This document shows, one piece after another, positions 1 to 64,000 of a DNA stretch of 64,000 nucleotides (position 1 is its first letter; every line of letters starts with the position of its first letter). Both the position numbers and the translations under genes were made by a program. Location of the stretch: NCBI GenBank assembly GCA_026874595.1, contig CM049307.1, forward strand, positions 23,847,079 to 23,911,078, in the 5' to 3' direction. The stretch is from Sipunculus nudus (lineage: Eukaryota; Annelida; Sipuncula; Golfingiida; Sipunculidae). A model generated the notes under the pieces. That model was given only the letters and a program-made list of their open reading frames with translations. It did no database searches and had not been told where the DNA came from.

Positions 1-1
1 G

Positions 2-349
2 GAGCGTCTGCTCCATATCAATATTTTGGAGCTCAGAGCAGTCCGTCGTGCGCTCGCACGCTGGTCTCCGCGCTTCCTCGACAGTCATGTTCTAGTCATG
101 ACAGACAACACGACGGTTCTTGCATATATCAACAGGCAGGGCGGCATTGGGTCACCCTCGCTTTTGCGGGAAACTTATGGCCTGTTCGATCTGTGTATCC
201 CTCTCGGTTTTACACTTCAGGCTCCTCATGTCCCCGGCGCGGTGAACATCCTCGCCGACGCCCTTTCCCGGGATGATAGGCCTACTCAGGGAAAATTTTG
301 TAAGTGGAGCTTCTGGCATGTGAATACTAACAGAGAATATTCTCATTAA
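2..349 (+). pseudogene. DIRS/Ngaro-type retrotransposon RNase H fragment
   Basis: The reading frame is open from the left edge (it starts outside the window) to a TAA at 347-349. It begins ERLLHINILELRAV, then MTDNTTVLAYINRQGG, a leucine-rich helix, and HVPGAVNILADALSR. The order 'HIN.LEL', 'TDNTT', 'HVPG..N..AD.LSR' is that of the RNase H domain following the reverse transcriptase in DIRS-like tyrosine-recombinase retrotransposons. The D of TDNTT and the D of ADALSR are the expected acidic residues. After about residue 95 the sequence stops resembling the family and ends at a stop, so the element is truncated on its 3' side. No methyltransferase or recombinase domain follows. A Ty3-type source is less likely given the 'NTTVLAYINRQGG' wording. 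Confidence 0.8.
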
Positions 350-394
350 TACAGAAAAGCTCACATCCGTTTTCTAACAAAACCACCATTCACT

Positions 395-900
395 GGGAGG
401 GGAATGGGGGGATCTGTTTTTGATCATGTTTAGTATTCACATTCTTTCAAACATTTTCTATAACATACCAAAAATTAGGTCAGTATTGGGTATTATTTTG
501 AAGTTATGGGCCAAAATATAATGCAATTTTTAAAAAATCAGGAAAAATATTTACTCCCTAACATGAGAATTGCTGAACCCTAGAGACTTTTTTTCAGGAA
601 TATAACTGTATTTAATCAAGATTCAATTGTTTACCCAAAATTAGATCTGAGTTTTGCAAATTTTTCAAGTTATTAGCATAAATAAAAAATCAATACCTTA
701 AATTTTGTCCTACTTTGGCAATGGCAATTTTTTCCCTGTAAGCACTGTTGATTTTTCACAGCATACATACATAAGGATTTAATCTTTAAAAATCTGAAAT
801 TTCAAAGAAATTGATTGGAAAGAATAGCTTTTATTCACATTTTCATACACCATGTCAAGTGTTGTTTACATCTAGCCCACCTAGTAGTACAGCCTTCACT
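395..900 (+). repeat. orphan core unit of family C element
   Basis: This AT-rich stretch repeats the wording of the C2 core (5440-6660): 'atgccagaaattaggtcagtatt'-like text, 'aagttatgggcc', 'ttaatcaagattcaatt', 'ccttaaattttg' and 'ggcaatggca' in the same order. It has neither the 5' hairpin nor the 3' end of family C, so it is a detached or truncated piece lying directly after the DIRS fragment. Confidence 0.6.
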
Positions 901-980
901 TGCATTATGTAACCCACCCCAGGCAGCTTGCCTTGGCTCAGCTTGGCCACTACCAGCAGGCTTCCCCTCTGCCCTGCACT

Positions 981-1006
981 CCCCCCCCCCCCCCCCCCCC
1001 CCCCCC
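981..1006 (+). repeat. poly-C tract (26 C)
   Basis: Uninterrupted run of C just upstream of element A1. Runs like this recur at 29339, 32645 and 47179, and as G at 13220. Confidence 0.95.
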
Positions 1007-1034
1007 AGATGGTGCATAAACTAGATGAATGTTA

Positions 1035-2185
1035 TTGTATCCGCCAAAACAGAGTTTTGCGGATACAATGTTTTCAGCCCACTGCCGCGGCCGCCGCGGC
1101 GTAGGTGTCCGGAGAACTCCTCCGTAACTGGTGGGCGGAATTTTACGAAACCTGGGATTATGTTTGGGTAACATGTGAACTGCTGCATCCTGATTTTGTT
1201 TTGACCTCTGACCTTTCCTCAACGCTCTGCGTCCGTTTGTGCGTCTGTTTCCACACATAAACCAACATATCTCGGGAACCGTTTGACTGATCAGGAAATT
1301 TTTTTTGCACAAATGTAGCCCTTGGAGAGCTTTATAACATACACAAGAAATGGTGGCGCCACCTGCAACCATGTTTGCATAGTGTCCATCTGTTTGTCTG
1401 CCTTGGGTTAAAATCACTCATATCTCTGCAGTGGTTTGACTAATTCACCTGAAATTTGCATTGCGTATACATCCTGGATAGCTTTTCTGATTTTATGACA
1501 GGTGGCGCCACCAACATTCACGTTTACGCTGCAGACATCCAAGCTCATCTCGGGAACCATTTGACCAATTGGGCCAAAATTTTGCATGTGTATAGATCTC
1601 ACATAGCTCTTTATCATATGGAAAACTGGTGGCGCCACCTGCAGCTATTTTTGCACAGCTCCCGCCTATTTGTCTGCCATGGGATAAAATCACTCATATC
1701 TCGACATTGGTTTGACATATCTGCCTTAATTTTGCAGGTTTATACATCCCCGACAGCTCTCTTGATTTTATGACAGGTGGCACCACCTACATTCTAGTTT
1801 ATGCAGCAGACATCCAAGCTCATATCCGTTTGACCATGTGTATAGTTCTCACATAGCTCTTTATCATATGCGAAACTGGTGGCGCCACCTGCAACCATTT
1901 TTGCACAGTTTCCATCTGTTTGTCTGCCACGGGCTAAAATCACTCATATACATGTAGTGGTTTGACTTATCTGCCTTAAATCTGCATATGTATACAACTT
2001 GGACGGCTTTCTGGATTTTGTGGTAGGTGGTGCAACCTACATACACAATTTGGCTGCAGACATCCATGCTAATATGCAACACTTCACTCTATTTCCCCTT
2101 GCCACTCAATCCATGCCTCACTTCACCATTTCCACTCTTATTTAGGCGGCTACACGTAGTCGCTTGTCGACTACCCGTATTCTAG
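1035..2185 (+). mobile_element. family A Helentron-like element, copy A1
   Basis: Begins TTGTATCCGCC; GTATCCGCCAAAAC pairs with GTTTTGCGGATAC at 1056-1068 as a 5' hairpin. A GCC/CGG-rich stretch follows (1083-1100), then a unique leader with two AGGTCA half-sites (TGACCTCTGACCT, 1202-1214) and a tandem core. The 3' end has hairpin GTAGTCG-cttgt-CGACTAC (2156-2174), 7 nt, then CTAG (2182-2185) followed by TT. GGTGGCGCCACC lies at 1352, 1501, 1628 and 1878, with variants at 1776 and 2016. No ORF for Rep/helicase is present, so it is non-autonomous. Assignment to Helitron2/Helentron (HINE) is by structure only. Confidence 0.8.
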
Positions 2186-2675
2186 TTATTTTCTGTATTT
2201 GATTCATTCTTATTCTAGGCTATGCTACATTTTAAATTTTGTATTGTACCACCAAGGTTAGAATGATTAAAGTGTACATTGATTGTGTCCACAAAGTGGT
2301 GTATTGCTATGAAAGTGTGGATGTTCATCAGATAAGTAATTCCTTACTTCAGAAGAGTAAAAACTTCACCTGGTGTGAAATTGACTATTAATTCCAGTAA
2401 TAAATTAAAACTGGGATAGTAATTAGCACAATGATATTGTTTGTCTCTCATTTAACCAACAGTGTGTATACTTTATTTGAAAAGATGTTTTATTTTATCA
2501 AATTTACTGAATCTTTTATTTTATTTTGATGAATAAAATTAAGCATGTACTGAAAACTCCAATGTGCAAAAATTTTTAATAGTGATTCAAGGAATATTCT
2601 TGTATATGCCATGCTGTGGCATTATTTTCTTTTAAATTCAGTTTAAACATTTATGATTTAAAATAATAAAATATA
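2186..2675. other. AT-rich spacer, nothing recognised
   Basis: 490 bp between A1 and the Tigger element. No exon, RNA gene or repeat end is recognisable. Confidence 0.6.
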
Positions 2676-3231
2676 CAGTGGAGTGCCGTTCATCCGAACA
2701 CCGTTTATCCGTAAAATCGTTTATCCGTAATTAAAACTGGAGAACTGAAATTATGACCGTTTATCCGTAATTTTGAAAATCTGGAAATATAAAAATAATA
2801 TTTATTCAATAAGAAGAACTGATAATGGCTCGTGTATTTACTCCCAGTCGGTCCCGACTAATTATAAATGCATCACCGGTTCGTTTCTGCAGGTGTGACA
2901 ACGCCTAATTACCCAAGTTGTACACACGCAGCTTGGGCTTGTACTCATTTGAGCAGTTATAGATGTGAAAACTACCACCGGCCGAGTCCCCTTATTAACC
3001 TTGTGTCCTGCAATGTCGAGTTGTTCACACCTGCAAACCATCCAGCCATGAGAGCGAGTAGATTTTGAGCTGATAATGTCGGACTCTGATACGCTCGAAC
3101 TTGTACTCATCTGAGCAGTTTAACAGTGCAGGCAAATCTATCTTCTATATAAGCTATACTATGACACGCAAGTTCATTCACAATTTAGCAAATCTTCACC
3201 ACGACAACACAGCACTCAAGTTTCATGTCAG

Positions 3232-4854
3232 ATGGAGTCAGGGTCTCGCAAGCGCAAACGCCATGTCCTGTCACTTGAAGACAAGCTAAGCATTCTGGAG
3301 AGACATGATCCAGGCACCAAGGCAGCTGAGCTGGCCAGAGAGTTCAATGTTGGCAGAACTACTATTATTAACATCAAGAACAGTGGTCAGAAGCTAAAGG
3401 ATTTCAAGGGCCAGATGCCAGACACACATGCTTCCAAGAGACGAAAGACGATGCGCACGGCGTCTGATGACAAGCTGGATGCGGCCGTATACACATGGTT
3501 TCTGCAGGAACGGTCCAAAGGCAGCCCCATCTCCGGTCCAATCCTGATGGAAGCAATGTACAACAAGTCGATGCATGGCTCTGACAGTACATTTTTGGCG
3601 TCAAGTGGATGGCTCAAGCGGTTCAAGGAACATCACGGCATCCGGCAGCTTGAGATTCAGGGCGAGGCCTTGTCAGCGGACGCCAGCCACATCGACGAAT
3701 TCCGATCCCACGTGCGTTAATTGCAAGAACGGGAAGGTTTGAGAGACTGTCAAGTGTACAAGGCAGACGAGACAGGTCTCTACTGGAAGGTTTTGCCTGA
3801 CAAAATCCTAGCTGATGCGTCCGAGAAATGTGTTCCTGGACATAAGGTGTCAAAAGAGCGGATTACTGCTCTGTTGTGCACCAACGCAACCGGTGAACAC
3901 AAAGTGCGCCCCCTGGTGATCGGGAAGTCAACTAAACCAAGGTGTTTCAAGCACGTGAACATGGACTCCCTGCCTGTGGCGTATCGAGCTCAGAAAAACG
4001 CATGGATGAGCCGTGAGCTCTTCACGGATTGGTTTCACCAGGAATTCGTCCTGTCCGTCCGTCAGTATGCCAGGGAGAGTCTGAAGCAGACGCCAGCACG
4101 CACATTACTTCTTGTGGACAACTGCCCCGCCCATCCCATTGAAGATGAACTGCGGACTAGTGACGGGAACATATGGTGTATCTTCCTGCCGAAGAACTGC
4201 ACCAGCAAGATACAGCCCTGTGATGCTGGCATCGTAGAATGTACAAAACGATATTATCGTAAACGCTTGCTGTCATCCTTGCTTGCAGACTGTGTCGACA
4301 ACAGCTTGTCCATCATAGAACGGATGCGCGGTTTCAACTTGCGTGATGCCATCAACCTGTTAGGTGATGCCTGGAATGACCTGAGACAGTCTACAATCCA
4401 CAAGTGCTGGAAGAATTCCCTTTTTCTGGAGCTTAAATCTCTTGCTGGTGCTCAGACCCCAGCTGATGCGGATGAGGTGGAATCATCGACTGACATTCAG
4501 GTCAGCTCAGTTGCCAAGGCGGTGGACTCGGACTACAGTGAACTGATAGTTGCTGACTGGCTCCACTGTGATGGTGATCTACCAACTGCTGCAATGCTGA
4601 CAGACGAGGAGATTGTGCAGTCAGTCACTCAAGAAGCTGCTCCCGAGACATCTGATAATGAGGAAGACACATCAGCCCCCGTGAAGCCCCCACCCACAGC
4701 TTCAGAGGCATTTGTTCATGTCGAAGGTGTTCTATCGTGGTTAGAGAGCCTACCGAAGGCCGACCTGCTTCACTTGAGTGTGCTACGCTACATCAGAAAT
4801 CAGGCAGGCAGTTATCATTTCAGGCAGTCTGATATCCCCAGTTATTTTAACTGA
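3232..4854 (+). pseudogene. Tigger-like (pogo) transposase, one in-frame stop
   Basis: Starts at ATG 3232 (MESGSRKRKRHVLSLEDKL) and is continuous in one frame to TGA at 4852-4854, apart from a TAA at 3718-3720 (codon 163). Full length would be 540 residues, typical of Tigger transposases. Residues ~10-60 form a Psq/CENP-B-type helix-turn-helix (KAAELAREFNVGRTTIINIK). Residues ~75-150 are the CENPB-type HTH ending in SSGWLKRFKEHHGI. From ~165 runs the DDE_1 nuclease with catalytic Asp in KADETGLYWK (~179), LLLVDNCPAHP (~296) and KIQPCDAGI (~331), i.e. DD34D. An acidic tail follows. The stop falls between the DNA-binding and catalytic parts. All three catalytic Asp survive, so inactivation looks recent. 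It lies within clear inverted repeats, so it is a transposon gene and not a domesticated host gene. Confidence 0.93.
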
Positions 4855-5252
4855 TTTTATGATGTGACTTTCTCGATGCATGTGATCTGCCGAACCCCAT
4901 GTTCATCAGTTTTCATGTGATATTTGTGTGATATTTCCGCACTATTGTTGTAAATAAACTGTGCATTCATATAAAACTTTTTTTTATATTTCGTCAATTT
5001 CTACATCGCAGCAAGTAATAAAGGAGTCTCACAAGCACATTTAGTTTAACTGTCTGCACATAGGGGGCGGCATCGAGGGCGGTAAATCTATCATGGCGGA
5101 TATCCACACGTTCAGCGAAAGATTAACTGGTACATGTACTTTACTGACAAAAAATCTTAATAAAGTAATTAAAGATATTATAATAGCTTGATTGAAATTT
5201 TGATTTGATAGTAAAAAGGTATTTATAACACATTATTCCGTTCTGTTCACGT
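4855..5252. other. Tigger 3' noncoding region
   Basis: Holds an AATAAA at about 4954, 27 nt before an A/T-rich run, a plausible polyadenylation signal for the transposase. It ends where family C sequence begins. Confidence 0.5.
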
Positions 5253-7867
5253 TTTTAGCTCAGCTGACTATAAGTCATCTGAACTATAGTCGTGGTCCAT
5301 TGTCCGTCGTCCGTCCGTCTGTCCGTCCGTCCGTCCGTCAGTCCGTCCGTCCGTAGATGTGGCACGTTTTGAAACCGTAAGACCTAGGAATCCAAAATTC
5401 AGCATAATGTTAGATGTCCCCAAGATCTCCTACCAAGCTGAAAACTGGGTCTTTGCGACTTCATTCCTTTGAGAAATTAAGGAAAAACCTCAGTTTTTTA
5501 TTAAAAACCTATTTTCACACTTCAGGACTGCCTAATATCAAAACCACTCATCTGTTTTTCCTCATATTTCCTATAAATAATCCTCTATATAATTCCTATG
5601 TACATGCCAGAAATTAGGTCTGTATTATATAATTTAAAAAAGTTATGGGCCCAAACATAATGCATTTTGTAAATAATCAGGAAAGAAATTTTAACACTTA
5701 ACACAAAACTTGTTAAAGCTAAGCACTTTTTTTCCAGTAATATTACTTTTATTAATCAAAATTAAATTGTACACCCAAAATTAGATCAAAATCTTTTAAA
5801 TTTTTTAAAATATTAGCAAAAATAAAAAATTGGTACCTTAAATTTTGCCCAACTTTGACCATGGCACGTTTTTTTTGCTGTTACTGCTGTGGATTTAATT
5901 TTCACAGCATGTTTTTGTTAGCATTTCAACTGTTAACACCAAAAATTTGAAACCAGTTGATCAAAAACTGTAGATTTTATTCAAGTTTTCAAGCACCATG
6001 TCACATATTGCTAGTGTTATGCAGTTTGCTAGAGCTCAGCTCCCGAGCTTCAGCTCTAAGTTCCTTAAATTTGGCATACAGTTAGATTTCTCCAAAATCC
6101 CCTACCATGCCAAGAATTTGGTCACTAGGACTTAATTCCTTCGAGATATCAATGAAAAACTTCATTTTTCCATTAAAAACTCATTGTTACACTTTAAGAC
6201 TGCCTAATATCAAAACCACAGATCTGACTTTGATCATATATAATATACATATTTTTCTATACATTTGCTATGCACATGCCAGAAATGATGTCAGTATTGT
6301 GTATTTTTTTTAAGTTATGGGCCCAAACATAATGCACTTAGTAAAAAATCAAGAAATATATTTACTCCCTTAACAAGGGCATTGCTGAAGCTAGAGATTT
6401 TATTGTCAGGGATGTAACATTATTTAATCAAGATTCAATTGAATACCAAAAATTAGTTCTGAATTTTTCAAATTTTATAAGTTATTAGTATAAATATAAA
6501 ATTAGTACCTTAAATTTTGCCCAACTGTGACCATGGCACGTTTGTTTCCTGAGAGCACTGTTGATATAATTTTCATATCATGCACACATAAGGATTTCAG
6601 CTTTTTAGTTTAGAAAGCTGAAAGAAATTGGCCAAATATTGTAGCTTTAATTAATTTTTTTTATGAGACCCTGTCAGACTTTGGCTCTCTCCAGCCCCTC
6701 TTGAGTCACCTGTATGTTGACCTTGTTGACCTTTCATCAAATTATGCACGCTTGAGGCGAGAATCCAGGCAGCTTATGGCCAGCCACAGTTGATCCAGGT
6801 GTCCAACCCAACTCATCTAGTTGTTTTAATCAACAACATAACAATAAACAATAAATTAATAAATTTTTCTTGGTTTTTAATAACAAATTAAAGAAAAATA
6901 GAAAAGGAATTTGTTAGTTTATAATAACAGGAAATTAACTTGCAGTTACTGATGATATAAGAATCTTGTATCGATGGGTAGAATGTCACATATTCCAAAT
7001 AACACCATGCAGTCACCTATGGCATTTTTCAGTTCATTTTTAATGATAAAGAAGTAAATCATATTATTCATTACTAATCATTAGGGATTATATGAAGGAA
7101 ATTAATGATAGACAAAGATGCAGTTGATAATATTAATCTAGATTCCTACTGTGTCTAGTGTGTACATTGATGTGAAATTAGTCCAAAATGAATTTTTTAC
7201 AGTTATTTTTTAATATAAATAAAAGCCATAAAACCAGGTACTTATGATCATTATTGAAATGTGTGAATTTTGTATATTCTGGATTCTCAAAATCATTGTT
7301 TGGTGAAAACTGAATAAATACCAGACATGGTGCAAATACTTTGTAATTTTATTTAAATACGAATATGATTATGTACTCCATTATAAAATTTCTTGCATAA
7401 AGAATGGGAATTCAGGTAAAAATGAAAGTATATGAATACTTGTGCAAATACTTTCAAAATGTATTCATGAATGCATTCATGAATATATTCTTTAATATTA
7501 TTTTAATTATCATATCAGTTATATTTCATTTTAAAAAATCATATGATTCTCTTATTATTTTTAATAAAAATTATATTTGGGACAATATTTGTAATTTTTT
7601 TAATAAATAGTTAAACTCTTATATTATATGTTCTGCTTATAAGTTATATGGCCAAGTCAAAATCTGTGTGACAATAGCACTCCATTTGTTAATAAAATAA
7701 ATGAAATCAATCCTCTTCCCTGTCTCCAAAGATACTATCAAAATCATACATACAAGTCATAATACAGCTTATATTTATTACCACACAAAACCAGCATGTG
7801 CCTCATTTCTAAAAAATATTTTTTTATCATATATAACAGCTGAGCGTCGTGACCCATAGGTCCCTTG
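5253..7867 (+). mobile_element. family C Helentron-like element, copy C2
   Basis: Starts TTTTTAGCTCAGCTGACT; TAGCTCAG.TGACT pairs with AGTCATCTGAACTA to form the 5' hairpin. A (GTCC)n microsatellite follows at 5305-5354. The core has about two units of ~675 bp: 'gcctaatatcaaaaccac' at ~5530 and ~6205, 'cttaaattttgcccaact' at ~5838 and ~6511. The 3' end has CAGCTGAGC (inverse of the 5' motif, from 7838), a GACCCATAGGTC hairpin, then CCTTG before TT. It sits inside the 3' part of the Tigger transposon, so it is younger than that insertion. No coding capacity. Confidence 0.8.
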
Positions 7868-8044
7868 TTTATAACTCTGAAAGCTAACCGAAGTCCATGA
7901 CACCGTACCACCATTTAGTAGTAATACCGGGATTACAACATCGATGAAACGATTTTATTTTACAGATGTTCGTTCATCCGAACGTTCGTTTATCCGAACA
8001 AAACCCGTGTCCCCCGAGATGTTCGGATGAACGGCGCTCCACTG
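7868..8044 (+). other. right end of the Tigger transposon
   Basis: After C2 the Tigger sequence resumes and runs to the right inverted repeat. It carries the subterminal GTTCGTT(C/T)ATCCGAAC units at about 7970-7999. Confidence 0.8.
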
Positions 8045-8080
8045 TATGTGTATGCATAATATGACCCAATATGAGCTACA

Positions 8081-8218
8081 CTCTGGATATATAATGATTG
8101 CAACTTTTGCAACAATTCTAATATTTTAACTTAAAGTTTCAGTTTTTTACTCTGTATATATAACGATTGCAACTTTTGCAACAATTCTAATATTTTAACT
8201 TATATTTTCAGTTTTTTT
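8081..8218 (+). repeat. tandem duplication, period ~69 bp
   Basis: The block starting 'ctctggatatataatgattgcaac' (8081) is repeated from 8150 with very few changes (ATTGCAACTTTTGCAACAAT in both). It lies directly beyond the right end of the Tigger. Confidence 0.85.
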
Positions 8219-8354
8219 TATTAAAAATTTATAAAACCTGTAAATTAAAAAAATGATTCAGATGAAAACTTCTTAATGGAAAAAGTGGATATGCTAAAAA
8301 ATAGGCTTATGTATAAACTTAAATGCATTATTCCCTTGAAAGTGAAATAAAGGT

Positions 8355-9167
8355 ATTAGACCATTCTGTCCACTTGCCTGTCCATCTGTAACTTTTCATA
8401 TGCATCACAGTATCTCAAAACTTTTACTGTTTTTCTTCATGACAGTCTTGTCAGAGTATTAGTTTGCAATCATATATTTAGAACTTTACTATAACCAAGT
8501 AGGAGGGCCCCTTTCCTCTTAGCTTTTCATATTCTTATAAAAATGAAAAACATTACAATAGAATATTTCTACATCCACCTTCGTGCTGCACTCACTTCTC
8601 CCTTCTCTGAACCCCATCCCAAAGTCAGCCTCAGTAAGCAAAAACAAGATGAATCAGATATATTCATACTTTAATATTTTGTATAACTATTCACCCATAG
8701 GTACCTATGTACATGCCAGAAATTATGTCAGTATTGTGTAATATGTATCTACATGGTGGGCATCACAATAATGTACCTTGTCAAGACTAAAGAGATATTG
8801 TGTCATACAGTCACAGATTCATAAATCACTTCATCAGCATAGTTAATCATAACATCATATCTGTCAAATTGAAAGCTTGCAGACTACCATACACTTAAGA
8901 TCCTTCAACAAATAGCCTTATCATCATTCTTCTACTGCTTATTACTGCTGTCATTGCATTCATATTTGCTCAAATATATCACAATTTTCAACCCCTCCTA
9001 AATAAAAAAAAAATTATATATTTTATATTTTTATATTATCGTATATTTTAAAAAAATAACATGTCCATGATATTCATAAGCTTTATCGACTCGATATAGT
9101 ATCACAATGGAGAAACATTTATAGTCCAATCACAATCAGCTGTGAGCCATGACCCATGGGTCCCTTG
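8355..9167 (+). mobile_element. family C remnant, copy C3
   Basis: The 3' end is clear: CAGCTGTGAG, the palindrome GACCCATGGGTC, then CCTTG before TT (9137-9167). The 5' end is degenerate ('tctgtccacttgcctgtcc', ~8366, may be the eroded (GTCC)n). The middle has 'tacatgccagaaattatgtcagtattgtg' as in the C2 core. Confidence 0.55.
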
Positions 9168-9571
9168 TTGTCTATGAATTTTAAGCTCTTCCTGCCATAA
9201 GCCTTATGTGTTGTCCATCCAGCATCAGTCTACAATTTTCAAAATGCTTCTTTATTTATCAGTCAATTTTGATTTTGTTTGTTGTATCTAAAAAATATGT
9301 GCTGGGCTTTTTAGCTCCTACACAGAACTGTGAAATTTATCAATGATTTAAATTTATGCAGACTTCTTCAAAATTACAAAAATGCTTCTTTTCTTTCATT
9401 TCTTGTCAATTTTTATTTATTTTTTAATTTTATCAGATAGGGCTTGGTGTACACCTGTAAACTTTATCACTGGATTTTGAAGTTCAATAATTATGCAAAT
9501 TCATGCAAGCTTTTTCTGAATCGCACAAAAAAAGTTTGTTCTCTTTTATTTATGGACCGAATTTGATTTTA
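9168..9571. other. spacer between C3 and A2
   Basis: AT-rich, with loosely repeated phrases ('aaaatgcttctttattt', 'aaaaatgcttcttttcttt'). No gene or element end seen. Confidence 0.5.
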
Positions 9572-12178
9572 TTGTATCCGCAAAAAAAAAGTTTTGCGGA
9601 TACCATGTTTTTGACTGGGTTCCGCCACTGCCCCGTTGGTTTCCGGAATAGAACTCTAAGACCACTATACAGATTTTTCCTAAACTTTACACCATTATTG
9701 GGTCCCCAAAACCCACATATCTTCGGACTCATTTGACCAATCAGGGTAAAAATTTTGCACAAATGTAGCCCTTGGATAGCAAAGCTTAATAACAAACACA
9801 AAAAATGGTGGCGCAACCAACAACTATTTTTGCACAGCATCCATCTGTTCATATGCCTTTGGATAAAATCACTCATATCTCTGCAGTGGTTGGACTTACC
9901 CACCTGAAATTTTGCATGTGTATACATCCTGGATAGCTCTCTTGATTTTATGACAGATGGCGCCACCTACATTTATGTTTATGCTGCAGACATCCAGGCT
10001 TATATCTCAGGACTGGTTTGATGTATCCTCCTGAAATTCTGCATGTCTATAGATCTCACAAAGCTCTTTATCATAAGCAAAACTGGTGGCGCCACCTGCA
10101 ACCATTTTTGCACAGTGTCTGTCTGTTTGTCTGCCATGCGATAAAATCACTCATATCTCAGTAGTGGTTTGAATTATCTGCCTAAAATTTTGCATGTATA
10201 TACATCTTGGATAGTTTTCTTAAAGGGGCCCAATCACCTATAAAGCATGTTGAGTTTACATGAAAAATAGCTTCTTCCCTTTAAAATAAATCTGTACCTG
10301 CCAAAATATTGCCCTGAAACCATTTGATTTCTCCTGTAAACGAATGTTAAAAACACTGGACCGGGCGCGATGACAGGTGTAAACATAAATACAGCGTGTG
10401 GGGCCATGTGCATTACTGAGCCAAAACACATGCTAGGAACAGTCAGGCAGTCAGGCAAAACAGTTTTGGGAAACTGAACAAGTGGCAACTGTGTATGTTG
10501 CTTGGCTTTGTTAATTAATTTGAATAATTGGTTAAGCAGCCTGATTTACCCAGTTAGAATAGATGACAATTTGTTCGGTTTATGACGACTCATCCAAGAC
10601 AAATCCTTGTAGGGCCGCGAAATTAATTTGACACATCACTGAATGCCGGAGAATCTTGCGCCTTTAACTTTGATAATTAAACTTGATTGGGACATCAACA
10701 GATCAAAACATTGTATAGGACGACGGTACCTGTATTTAGACTTATTAAATCGTCTGTCATTTAACAACAAAACCTTTAAATAAACGTCGGTGATCATACT
10801 GCCTGAACCCCCGGGTCCTGCTGATCATAATATATGCAAAATGGTGTCTGCACGGTCTACCGGCAAAACATGCCATATAAAATGATAACGGAACAAGCGG
10901 GCCTTGGGATACCTTGCGCCATTACACTGTCTAATTAAACTTCAGTTGGACATCAAAGCATTTTATAAGCCAACGGTACCCTTTGTGATGACAAACTTTT
11001 ATTTAGAGACTATACAACGCCGGTCAATTAACAACCTTGACAAATCCTTTGAATAAACGAATCCCGCGTCAATGTTCACACAGCCTGTACGCGTACTCCC
11101 AGGGTCGTGCTGATCATAATATATACACACTGGTGCCCGAACCGTCTGCTGGCTAAACGTGCTATATTAAATGATTACGGAACTAGCTGGTGAGGTTTCG
11201 ACCGTTGAGCGCCATCTATTGACAATGTGAAGAAGTATCTGAACGTGAACGCAGGTTTAATTGCCGAAGAACGTATGGTCTTTGGTTATCTTTTGTTTTA
11301 CAGTTTATTTTAAAAGAAAGGATATGTTCCAGAAATATCTTAAAATAATGTTTTACCAGTATTACAGCCATGCTCAAATTTAGGTACAACCGTTAGAGTG
11401 CATAATTTGGTGAGTGAATATCAATCAAGTCATGGCGTGAAAATTACCGTGGTTTATGACTGACTCAGAGAAGTTTGTTAATACATATAAGCCTGTTTAA
11501 AATATTAATATTACATTTTATAAAATTAACAATGAATATAATTAATACACAAATATGCAGTATCATTAAATATATGTTCTTAGTATTCACTTCCATCTTC
11601 CTCTGCCTTATATCGCCCATTGCGGGCCGTCGAGTCTCTTGTACATGTTTGGTTTTAGCCTAACCTGCGTATTATAGCCGCATCCCTTGTCGAGTAAAAT
11701 TAGTCAGGATTTTCAGTTCTAAGTCATATTTTATGGCCGCGGCGGCAAAACGCGGACCTACGGTATGTCCCTTTAACTTTGTGGCAGGTGGTACCACCTA
11801 CATATATGTTTTTGCTGCAGACATTCATGCTTATATCTCAGGACTGGTTTGACATATCCCCTGAAATTTTGCATGTGTATAGATCTCATATAGCTCTTTG
11901 TCATACACAAAATCGGTGGCGCCACCTACATTCATTTTTGCCCAGTGTCCTTCTGTTTGTCTGCTGTGGGATAAAAGCAGTGATTTGACTTGTCTGCCTA
12001 AAATTTTGCATATGTACACAACTTTGATAGCTTTCTTGATTTTGTGGCAGGTGGTGCCACTTACATACACATTTTGGCTGCAGACATCCATGCTAATATG
12101 CAACACACTTCACTCTATTTCCCCTTGCCACTCAATCCATGCCTCACTTCACCCGTCCTACTCTGATTTCGGCAGATA
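9572..12178 (+). mobile_element. family A Helentron-like element, copy A2 (interrupted)
   Basis: Begins TTGTATCCGC with the hairpin partner GTTTTGCGGATAC. The core carries GGTGGCGCCACC at 10085 and 11915, with variants at 9807, 9956, 11787 (GGTGGTACCACC) and 12050. It is split at 10220-11776 by a TTAA-flanked element; the phrase 'ggatagttttctt...' resumes as 'ctttgtggcaggtgg'. The 3' end fades at about 12178 ('gatttcggcagatata') without hairpin or CTAG, so the tail is lost. Confidence 0.75.
10224..11772. mobile_element. TTAA-flanked DNA transposon without ORF
   Basis: Flanked by TTAA at 10220-10223 and 11773-11776. The ends are AGGGGC... and ...GTCCCT, a short inverted repeat. TTAA duplications belong to piggyBac and Kolobok; the purine-rich AGGG tip fits Kolobok somewhat better. 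The interior (10560-11190) has two diverged ~310-bp direct repeats ('gctgatcataatatatgca' near 10820 and 'gctgatcataatatataca' near 11110). No transposase frame is present. A second, partial copy lies at 25493. Confidence 0.7.
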
Positions 12179-13413
12179 TATAAACAAACAGTAATACAAT
12201 GCATCAATGGAAAGCATTCATGATTTCATGATTGGTAAATAAATAAGTAATTAAATAAATCAATTAATTAGAGAAAAGTGTTCAATTTATCATCTCGTTT
12301 AACCTTGGCACAAGGGACAGTGGGGTAATGCAAAGTTGCAGATAAAATGAGAGACAATGAACTATGCAAGGTAGCAGATTATAAAAGACATTTGATGTTT
12401 GAAGGTAAACATATTGGTAATAATTGTAAGAGAGCAAGGAGACTTTAAATTGGTAAAACTTTTGGTGTTGCCAGACTTCTTTCTGTCTAATTGGTGGAAA
12501 CAGAAAGCAGTATTTGTAATATTGGTCAAAGTGCCTAGTAGGTGGTGACATCTATGGCCAATTTTAGGAACTAACATTTATATTGAAAATGAGATCCACA
12601 AATCCTATTTTCTTTTTGCTCAATTCATACTTGATTGAAAGCACTCAGTTGAAAAAAATATTCCTGATGTTCTAAATATGTGCTTATTATGGAGCCTTGA
12701 AATTGGTCCTTCTAACTGTAAGACACAATATCTAAAAAAAACTTCTACTCAGGGCCACTTCTGATTAAAAGTTCTGGCATGTCCTCTGGGTCTACATTAA
12801 TTAAATATCATTATTACTAAGTTAATGAAAATTCACCAGTCTCTTCTATTCATCAAAATCAATCAGGACTAACATATGTATAAAAAAGCAAAAGGTCAAA
12901 TACCTGAACAGACTGTTTTTCATCAGTTCCACAAATTTACTGTTTAACTTTCATCACTTTTTGTGACAGAACGTGCAAAACATCATGAACCAAGGCACAC
13001 TAGATTTGTGCCACCACATATTCATTTTGATTTTTTGAGATAACCAATACAAGACTTATGAAATAAATCATGTTCATTTATGAAATAAATATATGGCTTT
13101 TTCTATACATGATTGATATAAGTATGCTTACATAAATTGTGATTGCCATTTCCTCAGAATCTGATGGTCATATTACATATACATAGACACTGGTGGACTT
13201 TTGATCAATGACAGTTTCTGGGGGGGGGGGGGGTTCCTTTATGTACTCTGCATAAAATTATATATATATATATATGCTGATATTGGCTCATATGTTAATA
13301 TGTAAAGTTTTCACTAGCATTTTGTATGTAATATTTGATCTATTTACAGAGATGCTGTCAGTGATATTGTAGGTCATTTTATTCATAATATTAATGTCAT
13401 CTGTCATTTTCAG
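12179..13413. other. CLEC16A intron, unannotated stretch
   Basis: AT-rich DNA with no recognisable repeat ends or exons, apart from a G14 run (13220-13233) and a short TA run (13260-13276). A polypyrimidine tract and CAG end it at 13413, the acceptor of the next exon. The preceding CLEC16A exon is not found here. Confidence 0.6.
13220..13276. repeat. G14 tract and (TA)n microsatellite
   Basis: Fourteen G at 13220-13233, then a TA run at 13260-13276, about 140 bp upstream of the exon acceptor. Confidence 0.9.
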
Positions 13414-13534
13414 GCAATCAGGGTGTTTTTCCTGTTACGAGATCTGTCCCTTACTTTACGCGGGGAAACTGAAGGCAAACTGCCACTGACCAAGCTGGAC
13501 GAGTGCGTCAAACACATGGACGTCCTTGACCTTA
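13414..13534 (+). CDS. CLEC16A: CLEC16A internal exon (40 codons + 1 nt)
   Basis: The acceptor is 'ctgtcattttcag' ending at 13413; the donor is GTGAGT at 13535-13540. The 121-nt exon enters in phase 0 and leaves in phase 1. It reads AIRVFFLLRDLSLTLRGE, then a short charged stretch, LPLT, and ends DVLDL. This follows the C-terminal half of animal CLEC16A as I recall it (AIRVFF.LR.LSL.LRGE....LPLT....DVLDL). The leftover A joins AT of the exon at 51130 to encode the Asn that follows DVLDL in that family. CLEC16A/ema/GOP-1 acts on endosomes and lysosomes in membrane traffic and autophagy; in mammals it works with the E3 ligase NRDP1 in mitophagy. The base composition is visibly richer in GC than the surrounding intron. 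The frame stays open past the donor to 13626, but that part is intron. A blastp search would settle the identity. Confidence 0.93.
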
Positions 13535-13540
13535 GTGAGT

Positions 13541-14954
13541 ACCCATGTTTTTTACAGTCACTGTCACTTGTATTCGACTTTGCCACTAGGTGTCATGGAA
13601 CTTATCCACAAGGTGTTTTTGTGTGAAATCTGGAACAGGAGTACCCTGACTAACTGTTGTCTTTTAACTCAGTTGACTGTGGTTGTTTTGTAGTGTTTTC
13701 TTGATTCAAACTTCAAATTCAGTTTGGAGATCCTATGATGGAGGCATAAGGGGACATATAGACACTGGACCTGGGTTTCTTCCCAAGGTGGACAGGTACC
13801 CTTATTAGAGACGTTTTGAATGTCTAGTTATTGCAGGATTGCTTCAGGTATTTGTAGTAAAGAGGTGCCTGTGATATAGATGTGCCTGTGACATAGATGT
13901 GCCTGTGATATAGAGGTGTCTATAATGAAAGGTTTCACTGCCCTAATACCTCACATTAACAATCTTCATTGTGTGGCCATATTAATTGATAGATGTCACA
14001 AGCATGTGTCATGTGATGTGGAAATATAACACAAGGATAAGTTTCAGTCACCAACTAGAAACCTGAAATTGTTTGTTTTCATTGGTCTCACTGTAAAGAC
14101 TGTGAAATTGTTCATTGTGATTGATCAAACAAGAGGAATTGGTGACCAAAATGTTTCTTTTGTTCGAAGTTTTACCTCAGGTGCATGAAAGTTAAATGAA
14201 TGCTTCTGTTAAATTACCCTATTAGAATGACTTAATGGTTTCACAGCCCTGCCAAAATACCATTCCTAGCTCTTAGCCTTATTCATTCTACAAAAAATGA
14301 AAATCGCTGTTCAATACACAACACCCAAAGCTTGCTTCACTTGTTTGTGGTGCCACCTAGTGTGTGTGGTTATAATCAATTTACCCATTCATTGTTAGGG
14401 TCTCATGGTCTTTTACTCTTGTCAATGTTTTGTGTGTAACATCTGAAAAATAAACCTGTACTTTGAAAAGTACTTATCAAAATATACTACTTTCACATGG
14501 AACCAAGGGCGATGAAACATTTTTTGGGAAGGGGGAAGGGTGGAGGGGGGCATATTGTTTATTCTTCCTCTCAAAATTAGACCTAACCTGAGTGTGGTCA
14601 GAATGCCCCAACTTATTTAATCTCATACCAGCAATTTCTCATGATTTCTTTGACTTAGCCCAAATTAAGATATAACAACACAATTTCTTAAGTTACACAA
14701 AATGGAAAAAAAAATTGTTTATACAATATTAAATTGCAGAAAAAGCAATTAGGATCAGAAAAGAAAATATTTGGCTTCACTGTATTAGAATGTGACAAAA
14801 TTGTAAACAAAAATAAATCACTGCAGTTGTCCTATTGTGCCACTTTATATTATAGCTCCAAGCAAACCAGAACTACCGTAATAACCAATTGTGACAGCAG
14901 TGTTAAATAGTTAAAAGACCCTGTGATCTGAGTTTCCCAAAATGGTATCATCAG
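13541..14954. other. intron start, nothing recognised
   Basis: No element end or exon visible. There is a small triplication of 'gtgcctgtgaYatagatgt' at about 13865-13915 and a G-rich patch near 14527-14550. Confidence 0.5.
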
Positions 14955-15292
14955 TGCTGGAGGTCTTGAGTCGGTCTTGGCCTCGAGGCTGGGTTCTGCC
15001 GGCCTTGGCCTCAGAAGGCTATGACTCAGACTTGGCCTAGAGCCTTCTGGTCTTAGTGATAAGTTTGACCTTTTTGTATACATGCATATGAGCTATAACT
15101 CATACCAGAATTCAGACATTGGATCTTGGTTGTATGGACTCTGACTTGGTTGGTGATGTCTTGGCCACGGAGGGTGCTGACTTGGACTCAGTCTTTGCCT
15201 TGGAGGGCTGTGACTCGGCCTTGGCCTCAGAGGGCTGTGACTCGAACTCAGCCTTGGCCTCAGGGGGTCGTGACTCAGCTACAACACTGGGT
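14955..15292. repeat. degenerate GACTCxGNCTTGGCCT minisatellite
   Basis: Units built on 'ggcctcagagggctgtgactcggccttgg' recur at 14960-15050 and more regularly at 15150-15285 (period ~27-36). The minus strand gives a low-complexity frame of SEAKAESQP-like repeats, most simply explained by the minisatellite. Confidence 0.7.
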
Positions 15293-16251
15293 ATCATTTC
15301 CTTGTAGATTATTCCACTGAATGTCAGTTATATATGAGAGTGAAGTTAGCTATCATGTTTCCAGTAAGCAATACTCTAATAAATAAAATTTATAGAATCT
15401 AATAAATATAATTAAACTTGTTATATAACTTTCTTCTTATTAACTTATTCAGAGTCACATTATTTAGCAAAAGAACAAGGGTTGTCTATGATGTAAGTGA
15501 GTAACTGCATGTATACAGTTTATCCATTTCTATTGAAAGAAATAAAATTTTGCATTTAGAGAGAAGTGAAAACTCTCTCAGTGTTAATATTTTAAATCTG
15601 CATGTTATGTTGCTTTTGATATTAACAGATAAGAAATTCCTTGTACCCGTGCTTTACTGTTTAAGGAAATCATATTTGGCTTCAAAGCAAGAGTTTCAAC
15701 TTGTTGATCCCAGTGCAGATGGTTACTGCTGCAAAATTGGTGGTTACTACATAATATATATATATTTATATATATATGGATTTTTTTTGTGGAAACGCAG
15801 TCTGTTTGTGTATTGTTATTCTCTCAGTAAGTGACAGTGTATAACTGTATATTCAGTGGCCATGTCTGCTTCGTGGTAATCCTATTTAGTACTGTCCCGT
15901 GGTTTTGCATTTTCCCCAAAAATTTATGGATTATCCTCTGTCTTTTGTTATCAGTGGTTAGTTAATACAGTAGCAGGGTGTCTACTGGTTTTGGACCCCT
16001 GATGTGAATAAATAAATTAATAATAGGATTTGTTTTGGTTTTACAAGTTAACATTTCCTTGAATAACAGAGCAGTTCACATGCTGGCATTTAACAATGTC
16101 TGTTCAATTAGTCATTAACAAGTGTAGATTTTATATTTATCTTTTTTTCCATGAAATTTCTAATGAATAACATGTCCTGTTATAAATGCAGTCTTTCACA
16201 GAACAATCACATGTGAATGACTCTTTTATTACATGTTAAATCCCATTATAA
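15293..16251. other. intron stretch, nothing recognised
   Basis: AT-rich. Includes a (TA)n-like run at 15750-15777. No exon or mobile-element end seen. Confidence 0.5.
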
Positions 16252-16297
16252 TTGTATCCCCAGACAAAGTCGGGGGATACTATGTTTTCATACCGGT

Positions 16298-16311
16298 CCC
16301 GCCGCCGCCGC

Positions 16312-16342
<31 letters not shown>

Positions 16343-16344
16343 GC
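16298..16344. repeat. (GCC)n microsatellite
   Basis: About 15 GCC/GCT triplets directly after the 5' hairpin of B0. It occupies the same place as (GTCC)n in family C. Confidence 0.95.
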
Positions 16345-16919
16345 ATATGAATCTTGTTGGCGCGATAACCCAAAAAATATTTCACGGAACTTTACCAAAC
16401 TTGGTATATGTATAGATATGGGTAAGAGGACGACGCCTATTTAAAATGAGGTCATGACCTTTACTAGGAGAGTGTCCTTGACCTTGAATAGGTCCAATTT
16501 TGGGGAAAATCACACAAATTCTTTAATATCTCAAGAAATCTTGCATGGATTTATCCCAAAATCAAGTTGATGGAAGATCATGGATAGGGTTGTCATGTTC
16601 CAGAAACTGGTGGCGCCACCTATTATTCTTTACTTGTTTTCGTGCCGTTTAATACCCCCTAAATTGCCACCTTACAGCACTGTGAGCATTATAAGTCAAA
16701 AACTAATGGACAGATTTCTTTTATATTATGCATATACATAGGTATGGGTTATGGGATGATGCTTATTTAAATTGGGGTCATGACCTTTCCTATGATAGTG
16801 GCCTTGACCTTGAATATTGCCATATATGGTGAAAATCACACACCTCTTATGATATCTCCAGTGTTGATAGCCATATGGATTTCAAACATGACTTATGTAT
16901 GGCCCACCACTAAAGTAAG

Positions 16920-19600
16920 AACCCTATAGGTTCTAGGGTCATGAGGTCAAAGGTCAAGGTCACTGGACTGGCATTTTAAAAGATACTTTGGATGCATTTT
17001 AAGCCAAACTTTCATCCCAGGTCTTCCATCTTGAATATATAGCTCACTTGCCAATAATGGATGATCCATATAAATTTTGGGGTCACAAGGTCAAAGGTCA
17101 AGGCCACAGGAGCTATCTGTCCAAAAATTAGTTTCTGGATGATAATTCCTGCTTTTATTGATGTAATGATTTCAAAATTGACTTATATTTGACCCATTGG
17201 AAAAGCAAGACTGGAATTGAATTTGGGGTCATAAGGTCAAAGGTCAAGGTCACAGGAAACCTCTATAAAAAGATTGTGGATGCATTTTCAGCCAAACAAT
17301 TCATCTCAGATCTTTCATCTTGCACATATAGTTCACCTGCCAAGAGTGGAAGACCCCTATCAATTTTGAGGTCACAATGTCAAAGGTGAAGGTCACAGGA
17401 GCCATATGTCAAAAAATTAGTTTCTGGATGATAATTCCTGCTTTTATTGATGTATGGATTTCAAACTTGACTTATATATGTGCCATTGGAAAAGCAAGAC
17501 CCAAATTGATTTTGGGGTCATGAGGTCAAAGGTCAAGGTCACATCTTTAAAAAGATGTGGATGCATTTTCAGCCAAACATTTCATCTCAGGTCTTTCATC
17601 TTGCACATATAGTTCACCTGCCAAGAGAGGAAGAACCCTATCAGATTTGAGGTCACAAGGTCAAAGGTGAAGGTCACAGGAGCCATCTGTCCAAAAATTA
17701 GTTTCTGGATGATAATTCCTTCTTTTATTGATGTTTGGATTTCAAACTTGACTTGTACTTAACCCATTGGAAAAGCAAGACCGGAATTGAATTTGGGGTC
17801 ATGAGGTCAAAGGTCAAGGTCACAGGAAACCTCTATAAAAAGATTGTGGATGCATTTTCAGCCAAACAATTCATCTCAGATCTTTCATCTTGCACATATA
17901 GTTCACCTGCCAAGAGTGAAAGACCCCTATCAATTTTGAGGTCACAAGGTCAAAGGTGAAGGTCACAGGAGCCATATGTCCAAAAATTAGTTTCTGGATG
18001 ATAATTCCTGCTTTTATTGATGTATGGATTTCAAACTTGACTTATATATGTCCCATTGGAAAAGCAAGACCCAAATTGATTTTGGGGTCATGAGGTCAAA
18101 GGTCAAGGTCACATCTTAAAAAAGATGTGGATGCATTTTCAGCCAAACATTTCATCTCAGGTCTTTCATCTTGCACATATAGTTCACCTGCCAAGAGAGG
18201 AAGAACCCTATCAGATTTGAGGTCACAAGGTCAAAGGTGAAGGTCACAGGAGCCATCTGTCCAAAAATTAGTTTCTGGATGATAATTCCTTCTTTTATTG
18301 ATGTTTGGATTTCAAACTTGACTTGTACTTGACCCATTGGAAAAGCAAGACCGGAATTGAATTTGGGGTCATGAGGTCAAAGGTCAAGGTCACAGGAAAC
18401 CTCTATAAAAAGATTGTGGATGCATTTTCAGCCAAACAATTCATCTCAGATCTTTCATCTTGCACATATAGTTCACCTGCCAAGAGTGGAAGACCCCTAT
18501 CAATTTTGAGGTCACAAGGTCAAAGGTGAAGGTCACAGGAGCCATATGTCCAAAAATTAGTTTCTGGATGATAATTCCTGCTTTTATTGATGTATGGATT
18601 TCAAACTTGACTTATATATGTCCCATTGGAAAAGCAAGACCCAAATTGATTTTGGGGTCATGAGGTCAAAGGTCAAGGTCACATCTTTAAAAAGATGTGG
18701 ATGCATTTTCAGCCAAACATTTCATCTCAGGTCTTTCATCTTGCACATATAGTTCACCTGCCAAGAGAGGAAGAACCCTATCAGTTTTGAGGTCACAAGG
18801 TCAAAGGTGAAGGTCACAGGAGCCATCTGTCCAAAAATTAGTTTCTGGATGATAATTCCATCTTTTACTGCTGTATGGATTTCAAACTTGGCTTTGTTAT
18901 TGACCCATTAGAAAAGCAAGACCGGAATTGATTTTGGGGTCATGAGGTCAAAGGTCAAGGTCACAGGAAACCTCTTTAAAAAGATTGTGGATGCATTTTC
19001 AGCCAAACAATTCATCTCAGATCTTTCCTCTTGCACATATAGTTCACCTGCCAAGAGTGGAAGACCCTATCAGTTTTGAGGTCACAAGGTCAAAGATGAA
19101 GGTCACAGGAGCCATATGTCCAAAAATTAGTTTCTGGATGATAATTCCTGCTTTTATTGATGTATGTATTTCAAACTTGACTTGTATATGTCCAATTGGA
19201 AAAGTAAGACCAAAATTGATTTTGGGGTCATGAGGTCAAAGGTCAAGGTCACAGGACACATCTTTAAAAAGATGTGGATGCATTTTCAGTCAAACATTTC
19301 ATCTCATATATTTCATCTTACACATATAGTTCTCCTGCCAAGAGAGGAAGAACACTATCAATTTTGAGGTCACAAGGTCAAAGGTGAAGGTCACAGGAGC
19401 CATCTGTCCAAAAATAAGTTTCTGGATGATAATTCCTGCTTTATTGATGTATAGATTTCAAACTTGACTTGCATATGTCCCATTGGAAAAGCAAGACCCA
19501 AATTGATTTTGGGGTTATGAGATCAAAGGTCAAGGTCACAGGACACATCTTTAAAAAGATCAAGGTCACAGGACCAACATCTTCAACAAGATTGTGGATC
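16920..19600 (+). repeat. ~285-bp satellite with 570-bp dimer higher-order repeat
   Basis: The anchor 'tttggggtc' occurs at 17222, 17511, 17792, 18081, 18362, 18651, 18933, 19221 and 19508. Spacings alternate 289 and 281-282 for the first six steps, giving a 570-bp dimer repeated three times almost without change (17222, 17792, 18362). Outer units are more diverged. Each unit carries AGGTCAAAGGTCAAGGTCA (perfect at 16944, 17234, 17523, 17804, 18093, 18374, 18663, 18945, 19233) plus a second 'ggtcacaaggtcaaaggtgaaggtcac' cluster. Short frames within the repeat are by-products, not genes. Confidence 0.92.
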
Positions 19601-19918
19601 GTTAGATGGAATAAACAATAAATATGCCAAGTGTCAGTATATGCTGCTAAAATGGGGGTCTGTTCTTGTAGGAGGGGGGCCTACTATGTCTGGGGATACT
19701 CTGGCACCTGCGGTGCCAAGAAATGTCTAGTTACTCAGATAGGCACATGAAGTCCGCCATATTTTTTTCTTGAATGGAAGTATGTCTTTACAAGAACAGT
19801 TCCTAAGGATTTGCAGATGAGGTCCTGTTTACAGGATTCCATGTAGTCAGTTGGTCTGAATTTATTACTTATCTGTTTATATAATAAATGCACAACATTT
19901 TTGAGCCAGTGTATTTCT

Positions 19919-21790
19919 CAATTGGAAGTGTCTAGGCAGCCGACAATGGGAGTGTCAGAGTCAGGGCAGACTGTGCAGCCAACAATGTTGGCTGCCTAGA
20001 CATTACACACTCTGAACCTTATGCAGCCTACAATTCTATAGCTGATATTGCAAGCACTTGTATTGTCTAGATATATACATCATCTAGATATATATATCAT
20101 CATTGGCAATATTTTCACAACTCCATTTATTTGAACCTTAATTGTACAAAATATAACAGTACAACATTGTTATAGGCTAAGCATACATGCAATGAAGCAA
20201 TTTTATTAAATATCAGATGTGGTGGGTACCAAATTAAGATAAAAGTTGTTATTGAAATACCATTCCTTACATCTAAAATAATAAAATTCAAAGTTTTAAC
20301 TATCTGCTGCTCAGAGGCTTACTAATGCAGAATCTAAAAAGACATGTAGAGCCCCTTGTATGGCTAGACTCCCAGTTCCTTTTTCATTTACAGTACTGAT
20401 ATTACAGACATTATTTCAGCAAATTTAATTCTGTTCATTTACATTATTAAACCAAAATTAACAATATTTTCATAACTCTTATTTATTAGAACTTTACAAA
20501 ATATACAAATATATCTAAAAAATATAAAAGTTCATAATTATTTCAGGTTTAGCATACATGCCTTTGCTGTGATTATAAAGTATCAAATATGTTTGTAAAG
20601 GTGATACTGAAGAGTTGAAATCAGAACTCAAACTTATAATCTTTACTGTTCAGTGGCTAATGAAATCACAGTTTACATAGGCACCAAACCTCCCTCATAT
20701 GGTTAGATTCCCAGTTCCAAAGGTTCCTATAAATCTAAAGCTTACCCTCGCTATTATATTACTATTATAAAATGGGAACATATACAACCAAATCTGAGTT
20801 AGGTATTGCGTGTAATGTACATGTAAAGTGTCACAATTTGCACTTGAGGATTAACCACTATAGTACATGTTTAAACTTTTGCTACTCATCAGTCTTCTCC
20901 ACAATAGTTCAACTTGACTTTCAAATTGAGTTTGTTGACAGCTTCACATTGTGGCCACTGTGAACACAAGCATACACACTCGATGTGTATTATAATTGAG
21001 AATTTAATGACTTATTTGGCCACCTTTGTTTTTTTTTACCCAGCAATGGTTTTTTTGCTTCCCGATTCCACAATGTGACATGGTCGGAGTTTTTAACTCT
21101 TTCTCCAAATAACAACTGAAAAGAGGAAAATTCATCCCCAACAGAGATGTTGACTGCTTTGGTGCTGACAGGTTAATATTATATATCCTTAATTTCATAC
21201 ACATTTATATATGTATAGCCCTGAATAAGTCACGGCATATGTTATTTTATGATTTCAAATAATCCCTAACTTGAAGTTGAAAGGAAAGTTGCAAGATCAA
21301 CATATATTCAGTATCTACTCACTCAGTACTCATCAGTATCTACTCACTCAGTACTCATGAAGGACTCAGAACCTGCTCTCTGGCCACAGATTGTACAAAC
21401 TAATATGACCCACAGGGGTAACTGATTGCCTATACCCAAGAAGCTAATCAAGGACAATTATATCCATGGTAGGTCATACAAGGGTATTGCAAAACAAACA
21501 CACTATAAACTGTATACATCGCAGCTGCCTTAAATGTTGGAACAGGTCATAAGGTCTGTAATATCAGTACTGTGCATGACATAACCAATATTATATTATA
21601 TTATATTATATGATTTTGCATTTATAACTAGACAATAGAAGTGCTTATTATCAGCTGAAGAACTGCCAGTTGCGCAAAATTCAGAGTGTGTATAGTCTAG
21701 GCAGCCAACATTGTCGACTGCGCAGACTAACCTGTCTCTGACACTTCACAGTCAACACTGTAGGTTGCTCAGACTCTTCCTTCTCAATTG
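19919..21790. mobile_element. element with ~100-bp inverted ends
   Basis: The left arm (19919-20015) and right arm (21682-21790) are inverted copies: both hold CAATTG at the tip, 'tgtcagag.caggg.agact', 'caatgttggctgcctagac' and 'cacactctg' at the inner side. The left arm also folds on itself (TGTCTAGGCAGCC against GGCTGCCTAGACA). The interior has two diverged ~350-bp direct repeats (starting near 20108 and 20461, each with 'ggctaga.tcccagttcc' or similar) and no transposase. The superfamily is unknown. Confidence 0.65.
21308..21358 (+). repeat. 25-bp tandem duplication
   Basis: 'cagtatctactcactcagtactcat' occurs twice in direct succession, inside the inverted-end element. Confidence 0.9.
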
Positions 21791-22686
21791 TAGATGATTC
21801 TTAAAGTTACAATGGTTCTTAGCTGGTGATGTAGTTATTTTAAAGTAAAACAGCTGCATATAACATTAACTTTGACAAAAAAGAAAATGACGTGTGCATT
21901 GATGGATGATGTGTATTTAACATACTGATAAAAGGAAAGGTTTTTGTTAATGAAGCTAGGGAGTTCAAGTGGTCACATGATTAATCTTAATAATTTGGCC
22001 TGCAGGACAGGATGCTTTAACATATATTAATTATAAACCCATAAATAGCTTGTATGTGTCAGTATCATTATCTGTATTGGTTAAATTTGCTGTTTACAAA
22101 ATGTTTTTTTTATCATGTGATGTCAGAATTAATATCTCTTTCATGTAGCAAATGCATAATGTTTTGGAAAATGTTCCAAAATGTTTTGACTGTTCAAATG
22201 ATTATCCAGAATGTATCAATCATGTTTAGGAACCCCTTAAGATAAGGGCTGGTTTAAACAATTATAAACTAGATAAACCAATATGTATAAAATGATATGA
22301 TAAAAATCCCATATGATAAAAATCAGCCTGAAATTCCTGGCTGTTGTAATAGAATTCTCAAGCTAATTTTTCTGTCAGTATTTTTACAAAACCATCCCTC
22401 ACATTCAAGGATCCTACTAATTTTTCTGGGCAGCAAAGAATTAGCTGGTGAAAGCCCAGCTTAAGAGGAATCGCTTTAATGGCGTGTTTATCTCCTTATA
22501 AAATGCACAGGACTTGTTTAAGTACTGCAAGACACTTGAGGTTGGACACTGCCTGTTCCCAAGCACAGTTTGCATAAAGCCCTGTATCCTTTGAATGCAT
22601 AAACTTCAAAACCATTTCAATTTTTCGCATCGTCCAAAATGTTTTGAAACCATGTATGATGCAGTTCTTATTTCAAAACTACTCTT
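21791..22686. other. intron stretch, nothing recognised
   Basis: AT-rich. No exon, RNA gene or element end seen. Confidence 0.5.
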
Positions 22687-24491
22687 GTCAGTCATCTGAG
22701 CTATAGAGATCACCCTTTGTTCGTCATCCATCTGGTTATCTGGTTGTCCAGCTGATCCTCCCATTAACAGGGCACAAATTATAACTCTACATTCATGGAG
22801 GTCCTTGGCAAATTTCCTTGGAAACCTGAAATTAGATCATGGTGACTTTTATTTTGTGAACTATGGACCAAAAACATGATTTTGAACACCCAGACAGTCA
22901 GAAACATGAAATTAGGTCATTGTGACCTATATTCAATGACCTATAGATAAAAGATGTCATATGAGCACCTTGAATGTCATATGGGCAGAAATTGTATGCA
23001 CTTCACCAAGAATCTTCTGAATCAACATCCAAGGAGTTTTTAGGCAAAACTCTTTCGAAACCCAAAACAAGGTCATAGTGACCTATATTCTGTATTCTAC
23101 AGCCTAAAAACTTGATTTTGAGCACCTAGACAGTCAGAAGGGGCACAAATTGTATCCAATAGGCCTTGAATCTTCTAATCCTGGGAGGTTCTAGGCAAAT
23201 GTAGTATAGTTACATCAATAGGAGCTATTTTAATTTTGTTAATTACCAATGTAATCCTTCTACTCAGTTTAATCATCAAATTAGATTAGGATTATCATTT
23301 TAATATTTGTTAGGTCATACTTATATTCACCATATGTCTTAGCTTAGTTTCTGTCTAGGCCAACAGTGTACAGTAGACTGAGTGGCCAGCTCTTGGCTAT
23401 GATGACTACAGGCAGTATCATGTCTACATAATGAGACTGGTGTGTTTGTTGCATGTAGTTTCAGGCAACAAAGCTCTTTTAATCCTTGATGAATTCAAAT
23501 AAAGTTTATATGAACATGTAGATCCAGATAAAATGAATATGTCTAGCTAGTCAGATTTAAGTTAGCATGTTCTAAATTTCAATTAGAAACATTTAATTCA
23601 ATGAATTCAGAAATATTCTTCTTAGGTGATCTCCCTTTCATGTCTAGTTATCCACAATAGTTTAAAAGTGAATTATAAAACATATAGCTAGATGCATGTA
23701 GCTGTTCATCATGTACACTCTATGTAAATTTGATAGTCATTAGCCTGTTCATTATAATTTTATAAGACTTTAAGTATATGGTAACAAACACACATTTTTG
23801 TAAAGGCAGGGCTGATCTGTCCTTGCCAGCAAAAAGATATGCTTGTTTCGTTCACGTTCTCACACAGTATATATAAGGTGTCAGTGCTGGAATCCAGAAC
23901 AGAGCGACAGAACCAGAGAGACCCAAGATTGGGCTCAGCAGCCAGGCAGCCGAAAAATGTGAAATAACATCACTGGCAATAAAGTCTTTATCAGCCTCTG
24001 TAATGAGTCTGTCATGATACACAAAACCACTACTACACAAATCTCTCGGGAAACATGACATTAGATCATGGTGACCTATATTTTGTGACCTATGGGCCAA
24101 AAACATGATCTAGAGCACTCTGGGCAAATCTCCTTTGAAATTTTAAATTAGGCCAATATTACCTATATTCTCCTAACTTCCAAATAGAAACATGATTTTG
24201 AGTGCCCAGACAGACAGGGTAATAATTTTATCCATTTTCCTTGGAACCTTCTTTTGTAAAATCCAGGGTGGTCCTTTGCAAGTCTCCTTTGGTTCCTGAA
24301 ATAAGGGCACTTAATTCTTATAATACAAATAAAAAAACAATATACAAAAAAATATGAAATTTTATTTTCAATCTATTTGACAACATAGTAACATTAGCCA
24401 TAGGCTATTCTCACAAACGATATATAACATTAATAAAAGAAATGAGCACCCAGTCAGATTCAGCTGAGCATCATGACCCATTGGCCACTTG
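22687..24491 (+). mobile_element. family C element, copy C4 (5' end eroded)
   Basis: The 5' part starts in the second arm of the hairpin (AGTCATCTGAGCTATAG, 22690). It is followed by 'tttgttcgtcatccatctggtt' and 'ttaacagggcacaaat', the family C leader. The 3' end is CAGCTGAGCATCATGACCCATTGGCCACTTG before TT (24461-24491). Core phrases 'gaaattaggtcatNgtgacctatatt' recur near 22830, 22910, 23070 and 24055. The segment ~23200-24030 does not resemble the core and may be foreign. Confidence 0.65.
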
Positions 24492-24698
24492 TTTATTTTA
24501 AAGTTGCTTACACAAAGTGTTTTCCAAATAGCACAGAGGGATAATATTCCAGGTATATTGAAATCTGTGCAGGGTTTATACCATCACATTATGTTGTCTT
24601 AACCACAAAACTCTGCTTATAGGAAAGAATGTGTGTTTATCAGGAAGAGGGAAGGCTGCTACAGGTTAATTATCCCTCATATATTTCCATGTAAACAC

Positions 24699-24752
<54 letters not shown>

Positions 24753-25492
24753 TATATATATATGTATGTATGTATACAAAACATGTATGAGCAGTTAGCA
24801 AGCAGCAAATTATGATTTGGTTGAAACCACCAGGTTATAGGAAACCACTGTGTTTGTCTTGTAAAAGTTTCATCTTTCTAAAACATGTTTTAGAAGTATG
24901 AAAAGGAACATACAGTAATAAAATAAGGTCAGCATGGTTCATAAATGTACCAACATAACAAGCATCTCAAGTGGGGCAGCATGATTATCAGTGACCCTGA
25001 CAGAAAGTTATTTAAGCACAAACATCAAACACTGATACAAAAGAACAGTACTGTGGGTTTTGTTTTCATTCTTCTTCATGGATAATATGGCAGTAAACAC
25101 ATTTTGGCTTGTCAAATTATTTTATGGCAGTTTAAATGCAGCCCTTCTTCATACTCTTGGCTTCATCTTAGTACATGTGAATGGGCTAAAAGTTGCACAG
25201 CTTTCCCTGAACCAGTTCATTACAATACCCAGGGCTGTCAGTTTTGCAAAGATGCTCTCACAGCACCATCTGTAAAAGAATGCAAGTGAACTCAGCCCAG
25301 AACAACTCACCCCATGAAAAAGCTGTCCTGCACAAACCTGGCCAAAGTTCAGGAATGGGCACATAGCTAGTCAGTACAAATTCTCCTGCTTATAATTAGA
25401 AGGTGAAGAAAAAGGCTTCTTTCTGGAAGCTGTTGATTTTCCTTTATTTTTCCAAAAGCATCGGAATAGCCAGGGTAGATATTTAAAAGGGG
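24492..25492. other. intron stretch with long (TA)n
   Basis: A TA microsatellite spans 24701-24772. Nothing else is recognised. Confidence 0.6.
24701..24772. repeat. (TA)n microsatellite
   Basis: About 60 bp of TA with one AA interruption, then TATG repeats. Confidence 0.97.
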
Positions 25493-25745
25493 TCTTATAA
25501 TCTATAAAGCATGTTGACTGAACACAAAAAATAGTATCTTCTCTTTGAAATATATTGGTGCCTCTAAAAATAATTCCCTGAAACCATTGGCCTACTCCTG
25601 TACACAAAGTGTTAAAAATGGTGGACTGGGTGCGATCACAAGCATCAGCATAAACACAATGTGTGGGTCTCCATGCATCAAGGTTCCACAACACCTGACA
25701 ATCCGGAAATGCCCTGACTGACGTAGCCCCCAAAATGTAATACAT
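25493..25745. mobile_element. partial second copy of the TTAA-flanked element
   Basis: TTAAAAGGGGTC at 25493 is followed by text collinear with 10224-10440: 'tataaagcatgttga', 'tccctgaaaccatt', 'gttaaaaatggtggactgggtgcgatcaca', 'aacacaatgtgtggg'. The match is lost around 25745 and no right end is seen. A 124-codon minus-strand frame here is not preserved in the other copy. Confidence 0.7.
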
Positions 25746-25843
25746 ACATGTTCAAGTTGGCTGAAATATCACATATGACTTAGTGCTCCCCGAATCATTT
25801 TAGCTGAGGCCCCTTCATGGACCTATTGTACCTGTTGTGACAG

Positions 25844-27172
25844 GTTCTACAATGAATTTACATTCGGCCCATGGCAGTGATATATCAAAGACATCAAGGT
25901 CCATGAATGGACTAGTTTGGACTACTCCTGTCAGCTGACCACTTGGGTAAACATCCTGATTGGTTATAAATGATCAGCTGACCACTAAAAAGGACTTCCT
26001 GATTGATTAAAATTGATCAGCTGACTACTTTGATGAACTTCCTTATTAGATGAAATTGATCAGCAGACTTGTATAATGTCAGGAGTATTTAACATATTGA
26101 GGAAACATATTACTTTGTTGATATAAAAAGTTCATGAGATCACAAGGTATAAATAAACTTAATTCCAAGACAAGTTATCAGGTTAAAGTTTCCCATTCAG
26201 TTGTTTAAAAGAAAACTTTACTTCCTGGTTTTTTCATCCTCATGACAATGGTTTTAGCCTTCTAGGTCACAAGGATTTCAGTATGTGCAAATAATATTTC
26301 TGGATCAAGAAAAGGAAAACCTTTAATGTAAAAGATATTATTTGATGAGCAATTGAAAAGAATACGCAGATTTTTTAAGCTTTAGAATGAAATTCCTATT
26401 ACACACATTCATCAGAAAGGTAAGAACTGCAGTGCTGACACATAGTTTTTTTTTAAGTTATTTAAGATCACAGTGGCCCATGTATCAAGACCAGGTTTGA
26501 CACTGATTTGATAAAGATACAAAAGATCTGTATTTTCAAATGTTGAGACTTTTATACAAGTGAAGCACAGCAAGTTTAACATCAAACCTTTCAAGAACCT
26601 ATATGTAATTCTGAACAAATTAAGCTTTCCTTTGTTCTGGAGGGGGCAGAGGGGTGGAAGGGGGGGGGGAGACTTATGGCCTGTTCATGGTACAACCATT
26701 GGGTGAAGATTACAGTACCCAAATGATGAGGAGGCTGTTCAGTTCATCAGCCTTGCAGGTAATAGTGCCCATGTGAGGAGAAGGCTGTGTTATTATTTTT
26801 TAAACCTTATGGGTAACAATACTCATGAGGAGGCTATATAATTATTGAAGGGACATAATCAGGAGCAATATGATGCCTTATCTTTCACACTATCAGTTCA
26901 GTTTTTCTTTAAACAAAAGTTTTCCAACAAAGCCATCCAAGCATATAGCTTTTTATGGTTCTGCATGTAAGTTAACACAGTCCTTGTGTGTCTGCTTACC
27001 ATAACAAGACCGCGTGACAGGAGGCCTGGTATTGTGCATGCACCACAGATTCCAAACAAGGAGCAGTCCAAACTAGTCCATACGTTGTCCTTCTAGTCCT
27101 CTGATATATCTCTGCTGGACAGATATTACTGTTTTTATAGTCAATGGGCCGAACGTAAATTTACAGTAGAAC
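25844..27172. mobile_element. element with ~100-bp diverged inverted ends
   Basis: Left arm 25844-25928 and right arm 27062-27172 are inverted: GTTCTAC, 'aatttac.ttcggccca', 'gatatat', and 'tggactagtttggact' in the same order. The interior contains a ~45-bp tandem minisatellite (25935-26085) and no transposase frame. The type is unknown. Confidence 0.6.
25935..26085 (+). repeat. minisatellite 'gatcagctgaccact...cctgatt'
   Basis: Three to four imperfect copies of a unit with GATCAGCTGACCACT, AAC(A/T)TCCTGATTGGTT and AAATTGATCAG lie just inside the left inverted arm. Confidence 0.75.
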
Positions 27173-28003
27173 AGATTTGTGCAATATGTACATAAGTCTC
27201 TGCTGAAATGACATGGGCATCACATTGTGAGCCCATGTATCAGGTCGCTAAGCCGCAGCAACATGCAATGTTTCATGATGTATTTTGATGAATGGTATAA
27301 AGTCTAATAATCTTAAAAGAGCTGCAGAGATTGGATCATGGTGTAACAAAGTCTGACAGTAGATACTATGTAGTACATATACTATATTCTGTTCCAATAC
27401 TCCTGTCAACCTGATTTGCTGTGATTATATTCCCATATGACATAATAGCCAAACAAAATTTGCACCAAATGCAGAAAGAGGAGAATGCATATTTTTTTTA
27501 CCCTACTTACTTATGATATGAATGTTATTCACTTTATGGCCTGGTTAACATGTCTCATATATAATCGTCCTTCTTTGCTTCCCTAACAAGTGACCATTGT
27601 TTATTTTCTTTGGATATGGATATGAAGCAATGTGATTTAACAGTGAAGCGTTTTCACAGGGAGAGTGATTTATCTTAAATAAATAATTTTCTTGTAAATT
27701 CAGTTTTAACATTTTACGATTTAAAAAATTTAGAATATGTGTATGACAGCTATGGGTGTATCCCCCTCGCATCTAGTACTCCCCGTCCTTCCAGAATTTT
27801 ACCTAGTCAAATAATGATTAAATTTTCCAAAACACAGTCATGAAATTCCTGTAACATGTATCCGCTGATTTGGGACTTATTTCAATATAAAGCATTTCAC
27901 ATGCAATTAATTAATGTATCGTTTATTGATGATTCTATATTTCATCAGGTTTGATCCTGCAAATATGATATTTATTTATTTATACATCTTGTACAACTGA
28001 TTT
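27173..28003. other. intron stretch, nothing recognised
   Basis: AT-rich, no exon or repeat end seen. Confidence 0.5.
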
Positions 28004-29110
28004 TTGTAATGGCCAGAACAAAAGTTTTGTGGTTACTGAACTGTTTGACCAGGTTCAGCCATCTCCGCAGCCGCGTTCATTTCTGGAGTACTCCTCTGAG
28101 ACCCTTTGACTGATCTTTCTGAAACCCAGCATAGTTATTAGCTCACCTACGTAGCTGTGCCTAAACAGACTGATGGCGCCACCTTTAGTCCTTTTCGTGC
28201 AGTATGAATCTTGGTGTCTTTTTGATAAAAGCCCATATCTCAGGAGTGGTTCAGTGTGTTGGGCTGAAACTTTGCATGTTCATAGATCGCTTCATCTCTG
28301 CATCTCATACTACAATGCTTTTTGTGTGGCGTTCATCCATGCATTTACCAACTGTTCCTCTTGGTGATTGATTCAACATAATGAGCTTAAATTGTGGGTG
28401 TCCATAGACCTTGGCTACCTCCATCTCCTATTCAAGACTGGTGGCTCTAACTGCAATAATTTTTCATGTGGTGTCCTTCCCCACATTTGCTTTTGGTGAA
28501 AATTGCCAATATCTCAGGACTGGTTCAATGTATATGTCTGAAATTTGGCATGTACATCCATCTTGGAGTTTTTTCGGTGACCAGACAGGTGGCACCACCT
28601 ACCCAAACGTTTTCATAGTATAAATTAATGCCCTTTTCTCAGGAGTGATTTGCTGTATTTTCCTTAAACTGTGCATGTCCATAGAATTTAGATCCCTCCA
28701 ACTCTTATTCAAGACGGGTGGCACCATCTGCAAAAGTTTTCTTTTGGCATCTATCCATATGTTTGCTTTAGGTGAAAATTGCTCATATCTCAGGTGACAT
28801 TCAATGTATTGGTCTGAAATTTACCATGTACTTCCATCTTGGGAGAGTTTTCTCAAAAAACAGATTAATGGCACCATCAAACTTCCTGTTTTCATAGAAT
28901 AGATTAATGCCCTTTTCTCAGGAGTGATTTGCTGTATTGGCCTGAAATTGTGCTTGTCCATAGATCTTGGATACCTGGTGGTGCCATCTGCAATTGTTTT
29001 TTCGCATGGTGTCCATCCATGTGTTTGCTTTAGGTAGAAATTGCTCATATCTCAGGAGTGGTTTAATGTATTGGTCTGAGTTTGACATGTCCATCCATCT
29101 TGGAGAGATT

Positions 29111-30252
29111 TTTTAGCTCAGCTGACTGTAAGTCAACTGAGGTATAGGAATGGCGCTTTGTCCGTTGTCCTGCTGGTTGTCCGGCTGTCTGGCTGTCCTT
29201 TAGCAGGGCACAAATCATAACTTCTGGTCCTAGTAACTTCTAAGTGAACATCCAAGGAGGTCAATGAAAATCTCCTTGGAAACCTGAAATTAGGTCACTG
29301 TGACCTATATCCTCCGAGCTGTGGGGCTTGAAAGTACTCCCCCCCCCCCCCCCCCCGAATAATAAAAAATATAATACAAAACCTCCAATATCTTGATAAT
29401 TAAAGCCAAACTTTTCATCCCTAACCTTCCATCTTGCACATATAGCTGAGCTGCCAATTGGAGAAGAATCTGATTGATTTGGGGGTCACAAGGCCAAAGG
29501 TTATGGTCACGGGCCCATCTGTCCACATATTTGTTTCTGGATGATAACTTCAGTTTGGATTGACATATTGGTTTCAATTTTTATTTATATATGACCCATC
29601 AATAATGTAAGAACCCTTTCGATTTTGGGGTCATAAGGCCAAAGGTCAAGGTCACAGGACCCACTTCTTTAAAAAGATTGTTGATGTATTTTTGGCCAAA
29701 CTCTCTGTCCCAAACCTTTTATCTTCCAGATGTTGCTCACCTGCCAATAGTGGAAGTTACTTATGGATTTTGGGGGTTCACAAGGTCAAAGGTCTAGGTC
29801 ATGGGGGGGGGGCATCAATCCACATATTTGTTTCCAGATGATAACAACAGTTTGGTTTGAAATATTGGTTTCAAACTTGACTTATAAATGGTCCACCACT
29901 AAAGTAAGAACTGTTGATTCTGGGGTCATGAGAGCAAAGGTCAAAGTCACAGGATTCACTCCTTTAGAAAGTTTGTGGGTGCATTTTTAGCCAAACTTTT
30001 CATCTTAATCCTTCCATCATCAACAGGTGGTGCACCTGCCAATAGGGGAAGTTTCCTTTTGATTTTGGGGTCACAAGGTCAAAGGTTAAGTTCACAGGGC
30101 CCATCCATTCACAAATTAGTTTATGGATGATAACTCCAGTTTGGGTAGACAGGTTGGCTACAAACTGATCACAGGACCAATATTTTGGAAAACCTCATTA
30201 ACATATCCTTATAGACAAATGCAGCTGAGCGTCGAGACCCATGGGTCCCTAG
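29111..30252 (+). mobile_element. family C Helentron-like element, copy C5 (complete)
   Basis: Begins TTTTAGCTCAGCTGACTGTAAGTCAACTGAGGTATAG (5' hairpin), then a 'gtccgttgtcctgctggttgtccggctgtc' microsatellite relic. It ends CAGCTGAGCGTCGAGACCCATGGGTCCCTAG before TTTAT. Here the terminal bases are CTAG, as in families A and B. The core is not the usual family C core: 29470-30110 is the AGGTCA-bearing satellite of family B ('ggtcacaaggtcaaaggt', 'tttctggatgataac', 'tttcaaacttgacttat'). Confidence 0.8.
29339..29356 (+). repeat. poly-C tract
   Basis: Run of 18 C inside C5, at the place where other C copies read 'aaagtacccccca'. Confidence 0.95.
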
Positions 30253-30330
30253 TTTATAAACCAGACAGGGGCCATCTTGGAGAATTTTTATAGACCAGAC
30301 AGATGGCACCATCCATAAAAAGCTTTGATC

Positions 30331-31064
30331 AGCTTTAAATCAATATGGTGGTTTGTTGCAGGTGACTAGGTGCAAGTAGTAATATCTTTGTAATGTGCCG
30401 GATCATAGTTAAATTTAGTTAAAAAAAAGAAAACAATTGTGCAGTACTGTGCCTGAATAGAGTCAATAGACATCACTGAATTAGAACTTTTACTCAGATC
30501 ATGTTAATGGTCTCAGGAATAAAGGATTAAATATAAATACAGTTACAAAAGCACAACCTATGATGTGGTTGAGTACAAGTTCAGATGCTTTATGTGAAAT
30601 AGATATTTGCAGGAGCACATACAGTGAGCACAATTTCTTAACAATTTCTTGTTTCACTTTTATTATCACTTTCTACTTGTAACCAAGTTTAATCAATATA
30701 AGAGATAATCAAATGAGATAAACTTCTACCAAATACACCAAAACCATGTTATATGATTTAAGTGTATCTCACAAGCTCTGTTTCCATAAAGATGTTTCCA
30801 TGTGTGTGAATATGTGTGAAAAATATCTGTGGTTCCTTGTGCACATGTAGGTGTAAATATGCATTAACTAGCAGAAGTATATAGTTGAACAGTCGATCTA
30901 GCAGGTTTTCCAAAACAGGTGGTGGAGTGATCATTTTATCAGCAATCCCTGAGTTCAAGCATATATCCATATACGGTGACAGACAAAATTAAACACCCCA
31001 GTCATGTGAATAGATACACATATACACGCTCATGTGAACAAAGTTGGAAGTGACTTCAGTCACA
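30331..31064. other. intron stretch, nothing recognised
   Basis: AT-rich, no recognisable feature. Confidence 0.5.
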
Positions 31065-31231
31065 CAGTAGAACCTGTCTTAGAGACCACTTCTCTGATAA
31101 GACCACTTCTCCAGTAAAACCACCCATGAATGTACCGAATGCATACACATTGGTTATAAATGACTCGGTGAATAAGACCACCCATGAATTACGTCAGTCC
31201 CAAAGGTGGTCTTTTAACACAGGTTTCACTG
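31065..31231. mobile_element. small pogo/mariner-type MITE
   Basis: 167 bp with inverted ends CAGTAGAACCTGTCTTAGAGACCAC and, on the other strand, CAGTGAAACCTGTGTTAAAAGACCACC. 'aagaccac' repeats inside. A TA follows the right end; the left flank is CA. The ends resemble the larger element at 62064. Confidence 0.75.
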
Positions 31232-31724
31232 TATTCAGTGTTTTGGTCAAGGGGCTTGTCAAGTTGTGTGTGTGACCATTACATTGCCAAATGGTATATA
31301 GGCCCACTTCTGGACTAACATCTGAAATAATGTTATCACAACAGACTTGGGCTCTTGAACATGAAAACCATCATTAAATCCAATCTGATCACAGAGCTTT
31401 CACTGATAATAAACCATTGTTACCACAATATTGTTTCTAAAGAAGGAAGAGCAATTTTCACAAAATATAACTGGTCAGTTTAGGTATTTGACAAAATTTT
31501 CATTTTCTTTTTATTTACACTTTCAAAATTCAGAATTGTTAAAGGTTAATCAGATATTGGTTTATCATGTATGAACCTAAAACCTTTGTGACACAGTGGG
31601 TTTTTTTTTCATGGCCGGAGTTACCAACATCCTGATAAATAGAAACAATTATAAATAAACACTTCCCTATATCAAAACCAAGTACATGCTTCCTTTTACT
31701 GCACCAGTTCAGTTTTCCATAAAT
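31232..31724. other. intron stretch, nothing recognised
   Basis: No exon or element end seen. Confidence 0.5.
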
Positions 31725-31880
31725 CGATATATATATATATATACAGATAAATAGATAGGCAGATAGATATATGTATATATAGAGACAGATGGAAAGAGAG
31801 AGAGAGAAAGAGAGATGGAGAGAGAGAGAAGGAGAGAGAGAGAGAAAGAGAGAGAGGGAAAGAGAGAGAGAGAGATAAGT
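31725..31880. repeat. (TA)n then (GA)n low complexity
   Basis: TA run at 31726-31744, 'agatagat' units, then mostly GAGAGA at 31794-31876. Confidence 0.95.
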
Positions 31881-32184
31881 GCAAGGAACTAGTTGTAAAA
31901 TCTGTTTGTTGATTGAAAGAAAAAAAAAGGAATGATGATTGATTATTAATTGATTATTTATGTTCAGTCTTTTATATAACCGTGAAATCAGTTATATAGA
32001 ATTATACCTTAAGACTTAAGTATTGACTGAGCAAATGCTTTCCTGTACATCACATTTAAAGGTAGCAACAGGGTTGTTGACACTTGTTGCTGCAGAAGGT
32101 TCAGTTTCAATGCTGTTCACTGCTTTTTGTCCCTTCAATCCTATATGTTAGACAGGATTTATATATTAGTTGTATATATTAAGT

Positions 32185-32185
<1 letters not shown>

Positions 32186-32245
<60 letters not shown>
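32186..32245. repeat. (TA)n microsatellite
   Basis: About 30 uninterrupted TA units. Confidence 0.97.
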
Positions 32246-32247
<2 letters not shown>

Positions 32248-32644
32248 ACACTTTATCATCTTACCCCTCAAGACCAGCTATGAGAAAACTATATTATGGT
32301 GGGCCTTGACAGTAGAACATCAAAACAAAACAAAGTTGTGTTAAAAAATTCTGTTACCTTACAATAAGGCAGCTTATGTTCTGCAAAAAGGAACCCAATT
32401 AAGAACCAGATTGTGAGACTTAAGTTAAATGTTTAATGCTTACTTTATAAACAATATTCAAATTTGTTCAAAGATACCTTCCCAAAATCTAATTGTGCTT
32501 GGAAGATATAATTTATAACTCATATTAAAAATTATAGGTTCACTTACTCTCCCATTAAAGCTGAAAAACAGTCTGAGTTATGAGAAGTAAATGTTATAAA
32601 CCTGAAAAAGTGTCATTCTTGTGGATTTTTTTTATTACAACTGT

Positions 32645-32663
32645 CCCCCCCCCCCCCCCCCCC
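32645..32663 (+). repeat. poly-C tract
   Basis: Run of 19 C. Confidence 0.95.
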
Positions 32664-33644
32664 GGATGGTTCATAGTTCATGATGAAGTAGCCACCACCA
32701 CAAGACTTGAATGAACATTATTATACGTCTGTAGGTAAATTGAACATTTTCCTGTTTAAGCTGAGGAACTGAAGGGTTTTGTAGCCTGTTTGTTGGCCAC
32801 TTCTCTGGATCATCAAGGCAGCACTAGACATCAGTCAGGCAGAGCTTGGTCAGGGGAGGTGACTACTGTTAAGTCAAGTCAAGCTAATTGGCTGGGGCAT
32901 TATATATGTGAACAAACTGGTGTGCTATAAATGGTGTGGCTTACAAAGTTTGGGACCAATTGGAGGATATTCTGACCAACCCAGTGAGCAAGTTTCTTGT
33001 CAGCAGTACACAGAATTATAATATCAAATATATCTTGAAATATTTACAGGTGTTTTTTGCAAAAAGGTTTTTTAACATTCAGAGTTCATATGACCATAAG
33101 AATTACAGAAATGGGAGGGTGGTTTCGCTGTTGGTTTGCTGGTCAAAATCCACTGATGGACTTTGGATGAGATTTCTTCAGGCTGATCAGTAATTTGCAG
33201 TAATTTGCACAACAGACAGGCAATAGAACTAAATACGGAACAATGATTAGTGGAACCAGTCACACGGTAAGGGAGTCTCAGTGATAATACATCATAAATA
33301 GACATTTAAAGCTTGGACACATGCACCAGGGGCTGGCTAGTTGGATAACAGGAAATGGTCTGAAAATCTGCTGCATATTGAACCCAAGCAAATTCTGACA
33401 ACCTAAATTCTGGTTGTGCCCCTTCACATCTTTGCTTTCATGTCACCTAAAGCTGACATTTTTCTTTCTCCTTATAAAAAAAATAAGGCCTATTTAAAAC
33501 ATTTAGCTCAGCGAGTATTTTTATGTCAGATAATATATCTTCATTTGAGGCAACCAGCAGATATTCCACTATCTGAAGATGGCACAATGTGTTCAAGCTG
33601 ATTGCCTGATTTAGTAGTAATAATATACACTAATAAGATACACT

Positions 33645-34020
33645 CTGGCCTTGTCTCTCTCTCTGTCCGCCTCTCTCTTTCTCTCTCATTCTCCCTGTCT
33701 CTCTGGTGGTCTCTGCCTATCTCTTTCTCTCTCTATTTCTCCCTGTCTTTCTGGTGGTCTCTGTCTCACCCTTTCTCTCTCTCTCTTTCTCCCTGTCTTT
33801 CTGGTGGTCTCTGCCTCTCTCTTTCTTTCTCCCTGTCTCTCTGGTGGTCTCTACCTCTCCCTTTCTCACTCTCTCTTTCTCCGTCTCTCTAGTGGTCTCT
33901 GCTTATCTCTTTCTCTCTCTCTTTCCTCCTGTCTTTATGGTGGCATCACCTATCTCTTTCTCTGTCTCTCTGGTTGTCTGTGTCTCTCTTGCTCGCACTC
34001 CATCACTCTCTAGCTCTCTC
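33645..34020. repeat. CT-rich minisatellite 'ctggtggtctctgcct'
   Basis: A pyrimidine tract in which 'tctctggtggtctctgcctctctctttctctccctgt'-like units of about 55-65 bp recur six or seven times. It is open in several frames only because it is pyrimidine repeat. Confidence 0.9.
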
Positions 34021-36158
34021 TTCATTGTAAACAGACTTTATCTCAAACAGTTATTCATGGCTTGCACTGAAATTATAGGGAGAAATCAGTGATAAAGCAA
34101 GGAAATATTAATTAAGGGGACATTAAAAAGTAAAATTCTGGTGTTTGCAGAGGTATGCTCTCAGAGTGCTCTGGTTGCTTTAATATTTATAAATAAAATG
34201 GGAATTGCACTCTACACCCACACAAAATTCCTTGAAAATTAATTAACAGCCATAAAAAGTTGTTTTCTTTTTCTTTTGATCAGTCAGCATGAATTCTGTA
34301 ACATATAAAATAGGATAAAGTTTACAATGACAACAACAGAAGGGGCCTGTGTCATTATTCATGTAGACAACAGGTGTTATTCCATGAGGACTCGCTGTAC
34401 TTTCATTTATGACAATAAAACCTACCAGTGATTGTCATTTGTTGGAGGACTTACCTGTACTATCATGAATCATTTGTAACGGTTGTGTCAAGCTTACCTT
34501 GGCATCCCCTTGTTATATTTTGTTGAACCATTAGTAGATTTAGTGTTACAGCAATTGTTGCAGTAAATTGAATATGTTTACATAAACATTATATGTTTAT
34601 AATATTTATATTGAAATTGCCAAAATTTACCATGTTTAAACCACTCTCCAAATTGTGTCAAATGCAATACTACTGAGGATATCATGAGAAAATGCCAACA
34701 TTTTAAAATAAACAGTTCAGAATTTTAAATTGTGATAAAAAAAAATTCAAGAAAAAAAACAGAGAGAGAAAGAGAGAAAGCAAGCTTTGTTATAAAATCT
34801 TGAGGCAGAAAATAGTTTTCCTGAAAACTTGACAAAAAGCACTTTTAAATTCAAAATACTTGCAAAATACAAACTGGATTAAAAAAAAATCAAAAGATGA
34901 TTAACTTTTTAGGTATCAGTACAACTGGTAGAAATATGGGGGGGGGGGGAAGCTGTAATTTGTAAACTACACATATCAGCAAAAGACCCATTGGTCAGGT
35001 CTTACATTGTTTCAAAACAAGAAGTGAAACTGAAGATATCATTTCAGGTGTTACCCAAATGGATGGTTATCATATATGAAGCCAATAAATATGTCTTTAA
35101 CATTTAATGCCAACAGTTCCTGCTGTTCCTGGGATATTAGGTGGCAGAGTTTACCTTAAGTAAGCAAACATCTGAAATCATAAAATCTGGTGATTGACAA
35201 CACCTGAATTCACATGAAGGAAGCATTTTGAAAATAAACTGTTCAAGTCACATGCATTTAACTTCCCTTGCTTCAAGATACAGTTGACCATGATGTGAAA
35301 ACCAAAGTTAAAACATTTTCAGATTCAGAAATAAGCAGAAAATACCATTTCACTTCACAGAAAGAAAGTTACCACAGGTGGGGCCATGCAGGCACAAAAC
35401 ACTTGACAGCCACATGGTCAACATGTCTGTCAAATTTGGTAATGATTGGTGCAGCTGTTTCTGAGATAAAAAGTAACATTTTGCACGATATATATGCACA
35501 GCTGTGAAATATTCTATGACCAGCAAAATAAAAGTCCTGTGGATGTCCTGTTGAATATAATTCCATTTAATTTGCTGTTAATTTATTCCCTTTTCTCCAA
35601 GGAATCCTTATAATTATTATAAGGCTATTTGTATTTAATTACTTGTGAAACAAGGGGTTTTTCCTGTAGGTTATAATATGTCAGTCATAGGATCAACAGG
35701 TCAGCAAAATTTGATATTGGTTTGTGGTGTGGCTCATGAGAAAAAAAGGGGAAAGACTTTGCATTATATATTTTATCATGACAAATAGAACAATTCAAAA
35801 TCCTGTGGAAACGTCACTCTGAAAACATTGCATTTACTTTAGTGTTATTCAGTTCCCCTTGCTGAAAGGAATCCTTGTATAAGATTTGAAGGCTAAAGTG
35901 TTATCTGAAGGTGGAAAGTGGAAAGACATTTTGGATGGCAAAACATAGTTCAACATCTGAAGATCATATTCATTTGTGAGTCACGTGATGAGTATATCAA
36001 TATGTATGCAAAATTTGGTGAAGAAAGCAGCAGGGGTTTTAGAGTTATTTGGTAACAGAAGGGCCTGAGACAGACTGATGAATGGATGTGGACCATTTTA
36101 GTTGCTTCTCTCCTATCGCTGGGGACTGGACAGGGAAATAACGTCTGTATAACGGTAG
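34021..36158. other. intron stretch, nothing recognised
   Basis: AT-rich, with a G run near 34939. No exon or element end seen. Confidence 0.5.
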
Positions 36159-36352
36159 GTGTCATCCCAAATGGACGGGTTTCAGATAGACGGGTTGGAT
36201 TTTTTCGATCCCATCTGGACTGGTCCCAGTCAGACAGGTCCCAGTTGGACGGGTCCCAGTCAGACGCTCTATCAATAACGTATGGATTTAATACACGAAG
36301 GCTATAATATATGCATTTTTATATTATATATAGTAATATGAATGAATATATG

Positions 36353-36491
36353 GAAATATCAAGCAGTTTGAAACGTCCTGAAGGATGAACGGCTCATTCC
36401 CATAGAACACCCGGCTGTATGGCGATGCGTTACATTGTCTCGTTTATTATCACTTACCTTGCAATATCTAGGGTATTTTGCTGTCTTGTCT

Positions 36492-36528
<37 letters not shown>

Positions 36529-36737
36529 CATATATATATATTGATATATAAATATATAAATAAATATAGCATTTTAATTGTATATATGAAAATATCGAAC
36601 CATTTGCAACGCCATGAAGGATGAACGGCCTATTTACATAGACCACCCGGCTGACGCCGACATCATGTGCAAGCATTATGTCTCGTTTTATTATCACTTA
36701 CCGATTATTATCAAGGATATTGTGTTATATTTTGTCT

Positions 36738-36805
<68 letters not shown>

Positions 36806-36900
36806 CATTTTAAATGTATATATGATAATATCGAACAATTTGCAACGCCATGAAAGATTAATGGCCTATTACATAGAACACCCGGCTAACTGGGGACATA
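36353..36900 (+). repeat. ~235-bp tandem units with (TA)n spacers
   Basis: Three copies contain 'gaacggc', 'catagaacacccggct' and 'tctcgttttattatcacttacc'. TA runs at 36494-36522 and 36739-36803 separate them. Confidence 0.85.
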
Positions 36901-37127
36901 AAATGCAATCATTAAAACGTCATGTATTTGGCATCGTTGAAGTCTATATTGAATTTATTTATTGGAATGATAATTTATATGAGATGTTATCTGAAAAATA
37001 AATGCAGTTCATAATTTTTTTATGGAAAATGTAAAGAGCTTAAATAATTATTGCTTGCTTGTGATATCAATAAAATCAGAATTGTCCTGATTTCAAAGCC
37101 GAGTTACGTGGTCAGTCAATAAAATAT

Positions 37128-37388
37128 GAGTTATTCATTTCATATGTTACATAATTTTCTTCCATTAATAGCTTTTGGTTATTGAATTCAGTGCTTCTGT
37201 ACTCACAGGTGTAGGTTATCCTACACTGCCTATTATTTTAGTGTTAAATTCAGTGATTCTTTACGATTCTTTGAGTTATTCATTTCATATGTTACATATT
37301 TTTCTTCCATTAATAGCTTTTGGTTATTGAATTCAATGCTTCTATACTCACAGGTGTAGGTTATCCTACAATGCCTTTGATTTTAGTT
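37128..37388 (+). repeat. 145-bp direct repeat
   Basis: 'gagttattcatttcatatg' at 37128 and again at 37273. The following ~110 bp, including 'cacaggtgtaggttatcctaca', agree with few differences. Confidence 0.92.
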
Positions 37389-37800
37389 GATAGATAGATA
37401 GAGCGATGGATAAATAGATAGATAGTAAAAGAGATAGATGGATTTCACATAGATTATTAACTCCTTTATTGAATTTATATTTAAATCACTGTCTTCAAAG
37501 ACCTTAACAGGAATGAGAAAACTGTACATCCCATATAACCACTTTTCAAATGGAAACCACATAAGTGCATCTTCTCTTTAATTAACCAGTTACTGTGATT
37601 AGGTTTCGTTCCGCACCGGTTGTCTAAGCCATGTTGTAACTGTTATAATAACAGCACGGTGGTCTTTGATAAATATGAACCACCAAACATTAAAGTTCCT
37701 TGTGAAATAAAACGAATGTGTATTATATGATAGTAATTTCATTTTTCAAACCATTTTTTTTTTAATGAAAATAACATCTTTCTTTCTATCATATCTCTCT

Positions 37801-37836
37801 CAGGCATTATCTCTCTCTCTCTCTCTCTCTCTCTCT
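37801..37836. repeat. (CT)n microsatellite
   Basis: Run of CT inside the 2.6-kb element. Confidence 0.9.
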
Positions 37837-38794
37837 GTTCATGTATTTACCAAGTACGTATATTACCTGTGTATTTAGCGGATAGCAGTAAGTAAATATA
37901 AACTTTATCCAAAATACATACGACAACACAGACAAACATAAATGTGTATATTTACATGCATAAAGCCTTTCCTCAGCTCATTTTCGATAAATAATAGAAG
38001 GGACCATGAGAGATAACTGTTGTTCTGTTTACCTTGTTTGTGGAGTTGTGTCTTATTGATTAATAAAACACCTATCAAAGGGTAATCGGCTGTTTTTACT
38101 GAACCTATAAAATGCCTTACCATAATATTCATTGTGAAATTCAACTTAATTAGTCTCGTTATTCACACAATTATAAAGTGACTTCTGGGTTTCCAAACTG
38201 ACTTTCTACTCTTGTTTCTTGGAAATGTGCATAATTTTGGACTGACAATATGGCAGCACATGGATTATGTGATATATCGGAATGAAATATGAGAATTCTC
38301 GGAAAACCTAGCTTATATTTTGCTTATTTACATTAATTGGCAGAGCATGTCGACTGCACGTCGGTTATTATAGTAGATACCGCTAATTTATTTGACATTT
38401 GATTGCATGTTGATTCGTTATTGTAACTCTGACGAAACAGATAATATTAAGATATAATGATTTCAGTTTTCACGAAAGCAACGTCAGGGAAGAAAACAAT
38501 ATAACGGTTAAAATCTATAGCTCTTTCAACAATAATTCATGTACACAGGTATAAGGGCTTGCATAAAATTTCATAGCTATATTGTGTTTGATCAACAAAT
38601 ATAAACTTTTATTATTTTAGTTAGGCTTTCCCATAAAGCTTCAATCCCCGACTACTTACGTATGTAATTAAGTAACATAAATATAACATAGCGTCTAAAT
38701 GGGACCTGTCCAACTGGGACCCGTCTAACTGGGACCTGTCCAACTGGGACCGCCTAAATGGGACCCGTCCAACTGGTGCCCGTCCAACTGACAC

Positions 38795-40432
38795 GTAATC
38801 TAACTTGTCTGCACACCAGCTGATCACACACTTACTTTTCATAAAAGTGAGGGGGAGCAGTTTAATTCAGATGGTAACTTACTTTGAAAATTTGAGACAT
38901 CTATTTAATACAGTTAATTAAATAACGAAGATTATTTAAAGTGACCAGTAGAACTTTTTGAGATTACAAGTACTTAGCTTTCACAAATAAGAGAGTCGAT
39001 GGGGTGAAATGTCAGCTTCATAAAGAACTGTCAGAGTAAAACTTTTTCATATACAGACAGGTCTGGGGAAATCTCAGTTATAGCTACGCTTTGGTATGCG
39101 GCTGTATTTATTTTCCCTATTTAACATCTATAAAACACCTGAGGTTTGGGCCTCTTTTAAAATTAATTTCAAAATAAATTCTGATATTCTCATTTTGTTT
39201 GTTATTGAATAAGCCAGTAGATGGCAGCACAGTGTATATATATAAACTGACAAACAAACAATCAAACAGGGTGAACACATAGCCTTTTCCAACAAAGCTT
39301 TTAATAATAATATTATTTATGTATCATAGGTTTTTTTGTCTTTTTAGAGGACATTCACTTTTGCTGAGCCCCCTACTAAGTCATAGTGATTGTGATATAT
39401 ACATCATATATATGTAGTAGATAATATATATCAAATGACTGGACATGTTACTACAGGTAATAGTGGTTGTCAGACATTGTTTGCTTTGACTTTGGATAAG
39501 ATGAGTGCCTCGCCATTGGCTGATAAGGAATTAAACAGGATCTAAGATAACTGACCTTGTATGATATGTACATTGTAGTTCATATGTCACCAGGGTGCAA
39601 GACCTTTAAATGCAGTTTAAATTTACTTGTACTAATACTAGATCTAAATCTTGTACTAGATCTGCCACAGCATGCAATGTCTTTTCTTTGAAACAGTTAA
39701 TCACATTTGATCATAGATCAGATTGTTGACCAGCATTGACTCTAGCATCAGTTTGACATCAAACAGTATCTGTTTGGGATTAATTCTGTTGTTTGGTTAT
39801 GAAATGTTCCTGTTGATGGCAGCACTTTGTATTCAGTCAGGCCTGCAGAACTATTTATAAGGCAGTGAGATACAGTCATGTCTTGTTATAACAGAAGACT
39901 CTAGTTATGAACAAATCTCTAGGGAACAAACGAGTGAAAGTTAAAATTGGCTTCCATATATCGTAAAGTTCCGGATCCGAACAGATTTACTTGAAACAAA
40001 CAGAACAACACCCATACACTCATAATCATTATAACGAACTAGAGCGATGGCGGTGAGGTCCAAATTTCCCCAGTCATATAATCTTTTCTGAGACCAACCC
40101 TAAAATGACCAGCTAATTAATACTGCACACACGAAAGGGCAGGTTTTCACACCTAGGCCATAGTCGCGTGTTTATGGTATTGCTGTTTTCTCCATGTCTG
40201 GATCAGTGCTTGAGTATTTGATTGTTTGTATCAATTGCTACTCAGGGTACAACATGTTCCTTATCAATGATCATTAAAAGAAAACAATCATGACATGATT
40301 ATCAAAACAAAAGTCATTAAAAGCCAGTGAACTGTATAATAATGGGCAGAATATGCAACAAATTCATGCCATATAGTGAACCTACACATGATCAACAAGA
40401 CCTGCCATTTCTGCCTCACAGAAATCAGCTAA
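38795..40432. other. intron stretch; possible MITE end at 39871
   Basis: TACAGTCATGTCTTGTTATAACAGA at 39871 resembles the left end of a pogo-type MITE, but no matching right end was found. Otherwise nothing is recognised. Confidence 0.4.
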
Positions 40433-41892
40433 TTGTATCCGCCAAAACGAAGTTTTGCGGATACTATGTTTTTGACCGGGTTCCGCCACCGCCGCGTTCG
40501 TTTCCAGAGAACTCCTCTTAAAGACTACTGGACAGATTTTTCCGAAACTTACACAAATTATCGGGTCACATGTGAACTGGTGCCTAACCAAGTGACCTTG
40601 ACCTCTGACCTTTCCTCTCTGCCCAGCGTCCGTTTATGCGTCTGTTTCCACACATAAACCCACATATCTCGGAAACCGTTTGACCGATCAGAAAAAATGT
40701 TTTACACAAATGTAGCCCTTGGATAGCTTTATAACATACACAAAAAATAGGTGGCGCCACCTGCAACCATGTTTGAACAGTGTCCATCTGTTCATCTGCT
40801 TTGGGTTAAAATCACTCATATCTCTGCAGTGGTTTGACTAATTCACCTAAAATTCGGCATGCTTATACATCATAGATAGCTTTCTAGATTTTATGACAGG
40901 TGGCGCCACCTACATTCACATTAACACTGCAGACATCATTCCTCATATCTCGGAAACCGTTTGACCGATCTGGAAAATTTTTTTTACACAAATGTAGCCC
41001 TTGGATAGCTTTATAACATATACAAAAATGGTGGCACCACCTGCAGCCATTTTTGCACAGTGTCCATCTGTTTGTCTGCCTTAGGTTAAAATCACTCATA
41101 TCTCTGCAGTGGTTTGACTTATTCTCCTGAAATTTGGCATGCGTATACATCCTAGATAGCTTTCTTGATTTTATGACAGTTGGCGCCACCTACCTTCACA
41201 TTCACGCTGCAGAGATCAAAGCTCATATCTCAGGAACCGTTCGACCAATCAGGAAAAAAATTACACAAATGTAGCCCTTGGATAGCTTGATAACATACAC
41301 AAAAATGGTGGCGCCACCTGCAGCCATTTTCGCACTGCGTCCATCTGTTTGTCTGCCTTGGGTTAAAATCACATATCTCTGCAGTGGTTTGACCAAATTA
41401 CCTGAAATTCGGCATCCGTATACATCCCGCATAGCTTTCTTGATTTTATGATAGGTGGCGCCACCTACATTCACGATCACACTGCAGACATTAATGCTTA
41501 TATCTCTGGACTCGTTTGACCAATCAGGAAAAAAAATTTACATAAATGTAGCCCTGGATATCTTTATAACATACACAAAAATGGTGGCACCACCTGCAGC
41601 CATATTTGCACAGCGTCCATCTGTTTGTCTGTTGTGGGATAAAATCACTCATATCTCTGCAGTGGTTTGACTTTTCCACATGAAATTTTGCATGTGTATA
41701 CATCTTGGATAGTTTCTCGTTCAAATAACAGGTGGCGCCACCCACAATCTTGTTTATGTGGCAGAGATCCATTCTAATATGTAACACATGTAACTCTATT
41801 TCCCCTTGCCACTCAATCCATGCCTCACTTTACCCGTCCTTCTCTGATTTTGGCGAATACATGTAGTCCCTTGTCGACTACCCATATTCTAG
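40433..41892 (+). mobile_element. family A Helentron-like element, copy A3 (complete)
   Basis: Starts TTGTATCCGCCAAAAC with its hairpin partner GTTTTGCGGATAC, then GCC-rich DNA. The leader holds TGACCTTGACCTCTGACCT (40593). The 3' end is hairpin GTAGTC..GACTAC, then CTAG (41889-41892) before TT. The core is the most regular here: the palindrome or a one-base variant sits at 40750, 40899, 41030, 41179, 41307, 41454, 41583 and 41731, spacings 149, 131, 149, 128, 147, 129 and 148. Confidence 0.88.
40750..41742 (+). repeat. family A tandem core, ~277-bp unit with two palindromes
   Basis: Each unit has two related halves. One reads 'acaaatgtagcccttggatagctttataacatacacaaaaatGGTGGCGCCACCtgcagcc'-like; the other reads 'atacatcctagatagctttcttgattttatgacaGGTGGCGCCACCtacattcac'-like. 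Five of the eight sites are perfect. Confidence 0.9.
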
Positions 41893-42829
41893 TTAGTCTT
41901 AATTTGTCTGCCCCAAAATTTCAGAAAATCTACCTCAAGCCATGGTCTGAATTAATATTGTGGACAAATGAACCAACAAACAGATAAGCAATGGTAGGAA
42001 TTTACAGGGGATTTGCCAGTATCTTTGAAAAGGAAATTGAGCAGGACCAGCCCTCAACATTATAACTGAGTGTCCATTATTGAGGCAGTGATGTGACTTG
42101 CATCATATATTAGTGGCAGATAATATATCAGATGTAAGGCAGGTTTGAGCATATACATTGAGAATGTTTGAATTTGGATAAGGTAAATGGTCAGCTATCA
42201 CCACTTTTGATAAGATGATAATCAAGATATAAGATATTCTACCTGGAATAATACATATATCATGATGCATGGGTCAGCAGGGTGCATGACCTTTGTATGC
42301 TATTAATACTTGCATGCTGTCAGTGGAACTATACACACAGCACACGGTATCTTTCTTGGAAATAATCAATAACCCTTGACCATATAAACTGAAGTGGTGG
42401 ACCTGCATTCACAAAAGCTTCCGTTTGACATATGTGGAGTGATTTCTGAGAATACCGCTGGCATACCACCCAGTTTTGTGTGGAGAGATAATAACCAACG
42501 TACTTGGAACTGTATCCAGGGGTCAGCGTGGAATGTTGTTCTGTTTCCTCTGGGCTCCAGTGAGCGGTGTTAGGAATTGGTTGTGACTTGTTTCCTTCTG
42601 TCCTCATGTGTTTTATGGCCAGAATCCTCCTTTTTTCCACCCTACTTTGTGTGCTCCTGCTTGTTCTGCTTCTATCCATGATGTCACATTCTGGACCTTG
42701 TGCCTTTTCTTCTCTATCGTCCTCCTCCATGTGTCCTTTGGTCTTCACCTGCTCCTTTTATCGCTTGTGAAATCTTGTTAAATGATCTTAAAAAATCTTG
42801 CTAATATTCTAGTTTTGCAATGCAATGCT
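41893..42829. other. intron stretch, nothing recognised
   Basis: A 139-codon minus-strand frame (42329-42748) has no family I recognise and no splice or repeat support. Confidence 0.45.
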
Positions 42830-43197
42830 TACAGATACTGGCCTAATGTTTGGTCTGTGGGCGCATAATGACCACTTACAGATCAACTTCGCGTTTCGAC
42901 CCAGTTGACCTATTTTTGACCATATGACAGATCCTAAACAGAAAATTTCATGAAAGACAGAAATTTTTATGAAAAATGCACATGTATGGACTTTTTTTCA
43001 CTATTCCTGCAGATACTGGCCTGATTTTTGGTGTGTTGCTTGATAATGACCCATTACAGATCGAGTTTGCATTTTGCCCTTGTTGACCTGCTTTTTGACC
43101 ATACAACACCTCCTGAACTTAAAAAATTTTACAAATTTTAACAAATGTTTCTAATTTGCCCCAAGCGGGGGCATTTGTGTAGTTCCGACACATCTAG
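42830..43197 (+). mobile_element. 3' part of a family E Helentron-like element
   Basis: Two ~178-bp tandem units ('cagatactggcctaatgtttggt' near 42832, 'cagatactggcctgatttttggt' near 43010). Then a GC hairpin (GCCCC-aagcg-GGGGC), a second small hairpin TGTGT..ACACA and CTAG (43194-43197) before TTTT. It has the same terminal logic as A, B and C with different sequence. The 5' end was not found. Confidence 0.65.
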
Positions 43198-43369
43198 TTT
43201 TTTAAACATATGATTACCCAGATTAGGAAAATGCTTGAAAGAAAAGCAGAAACATTGGAAAACCTAAAATGGCACTCAGTAGAATGTCTTTCTTTCAAGG
43301 CAAAACAGCAGCCATTGAATGGAATATTGTTGAATGGAATATCAGTGCACAAGCTGAGAATATTATTGT

Positions 43370-43656
43370 CTTTCTTTCAGTCTTTCTTTCTATCTTTGCC
43401 TTTCTTCCTTTCTTTCTCCTTCCTTTCTCTCTTTCTCACTTTCTTTCTTTTTACTTTGTCACTTTCTTTCACACCTTCTTTCTTTCTCATTCTTTCTTTC
43501 TAACTTTCTTTCATTCTCACTTACTTTCTCACTCACTCTCCTTTCACATTCTCTCTTTTCTTCTCACTTTTTTTTCTCTCTCTCTGTTTCTCTCTTCTTT
43601 TTTCTCTATCATTCTCTTTCTGTGTCTCTCTCTCTATTGCCCTCGCTCTCTTGCTT

Positions 43657-43696
<40 letters not shown>
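43370..43696. repeat. polypyrimidine tract ending in (CT)n
   Basis: CTTT/CTTTC units grade into a pure CT run at about 43658-43694. Both strands give long low-complexity frames. Confidence 0.95.
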
Positions 43697-43697
<1 letters not shown>

Positions 43698-46600
43698 TTT
43701 GGGTCTTCTGATAATATACAAAAACACTACCTTTGATAACAATCCAGCTGTATGTTAATAATACCTTGTCAGGAGTTCTCAGCCTCTGCAGTTATGAATA
43801 ATCAATGATGTTTGACAAATATCCCACAGTGGGATTTCACGTGGGATTAAACAATTTCACGCATGAATAATGTATCATGAATTTGTACCCAGTGACAGTA
43901 AAAGGCAGGTATATGTTACATCATTATTGTATATGACATGAAATTGAAATCTCATATTACGTCCATGTATAAATGTTCACTCACTGATTTATTTACAGTA
44001 TCCTAACACACCACCAGGCTGGCTCCTAGAAATGTGTACTAAGTACATTGATGTGATTACAATCCCCAGCTATCTCTTATGGTAACAAATAAATTTGAAA
44101 TACAGTAAATCCTTGTTGTATTGAACTCACACCTTACTTGTGTCACAGGATTAATGTGTTTGCAACCTTTAGTTTAATTGCTAGCTAGAATATTACCCAC
44201 TCTTGCAGTGTGAAAGGTCTCTAGGACTTTGGCTGGGTTTGTGCAGGATGGACTTTCTGTGGGCTATGTTGAAATGGGCCAAGGTCACTGGTGTAGTTTT
44301 GGATAGATTGCTGTGTAATAGCCACTTTATGAAATAATGACAAATTTCTCAGAATTTATAGAAAAATATGGAAATTGACTTCACATGGGACACACTTGGC
44401 ATCCTTCCTGACCTTTCAACAACAAAACAGGCATTTCCTAGGTGTGGCCACAGATTGGTTTAAAAAAGTCAGTTTGAATATAGATGTACAAGAGCTGTGT
44501 GGAATCTGGGATGTGTGGAAGTTTTGATGACCCAGTTGACTTCAACACAATAAGGTTTCTGTTACTCAGCCTGAGAAAACTGCTATAAACAACTGGATAT
44601 TTCTTTAAAATCATTAATACTCTTATAATTAAATGGTTTAAAATTGAATTTAACACAGATGTATGGGGATTTTCAATTTATCAGTTTATAATAATATCAG
44701 TGTATAGTGAACATGATATGAAATGTCAGTTGCCAGTGCACTTATTAGTGTATTCTGAAACAGACTAAATTGACTTGTTATCTAATTAATATTATAAATG
44801 TAATTTGGAAACTTTCACCAATAAAGTGCAAAAACAATTAAATGTTCTTTGAGCATTATGCTAAAGACGTCCATCCACCTGATTGAAATAGGATGGATAA
44901 TGTCAAAGTTTTTGTGCTTTAGGGAGAAGTGAAAGTCTTTTTTTCAGGTAATCAGTAAGTCACCACCAGACCTATAGCCTCTATAGAATCAGTATGGATA
45001 ATGAAGGCTTGAGAGTACAAGGCTTGGGGCTCCAGTGGTGTCAATCAAATCTCAGCTGTCAGTGCTTACCAGAGGCACAACTGGGATTAATTTTTTTCCT
45101 GCACACTGTTACCCAGATCAGTATTCTAGACAAATTAGAGGCAAATTTACCAAGGACAGGTTTCCCCACACCAGTATTCTGTACAGGAATAGTTTCACTA
45201 TATCTGTGTTCCCAAGGCCAACATTGCCAGGAGGAATCTTGCTCAGACAAAAACACTCACTGACAAGTTGACATCATTGATATTGAAGTAAAAAAAAAAA
45301 TCTAGATCAGCAGACTGAGTGTCGTCTGGTCTACATGGATAACCGTTTCTAGGTCCATTTTCCATAGGATCTGCCAGCAACTGACAGGGCTTCCAACCTT
45401 TAATTCCTTATTTAGACAACTTTTTGCCAGTTCATCTTACCAGTTTGACCAGTATGCTTCTGTACTATCGTTTCCATTACGTATAACCCCAAATAATTAA
45501 ATTCAACTGTCATGTGACTATTCTTGACACAGATTTATTTTATAATTCCTTAAATATTAGATATAGACACATAACTGAAAATCATAAGTGTTATCACTAA
45601 TTTCATTTATACATGTTCATTATTCTTCCATCCCTGTTCATGTTTGAGTTACTTCACCCAAGTTTATCAATTGTTTAAAAATTGATCAAGAAAAATATAG
45701 TTAAAATATATGGACATATATGGAAGTCCAAGCCTTCTGCAGCATAGTTTGTGCACATGTGTATTGTGCAGCATGAAGAATTTATTTGACTGTCTGACCA
45801 AGGATCAGTGTTAGGATGTATGTTGTAGTACAAACATTGAACACCAGGGGGGCTTACCCTCTCCATCCATAACACCAAGGCTGATCATTACAGATCAGGC
45901 CTCAGATGTACGTACAGACTAATGATACACACAAAAAATATTTAATTGTTTGCTGGAAATCCACTAGGTTGCCATTTCCACTTACTTTTCAAAGAAAAGA
46001 GTTCAGTGTACACAGTTTAAAAAAAATCATACATTTATGAGCCATAATAAGTTATATATTATAATCAATTGATCTGTTGCTGAACATTAAATGTGGCCAT
46101 TTTCCAACTACAGATTTACTTTGAAAGTTCAGTTTGTCACAGATGCCTTATATATTGACCACCAGAGTGCAGACCTGGTGTGAACTTTATCCTCATTCAG
46201 AACCAAGTGGTATATCAAGGATTTTTATTTTCTGTTGAATCCATATTGTTTTAATGCTTTCAAGGTATAATCTGTAAGGAATGGTATAGTCTGCACACAA
46301 AATACATTGTTTTGCTGTAATACAGTGCACAACAGGTGTGCAGTAGTCCTTGCTTTGACTTTGCTCTACCACACTTCTTTCCATGGCGGCTCCCTATATA
46401 CTGTGGTTAGCTTTATATTCATGAGGTAGAAATTTTGCAATTTATTCATTTTTTAAATTTTCGCAAGATTTTTATTTCCACTATCGCACCTGAAAAAATA
46501 AAATATAAGCACACCAGTATTTGTATTTATTTTATATAATGAATAAATCTGACACTATCTCATTTATTTCTGTTACAGTCATTATATTATTATAATAATA

Positions 46601-47178
46601 AATATGTGTTTGCATATGTTGTGTCATATGTGTCATCACAATAGCTTGTGTATTCTTATGTATCCATTATTAGAATGTTTAATAGTTAAATGTTTAGTGT
46701 AATAGACACTTCAGCTGAGACTTGTGGCTCATGAGTCTTTTGACTAACCATCATTGAAATACTAACTAATACTAATACAGAAAAAATGCAATCAAACTAA
46801 GAATTACCCTCCCCCCCCCCTCACAAGGAATGCCATTTTTCGACAATTCAGACAGTTACCATGGAGACAAAGCATCTTGTTGAAATATATGCACTGACAA
46901 ATTGGTGTGATATGAGCCTAAGTGAAAGTAATTTTCACCTCACATGCCAGCAGGAATTGGCTAGACTGATGTTAAGTCGGCTAACGTTGGGATAACAATA
47001 CATCTAGCCTTTAATTGGTTTGTGGAACATGCATTATCACACCAGCCACTGATGTATATTGGTAGTCTGTGTACATATATAAACAATGTGTGTGGTTGGG
47101 GGTTAAGATTTTAACCCAAAAGGGCAATGATGGGGTAGGATATACATCTCTTTCTTATGGTGGGTGCACCCTCATTAC

Positions 47179-47204
47179 CCCACCCCCCCCCCCCCCACCC
47201 CCAA
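47179..47204 (+). repeat. C-rich tract
   Basis: CCCCACCCC... with a run of C broken by single A. Confidence 0.9.
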
Positions 47205-47885
47205 TCCTCCCCATCCACCAACTCCAAGTGCACTTTGTCCAAATGCACAACTCCTTTGATTTCCAGTTTAATTACCCTCTTCATTTAGAAGAAACATTTT
47301 GGCAAAACATTTTTGCATAAAACCAAAAAACACTGGTATGAAGGCAAGTTTTGCTGATATGCAGGACTTGCTGTTAATGGCATGCGAGTGTTAAGTTACA
47401 AGATATATAGTTATTCATCTTTCCACACAATGAGACTGCCAGGCTGAAGTTGTTTTTGGTCCAGCAGAAACACAGCAGTGTTCACACTTTACCTATATTT
47501 AACACTTACCTGTGTACTTTCTCTTTGCAACACAACGGCATTCATATGTGTTTCAAACCGCAGTGGTTATGTTCCTTTGGAGATGGTTTTAATATTGAAA
47601 TAATGAGATAAGTATTTGTCCCAATGTAGAATAAACATGCCTTAAAAGCACCTTGTGCTGGATACAGTTTCCATGGTGATAGAAAGATATAGAAAAATCA
47701 TCAACTCACCATAACTCATGTACACTTGTACCGAGAATAAAATTGAAGGTTTATCTCCTCACCTGTTTATTTTTATAATATTTTTGTTTTAATAAATGAT
47801 TGAATTTGAATTAAGCATTTTACATGCAACATAATACCTTTAAAGTTGTCATCTACACTTCTCTCTTAGTGGCTATGCACAGTAG

Positions 47886-48139
47886 TCATTCCTGATCTCC
47901 TTTGCTTTACCCGCTGTTTTGTTTAGCAGGTTGTTTTGGGTTCCAATACTAGGGTTGGCACAGGGCCAAGAATCAGACCAATGAGAGCAGGTTTAAAGCT
48001 TGGAGTTGGATGCACAATGCAATGCCATGCTATCATTGGTCTGATCACAATTCTTGGCTCTGTGCCAGAAATGGTGGTGAAACCTGAAGAATCTTGCTGT
48101 ACAAAGCAGCGGTTAGAGCAAAGGAGATCTGAAAGAATG
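47886..48139. mobile_element. 250-bp hairpin (foldback MITE or long stem-loop)
   Basis: The left arm (47886-47990) pairs with the right arm (48030-48139): 'gatctcctttgct' with 'agcaaaggagatc', 'ccgctg.tttgt..agca' with its inverse, 'ttggcacagggccaagaa' with 'ttcttggctctgtgcca', 'tcagaccaatga' with 'tcattggtctga'. The loop is about 35-40 bp. The arms differ by several small indels. It could be a MITE; if transcribed within the intron it would fold into a long dsRNA-like stem. Confidence 0.8.
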
Positions 48140-51129
48140 CAGTGTATTTATAACCAGTTGCATGAGAATTAAAATTGTGTATCTCATGGGTCACCTCACC
48201 TGAGTAGGTTTAAGTTATCCTGGGGTGAATTTGAATTTTTTACAAATTTGAAATTAAACATTCACAAATTATATAAAAAATTACTGCGATCAATCTGATG
48301 AAAATAACAGGTGTATGTTATGGGTATCCTCAGAATATTTCTCCCAGTTCATCTCTTTCCAACAATAACCTCAGCCATAAGTTTATTCACCCTAAGAACT
48401 GTTTACACTGTTTTCTGTGATGCCTTGTGGATGTCTGACATCTTTCGCCTCCCCTCTTTCATCCCTTATGGCTGTGGAATATATTTAAGTTTATTTGTAC
48501 AAAATCTAATGAAACATCAGTTGCACATGACTGTGCTCAAGACCTCTTATGTGTATAACTGCTACATATACCAGCTACAACAAGGATGCAGGTACTTGGT
48601 CTCTGTTAGGTTTTTACTAGAGAAATGGATTAAGTACCATGAACTACCATGTCAAATACTTCATTGATTATGCTTTTCTTAATGCAGTTTGAACGTGACA
48701 GTTTTCAGAATATACATCTGGTTTTTGACACGCTTGTGGTGTTAAAAAAAGACTTGCTTTATTTGTATTGCCCAGAGGTGAATGTTGAGTGAAAGGAGTT
48801 CAGTCTATAACAGGGAGTAGAAACAACAAATTATAGCAACAAATCAATAAACCTGGGTCTGTTCTAGGAATTTGCTAACCAGCAGGTAGTAGACAGATAG
48901 GAGCCATGCCCATGTGACATATATAAAGGACGGTGACATTTACATAAAGGGCTCCAGTGTATTTCTGAGAAACCTGGCCCACCGGAAACAAACTGTCCAC
49001 TAGTAATTAGATGCACCATCATGTGGTCCCCTTGGAGGCCCCATTTATACATACCACGTAAAAGGAAACCGCCTCCGCGCTTCCAAGAACAAACATTAAA
49101 CGTTGTTATTAGGGAATGGATAATTTTACCTGGCACCACTCAGGTCAATAATACCATTAGAACTGGCACTTTAAAGGTAATAACTTGTGTAGCTTAACCT
49201 CTGCTAGGTGACAAAGATATTATGTTTTTCTTTTGGTTACTTGGTTTGTCGATCAGTAAGTGGAATCGAAAAGTTATTAACAGATTTTCATAAAATATTA
49301 TGGCAGGAATCCAGGGAATAATCCATTTAATTTAAATGTAATTTTGGACACCCAAGATATATTTTAATATAATTTAATGTCTTTTCCATTGTGAGATATG
49401 GCAATATCTTTATCCCATCCAAGGGCCTAAGCCATTCACTGGTATTAGGGGCCATCTCTGTTCTAGAGAAGGCCAAGCTGTAATTCAATCACAGAGTTGA
49501 GGAACTGTTACACACAAGGGCCTGTATAGTACACAGGAAAGTTTCATTAGGATTCTGGTGAAGGTGTACTTGTAGGCTCAGACAACATGTCCACCTCCAC
49601 TTTTCCTTCACTGTATTTTTACAAATTTTTAACAGGTAATCCAGGTATTACCACTCAGTAAGTGACTGTATCACCCACCCATAAAGTAATCTGTAACTAT
49701 GAATATAACTGCAGCAGTAAAGAGACATGCAAATGAGCTGAGCTGTATTAACAAACTGGTCTATGTCTGTTATCCTTCTGTCCAGCCAGCTGGCTATTAG
49801 CAGGGTTTATCATTACAGCTGGATCCTCCAACTTGGCCAGCTTACTGACAGGTCAATATTGTTAAATCTGGCACCAATCCGGAAACTGTGTATTATTGAC
49901 GCCATGCCAAGGGGGCAAATTTGGCTGACACCCGGAAATGCACTCTTCTCATTGGTTGAAACCAGTGGTTATAAGGTATTGACATTGTGCCAACACCTGG
50001 TGGTGGTCCACATGCTCCCCCATGTTAGCAGTGGTTGAGTGAAATGAATAAGTAGAAAAAATGCAATAAACACAACATAGGATATATAGTTAGACATTGA
50101 TTTAAAACAAATTTTCTCATTTGAAACTTAATAATATGTGTAATTTTAGCATGAGGCTATATATGACATTATCCAAAGTCCATTTAATATCAGTATCTGG
50201 TTCATGAGAAACTATTTGTGACCAAGAAAAACGCTTTTTGTGCTGCAGCTTCCATGATGTCAAGTGTCACGGCATGTCATCCCAAACATTAAGGACAGTG
50301 ACCTGCATTTTTCAAGTGATCATGGCAACCCCCCTCCCAGTCACCCACAAATAATCAGTTTTATCAGATAAGTAGCTGGCCGGCTTGAAAATTAGGTCAA
50401 GGTCAAAAATAAATCTCAGGTGTATATCTGCCACCTTTACTATTATTTTGACCAATGGTCTGATTGGGAAAATCAGCCATTTTGGTGATCGGGCCAGTGC
50501 AAACATGGGCAGTAGTGGATAAAAAAAAAAAAAAAGAAGAAAATCCTTGTTGATGGGTTTGCCCTGTGTTGGACCAAAGAAAGACAACAGACAATATCTG
50601 GACCCAAATAGTAATGAATAATAAAGGCATCAGCAGCAATAACGCCCAAAAAATGTAAAACTTTACGGAAACTGTACATAAATTACACTCATCTTAGCAA
50701 CTTTGCTTCTTCTAGGCATTTTATACATCAGATTTCTCAGTACAACTGTATTATTGATTTTCTGCAAAGTGCTGTGATACATGTTTTGCAAAAATGCTTA
50801 TGATAATGGAGTAGATATGCCACCTGTATGAGTTCAGCTCATCCATTATTAAGTTATTGTACAATGTAAGCTTCTACTTGCTGCTTCTTAACTGTCAGTT
50901 TATTTGTTTGGAGTATTTTTTATATCTTTTAACTCGTATTAAATTTGTATTCAATGTGTCTATGTCAACTTGATCTGAAGGGTTGCCTTTTTATTGTATC
51001 CATAATTGTATTCTGCTATTTACAGGTTATGTTGGGAAAAAAATGAAGCAGTACGTTAAGGAATTGCTCACACATAGTATTTATATTTAAGAAAACACCA
51101 ATTTGAGATATATTTTCTTTATATTTCAG
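48140..51129. other. intron 3' part, nothing recognised
   Basis: Frames of 118 codons (48311) and 91 codons (49763) lack recognisable domains and codon character. A15 run at 50521. Ends in the 'atatttcag' acceptor. Confidence 0.5.
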
Positions 51130-51172
51130 ATAACAGCGATTTGATAGCATGTACCATCATCACCAGAGACAA
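51130..51172 (+). CDS. CLEC16A: CLEC16A internal exon (43 nt)
   Basis: The acceptor 'ttctttatatttcag' ends at 51129; the donor GTAAGT is at 51173. Entering in phase 1, it completes an AAT codon with the A left by the upstream exon and reads NNSDLIACTIITRD, leaving AA (phase 2). In the CLEC16A family as I recall it, DVLDL is followed by NNSDLIACT(V/I)IT(K/R)D. This exact continuation across two exons 37.6 kb apart is the strongest evidence for the gene. The next exon, expected to continue with a Gly-rich turn and a PH-like stretch, was not found before 64000. The exon is too short for ORF finders and is easily missed. Confidence 0.93.
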
Positions 51173-51293
51173 GTAAGTAAATTTAATTCTGTTACACAAT
51201 TCTGGGTAAATTGAAATCACTGTTCCAAAGCACTCACTGTACAGTGACAAAAATGGATAGATCGCCTTGCTCAAAACAATGGGAGATATTGGA

Positions 51294-51850
51294 TTTTCTT
51301 CTGCCTCGTATTCTGTCTGTCTGTCATCCATCAGTGTATGTTTTCTGTTAAGGGCAACATTTCTAAAGCATTCCCTTGATTCATTATACTTTACTTGGTA
51401 CATGTGTATTATGGGTCTCCTCACCTGATTATATTTATCTCATGCTTGATTGATTCTCTGTATTTTAATATCAGTGTGTCACAACTTTTTATACATTTAT
51501 TTGTGACTCTGACTTAAATTAAAAGTGACTTAGATCCACTTGTGCTTGCTGTGTGGTATATGCACACAGTGATTGTATCCACCAAAACAGGGTTTTGTGG
51601 ATTCTGTGTTTTCAGCCGGCCAACGCCGCATAGGTTTCTGGAGAACTCCTCTGTAACCACTGGACAGAATTTTACGAAACTCGGTATTATGATCGGGTCA
51701 TGTGAACAGCTGCACCCTCATTTTAGGTTGACCTCTTACCTTTCCTCTCTGCACAGCATCTATCTTTGAGTCTTTTTTCACACATAAACCCACATATCTT
51801 AGGAATCCTTTGACCAATCTGGGTGAAAAATTGCTTGAGTGTAGCTCTTG
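51294..51850 (+). repeat. segment duplicated at 58517-59075
   Basis: About 280 bp of non-element DNA plus the first ~280 bp of A4 reappear 7.2 kb downstream with only a handful of base changes, nearly all transitions. The right limit is uncertain because both copies continue in family A sequence. Confidence 0.9.
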
Positions 51851-52110
51851 GATAGCTTTATATCTTACACAAAACTGGTGGCGCCACCTTTAACCATTTT
51901 TATACAGCATCCATCTGTTTGTCTGCCTTGAGTTAAAATCACTCATACCTCTGCAGTGGTTTGACTTATCTGCCTGAAATTTTGCATGTCTATACATGAC
52001 AACATATCTCACTCTATTTCCCCTTACCACTCAACCCATGTCTCACTCCACCTGTACCACTCTGATTTCTGCAGATACACGTAGTCGCTTGTCAATTACC
52101 CATATTCTAG
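51573..52110 (+). mobile_element. family A element, copy A4 (short form)
   Basis: 5' start TTGTATCCACC with GGTTTTGTGGATTC. The core is reduced to a single site GGTGGCGCCACC (51877). The 3' end 'gtagtcgcttgtcaattacccatattCTAG' is at 52107-52110 before TT. At 538 bp it is nearly pure leader and tail, probably after internal deletion between core units. Confidence 0.82.
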
Positions 52111-52408
52111 TTAGGTATAGGTCACACTTGGTCTATTTTCTGAAGTTTAATCATTTATGAAAGATGGCTTTCACTTTCAGATTGACTTATTTAAGAAAAT
52201 TTTACAAGTGGAAGGATAATTTTCACACATTCAAACTACATTAGTGACTTTGTTTTTGGACCATCTTATTTTTTCTTGATGTTCAATTAACTGATACTGC
52301 TCCTATGACTGATGTGCACCAATTAACTATTTTATTCTGTCTAAATAGGTTTTCTGATTGCTTCAGGGGTTAATGAGTTTAAATTTAGAGCATATTTATA
52401 TCTCATTT

Positions 52409-53020
52409 TTGTAGCATTCCAAGACAAAGTTGGGATACTATGGTTTCATGACAGTCCCGCTGCGGCAGAAAAATCTTGTGAGCGAGATAACTTAAATAAT
52501 ATTCCACAGATTTTTATCAAACTATACATGTGAATAGATATAGGTAAGAGGAGGAAGCCTGTTTAAAATGGGGTCATGACATCTACTAGTTGAATGACCT
52601 TGACCTTGAATAGGTAAATTTTTTATGGAAAAGCACACAGATTCTTAAATGTATCAAGAAAGCTTGCATGGATTGGTCCAAAAATCAAGGGGGCCAAAGA
52701 TATGGGATAGCCTTGTGATATGCCAGAAACTGGTGGCACCACCTATTATCCTTTTCTTGTTTTTTTGCACCTTTTAATACCCCCATCATTGCCACTTGAC
52801 AGTACTGAGAGCATTATAAGTAAAAAACTAATGGACAGATTTCTTTCATATTATGAACATGTACAGAGAAGGGTTATAGGATGAGGTCTATTTAAAGTTG
52901 GGTCATGACCTTTACCATGAGAGTGGCCTTAACCTTGAATGTTTCCATATTTGGTGAAAATCACAAACTCCTTATGATATCTCCAGTTTTGATGTCACAG
53001 GAGCCATATGTCCTCAAATC
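52409..53020 (+). mobile_element. family B remnant, copy B3
   Basis: Starts TTGTAGCATTCCAAGACAAAGTTGGGATACTATGGTTTCATGAC, an eroded family B 5' hairpin. Then come the family B leader, GGTGGCACCACC (52732) and 'ggtcatgacct'-type sites. At ~52995 'atctccagttttgatg' jumps to 'tcacaggagccatatgtc', an internal deletion, and the 3' end is missing. Confidence 0.65.
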
Positions 53021-54218
53021 TGTGGAAACAGGATTTTGGTCAACCCCATTGTTTTGAAGTACTGCATCTGTTTCCTTCAAAATTGACACAAGTGAATCTC
53101 CACCAAGATGTCTGACAGGTTCAAACACTTGTGACCTTGGCCCCTGTCACGTGTCAATATATGCTTCAGAAGAAGGGTGCCTGAACATTTTGTTCATATG
53201 CTCTATTTCAAGAATGGTTGCACCTTTTTGAATCATTCCTGGTTCAGCCTGATTGATTTACAACTGACACGCAGTGCATGTCCATTAATTCCAGCCTTCC
53301 AGGAAGGGTTGGTTTCAGTTTCTCCCAACAAATCAAGACATAGCAGTGTACCCTTTCATAATTAATGAGGTACATTTACCAAAGTTTTTGAAAAAATGTC
53401 ATAATTAGAATGATGATTGATTATTCATTATATTCTTGGAACTTAGAGATTTGCCAAATTTCAGGATTCAAGGGCTGCACATTCTCACATGCCTGCTAAT
53501 ATTGGCATCCTGTTCACAAAAAAAACACATATTTAAATGTGAATTTTCAGTATTTTTCCTGACAGTTCTGATACCTTTTGAAATATTTTTTTTACTCTTG
53601 GTAAAATCCAGAGTCACTATGATTATCATATGTGAGTCACCCATGAAACCTTGTAATGCCACACCTACTTACTTTAGTGAACCACACTTTAACATATCCT
53701 GTTAATACCCCATGATATAAAAAGGGAGATGATGATTGCACAACTTGTTTAAATAACTACAAAAACTAGCTATACAGCCAATCATGTGCAAACCAACGCA
53801 GAACACCTCTTTTTAACCTTGTCACCCCTGCAACGCTTCATACACTTGATGACCTGAGATACCAAGGTAACTGTGTGGGTTAGAATAATTCCTGATTGAA
53901 TCCTGCTCACTGCACATAACTTTTTATTTTTGTGTTCAAACAAATATTATGCATGTGATCTTTCCTTGATTTCATATTTATATATAACAAACTCTCATTA
54001 TGTAGGTATGTAAAAAAAAACTCAATTCATAATGTTTCACACTCAGAATAGGAACATACAAGATAGAACCCCTGAACTAAAAATAAAATACAAACAAATT
54101 CTGGGAATTTATGCCCCTGCTTCTGCCTCTTGTTGTTCAAGCTTCCTGTGATCTTAATACTTGCCTTCTGAAATTGTTTAGTTCTCATTGTCCCCAAAGA
54201 TGTCTCCAGATGTCATAA
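53021..54218. other. intron stretch, nothing recognised
   Basis: No exon or element end seen. Confidence 0.5.
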
Positions 54219-54520
54219 TTGTATCCCCAGACCAAGTCGGGGGATACTATGTTTTCATGACGGTCCAGCCACCGCATATAAATCTAGTTGGCGCAATAAC
54301 TCAAAAAATATTTCAGTATAAATATCAATATAAAAATAATCACGGATCTTTACCACCTTTACTAGGAGAGTGTCCTTGGCCTTGAATAGGTCCAATTTTG
54401 GGGAAAATCACACAAATTCTTAAATAACTCAAATTTTGCATGGATTGATCCCAGAATCAAGTTGATCGAAGATCATGGATAGGGTTGTCATGTTCCAGAA
54501 ACTGGTGGTGCCACCTATTA

Positions 54521-55749
54521 TTGTATCCCCAGACAAAGTCGGGGGATACTATGTTTTCATACTGGTCCCGCCACCGCATATAAATCTTGTTTGCACGATA
54601 ACTCAAAAAATATTTCACGGATCTTTACCAAACTTGGTATATGTATAGATATGGGTGAGAGGACGACGCCTATTTAAAATGAGGTCATGACCTTAAATAG
54701 GAGAGTGTCCTTGACCTTGAATAGGTCCAATTTTGGGTAAATCACACAAATTCTTAAATATCTCAAGAAATCTTGCATGGATTGATCCCAAATCAAGTTG
54801 ATGGAAGATCATGGATAGGGCTGTCATGTTCCAGAAACTGGTGGCGCCACCTATTATCTCTACTTGTTTTCATGCCGTTCAATACCCCCAAAATTGCTCC
54901 TTGAAGGTACTGTGAGCATTATAAGTCAAAAACTAATGGACAGATTACTTTCATATTATGCATATACATAGACATGGGTTATGGGATGATGTATATATAT
55001 ATATTCGGGTCATGACCTTTCCTATTAGAGTGGCCTTGACCTTGAATATTGCCATATATGGTGAAAATTACACAAAATCATTAATATCTCAATAAGGGAT
55101 CCATGGATTGGTCCAAAAATCAACTTGATCGAAGATCTTGGATAGTATTGTCATGTACCGTAAAACCCCATCATTGCCACTTGACAGTACAGTGAGCAGT
55201 ATAAGTCAAAAACTAATGGACAGATTTCTTTCATATTATGCATATACATAGGTATGGGATGATTTTTTTTTAAATTGGGGCCATGACCTTTCCTATGAGA
55301 GTGGCCTTGACCTTGAATATTGCCAGTTAGGTGAAAATCACACAAAATCATTAATATCTCAATAAGGGATGTATTGATTGGTCCAAAAATCAACTTGACC
55401 GAAAATCTTGGCTAGTGTTGTCATGTACCGGAAACTGATAGCACCACCTGTTATTCTTTTACTTGTTTTTGTGCCGTTTAATACCCCATCATTGCCACTT
55501 GACAGTACTGTGAGCAGTATAAGTAAAAAACTAATGGACAGATTTCTTTCATATTATGCATATACATAGACATGGGTTAGGGGATGATGTATATTGAAAT
55601 TGGGGTCATGACCTTTTCTATGAGAGTGACCTTTTCTATGAGTGTGGTCTGATATTAATTGTTGCTGAAGATAGGGGGCCTATTCTTAAAGGGGGAGGGA
55701 TTAATTGTCTGGGGATACTTTGGCATCTGCGGTGCCAAGAAATGTCTAG
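54521..55749 (+). mobile_element. family B element B2 (complete, nested in B1)
   Basis: TTGTATCCCCAGACAAAGTC (hairpin with GGGGGATAC) at the left. At the right are GTCTGGGGATAC, hairpin TGGCATC-tgc-GGTGCCA and AAGAAATGTCTAG (55746-55749) before TT. It contains AGGTCATGACCT (54682) and GGTGGCGCCACC (54840). There is no target duplication around it, which fits rolling-circle insertion. Confidence 0.88.
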
Positions 55750-56275
55750 TTATTTACTTGTTTTTGTGCCGTTTAATACCCCCAAAATTGCCACTTGACA
55801 GTACTGTGAGCATTATAAGTCAAAAACTAATGGACAGATTTCTTTTATATTATGCACATACATAGATATGGGTTATGGGATGACGTTTATTTAAATTGGG
55901 GTCATGACCTTTCCTATGAGAGTGGTCTTGACCTTGAATATTCCCATATTTGTTGAAATTCACACAAAATCTTTAATATCTCAGTAAGGAATACATGGAA
56001 TGATCCAAAAATCAAATTGACAGAAGATCTTTGAAAGCTTTGTCTTTTGCAGAAGACAGGTGGCGCCACCTTGTGTCTTTTTCTTGTTAAAATGATGTTC
56101 ACGCAATAACTTTGTAAAAATTTGAGGTACAGTCACCAAACCCACAGGTTTGATGCATCTTATCAACGGTTAGGTCAAGTACAAGAAGATATGACCTTGA
56201 TGCACTTTTTAGCTCAGCTGACTGAAAGTCATCTGAGCTATAGCAATCACTCTTTGTCCGTCTGTCTGTCTGTCC

Positions 56276-58240
56276 GTCCGTTAACCAGGCACAAATTGTA
56301 ACCGCTGGACCTAGAATCTTGTCTGAGTCTGAGAGGTCCATGAAAAATCTCCTTGGAAACCAGAAATTAGGTCTCTGTTACCCATATCCTTTGAGCTATG
56401 GGGGCCCCAAAGTACCCCCAAGAAAAGTAAAAAATTTCATACAAAAACTTCAATATCTCATTAACTACTTGACTGACGGTCATACATATTGATCATGAGA
56501 TGTTCCATCAGTTCCTGCAGACTGGTGGCGCCACCTGTATTTTTCGATTTTTTATGAATTTTTTTCTCTATTTTTGAGACCTTTAAAAATGTAAACATCT
56601 GTTAACAAGGCACAAATCGTAACGACTGGACCTAGAATCTTTATTCTTGACACACGGAGAGACCTATGAAAAGTCTCCATGGAAACCAGAAATTAGGTCT
56701 CTGTTACCCATATCCTTCGAGCTATGGGGCTTCAAAGTTCCCCCCAGAATAGTCAAAAATTTCATACAAAAACTTCAGTATCTCATCAACTACATCACTG
56801 ATGGTCATGATTTTGGCATACATATTGATCATGAGATGTTTCATCAGTTTCTGCAGACTGGTTGTGCCATCTGTATTTTTCAATTTTTACGAATCGTTTT
56901 CTCTATTTTTGAGACCTTTAAAAATGTGAACAGCTGTTAACACGGCACAAATCCGAACAAGACTGGACCTAGAATCTTCATTCTTGACACAGTGAGAGAC
57001 CTATGAAAAGTCTCCATGGAAACCTGAAATAAGGTCTCTGTTACCCATATCCTTTGTGCTTTGGGGGGCTCCCAATTACCCCCCTGAATAATGGAAAATT
57101 TGATAAAAACAAACTGCAACATCTCAATAACTACAACACTGATGGTCATGATTTTTGGCATCCATATTGATCAAGAGATGTTCCATCAGTCCCTGCAGAC
57201 TTGTGGCGCCAACTGTATTTTTTCAAATTTTCATAATTTTTTTCTCCACTATTTTTGAGACCTGTAAGGATGTAGTTATCTGTCAACAGGGTAAAAATCG
57301 TAACGACTGGACCTAGAATCTTCATTCTTGACACTCAGGGAGACCCATGAAAAGTCTCCATGGAAACCTGAAATTAGGTCTCTGTTACCCATATCCTTTG
57401 AGCTATGGCACTCCAAAGTACAGCTTAGAATAATGGAAAATATGATACAAAAGCTGAAGTATCTGAACAACTAATGCAGAGATCACCATAATTGTTTGCA
57501 TGGATATTGATCATGGAGTGTTTCATCAGTTTCTGCAGACTGGTGGCACCACCTGTATTTGTTCGGGTTTTTTTTACGAATTTTTTCTCTATTTTTGAGA
57601 CCTTTAAAGATATGAACATCTGTTAACAGGGCACAAATCATAAAAACTTGACCTAGAATCTTCATTCTTGACACATAGGGAGACCCATGAAAAGTCTCCA
57701 TGGAAACCTGAAATTAGGTCTCTGTTACCCATATTCTTTAAGCTGTATGGCTCCAAAATACCCCCCAGAATAATGAATAATTTGATACAAAAAACTGCAG
57801 TATCTCAATAACTACAACACTGATGGTCATGATTTTCTGCATACATATTGATCATGAGCTGTTCCCTCAGTTTCTGTAGACTGGGTGCGGCACCTCTATT
57901 TTTTCAAATTTTTACGAATTTTTTTCTCTTTTTTTGAGACCTTTAAAGATGTGGCTATCTGTCAACAGGGTACAAATCATAACAACTGGACCTAGAATCT
58001 TCATTCTTGTCATGCAAGGAGGCCCATGAAAAGTGCCTGTGGAAAGTTGAAATTAGGTCTCTGTTACCCATATCCTTCAAGCTATAGGACTCCGAAGTAT
58101 CCCTCAGAATAATGGACAATATGATACAAAAGCTGAAGTATCTGAACAACTAATGCAGAGACCACCATGATTCTTTGCATGGATATTGACCATTAAGTGT
58201 TTTTATTATTTTCTGCAGACTGGTGGAGCCACCTATATTT
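56276..58240 (+). repeat. C1 tandem core, ~340-bp unit
   Basis: Units contain 'gttaacagggcacaaatcgtaacgactgg', 'gtctccatggaaacc', 'aggtctctgttacccatatcctt', 'gatggtcatgat' and 'ctgcagactGGTGGCGCCACCtgtatttt' in order. The palindrome or its variants lie at 56524, 56860, 57202, 57542, ~57880 and 58222, about 336-342 apart. Confidence 0.9.
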
Positions 58241-60233
58241 TTGTATCTGCCAAAACAAAGTTTTGCGGATACCATGTTTTTGACCAGGTTCTGCCGCCGC
58301 ATTCCTTTCCGCAGAACTCCTCTGAGACTAATGGACAGAGTTTACCGAAACCTACACCAATTATCGGGTCACATGTGAACTGGTGCCTCACCAATTTGCA
58401 TTGACCTCTGACCTTTCCTCTCTGCCCAGCTTCTATTTGTGCGTCTGTTTCCACACATAAACCCTCATATCTCAGAAACCGTTTGACCGATCAGGAAAAA
58501 AATTTATACAATATGAATTTTCTTCTGCCTCGTATTCTGTCTGTCTGTCATCTATCAGTGTATGTTTTCTGTTAAGGGCAACATTTCTAAAGCATTCCCT
58601 TGATTCATTATACTTTACTTGGTACATGTGTATTATGGGTCTCCTCACCTGATTATATTTATCTCATGCTTGATTGATTCTCTGTATTTTAATATCAGTG
58701 TGTCACAACTTTTTATATATTTATTTGTGACTCTGACTTAAATTAAAGTGACTCAGATCCACTTGTGCTTGCTGTGTGGTATATGCACACAGTGATTGTA
58801 TCCGCCAAAACAGGGTTTTGTGGATTCTGTGTTTTCAGCCGGCCAACGCTGCATAGGTTTCTGGAGAACTCCTCTGTAACCACTGGACAGAATTTTATGA
58901 AACTCGGTATTATGATCGAGTCATGTGAACAGCTGCACCCTCATTTTAGGTTGACCTCTTACCTTTCCTCTCTGCACAGCATCTATCTTTGAGTCTTTTT
59001 TCACACATAAACCCACATATCTTAGGAATCCTTTGACCAATCTGGGTGAAAAATTGCTTGAGTGTAGCCCTTTGATAGCTTTATAACATACACAAAAAAT
59101 GGTGGCGCCACCTGCAACCATGTTTGCACAGTGTCCATCTGTTCATCTGCCTTGGGTTAAAATCACTCATATCTCTGCAGTGAATTGACTAATTCACCTG
59201 AAATTCAACATGCTTATACATCCTGGATAGCTTTCTTGATTTTATGACAGGTGGCGCCACATACATTCACGTTCACGCTGATGACATCCAAGCTCATTTC
59301 TCGGGAACCGTTTGACCGATTGGGCCAAAATTTTACACGTGTATAGATCTCACATAGCTCTTTATCATACGCAAAACTGGTGGCGCCATCTGCAACCATT
59401 TTTGCACAGAGTCTGCTGTTTGTCTGCCGTTGGATAATGTCACTTATATCTCGGCAGTGGTTTGACATATCTGCCTAAAATTTTGCAGTTTTATACATCC
59501 TGGATAGCTTACTTGATATTATGACAGGTGGCGCCACATACATTCACGTTTACACTGATAACATCCAAGCTCATTTCTCGGGAACTGTTTGACCGATTGG
59601 GCCAAAATTTTGCATGTGTATAGATCTCACATAGCTCTTTATCATACGCAAAACTGGTGGCACCATTTGCAACCATTTTTGCACAGAGTTTGTCTGCCGT
59701 GGGATAATGTCACTTATATCTCGGCAGTGGTTTGACATATCTGCCTAAAATTTTGCAGTTTTATACATCCTGGATAGCTTTCTTGATTTTATGACAGGTG
59801 GACCCACCTACATTCTAGTTAACACTGCAGACATCCAAGCTCATATCTCAGGAACCATTTGACCGATTGGGCCAAAATTGTGCATGTGTTTAGATCTCAC
59901 ATAGGTCTTTATCATAAACAAAACTGGAGGGGCCACCTGAAACTATTTTTTCACAGCGTCTGTCTGTTTGTCTGCCGTTGGCTAAAATCACTCATATACA
60001 TGTAGTGGTTTGACTTTTCTGCCTAAAATTTCACATGTGTATACAACTTTCTGTTTTCTGGATCTGTGGTAGGTGGCACAATCTACATACACATTTAGGC
60101 TGCAGACATCCATGCTAATATGCTACATACCGCACTCTATTTCCCTTTGCCACTCAATCCATGCCTCACTTCACCCGTTCCACTCTGATTTTGGCGGATA
60201 CATGTAGTCACTTGTCGGCTACCCGTATTCTAG
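58241..60233 (+). mobile_element. family A element A5 (chimeric, nested in C1)
   Basis: First 5' start TTGTATCTGCC at 58241. The leader runs to ~58510, then jumps into the duplicated segment (58517-59075), which brings a second 5' start at 58796 (TTGTATCCGCC). The core continues with palindrome sites at 59101, 59250, 59379, 59527, 59656, 59797, 59927 and 60072. The 3' end is hairpin GTAGTC..GGCTAC and CTAG (60230-60233) before TTTTT. 'GGCGGATAC' (60193-60201) is the exact inverse of the 5' GTATCCGCC. Confidence 0.85.
58517..59075 (+). repeat. copy of 51294-51850 inside A5
   Basis: 'attttcttctgcctcgtattctg' at 58517 matches 51294, and the two run together through flanking DNA and the A4 5' end. 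Confidence 0.9.
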
Positions 60234-60416
60234 TTTTTAAAGTTTACACATTTTTCCTCTATTTTTGAGATATATAAATACAGACACAATCTTGGCCTGT
60301 TGGTTAATCTGTTTGATGCTTCAGTTGAATGGGTATATACTACCATTCTGATGATAAAATTTCCTTTTGCGAATCTCTTCCCAGTCAGCTGAGCGTCATG
60401 ACCCATGGGTCACTTG

Positions 60417-61001
60417 TTCAAGGGCCCAGCAGCGATTATGATCAAATGATATTAGGGAATAACTCAAAAAAAGAATTTGTGGTACAGTCATCAAACCTAC
60501 AGTTTAGATGCATCTTATCAAGGGCTAGGCCAAGTTCGAATATGGATGACCTTGATGCATTTTTCAAGGTCTCAGAGGCGATAACGCTGAAGTGATGTTA
60601 ACTTTAATATCTCACTGAGGGATGCATGGATTGGTCCAAAAATTAAATTGACATAAGATCTTTGATAGCATTGTTTTCTACAGAAGACAGGTGGCGCCAC
60701 CTTATGTTGTTTTTGTGCTAGAATGATGTTTAAACGGAATAACTTTATAAGAATTTGATTTACAGTCACCAAACCCACAAATTTGATGCATCTTATCAAA
60801 GGCTAGGTCAAATTTGAACATGGATGACCTTGATACATTCTTTCAAGGTCACAGCAGGGATTATGTTAAAATGAAATTACGGCAATAACTCAAAAAAAAT
60901 TGTTGGTACAGTCACCAAACTTACAGGTTAGATGCATCTTATCAAGGGCTGGGGGGAGGGGGGTGGGTTAATTGTCAGGGGATAATATGGCACCTGCGGT
61001 G
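60417..61001 (+). repeat. terminal part of B1 with 'gatgcatcttatcaa' units
   Basis: Three imperfect ~150-300-bp units ('gtacagtcaccaaac..acag.ttagatgcatcttatcaagggctagg', near 60483, 60762 and 60905), with 'gatgaccttgat' and the palindrome at 60690. Confidence 0.7.
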
Positions 61002-61314
61002 AATGTGAATTAGGATCAAAAGGAAAAATTTATTTTGTTTGTTTTGGATCTGGTGATATTATATTTTCAGACAGACACTCCAAAACCAGTCCCAACCAAG
61101 GTATGCATGAGAGCAATCACTGACCCAAATTTTAATGAAAATGGATGATATTTAGGAAAGTTATCACACGGAAAAAAAACCTGCCAGACGGACAGACAGA
61201 CAGGGACAAACAGACATTCCAGGGAAGTGGGGGACAATAATATACCTTTAGACAGGGTCTAAAATTTTAACTTATTAGTTATAACACTGAATGAATATAT
61301 AAAAAAGGAAACAT

Positions 61315-61780
61315 AAAGTTGCAACCAAAATATCAAAATATATTGGAATCCTGAATAAATTAAAACATTATCTACCTATTCCTATACTTATAATTATATG
61401 TGATACACGTATTCTATTACACTTAAATTATGGCATTCTTATATGGGGCTTTGATATGAATAGATTAAAAAAACTTAAAAAAAACATAAGAATTATCACA
61501 AATAGCAAATACAATGCCCACACCAAACCAATTTTTAAATCATTAAAGATCCTAAAAATAAATGACATTTTCATACTAAATATAATACTGTTATGAAGCA
61601 CTACCACAATTTTTACAAACATTTAATTTTTTAACAAGGACAGTGACACATAAACATGACACAAGACATAAGTATACCCTTGTTACAAATAAAACCAGAA
61701 CTAAGATAGCAGACAACTTTCTGAGAACACCAAAAGTCATAAAAGGGACAAAATCTTCACTCATAGTCTTCAAGGATTGA
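61315..61780 (+). pseudogene. non-LTR retrotransposon (LINE) RT C-terminal remnant
   Basis: Frame 61315-61596 reads KVATKISKYIGILNKLKHYL, then HLNYGILIWGF, LKKLKKNIRIITNSKYNAHT and PIFKSLKILKINDIF before TGA. This is the conserved tail of LINE reverse transcriptases (ISK..GIL..L....LP, LNYGI..WG, LQK..IRIIT.SKYNAHT.PIF). After a frameshift the text continues at 61649-61780 as HKHDTRHKYTLV and NKTRTKIADNFLR to TGA, the usual end of such proteins. Endonuclease and catalytic FADD regions are absent. The clade is not determined. Confidence 0.82.
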
Positions 61781-62063
61781 TTTGCTACACCAAACAACAT
61801 TTTATAAATACATATAAAGACAAATGCCTTCAGAAAAAACTGTTACATCTTTTTCAAAAATTAGTCTAAGTAAAAAAAAAAAAACCTTAAAATAGATAAC
61901 AAACTGTTATTTCAGCAACTCAAGTTGATAATCTTCCCAGTTTCTATAACACTTTGTATAAAACTTCACCTCCTTATTATGTACAATTTCTCTATTTCTA
62001 AGTTGGCTGTTTTATGTCAAATAAAATTTTCTCCCTCTCTTTTTCCCTGTGTGTGTGTATATA
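61781..62063. other. spacer; possible 3' tail of the LINE
   Basis: A-rich runs near 61870-61885. Otherwise no feature. Confidence 0.4.
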
Positions 62064-63292
62064 CAGTGAAACCTGAACCAAGCGACCACTGCCGCCAGCG
62101 ACAGTCTGTGACTTATGACCGAAAAATGAATGCACCGAGCTTAATCACTCTTTAATGCCCCTGTTTTGAGCGACCGTTTGTGGTACGCGACCATCGACCG
62201 CTCAAATGTGACCGGTCACTGGTCTTTACCTCCGTTAAGCGACCGCCTGGTGAAGCGGTAGTGGCAACTGGCGTCCTAAGTTAAGACTAAAACGACCGTG
62301 CCATTGACCGTCTCGTGAATGTGCTGGTGGGAATGGTGACCTACTTTTCCCGCGGTGAATTGGACATCAATTCAGAATACCCCCTCCAGGTGTCAATGGC
62401 CCAGGGTCCGCGTGGTTTTAATCTTTCTCGAAAAATGAAAGTTCTGCGAATATTGCGAGGGAACATGTAAAACGACGCAATTCTTTAATTCTGTGTACCA
62501 TTACTTTTTTTTAGCACAGCCTATCTTTGAACACGTATTTGTTTAACGATTGTCTAAAACATCTTTACAGTAAACAGGTAAGGATCACGTGCTCTAAGGA
62601 AAATCCCTCATTAATATTCATCGAATAGAACTCCCGTTCTATTTCTGACACGCTGCGGTTGTTGACCAGTTGACCGGAGTTCATAGCTAGTCTTAGCGAT
62701 GTGTAAATAACATTTGCGCGGATTTAATTTAAAAAAAGTGAGTCATGAAAGTAAGTTTGTCATTGCTTAATTTAAGCTATCAACTGTCATTGCTTATCAC
62801 ACACATTTTGACTTGACAACATGTCAGTTCGTGACGACGACAAACTGACGACCTGCTTCGATAACATCAATAGAATATTCATCAATAAGGCAATAGGACT
62901 CAATGCTTACTACCATAGTACCAATATAGAGAGACAGTTTGATAACGTGAGCAGTCACCTGTAATCTAATGATTGATCCCTTCATACCTGCTTTGAAGTT
63001 TATTGAGATTTTAATGGGGTCTGCTTCTAATTACGGTGAGCACAAGTCAGTGATCAACAAAGTGACTCAGTGTGTACTCATGGTACATCATTAATTAGCG
63101 GTTTGTGTTTGTGCAATATGACAAACAAGCTATTCAAAGCCTTTGACAAAGGCTTGTTTAATAAAGTTATAAAAGGACCAGCTTTCTTCGATAATTATAA
63201 ATAAGATTCTCTTTGTTAAGCAGAACAAGATTGATTCAATGTTTTAAGTAAATATTGTTGTTAACTTGTAAATATTGTTGTGAATATCTTGA

Positions 63293-63340
<48 letters not shown>

Positions 63341-63510
63341 AGTATGTATTTTTATAATAAATAAATAAATGTTTACGTAGACATATATGCCTATATATTC
63401 TTTGTTCGTTTCATGCTGAGACTTAGACCACCTGAGACTTAAGACCACCTGTGACTTAAGACCGCTTTTGGTGTGGCACATCAGGTGGTCTTAACTCTCA
63501 GGTTTTACTG
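62064..63510. mobile_element. pogo/mariner-type non-autonomous element, 1.45 kb
   Basis: The left end CAGTGAAACCTGAACCAAGCGACCACT and right end (other strand) CAGTAAAACCTGAGAGTTAAGACCACC are inverted, with TA on both outer sides. The left ~250 bp is GC-richer, with repeated 'gcgaccg' (62098, 62171, 62240). The right end repeats 'gacttaagaccacctg'. A TA microsatellite lies at 63298-63338. No transposase frame. Confidence 0.75.
63298..63338. repeat. (TA)n microsatellite
   Basis: About 20 TA units inside the pogo-type element. Confidence 0.95.
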
Positions 63511-64000
63511 TATATATATATAAGGTTAGATTGATTTGTGTGAAATTCTCATAAGTTGAATACTCTGCCTGTTTCGAATTAATCAGCTTTAGTTCCAAGT
63601 ACAAGGGAGATAAATTATCACCAAGTAAAACATATTATTGCATATTTGTATATGTCAAAGATTTTTTACTAAATTCAGTGAGAGAATGTGTGCCATTGGT
63701 GTAGTTCAGTAATGTACTTATTTACCTGAAGCCTGTATCTGCTCTGAAAACAAGTATTGTAATTTTTTCAGTTTATCTGTGCAGCCATGATAGTCATAAT
63801 CTTAAAATTATATGAAGAAAATATGATGCTCAAATCTTAGGAAGACTGAAGGAATTCTCCATAGATATTGGCAGCCTTAGAAATGCTGTTCTTTTATGAA
63901 AAATCAGAGGAAAAGTGATTGTCAAAGTTTTTCAGAGTTTGTGCCACTGTGGTCAGTATCAGCTGCTTGCCATTAAGACATACCTGAAGAAATCAATCAC
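63511..64000. other. intron stretch, nothing recognised
   Basis: AT-rich, no exon or element end. Confidence 0.5.

Follow-up and report, generated by a model that had tools for sequence, protein, structure and literature searches.

Non-autonomous Helentrons with satellite-like central repeats, as in the elements studied here, have been described in Crassostrea gigas as Cg_HINE. According to the abstract and selected sections of that report (PMC7492417), Cg_HINE has in common with our elements a 5ʹ subterminal inverted repeat (subTIR) with a complementary IR, a 3ʹ subTIR with a palindrome, and T-rich insertion sites; it also has a left microsatellite, for which our families differ (see below). 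Its central repeats, mostly 140–180 bp, can be likened to those in our elements, and two conserved segments are common to CL4 and the monomers of CL1/2/10/13, which are otherwise dissimilar. HINE/DINE-1 elements, as presented in parts of PMC4067079, likewise combine subTIRs, a 3ʹ palindrome, T-rich or TT insertion and central repeats with no coding capacity.

Herein, we analyzed a 64,000-nucleotide stretch of Sipunculus nudus DNA (the window), in which repeats of several families carry the 12-bp perfect palindrome GGTGGCGCCACC (the box; for example at 40750..40761). The box marks an old tandem-repeat family of rolling-circle elements and, judged from sequence, looks to have been kept for the elements, not for host chromosome folding.

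Elements carrying the box

A scan of the window found 18 exact copies of the box, at exactly the starts listed in the preliminary description. All 18 lie inside elements with the anatomy of HINEs (non-autonomous Helentrons), some of which are damaged (Table 1). Subterminal inverted repeats of 11–15 bp were present at both ends, with mismatches in some copies (GTATCCGCCAAAAC / TTTTGGCGGATAC in A elements), and just downstream of the 5ʹ subTIR there was an IR complementary to it, GTTTTGCGGATAC, GTCGGGGGATAC or AGTCATCTGAGCT, of the DINE-1/Cg_HINE type. The 3ʹ ends carried a palindrome (GTAGTC...GACTAC in A3, TTGGCA...TGCCAA in B2b and GACCCATGGGTC in C). Comparison of B2b and C1 within B2a with uninterrupted paralogous repeats revealed T-rich insertion without target duplication, at few sites. 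As to the left microsatellite, there was a clear GTCY run in the C1 element and a CCG run in B1, and none was evident in A. In A3, box spacings of 147–149 bp alternated with spacings of 128–131 bp. Genome-wide, there were at least 143 Helitron_like_N matches, some in frames of more than 2,200 aa; they include candidate autonomous elements, for example at C4:36174940, C8:80139053 and C13:66180677.

Table 1. Elements, repeat arrays and exact boxes in the window
Feature	Position	Strand	Details
A1, HINE-like	1035..2187	+	5ʹ subTIR/IR hairpin, A-type central repeats, 3ʹ hairpin, CTAGTT end; exact boxes 1352, 1501, 1628, 1878
A2	9572..12190	+	Degenerate 3ʹ end; array interrupted at about 10222–11766; exact boxes 10085, 11915
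B1	16252..19732	+	subTIR GTATCCCCAGAC / GTCTGGGGATAC, 3ʹ hairpin, CTAGTT; 289-bp array at 16874–19560; exact box 16609
E-type repeat array	28094..30313	+	Decayed boxes 28172, 28440, 28588, 28717, 28977, 30302; array split by a C-type element at about 29114–30254
A3, cleanest A copy	40433..41894	+	Exact boxes 40750, 40899, 41307, 41454, 41731
Upstream half-monomer relating the families, example	40655..40749	+	ATATCTC at 40664–40670
A4, short	51573..52112	+	Exact box 51877
B2a, outer element enclosing nested ones	54219..61000	+	Degenerate 3ʹ end near 60974; exact boxes 56059, 60690
B2b	54521..55751	+	Inserted in B2a 5 bp past a box near-copy; exact box 54840
C1 element	56211..60418	+	In B2a; subTIR AGCTCAGCTGACT / AGTCAGCTGAGC, GTCY microsatellite, 3ʹ palindrome; exact box 56524
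A elements within the C1 array	58241..60235	+	A5 fragment from 58241, A6 at 58796–60235; exact box 59101

When the window was shuffled by dinucleotides (n = 100), no copy of the box appeared. The window held a further 15 sites with one mismatch, 12 with two and 17 with three, some near-copies sitting outside the repeat arrays; the earlier figure of about 20 near-copies was fair, as 27 sites differ by one or two bases. The context AC(T/A), described before as usual, preceded 12 of the 18 exact copies, and a T followed directly on the 3ʹ side in 16 (both counted by eye). Because copies in the same array or family derive from common ancestors, the chance figure weighs less than it appears. Across the genome (1.4265 Gb), the exact box occurred 111,729 times, compared to 14 times for the reversed-word control, and a grid sample of twenty 10-kb pieces from contigs C1–C6 contained 20 exact boxes. 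Pairs of ATATCTC and the box at the expected distance numbered 64,562 genome-wide (reversed control, 0). Among 8,103 A-even units of the whole genome with an exact 20-base anchor, 4,997 had the exact box (61.7%, a figure for the box alone).

Homology of the families and decay of the box

The families had been described as otherwise unrelated, with longer homology around the box as the result that would speak for simple common descent. The first claim was wrong, since upstream of the box the families are homologous in register, strongly among A-odd, A-even and E and weakly for B and C. Family profiles were built from about 95 bp upstream with the box left out. The best cross-family E-values among A-odd, A-even and E, box excluded, were 3e-7 to 3e-12, while those of B–A and C–A were 0.03–0.09 and that of B–C was above 1. 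Unit-versus-profile comparisons involving B or C gave an alignment in 53 of 120 cases, 47 of them within 4 bases of register (hand count). For A-even and C, none of 6 comparisons aligned and the result was at background (Mann-Whitney p 0.70; such p-values treat copies of shared origin as if they were independent, and we gave them no weight). As the homology of B and C to A is weak, the divergence of their flanks may be inflated by misalignment. An independent insertion of the box into unrelated repeats was dropped as an explanation, the flanks being related.

In the 200-kb grid sample, the profiles without the box recovered 18 of the 20 exact boxes, four of the 18 being seeds of the F profile. 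On one side, the two missed boxes (L036 7579 and L039 8561) were bordered by C-like and A-like sequence (by eye), and an A-type 5ʹ end lay 60 bp away from the box at L039 8561. In IMG/VR, ACWGGTGGCGCCACCT was found in 19 contigs, 16 of which had a GC content of at least 0.5; none of the seven profiles matched in any of them at E < 0.01, and ATATCTC was present anywhere in 5 of the 19. The upstream motif gave 0 matches in IMG/VR.

We compared 99 units with full flanks, of which 45 came from the window (18 with the exact box, 1 with the box lost), 34 from the grid (17 and 3) and 20 from loci that had been chosen because they hold the exact box (8 and 2). The chosen loci were L020, L021, L023 and L025, the remaining rows of L020–L027 overlapping them wholly or partly, and they supplied 9 of the 12 E units. 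The six family consensuses (A-odd, A-even, B, C, E and F) agreed at all 12 positions of the box, including the decay-prone CpG, whereas the flanks differed at 31–75% of sites. At the 10 non-CpG positions there were 0 differences in all 15 consensus pairs, compared to 31–67% upstream. The E consensus, which enters 5 of the 15 pairs, depends on the loci chosen for the box, as it was exact only with their 9 units and became GGTGGCACCATC with window units alone; the consensuses of A-odd, A-even, B, C and F do not depend on them.

Close copies gave a different picture. For 73 nearest-neighbor pairs, divergence was 0.093 in the box and 0.112 upstream (ratio 0.83, CI 0.58–1.14), with three of the 99 units dropped for box deletions; when deletions were scored as mismatches, the values were 0.101 and 0.115. 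In the youngest 22 pairs the values were 0.036 and 0.029, and in the 8–16% class the box was the higher, at 0.131 compared to 0.092. In older pairs the box stayed at about 0.10 while the flanks rose to 0.21 upstream and 0.34 downstream. Family C went against the pattern, with 0.209 in the box and 0.096 in the upstream flank of nearest copies, and other 12-column windows were equally conserved within a family in 72 of 135 cases for C and 22 of 140 for E. CpG transitions made up 28 of 84 box substitutions in the 93 of 99 units in which box letters were compared. The possibility raised before, that the box is no better conserved than its flanks, thus failed between family consensuses and nearly held among close copies. 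Box-less homologous monomers also exist, namely an alternate half-monomer of F type and monomers in which other motifs take the place of the box, and in a fresh 50 kb the box was absent from 4 of 10 unit matches, 2 of them F-type. As it was the box that first drew attention to the families, box-less lineages are under-counted.

The homology of the families and the near-neutral decay of close copies both speak for simple common descent without function, where the box would be an accidental remnant of the ancestral monomer that stayed identical because a few source copies spread recently and families exchanged sequence; in the consulted sections of PMC7492417, modules of such elements do recombine between families. 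The 12 identical bases amid divergent flanks argue against this reading, which we consider possible but on the unlikely side, and common descent alone may not account for everything.

Host and structural readings of the box

The core motif of CTCF, an insulator protein, is CCASYAGRKGGCRSYV. The preliminary description had pointed to its resemblance to the box, and elements might have spread CTCF sites for host chromosome folding. The resemblance stood for the 3ʹ part of the consensus, which AGGTGGCGCC(A) fits on both strands. The 5ʹ part, CCASY, was at chance in the 18 exact boxes, with 1.6 (+) and 2.0 (−) of 5 matches compared to 1.57 expected, and the full core was not attained, exact boxes totaling 11–14 of 16 matches on both strands. 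Scored against the same consensus, the highest-ranking 16-mer of the window (16/16 at 39214) was not at a box, and the second best (15/16 at 14348) lay at a two-mismatch near-copy outside the arrays. In addition, young resident copies were not protected from mutation. As for published sites, a guide RNA against mouse HS+44, termed a CTCF binding site in the part of PMC13083895 consulted, includes TGGCGCCACCT, a stretch of 11 bases in common with the box and its neighbor, and CTCF sites have been reported at the borders of domains in a cephalopod (PMC10658181, in part). With the mouse guide as a point in its favor, we set CTCF aside for the missing 5ʹ half-motif and regard it as highly improbable.

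A GC-rich perfect palindrome in AT-rich repeats could also be a site prone to strand exchange or slippage, expanding arrays and thereby multiplying box-bearing monomers. Three units that lack just the box or little more (L029 9918, L020 1631 and L023 1650) and two nested insertions 5 and 7 bp past a box near-copy are consistent with such a signal. However, these events are few, 12 bp is little for a palindrome to form a stable cruciform, and symmetric (compensatory) changes were seen once compared to 3.0 expected, so that we think this improbable. The same count led us to reject an RNA or single-stranded DNA hairpin kept by compensation; as the copies decay, the test has little power.

In box-less monomers, a nuclear-receptor-like half-site, RGGTCA, lay at the box-equivalent place in 17 of 62 distinct kinds (background 5.7%, post hoc; the 62 include family units with the box deleted or cut off), which would suit a host-beneficial enhancer array for another transcription factor, selected in place. 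The p-value of this enrichment is not a fair one, because the half-site was noticed first and then tested on the same data. The half-site also occurred at a place shifted by +45, in 20 of 84 cases compared to 34 of 85 at the place itself, and in the fresh 50 kb it was present in 2 of 11 cases (background 2.9%), weak independent support. Close copies of the box, moreover, decay nearly like the upstream flank, and selection of the arrays in place seems to us very remote.

A possible role for the elements and comparison with known systems

The reading we prefer, with a probability that we put just short of even, is that the central repeats of these HINE families are built from an old half-monomer about 140 bp long, in which the box is the stretch most conserved between families, and that the box was kept through better replication or expression of the elements, likely as a docking place for a protein. 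Since the consensus boxes are identical while close copies decay nearly as their flank, a function in source elements keeps some support; the near-flank decay of nearest copies suggests that constraint acts on replicating source elements and not on resident copies. The earlier proposal that the box does something for the elements or for host proteins thus finds some support for the elements, at the level of source elements, and none for host proteins at these copies. Elements with the box would replicate or be expressed better and so retain it. The box would most likely be a dyad-symmetric docking site, and candidate binders are a host DNA-binding factor that aids transcription or replication in the germline, or the Rep-helicase of the Helentron itself. 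After insertion, a copy would be dead weight and its box would decay, CpG fastest.

More speculatively, a shared trans-acting factor of the host or the Helentron might hold Helentron families with unlike ends to one internal palindrome, with the central repeats as docking arrays and the site swappable for the nuclear-receptor-like AGGTCATGACCT in some lineages; we rate this extended scheme as rather unlikely. In B-type half-monomers, AGGTCATGACCT lies no more than a few bases away from the place that corresponds to the box, and it occurs 3,866 times in the genome, compared to 94 times for the reversed word. If docking arrays are the right reading, the central repeats would be required parts and not passive satellite filler. 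A palindrome fixed between families yet decaying in landed copies is the signature expected of a part that the element requires, and numerous motifs resembling part of a known consensus should not be taken by default for host insulators.

In print, the exact 12-mer also appears in a paper on chitinase, by its title. Shorter or neighboring pieces of the box appear in the HS+44 guide and in a silkworm row of a CRISPR table (PMC7883824, in part), the others being off-topic by title. Papers retrieved for TGGCGCCA as a palindromic binding motif were off-topic by title.

Among bivalve elements, Pearl, DTC84 and MgE can be likened to ours by description only, Pearl having short arrays of central repeats of about 160 bp between conserved ends (PMC7492417, selected sections). 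For the central repeats of Cg_HINE, the abstract and selected sections of the same article do not mention a palindromic box. Compared to HINE/DINE-1 in the consulted parts of PMC4067079, the conserved part here is within the central repeats and not at the ends. Alu repeats that spread nuclear-receptor sites (PMC1785376 and PMC3252374, both in part) are, as here, mobile repeats dispersing a short protein-binding-like motif in large numbers; they belong to another class of element, whereas the motif described here is constant across diverged families.

Copies of the box and the elements that carry them

The 12-bp perfect palindrome GGTGGCGCCACC (the box) was present in 18 exact copies, all at the positions claimed for them in the preliminary description, whereas none appeared in 100 dinucleotide-shuffled versions of the window. 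The window corresponds to positions 23847079–23911078 of contig C2. Near-copies with one, two, and three mismatches numbered 15, 12, and 17 in the window, respectively. Over the genome (1.4265 Gb, 153 contigs), the exact box was counted 111,729 times, compared to 14 times for the reversed word of the same letters.

All 18 exact boxes were located inside elements with the anatomy of HINEs (non-autonomous Helentrons), in which a 5ʹ subterminal inverted repeat and its complement are followed by an array of central repeats, a matching 3ʹ repeat, and a hairpin; the A and B elements terminate in CTAGTT after the 3ʹ hairpin. Both ends were present in A1, A3, A4, A6, B1, B2b, and C1, and A2, A5, and B2a were damaged. 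When the joined flanks of nested elements were compared with uninterrupted paralogous repeats, the insertion sites were T-rich; the two insertions close to a box near-copy are too few to claim a preference. At least 143 Helitron_like_N domains were found in the genome, some within long open frames, so Helitron machinery, as judged by these predicted domains, is present there.

Seven of the nine A and B 5ʹ ends listed carried the box-like GGTYCCGCCACC, which may be the terminal equivalent of the box or may reflect no more than common descent of the A and B 5ʹ modules. The 12 bases shared by two A elements suggest that a larger segment may have been duplicated. The half-sites in the B1 interior are nuclear-receptor-like, and no box within two edits was found in that array. 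The transposase is Tigger/pogo-like.

Element ends and other features (window positions unless a sampled locus, L, is named)
Feature	Position	Description
A-type element ends		GTATCCGCCAAAAC
B-type element ends		GTATCCCCAGAC
C-type element ends		AGCTCAGCTGACT
GGTYCCGCCACC at 5ʹ ends	9618, 16295, 40479, 54262, 54564; two in L021 and L039	Just inside 5ʹ inverted repeat; 2–3 mismatches to box
Nested elements	54219 to about 61000	B2a holds B2b and C1; C1 holds A copies
Nested insertions	54520/54521, 58240/58241	5 and 7 bp past box near-copy in host array
TGCACACAGTGA	51561–51572, 58784–58795	Precedes 5ʹ ends of two A elements
(CCG)15 run	16299–16344	Just inside B1 5ʹ end; length differs in other copies
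Tandem array	16874–19560	B1 interior; about 289-bp units rich in AGGTCAAAGGTCAAGGTCA-like half-sites
Transposase	3124–4854	Two frames, with an interrupting stop codon; Pfam CENP-B_N, HTH_Tnp_Tc5, DDE_1
Missing boxes	L029 near 9918, L020 near 1631, L023 near 1650	Flanks continue; box alone, or nearly so, missing
Larger deletion	55167	Removes box and sequence beyond

Kinship of the half-monomer families

The preliminary description had wrongly regarded the families as otherwise unrelated, and had named longer homology around the box as evidence against its proposal. Profiles covering 95 upstream bases, box excluded, were run over the window and show such homology, which is firm in A and E and weak in B and C. 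Among A-odd, A-even, and E units, the best matches between families had E-values of 3e-7 to 3e-12. For B and C, the matches were borderline (best E-values of 0.034 for A-odd to a B unit, 0.074 for B to A, and 0.094 for C to A), and B matched C only with an E-value above 1. When units were compared with profiles involving B or C, 53 of 120 comparisons aligned, 47 of them in register with the box within 4 bases, and A-even against C gave no alignment in six; these counts were made by hand and related copies are not independent, so p-values were not relied on. Genome-wide, the upstream motif ATATCTC was followed by an exact box after 65–95 bases 64,562 times, and the reversed pattern was found 0 times. 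Contigs C1–C6 were also sampled on a grid (200 kb in total), and box-free profiles recovered 18 of the 20 exact boxes in that sample, four of the 18 being seeds of the F profile, which was itself added from it.

Constancy between families and decay among copies

Box-free profiles gave 130 unit matches in 276 kb, 99 with a full flank; among these 99, the box was exact in 43, carried one, two, and three mismatches in 28, 10, and 12, and was lost in 6. For the unbiased grid units (n = 34), the corresponding numbers were 17, 8, 1, 5, and 3. Better conservation of the box than of its flanks was evident between family consensuses and nearly absent among close copies. In the six consensuses (A-odd, A-even, B, C, E, and F), the box was identical at 12/12 positions, whereas pairs differed at 31%–67% of positions upstream and 40%–75% downstream, which at the upper end is close to random. 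The E consensus box rests on nine units whose loci were picked because they hold an exact copy, and the E units of the window alone read GGTGGCACCATC; the other five consensuses are independent of box-chosen loci.

Among 73 nearest-neighbour pairs (96 units, leaving out three with deleted boxes), non-CpG divergence was 0.093 (68/730) in the box, 0.112 (664/5913) upstream, and 0.199 (401/2016) downstream, with a box/upstream ratio of 0.83 (bootstrap interval 0.58–1.14). Box and upstream divergences were 0.036 and 0.029 in pairs with flank divergence below 8% (22 pairs), 0.131 and 0.092 at 8%–16% (26 pairs), and 0.104 and 0.207, with 0.342 downstream, above 16% (25 pairs). Box divergence thus plateaus while flank divergence keeps rising, as expected if constraint acts on the replicating source lineage and the decay of resident copies is neutral. 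Within the box, decay was fastest at the central CpG (0.32), CpG transitions making up 28 of 84 substitutions. Genome-wide, 4,997 of 8,103 A-even units found with an exact 20-base anchor had an exact box; this count covers the box only. Within families, no 12-column window was better conserved than the box in A-odd and B, whereas at least one was in A-even, C, and E; in C copies, its divergence (0.209) exceeded that upstream (0.096).

Because it was the box that drew attention to the families, those that have lost it are too sparsely sampled. Homologous monomers without a box do exist: F arrays have an alternate half-monomer of this kind, and further examples were retrieved with a combined profile. 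F-type arrays in L039, L040, L045, and L051 seemingly contain half-monomers both with and without the box. In 50 kb outside the building set, ten unit matches comprised two exact boxes, one, two, and one with one, two, and three mismatches, and four box-less units, two of them of the alternate F type. That constraint acts on source elements is the best reading, although not proven.

Possible function and comparison with known elements

The resemblance to CTCF sites noted previously was confirmed for the 3ʹ part of the consensus and not for the 5ʹ part. With a 16-base consensus scored on both strands of all 18 exact boxes, the 5ʹ part matched at 1.6 and 2.0 of 5 positions on the two strands (expected 1.57), which is chance level. 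In the window, the best match (16/16) was not at a box, the second best (15/16) was a two-mismatch near-copy outside the arrays, and three of the eight sites scoring 14 were exact boxes. These scores and the neutral decay of resident copies make an insulator role unlikely. That the boxes are CTCF insulator sites for the host seems to us very improbable, if a shade less so because TGGCGCCACCT is part of a guide RNA that targets HS+44, a CTCF site in mouse (PMC13083895).

We favor instead a box that would serve the elements as a putative dyad-symmetric protein-docking site, with constraint acting on source elements as they replicate and resident copies decaying neutrally. The docking idea draws on a hint: where the box would be, some box-less homologous monomers bear other motifs that resemble binding sites. 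In the B-type half-monomer, AGGTCATGACCT is at most a few bases away from the place equivalent to the box, and it occurs 3,866 times genome-wide vs 94 for its reverse. In a post hoc test, the RGGTCA half-site occupied that place in 17 of 62 distinct box-less kinds against a 5.7% background; in single matches, it was found in 34/85 there and in 5/84, 4/85, 20/84, and 7/84 at −75, −45, +45, and +75, and in the independent 50 kb in 2/11 (background 2.9%). Because the E consensus depends on chosen loci, we place the explanation as a whole just below an even chance rather than at one.

The anatomy of the window elements matches the HINE description in PMC4067079, and the oyster HINEs of PMC7492417 are the same kind of element. 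In the latter, otherwise dissimilar monomers share two conserved segments, which may or may not correspond to those of the box families. As far as the literature was searched, two points are new: the constancy of one palindrome in at least five monomer families, whose elements in the window have three kinds of ends, and the contrast between its source-level constancy and its copy-level decay.
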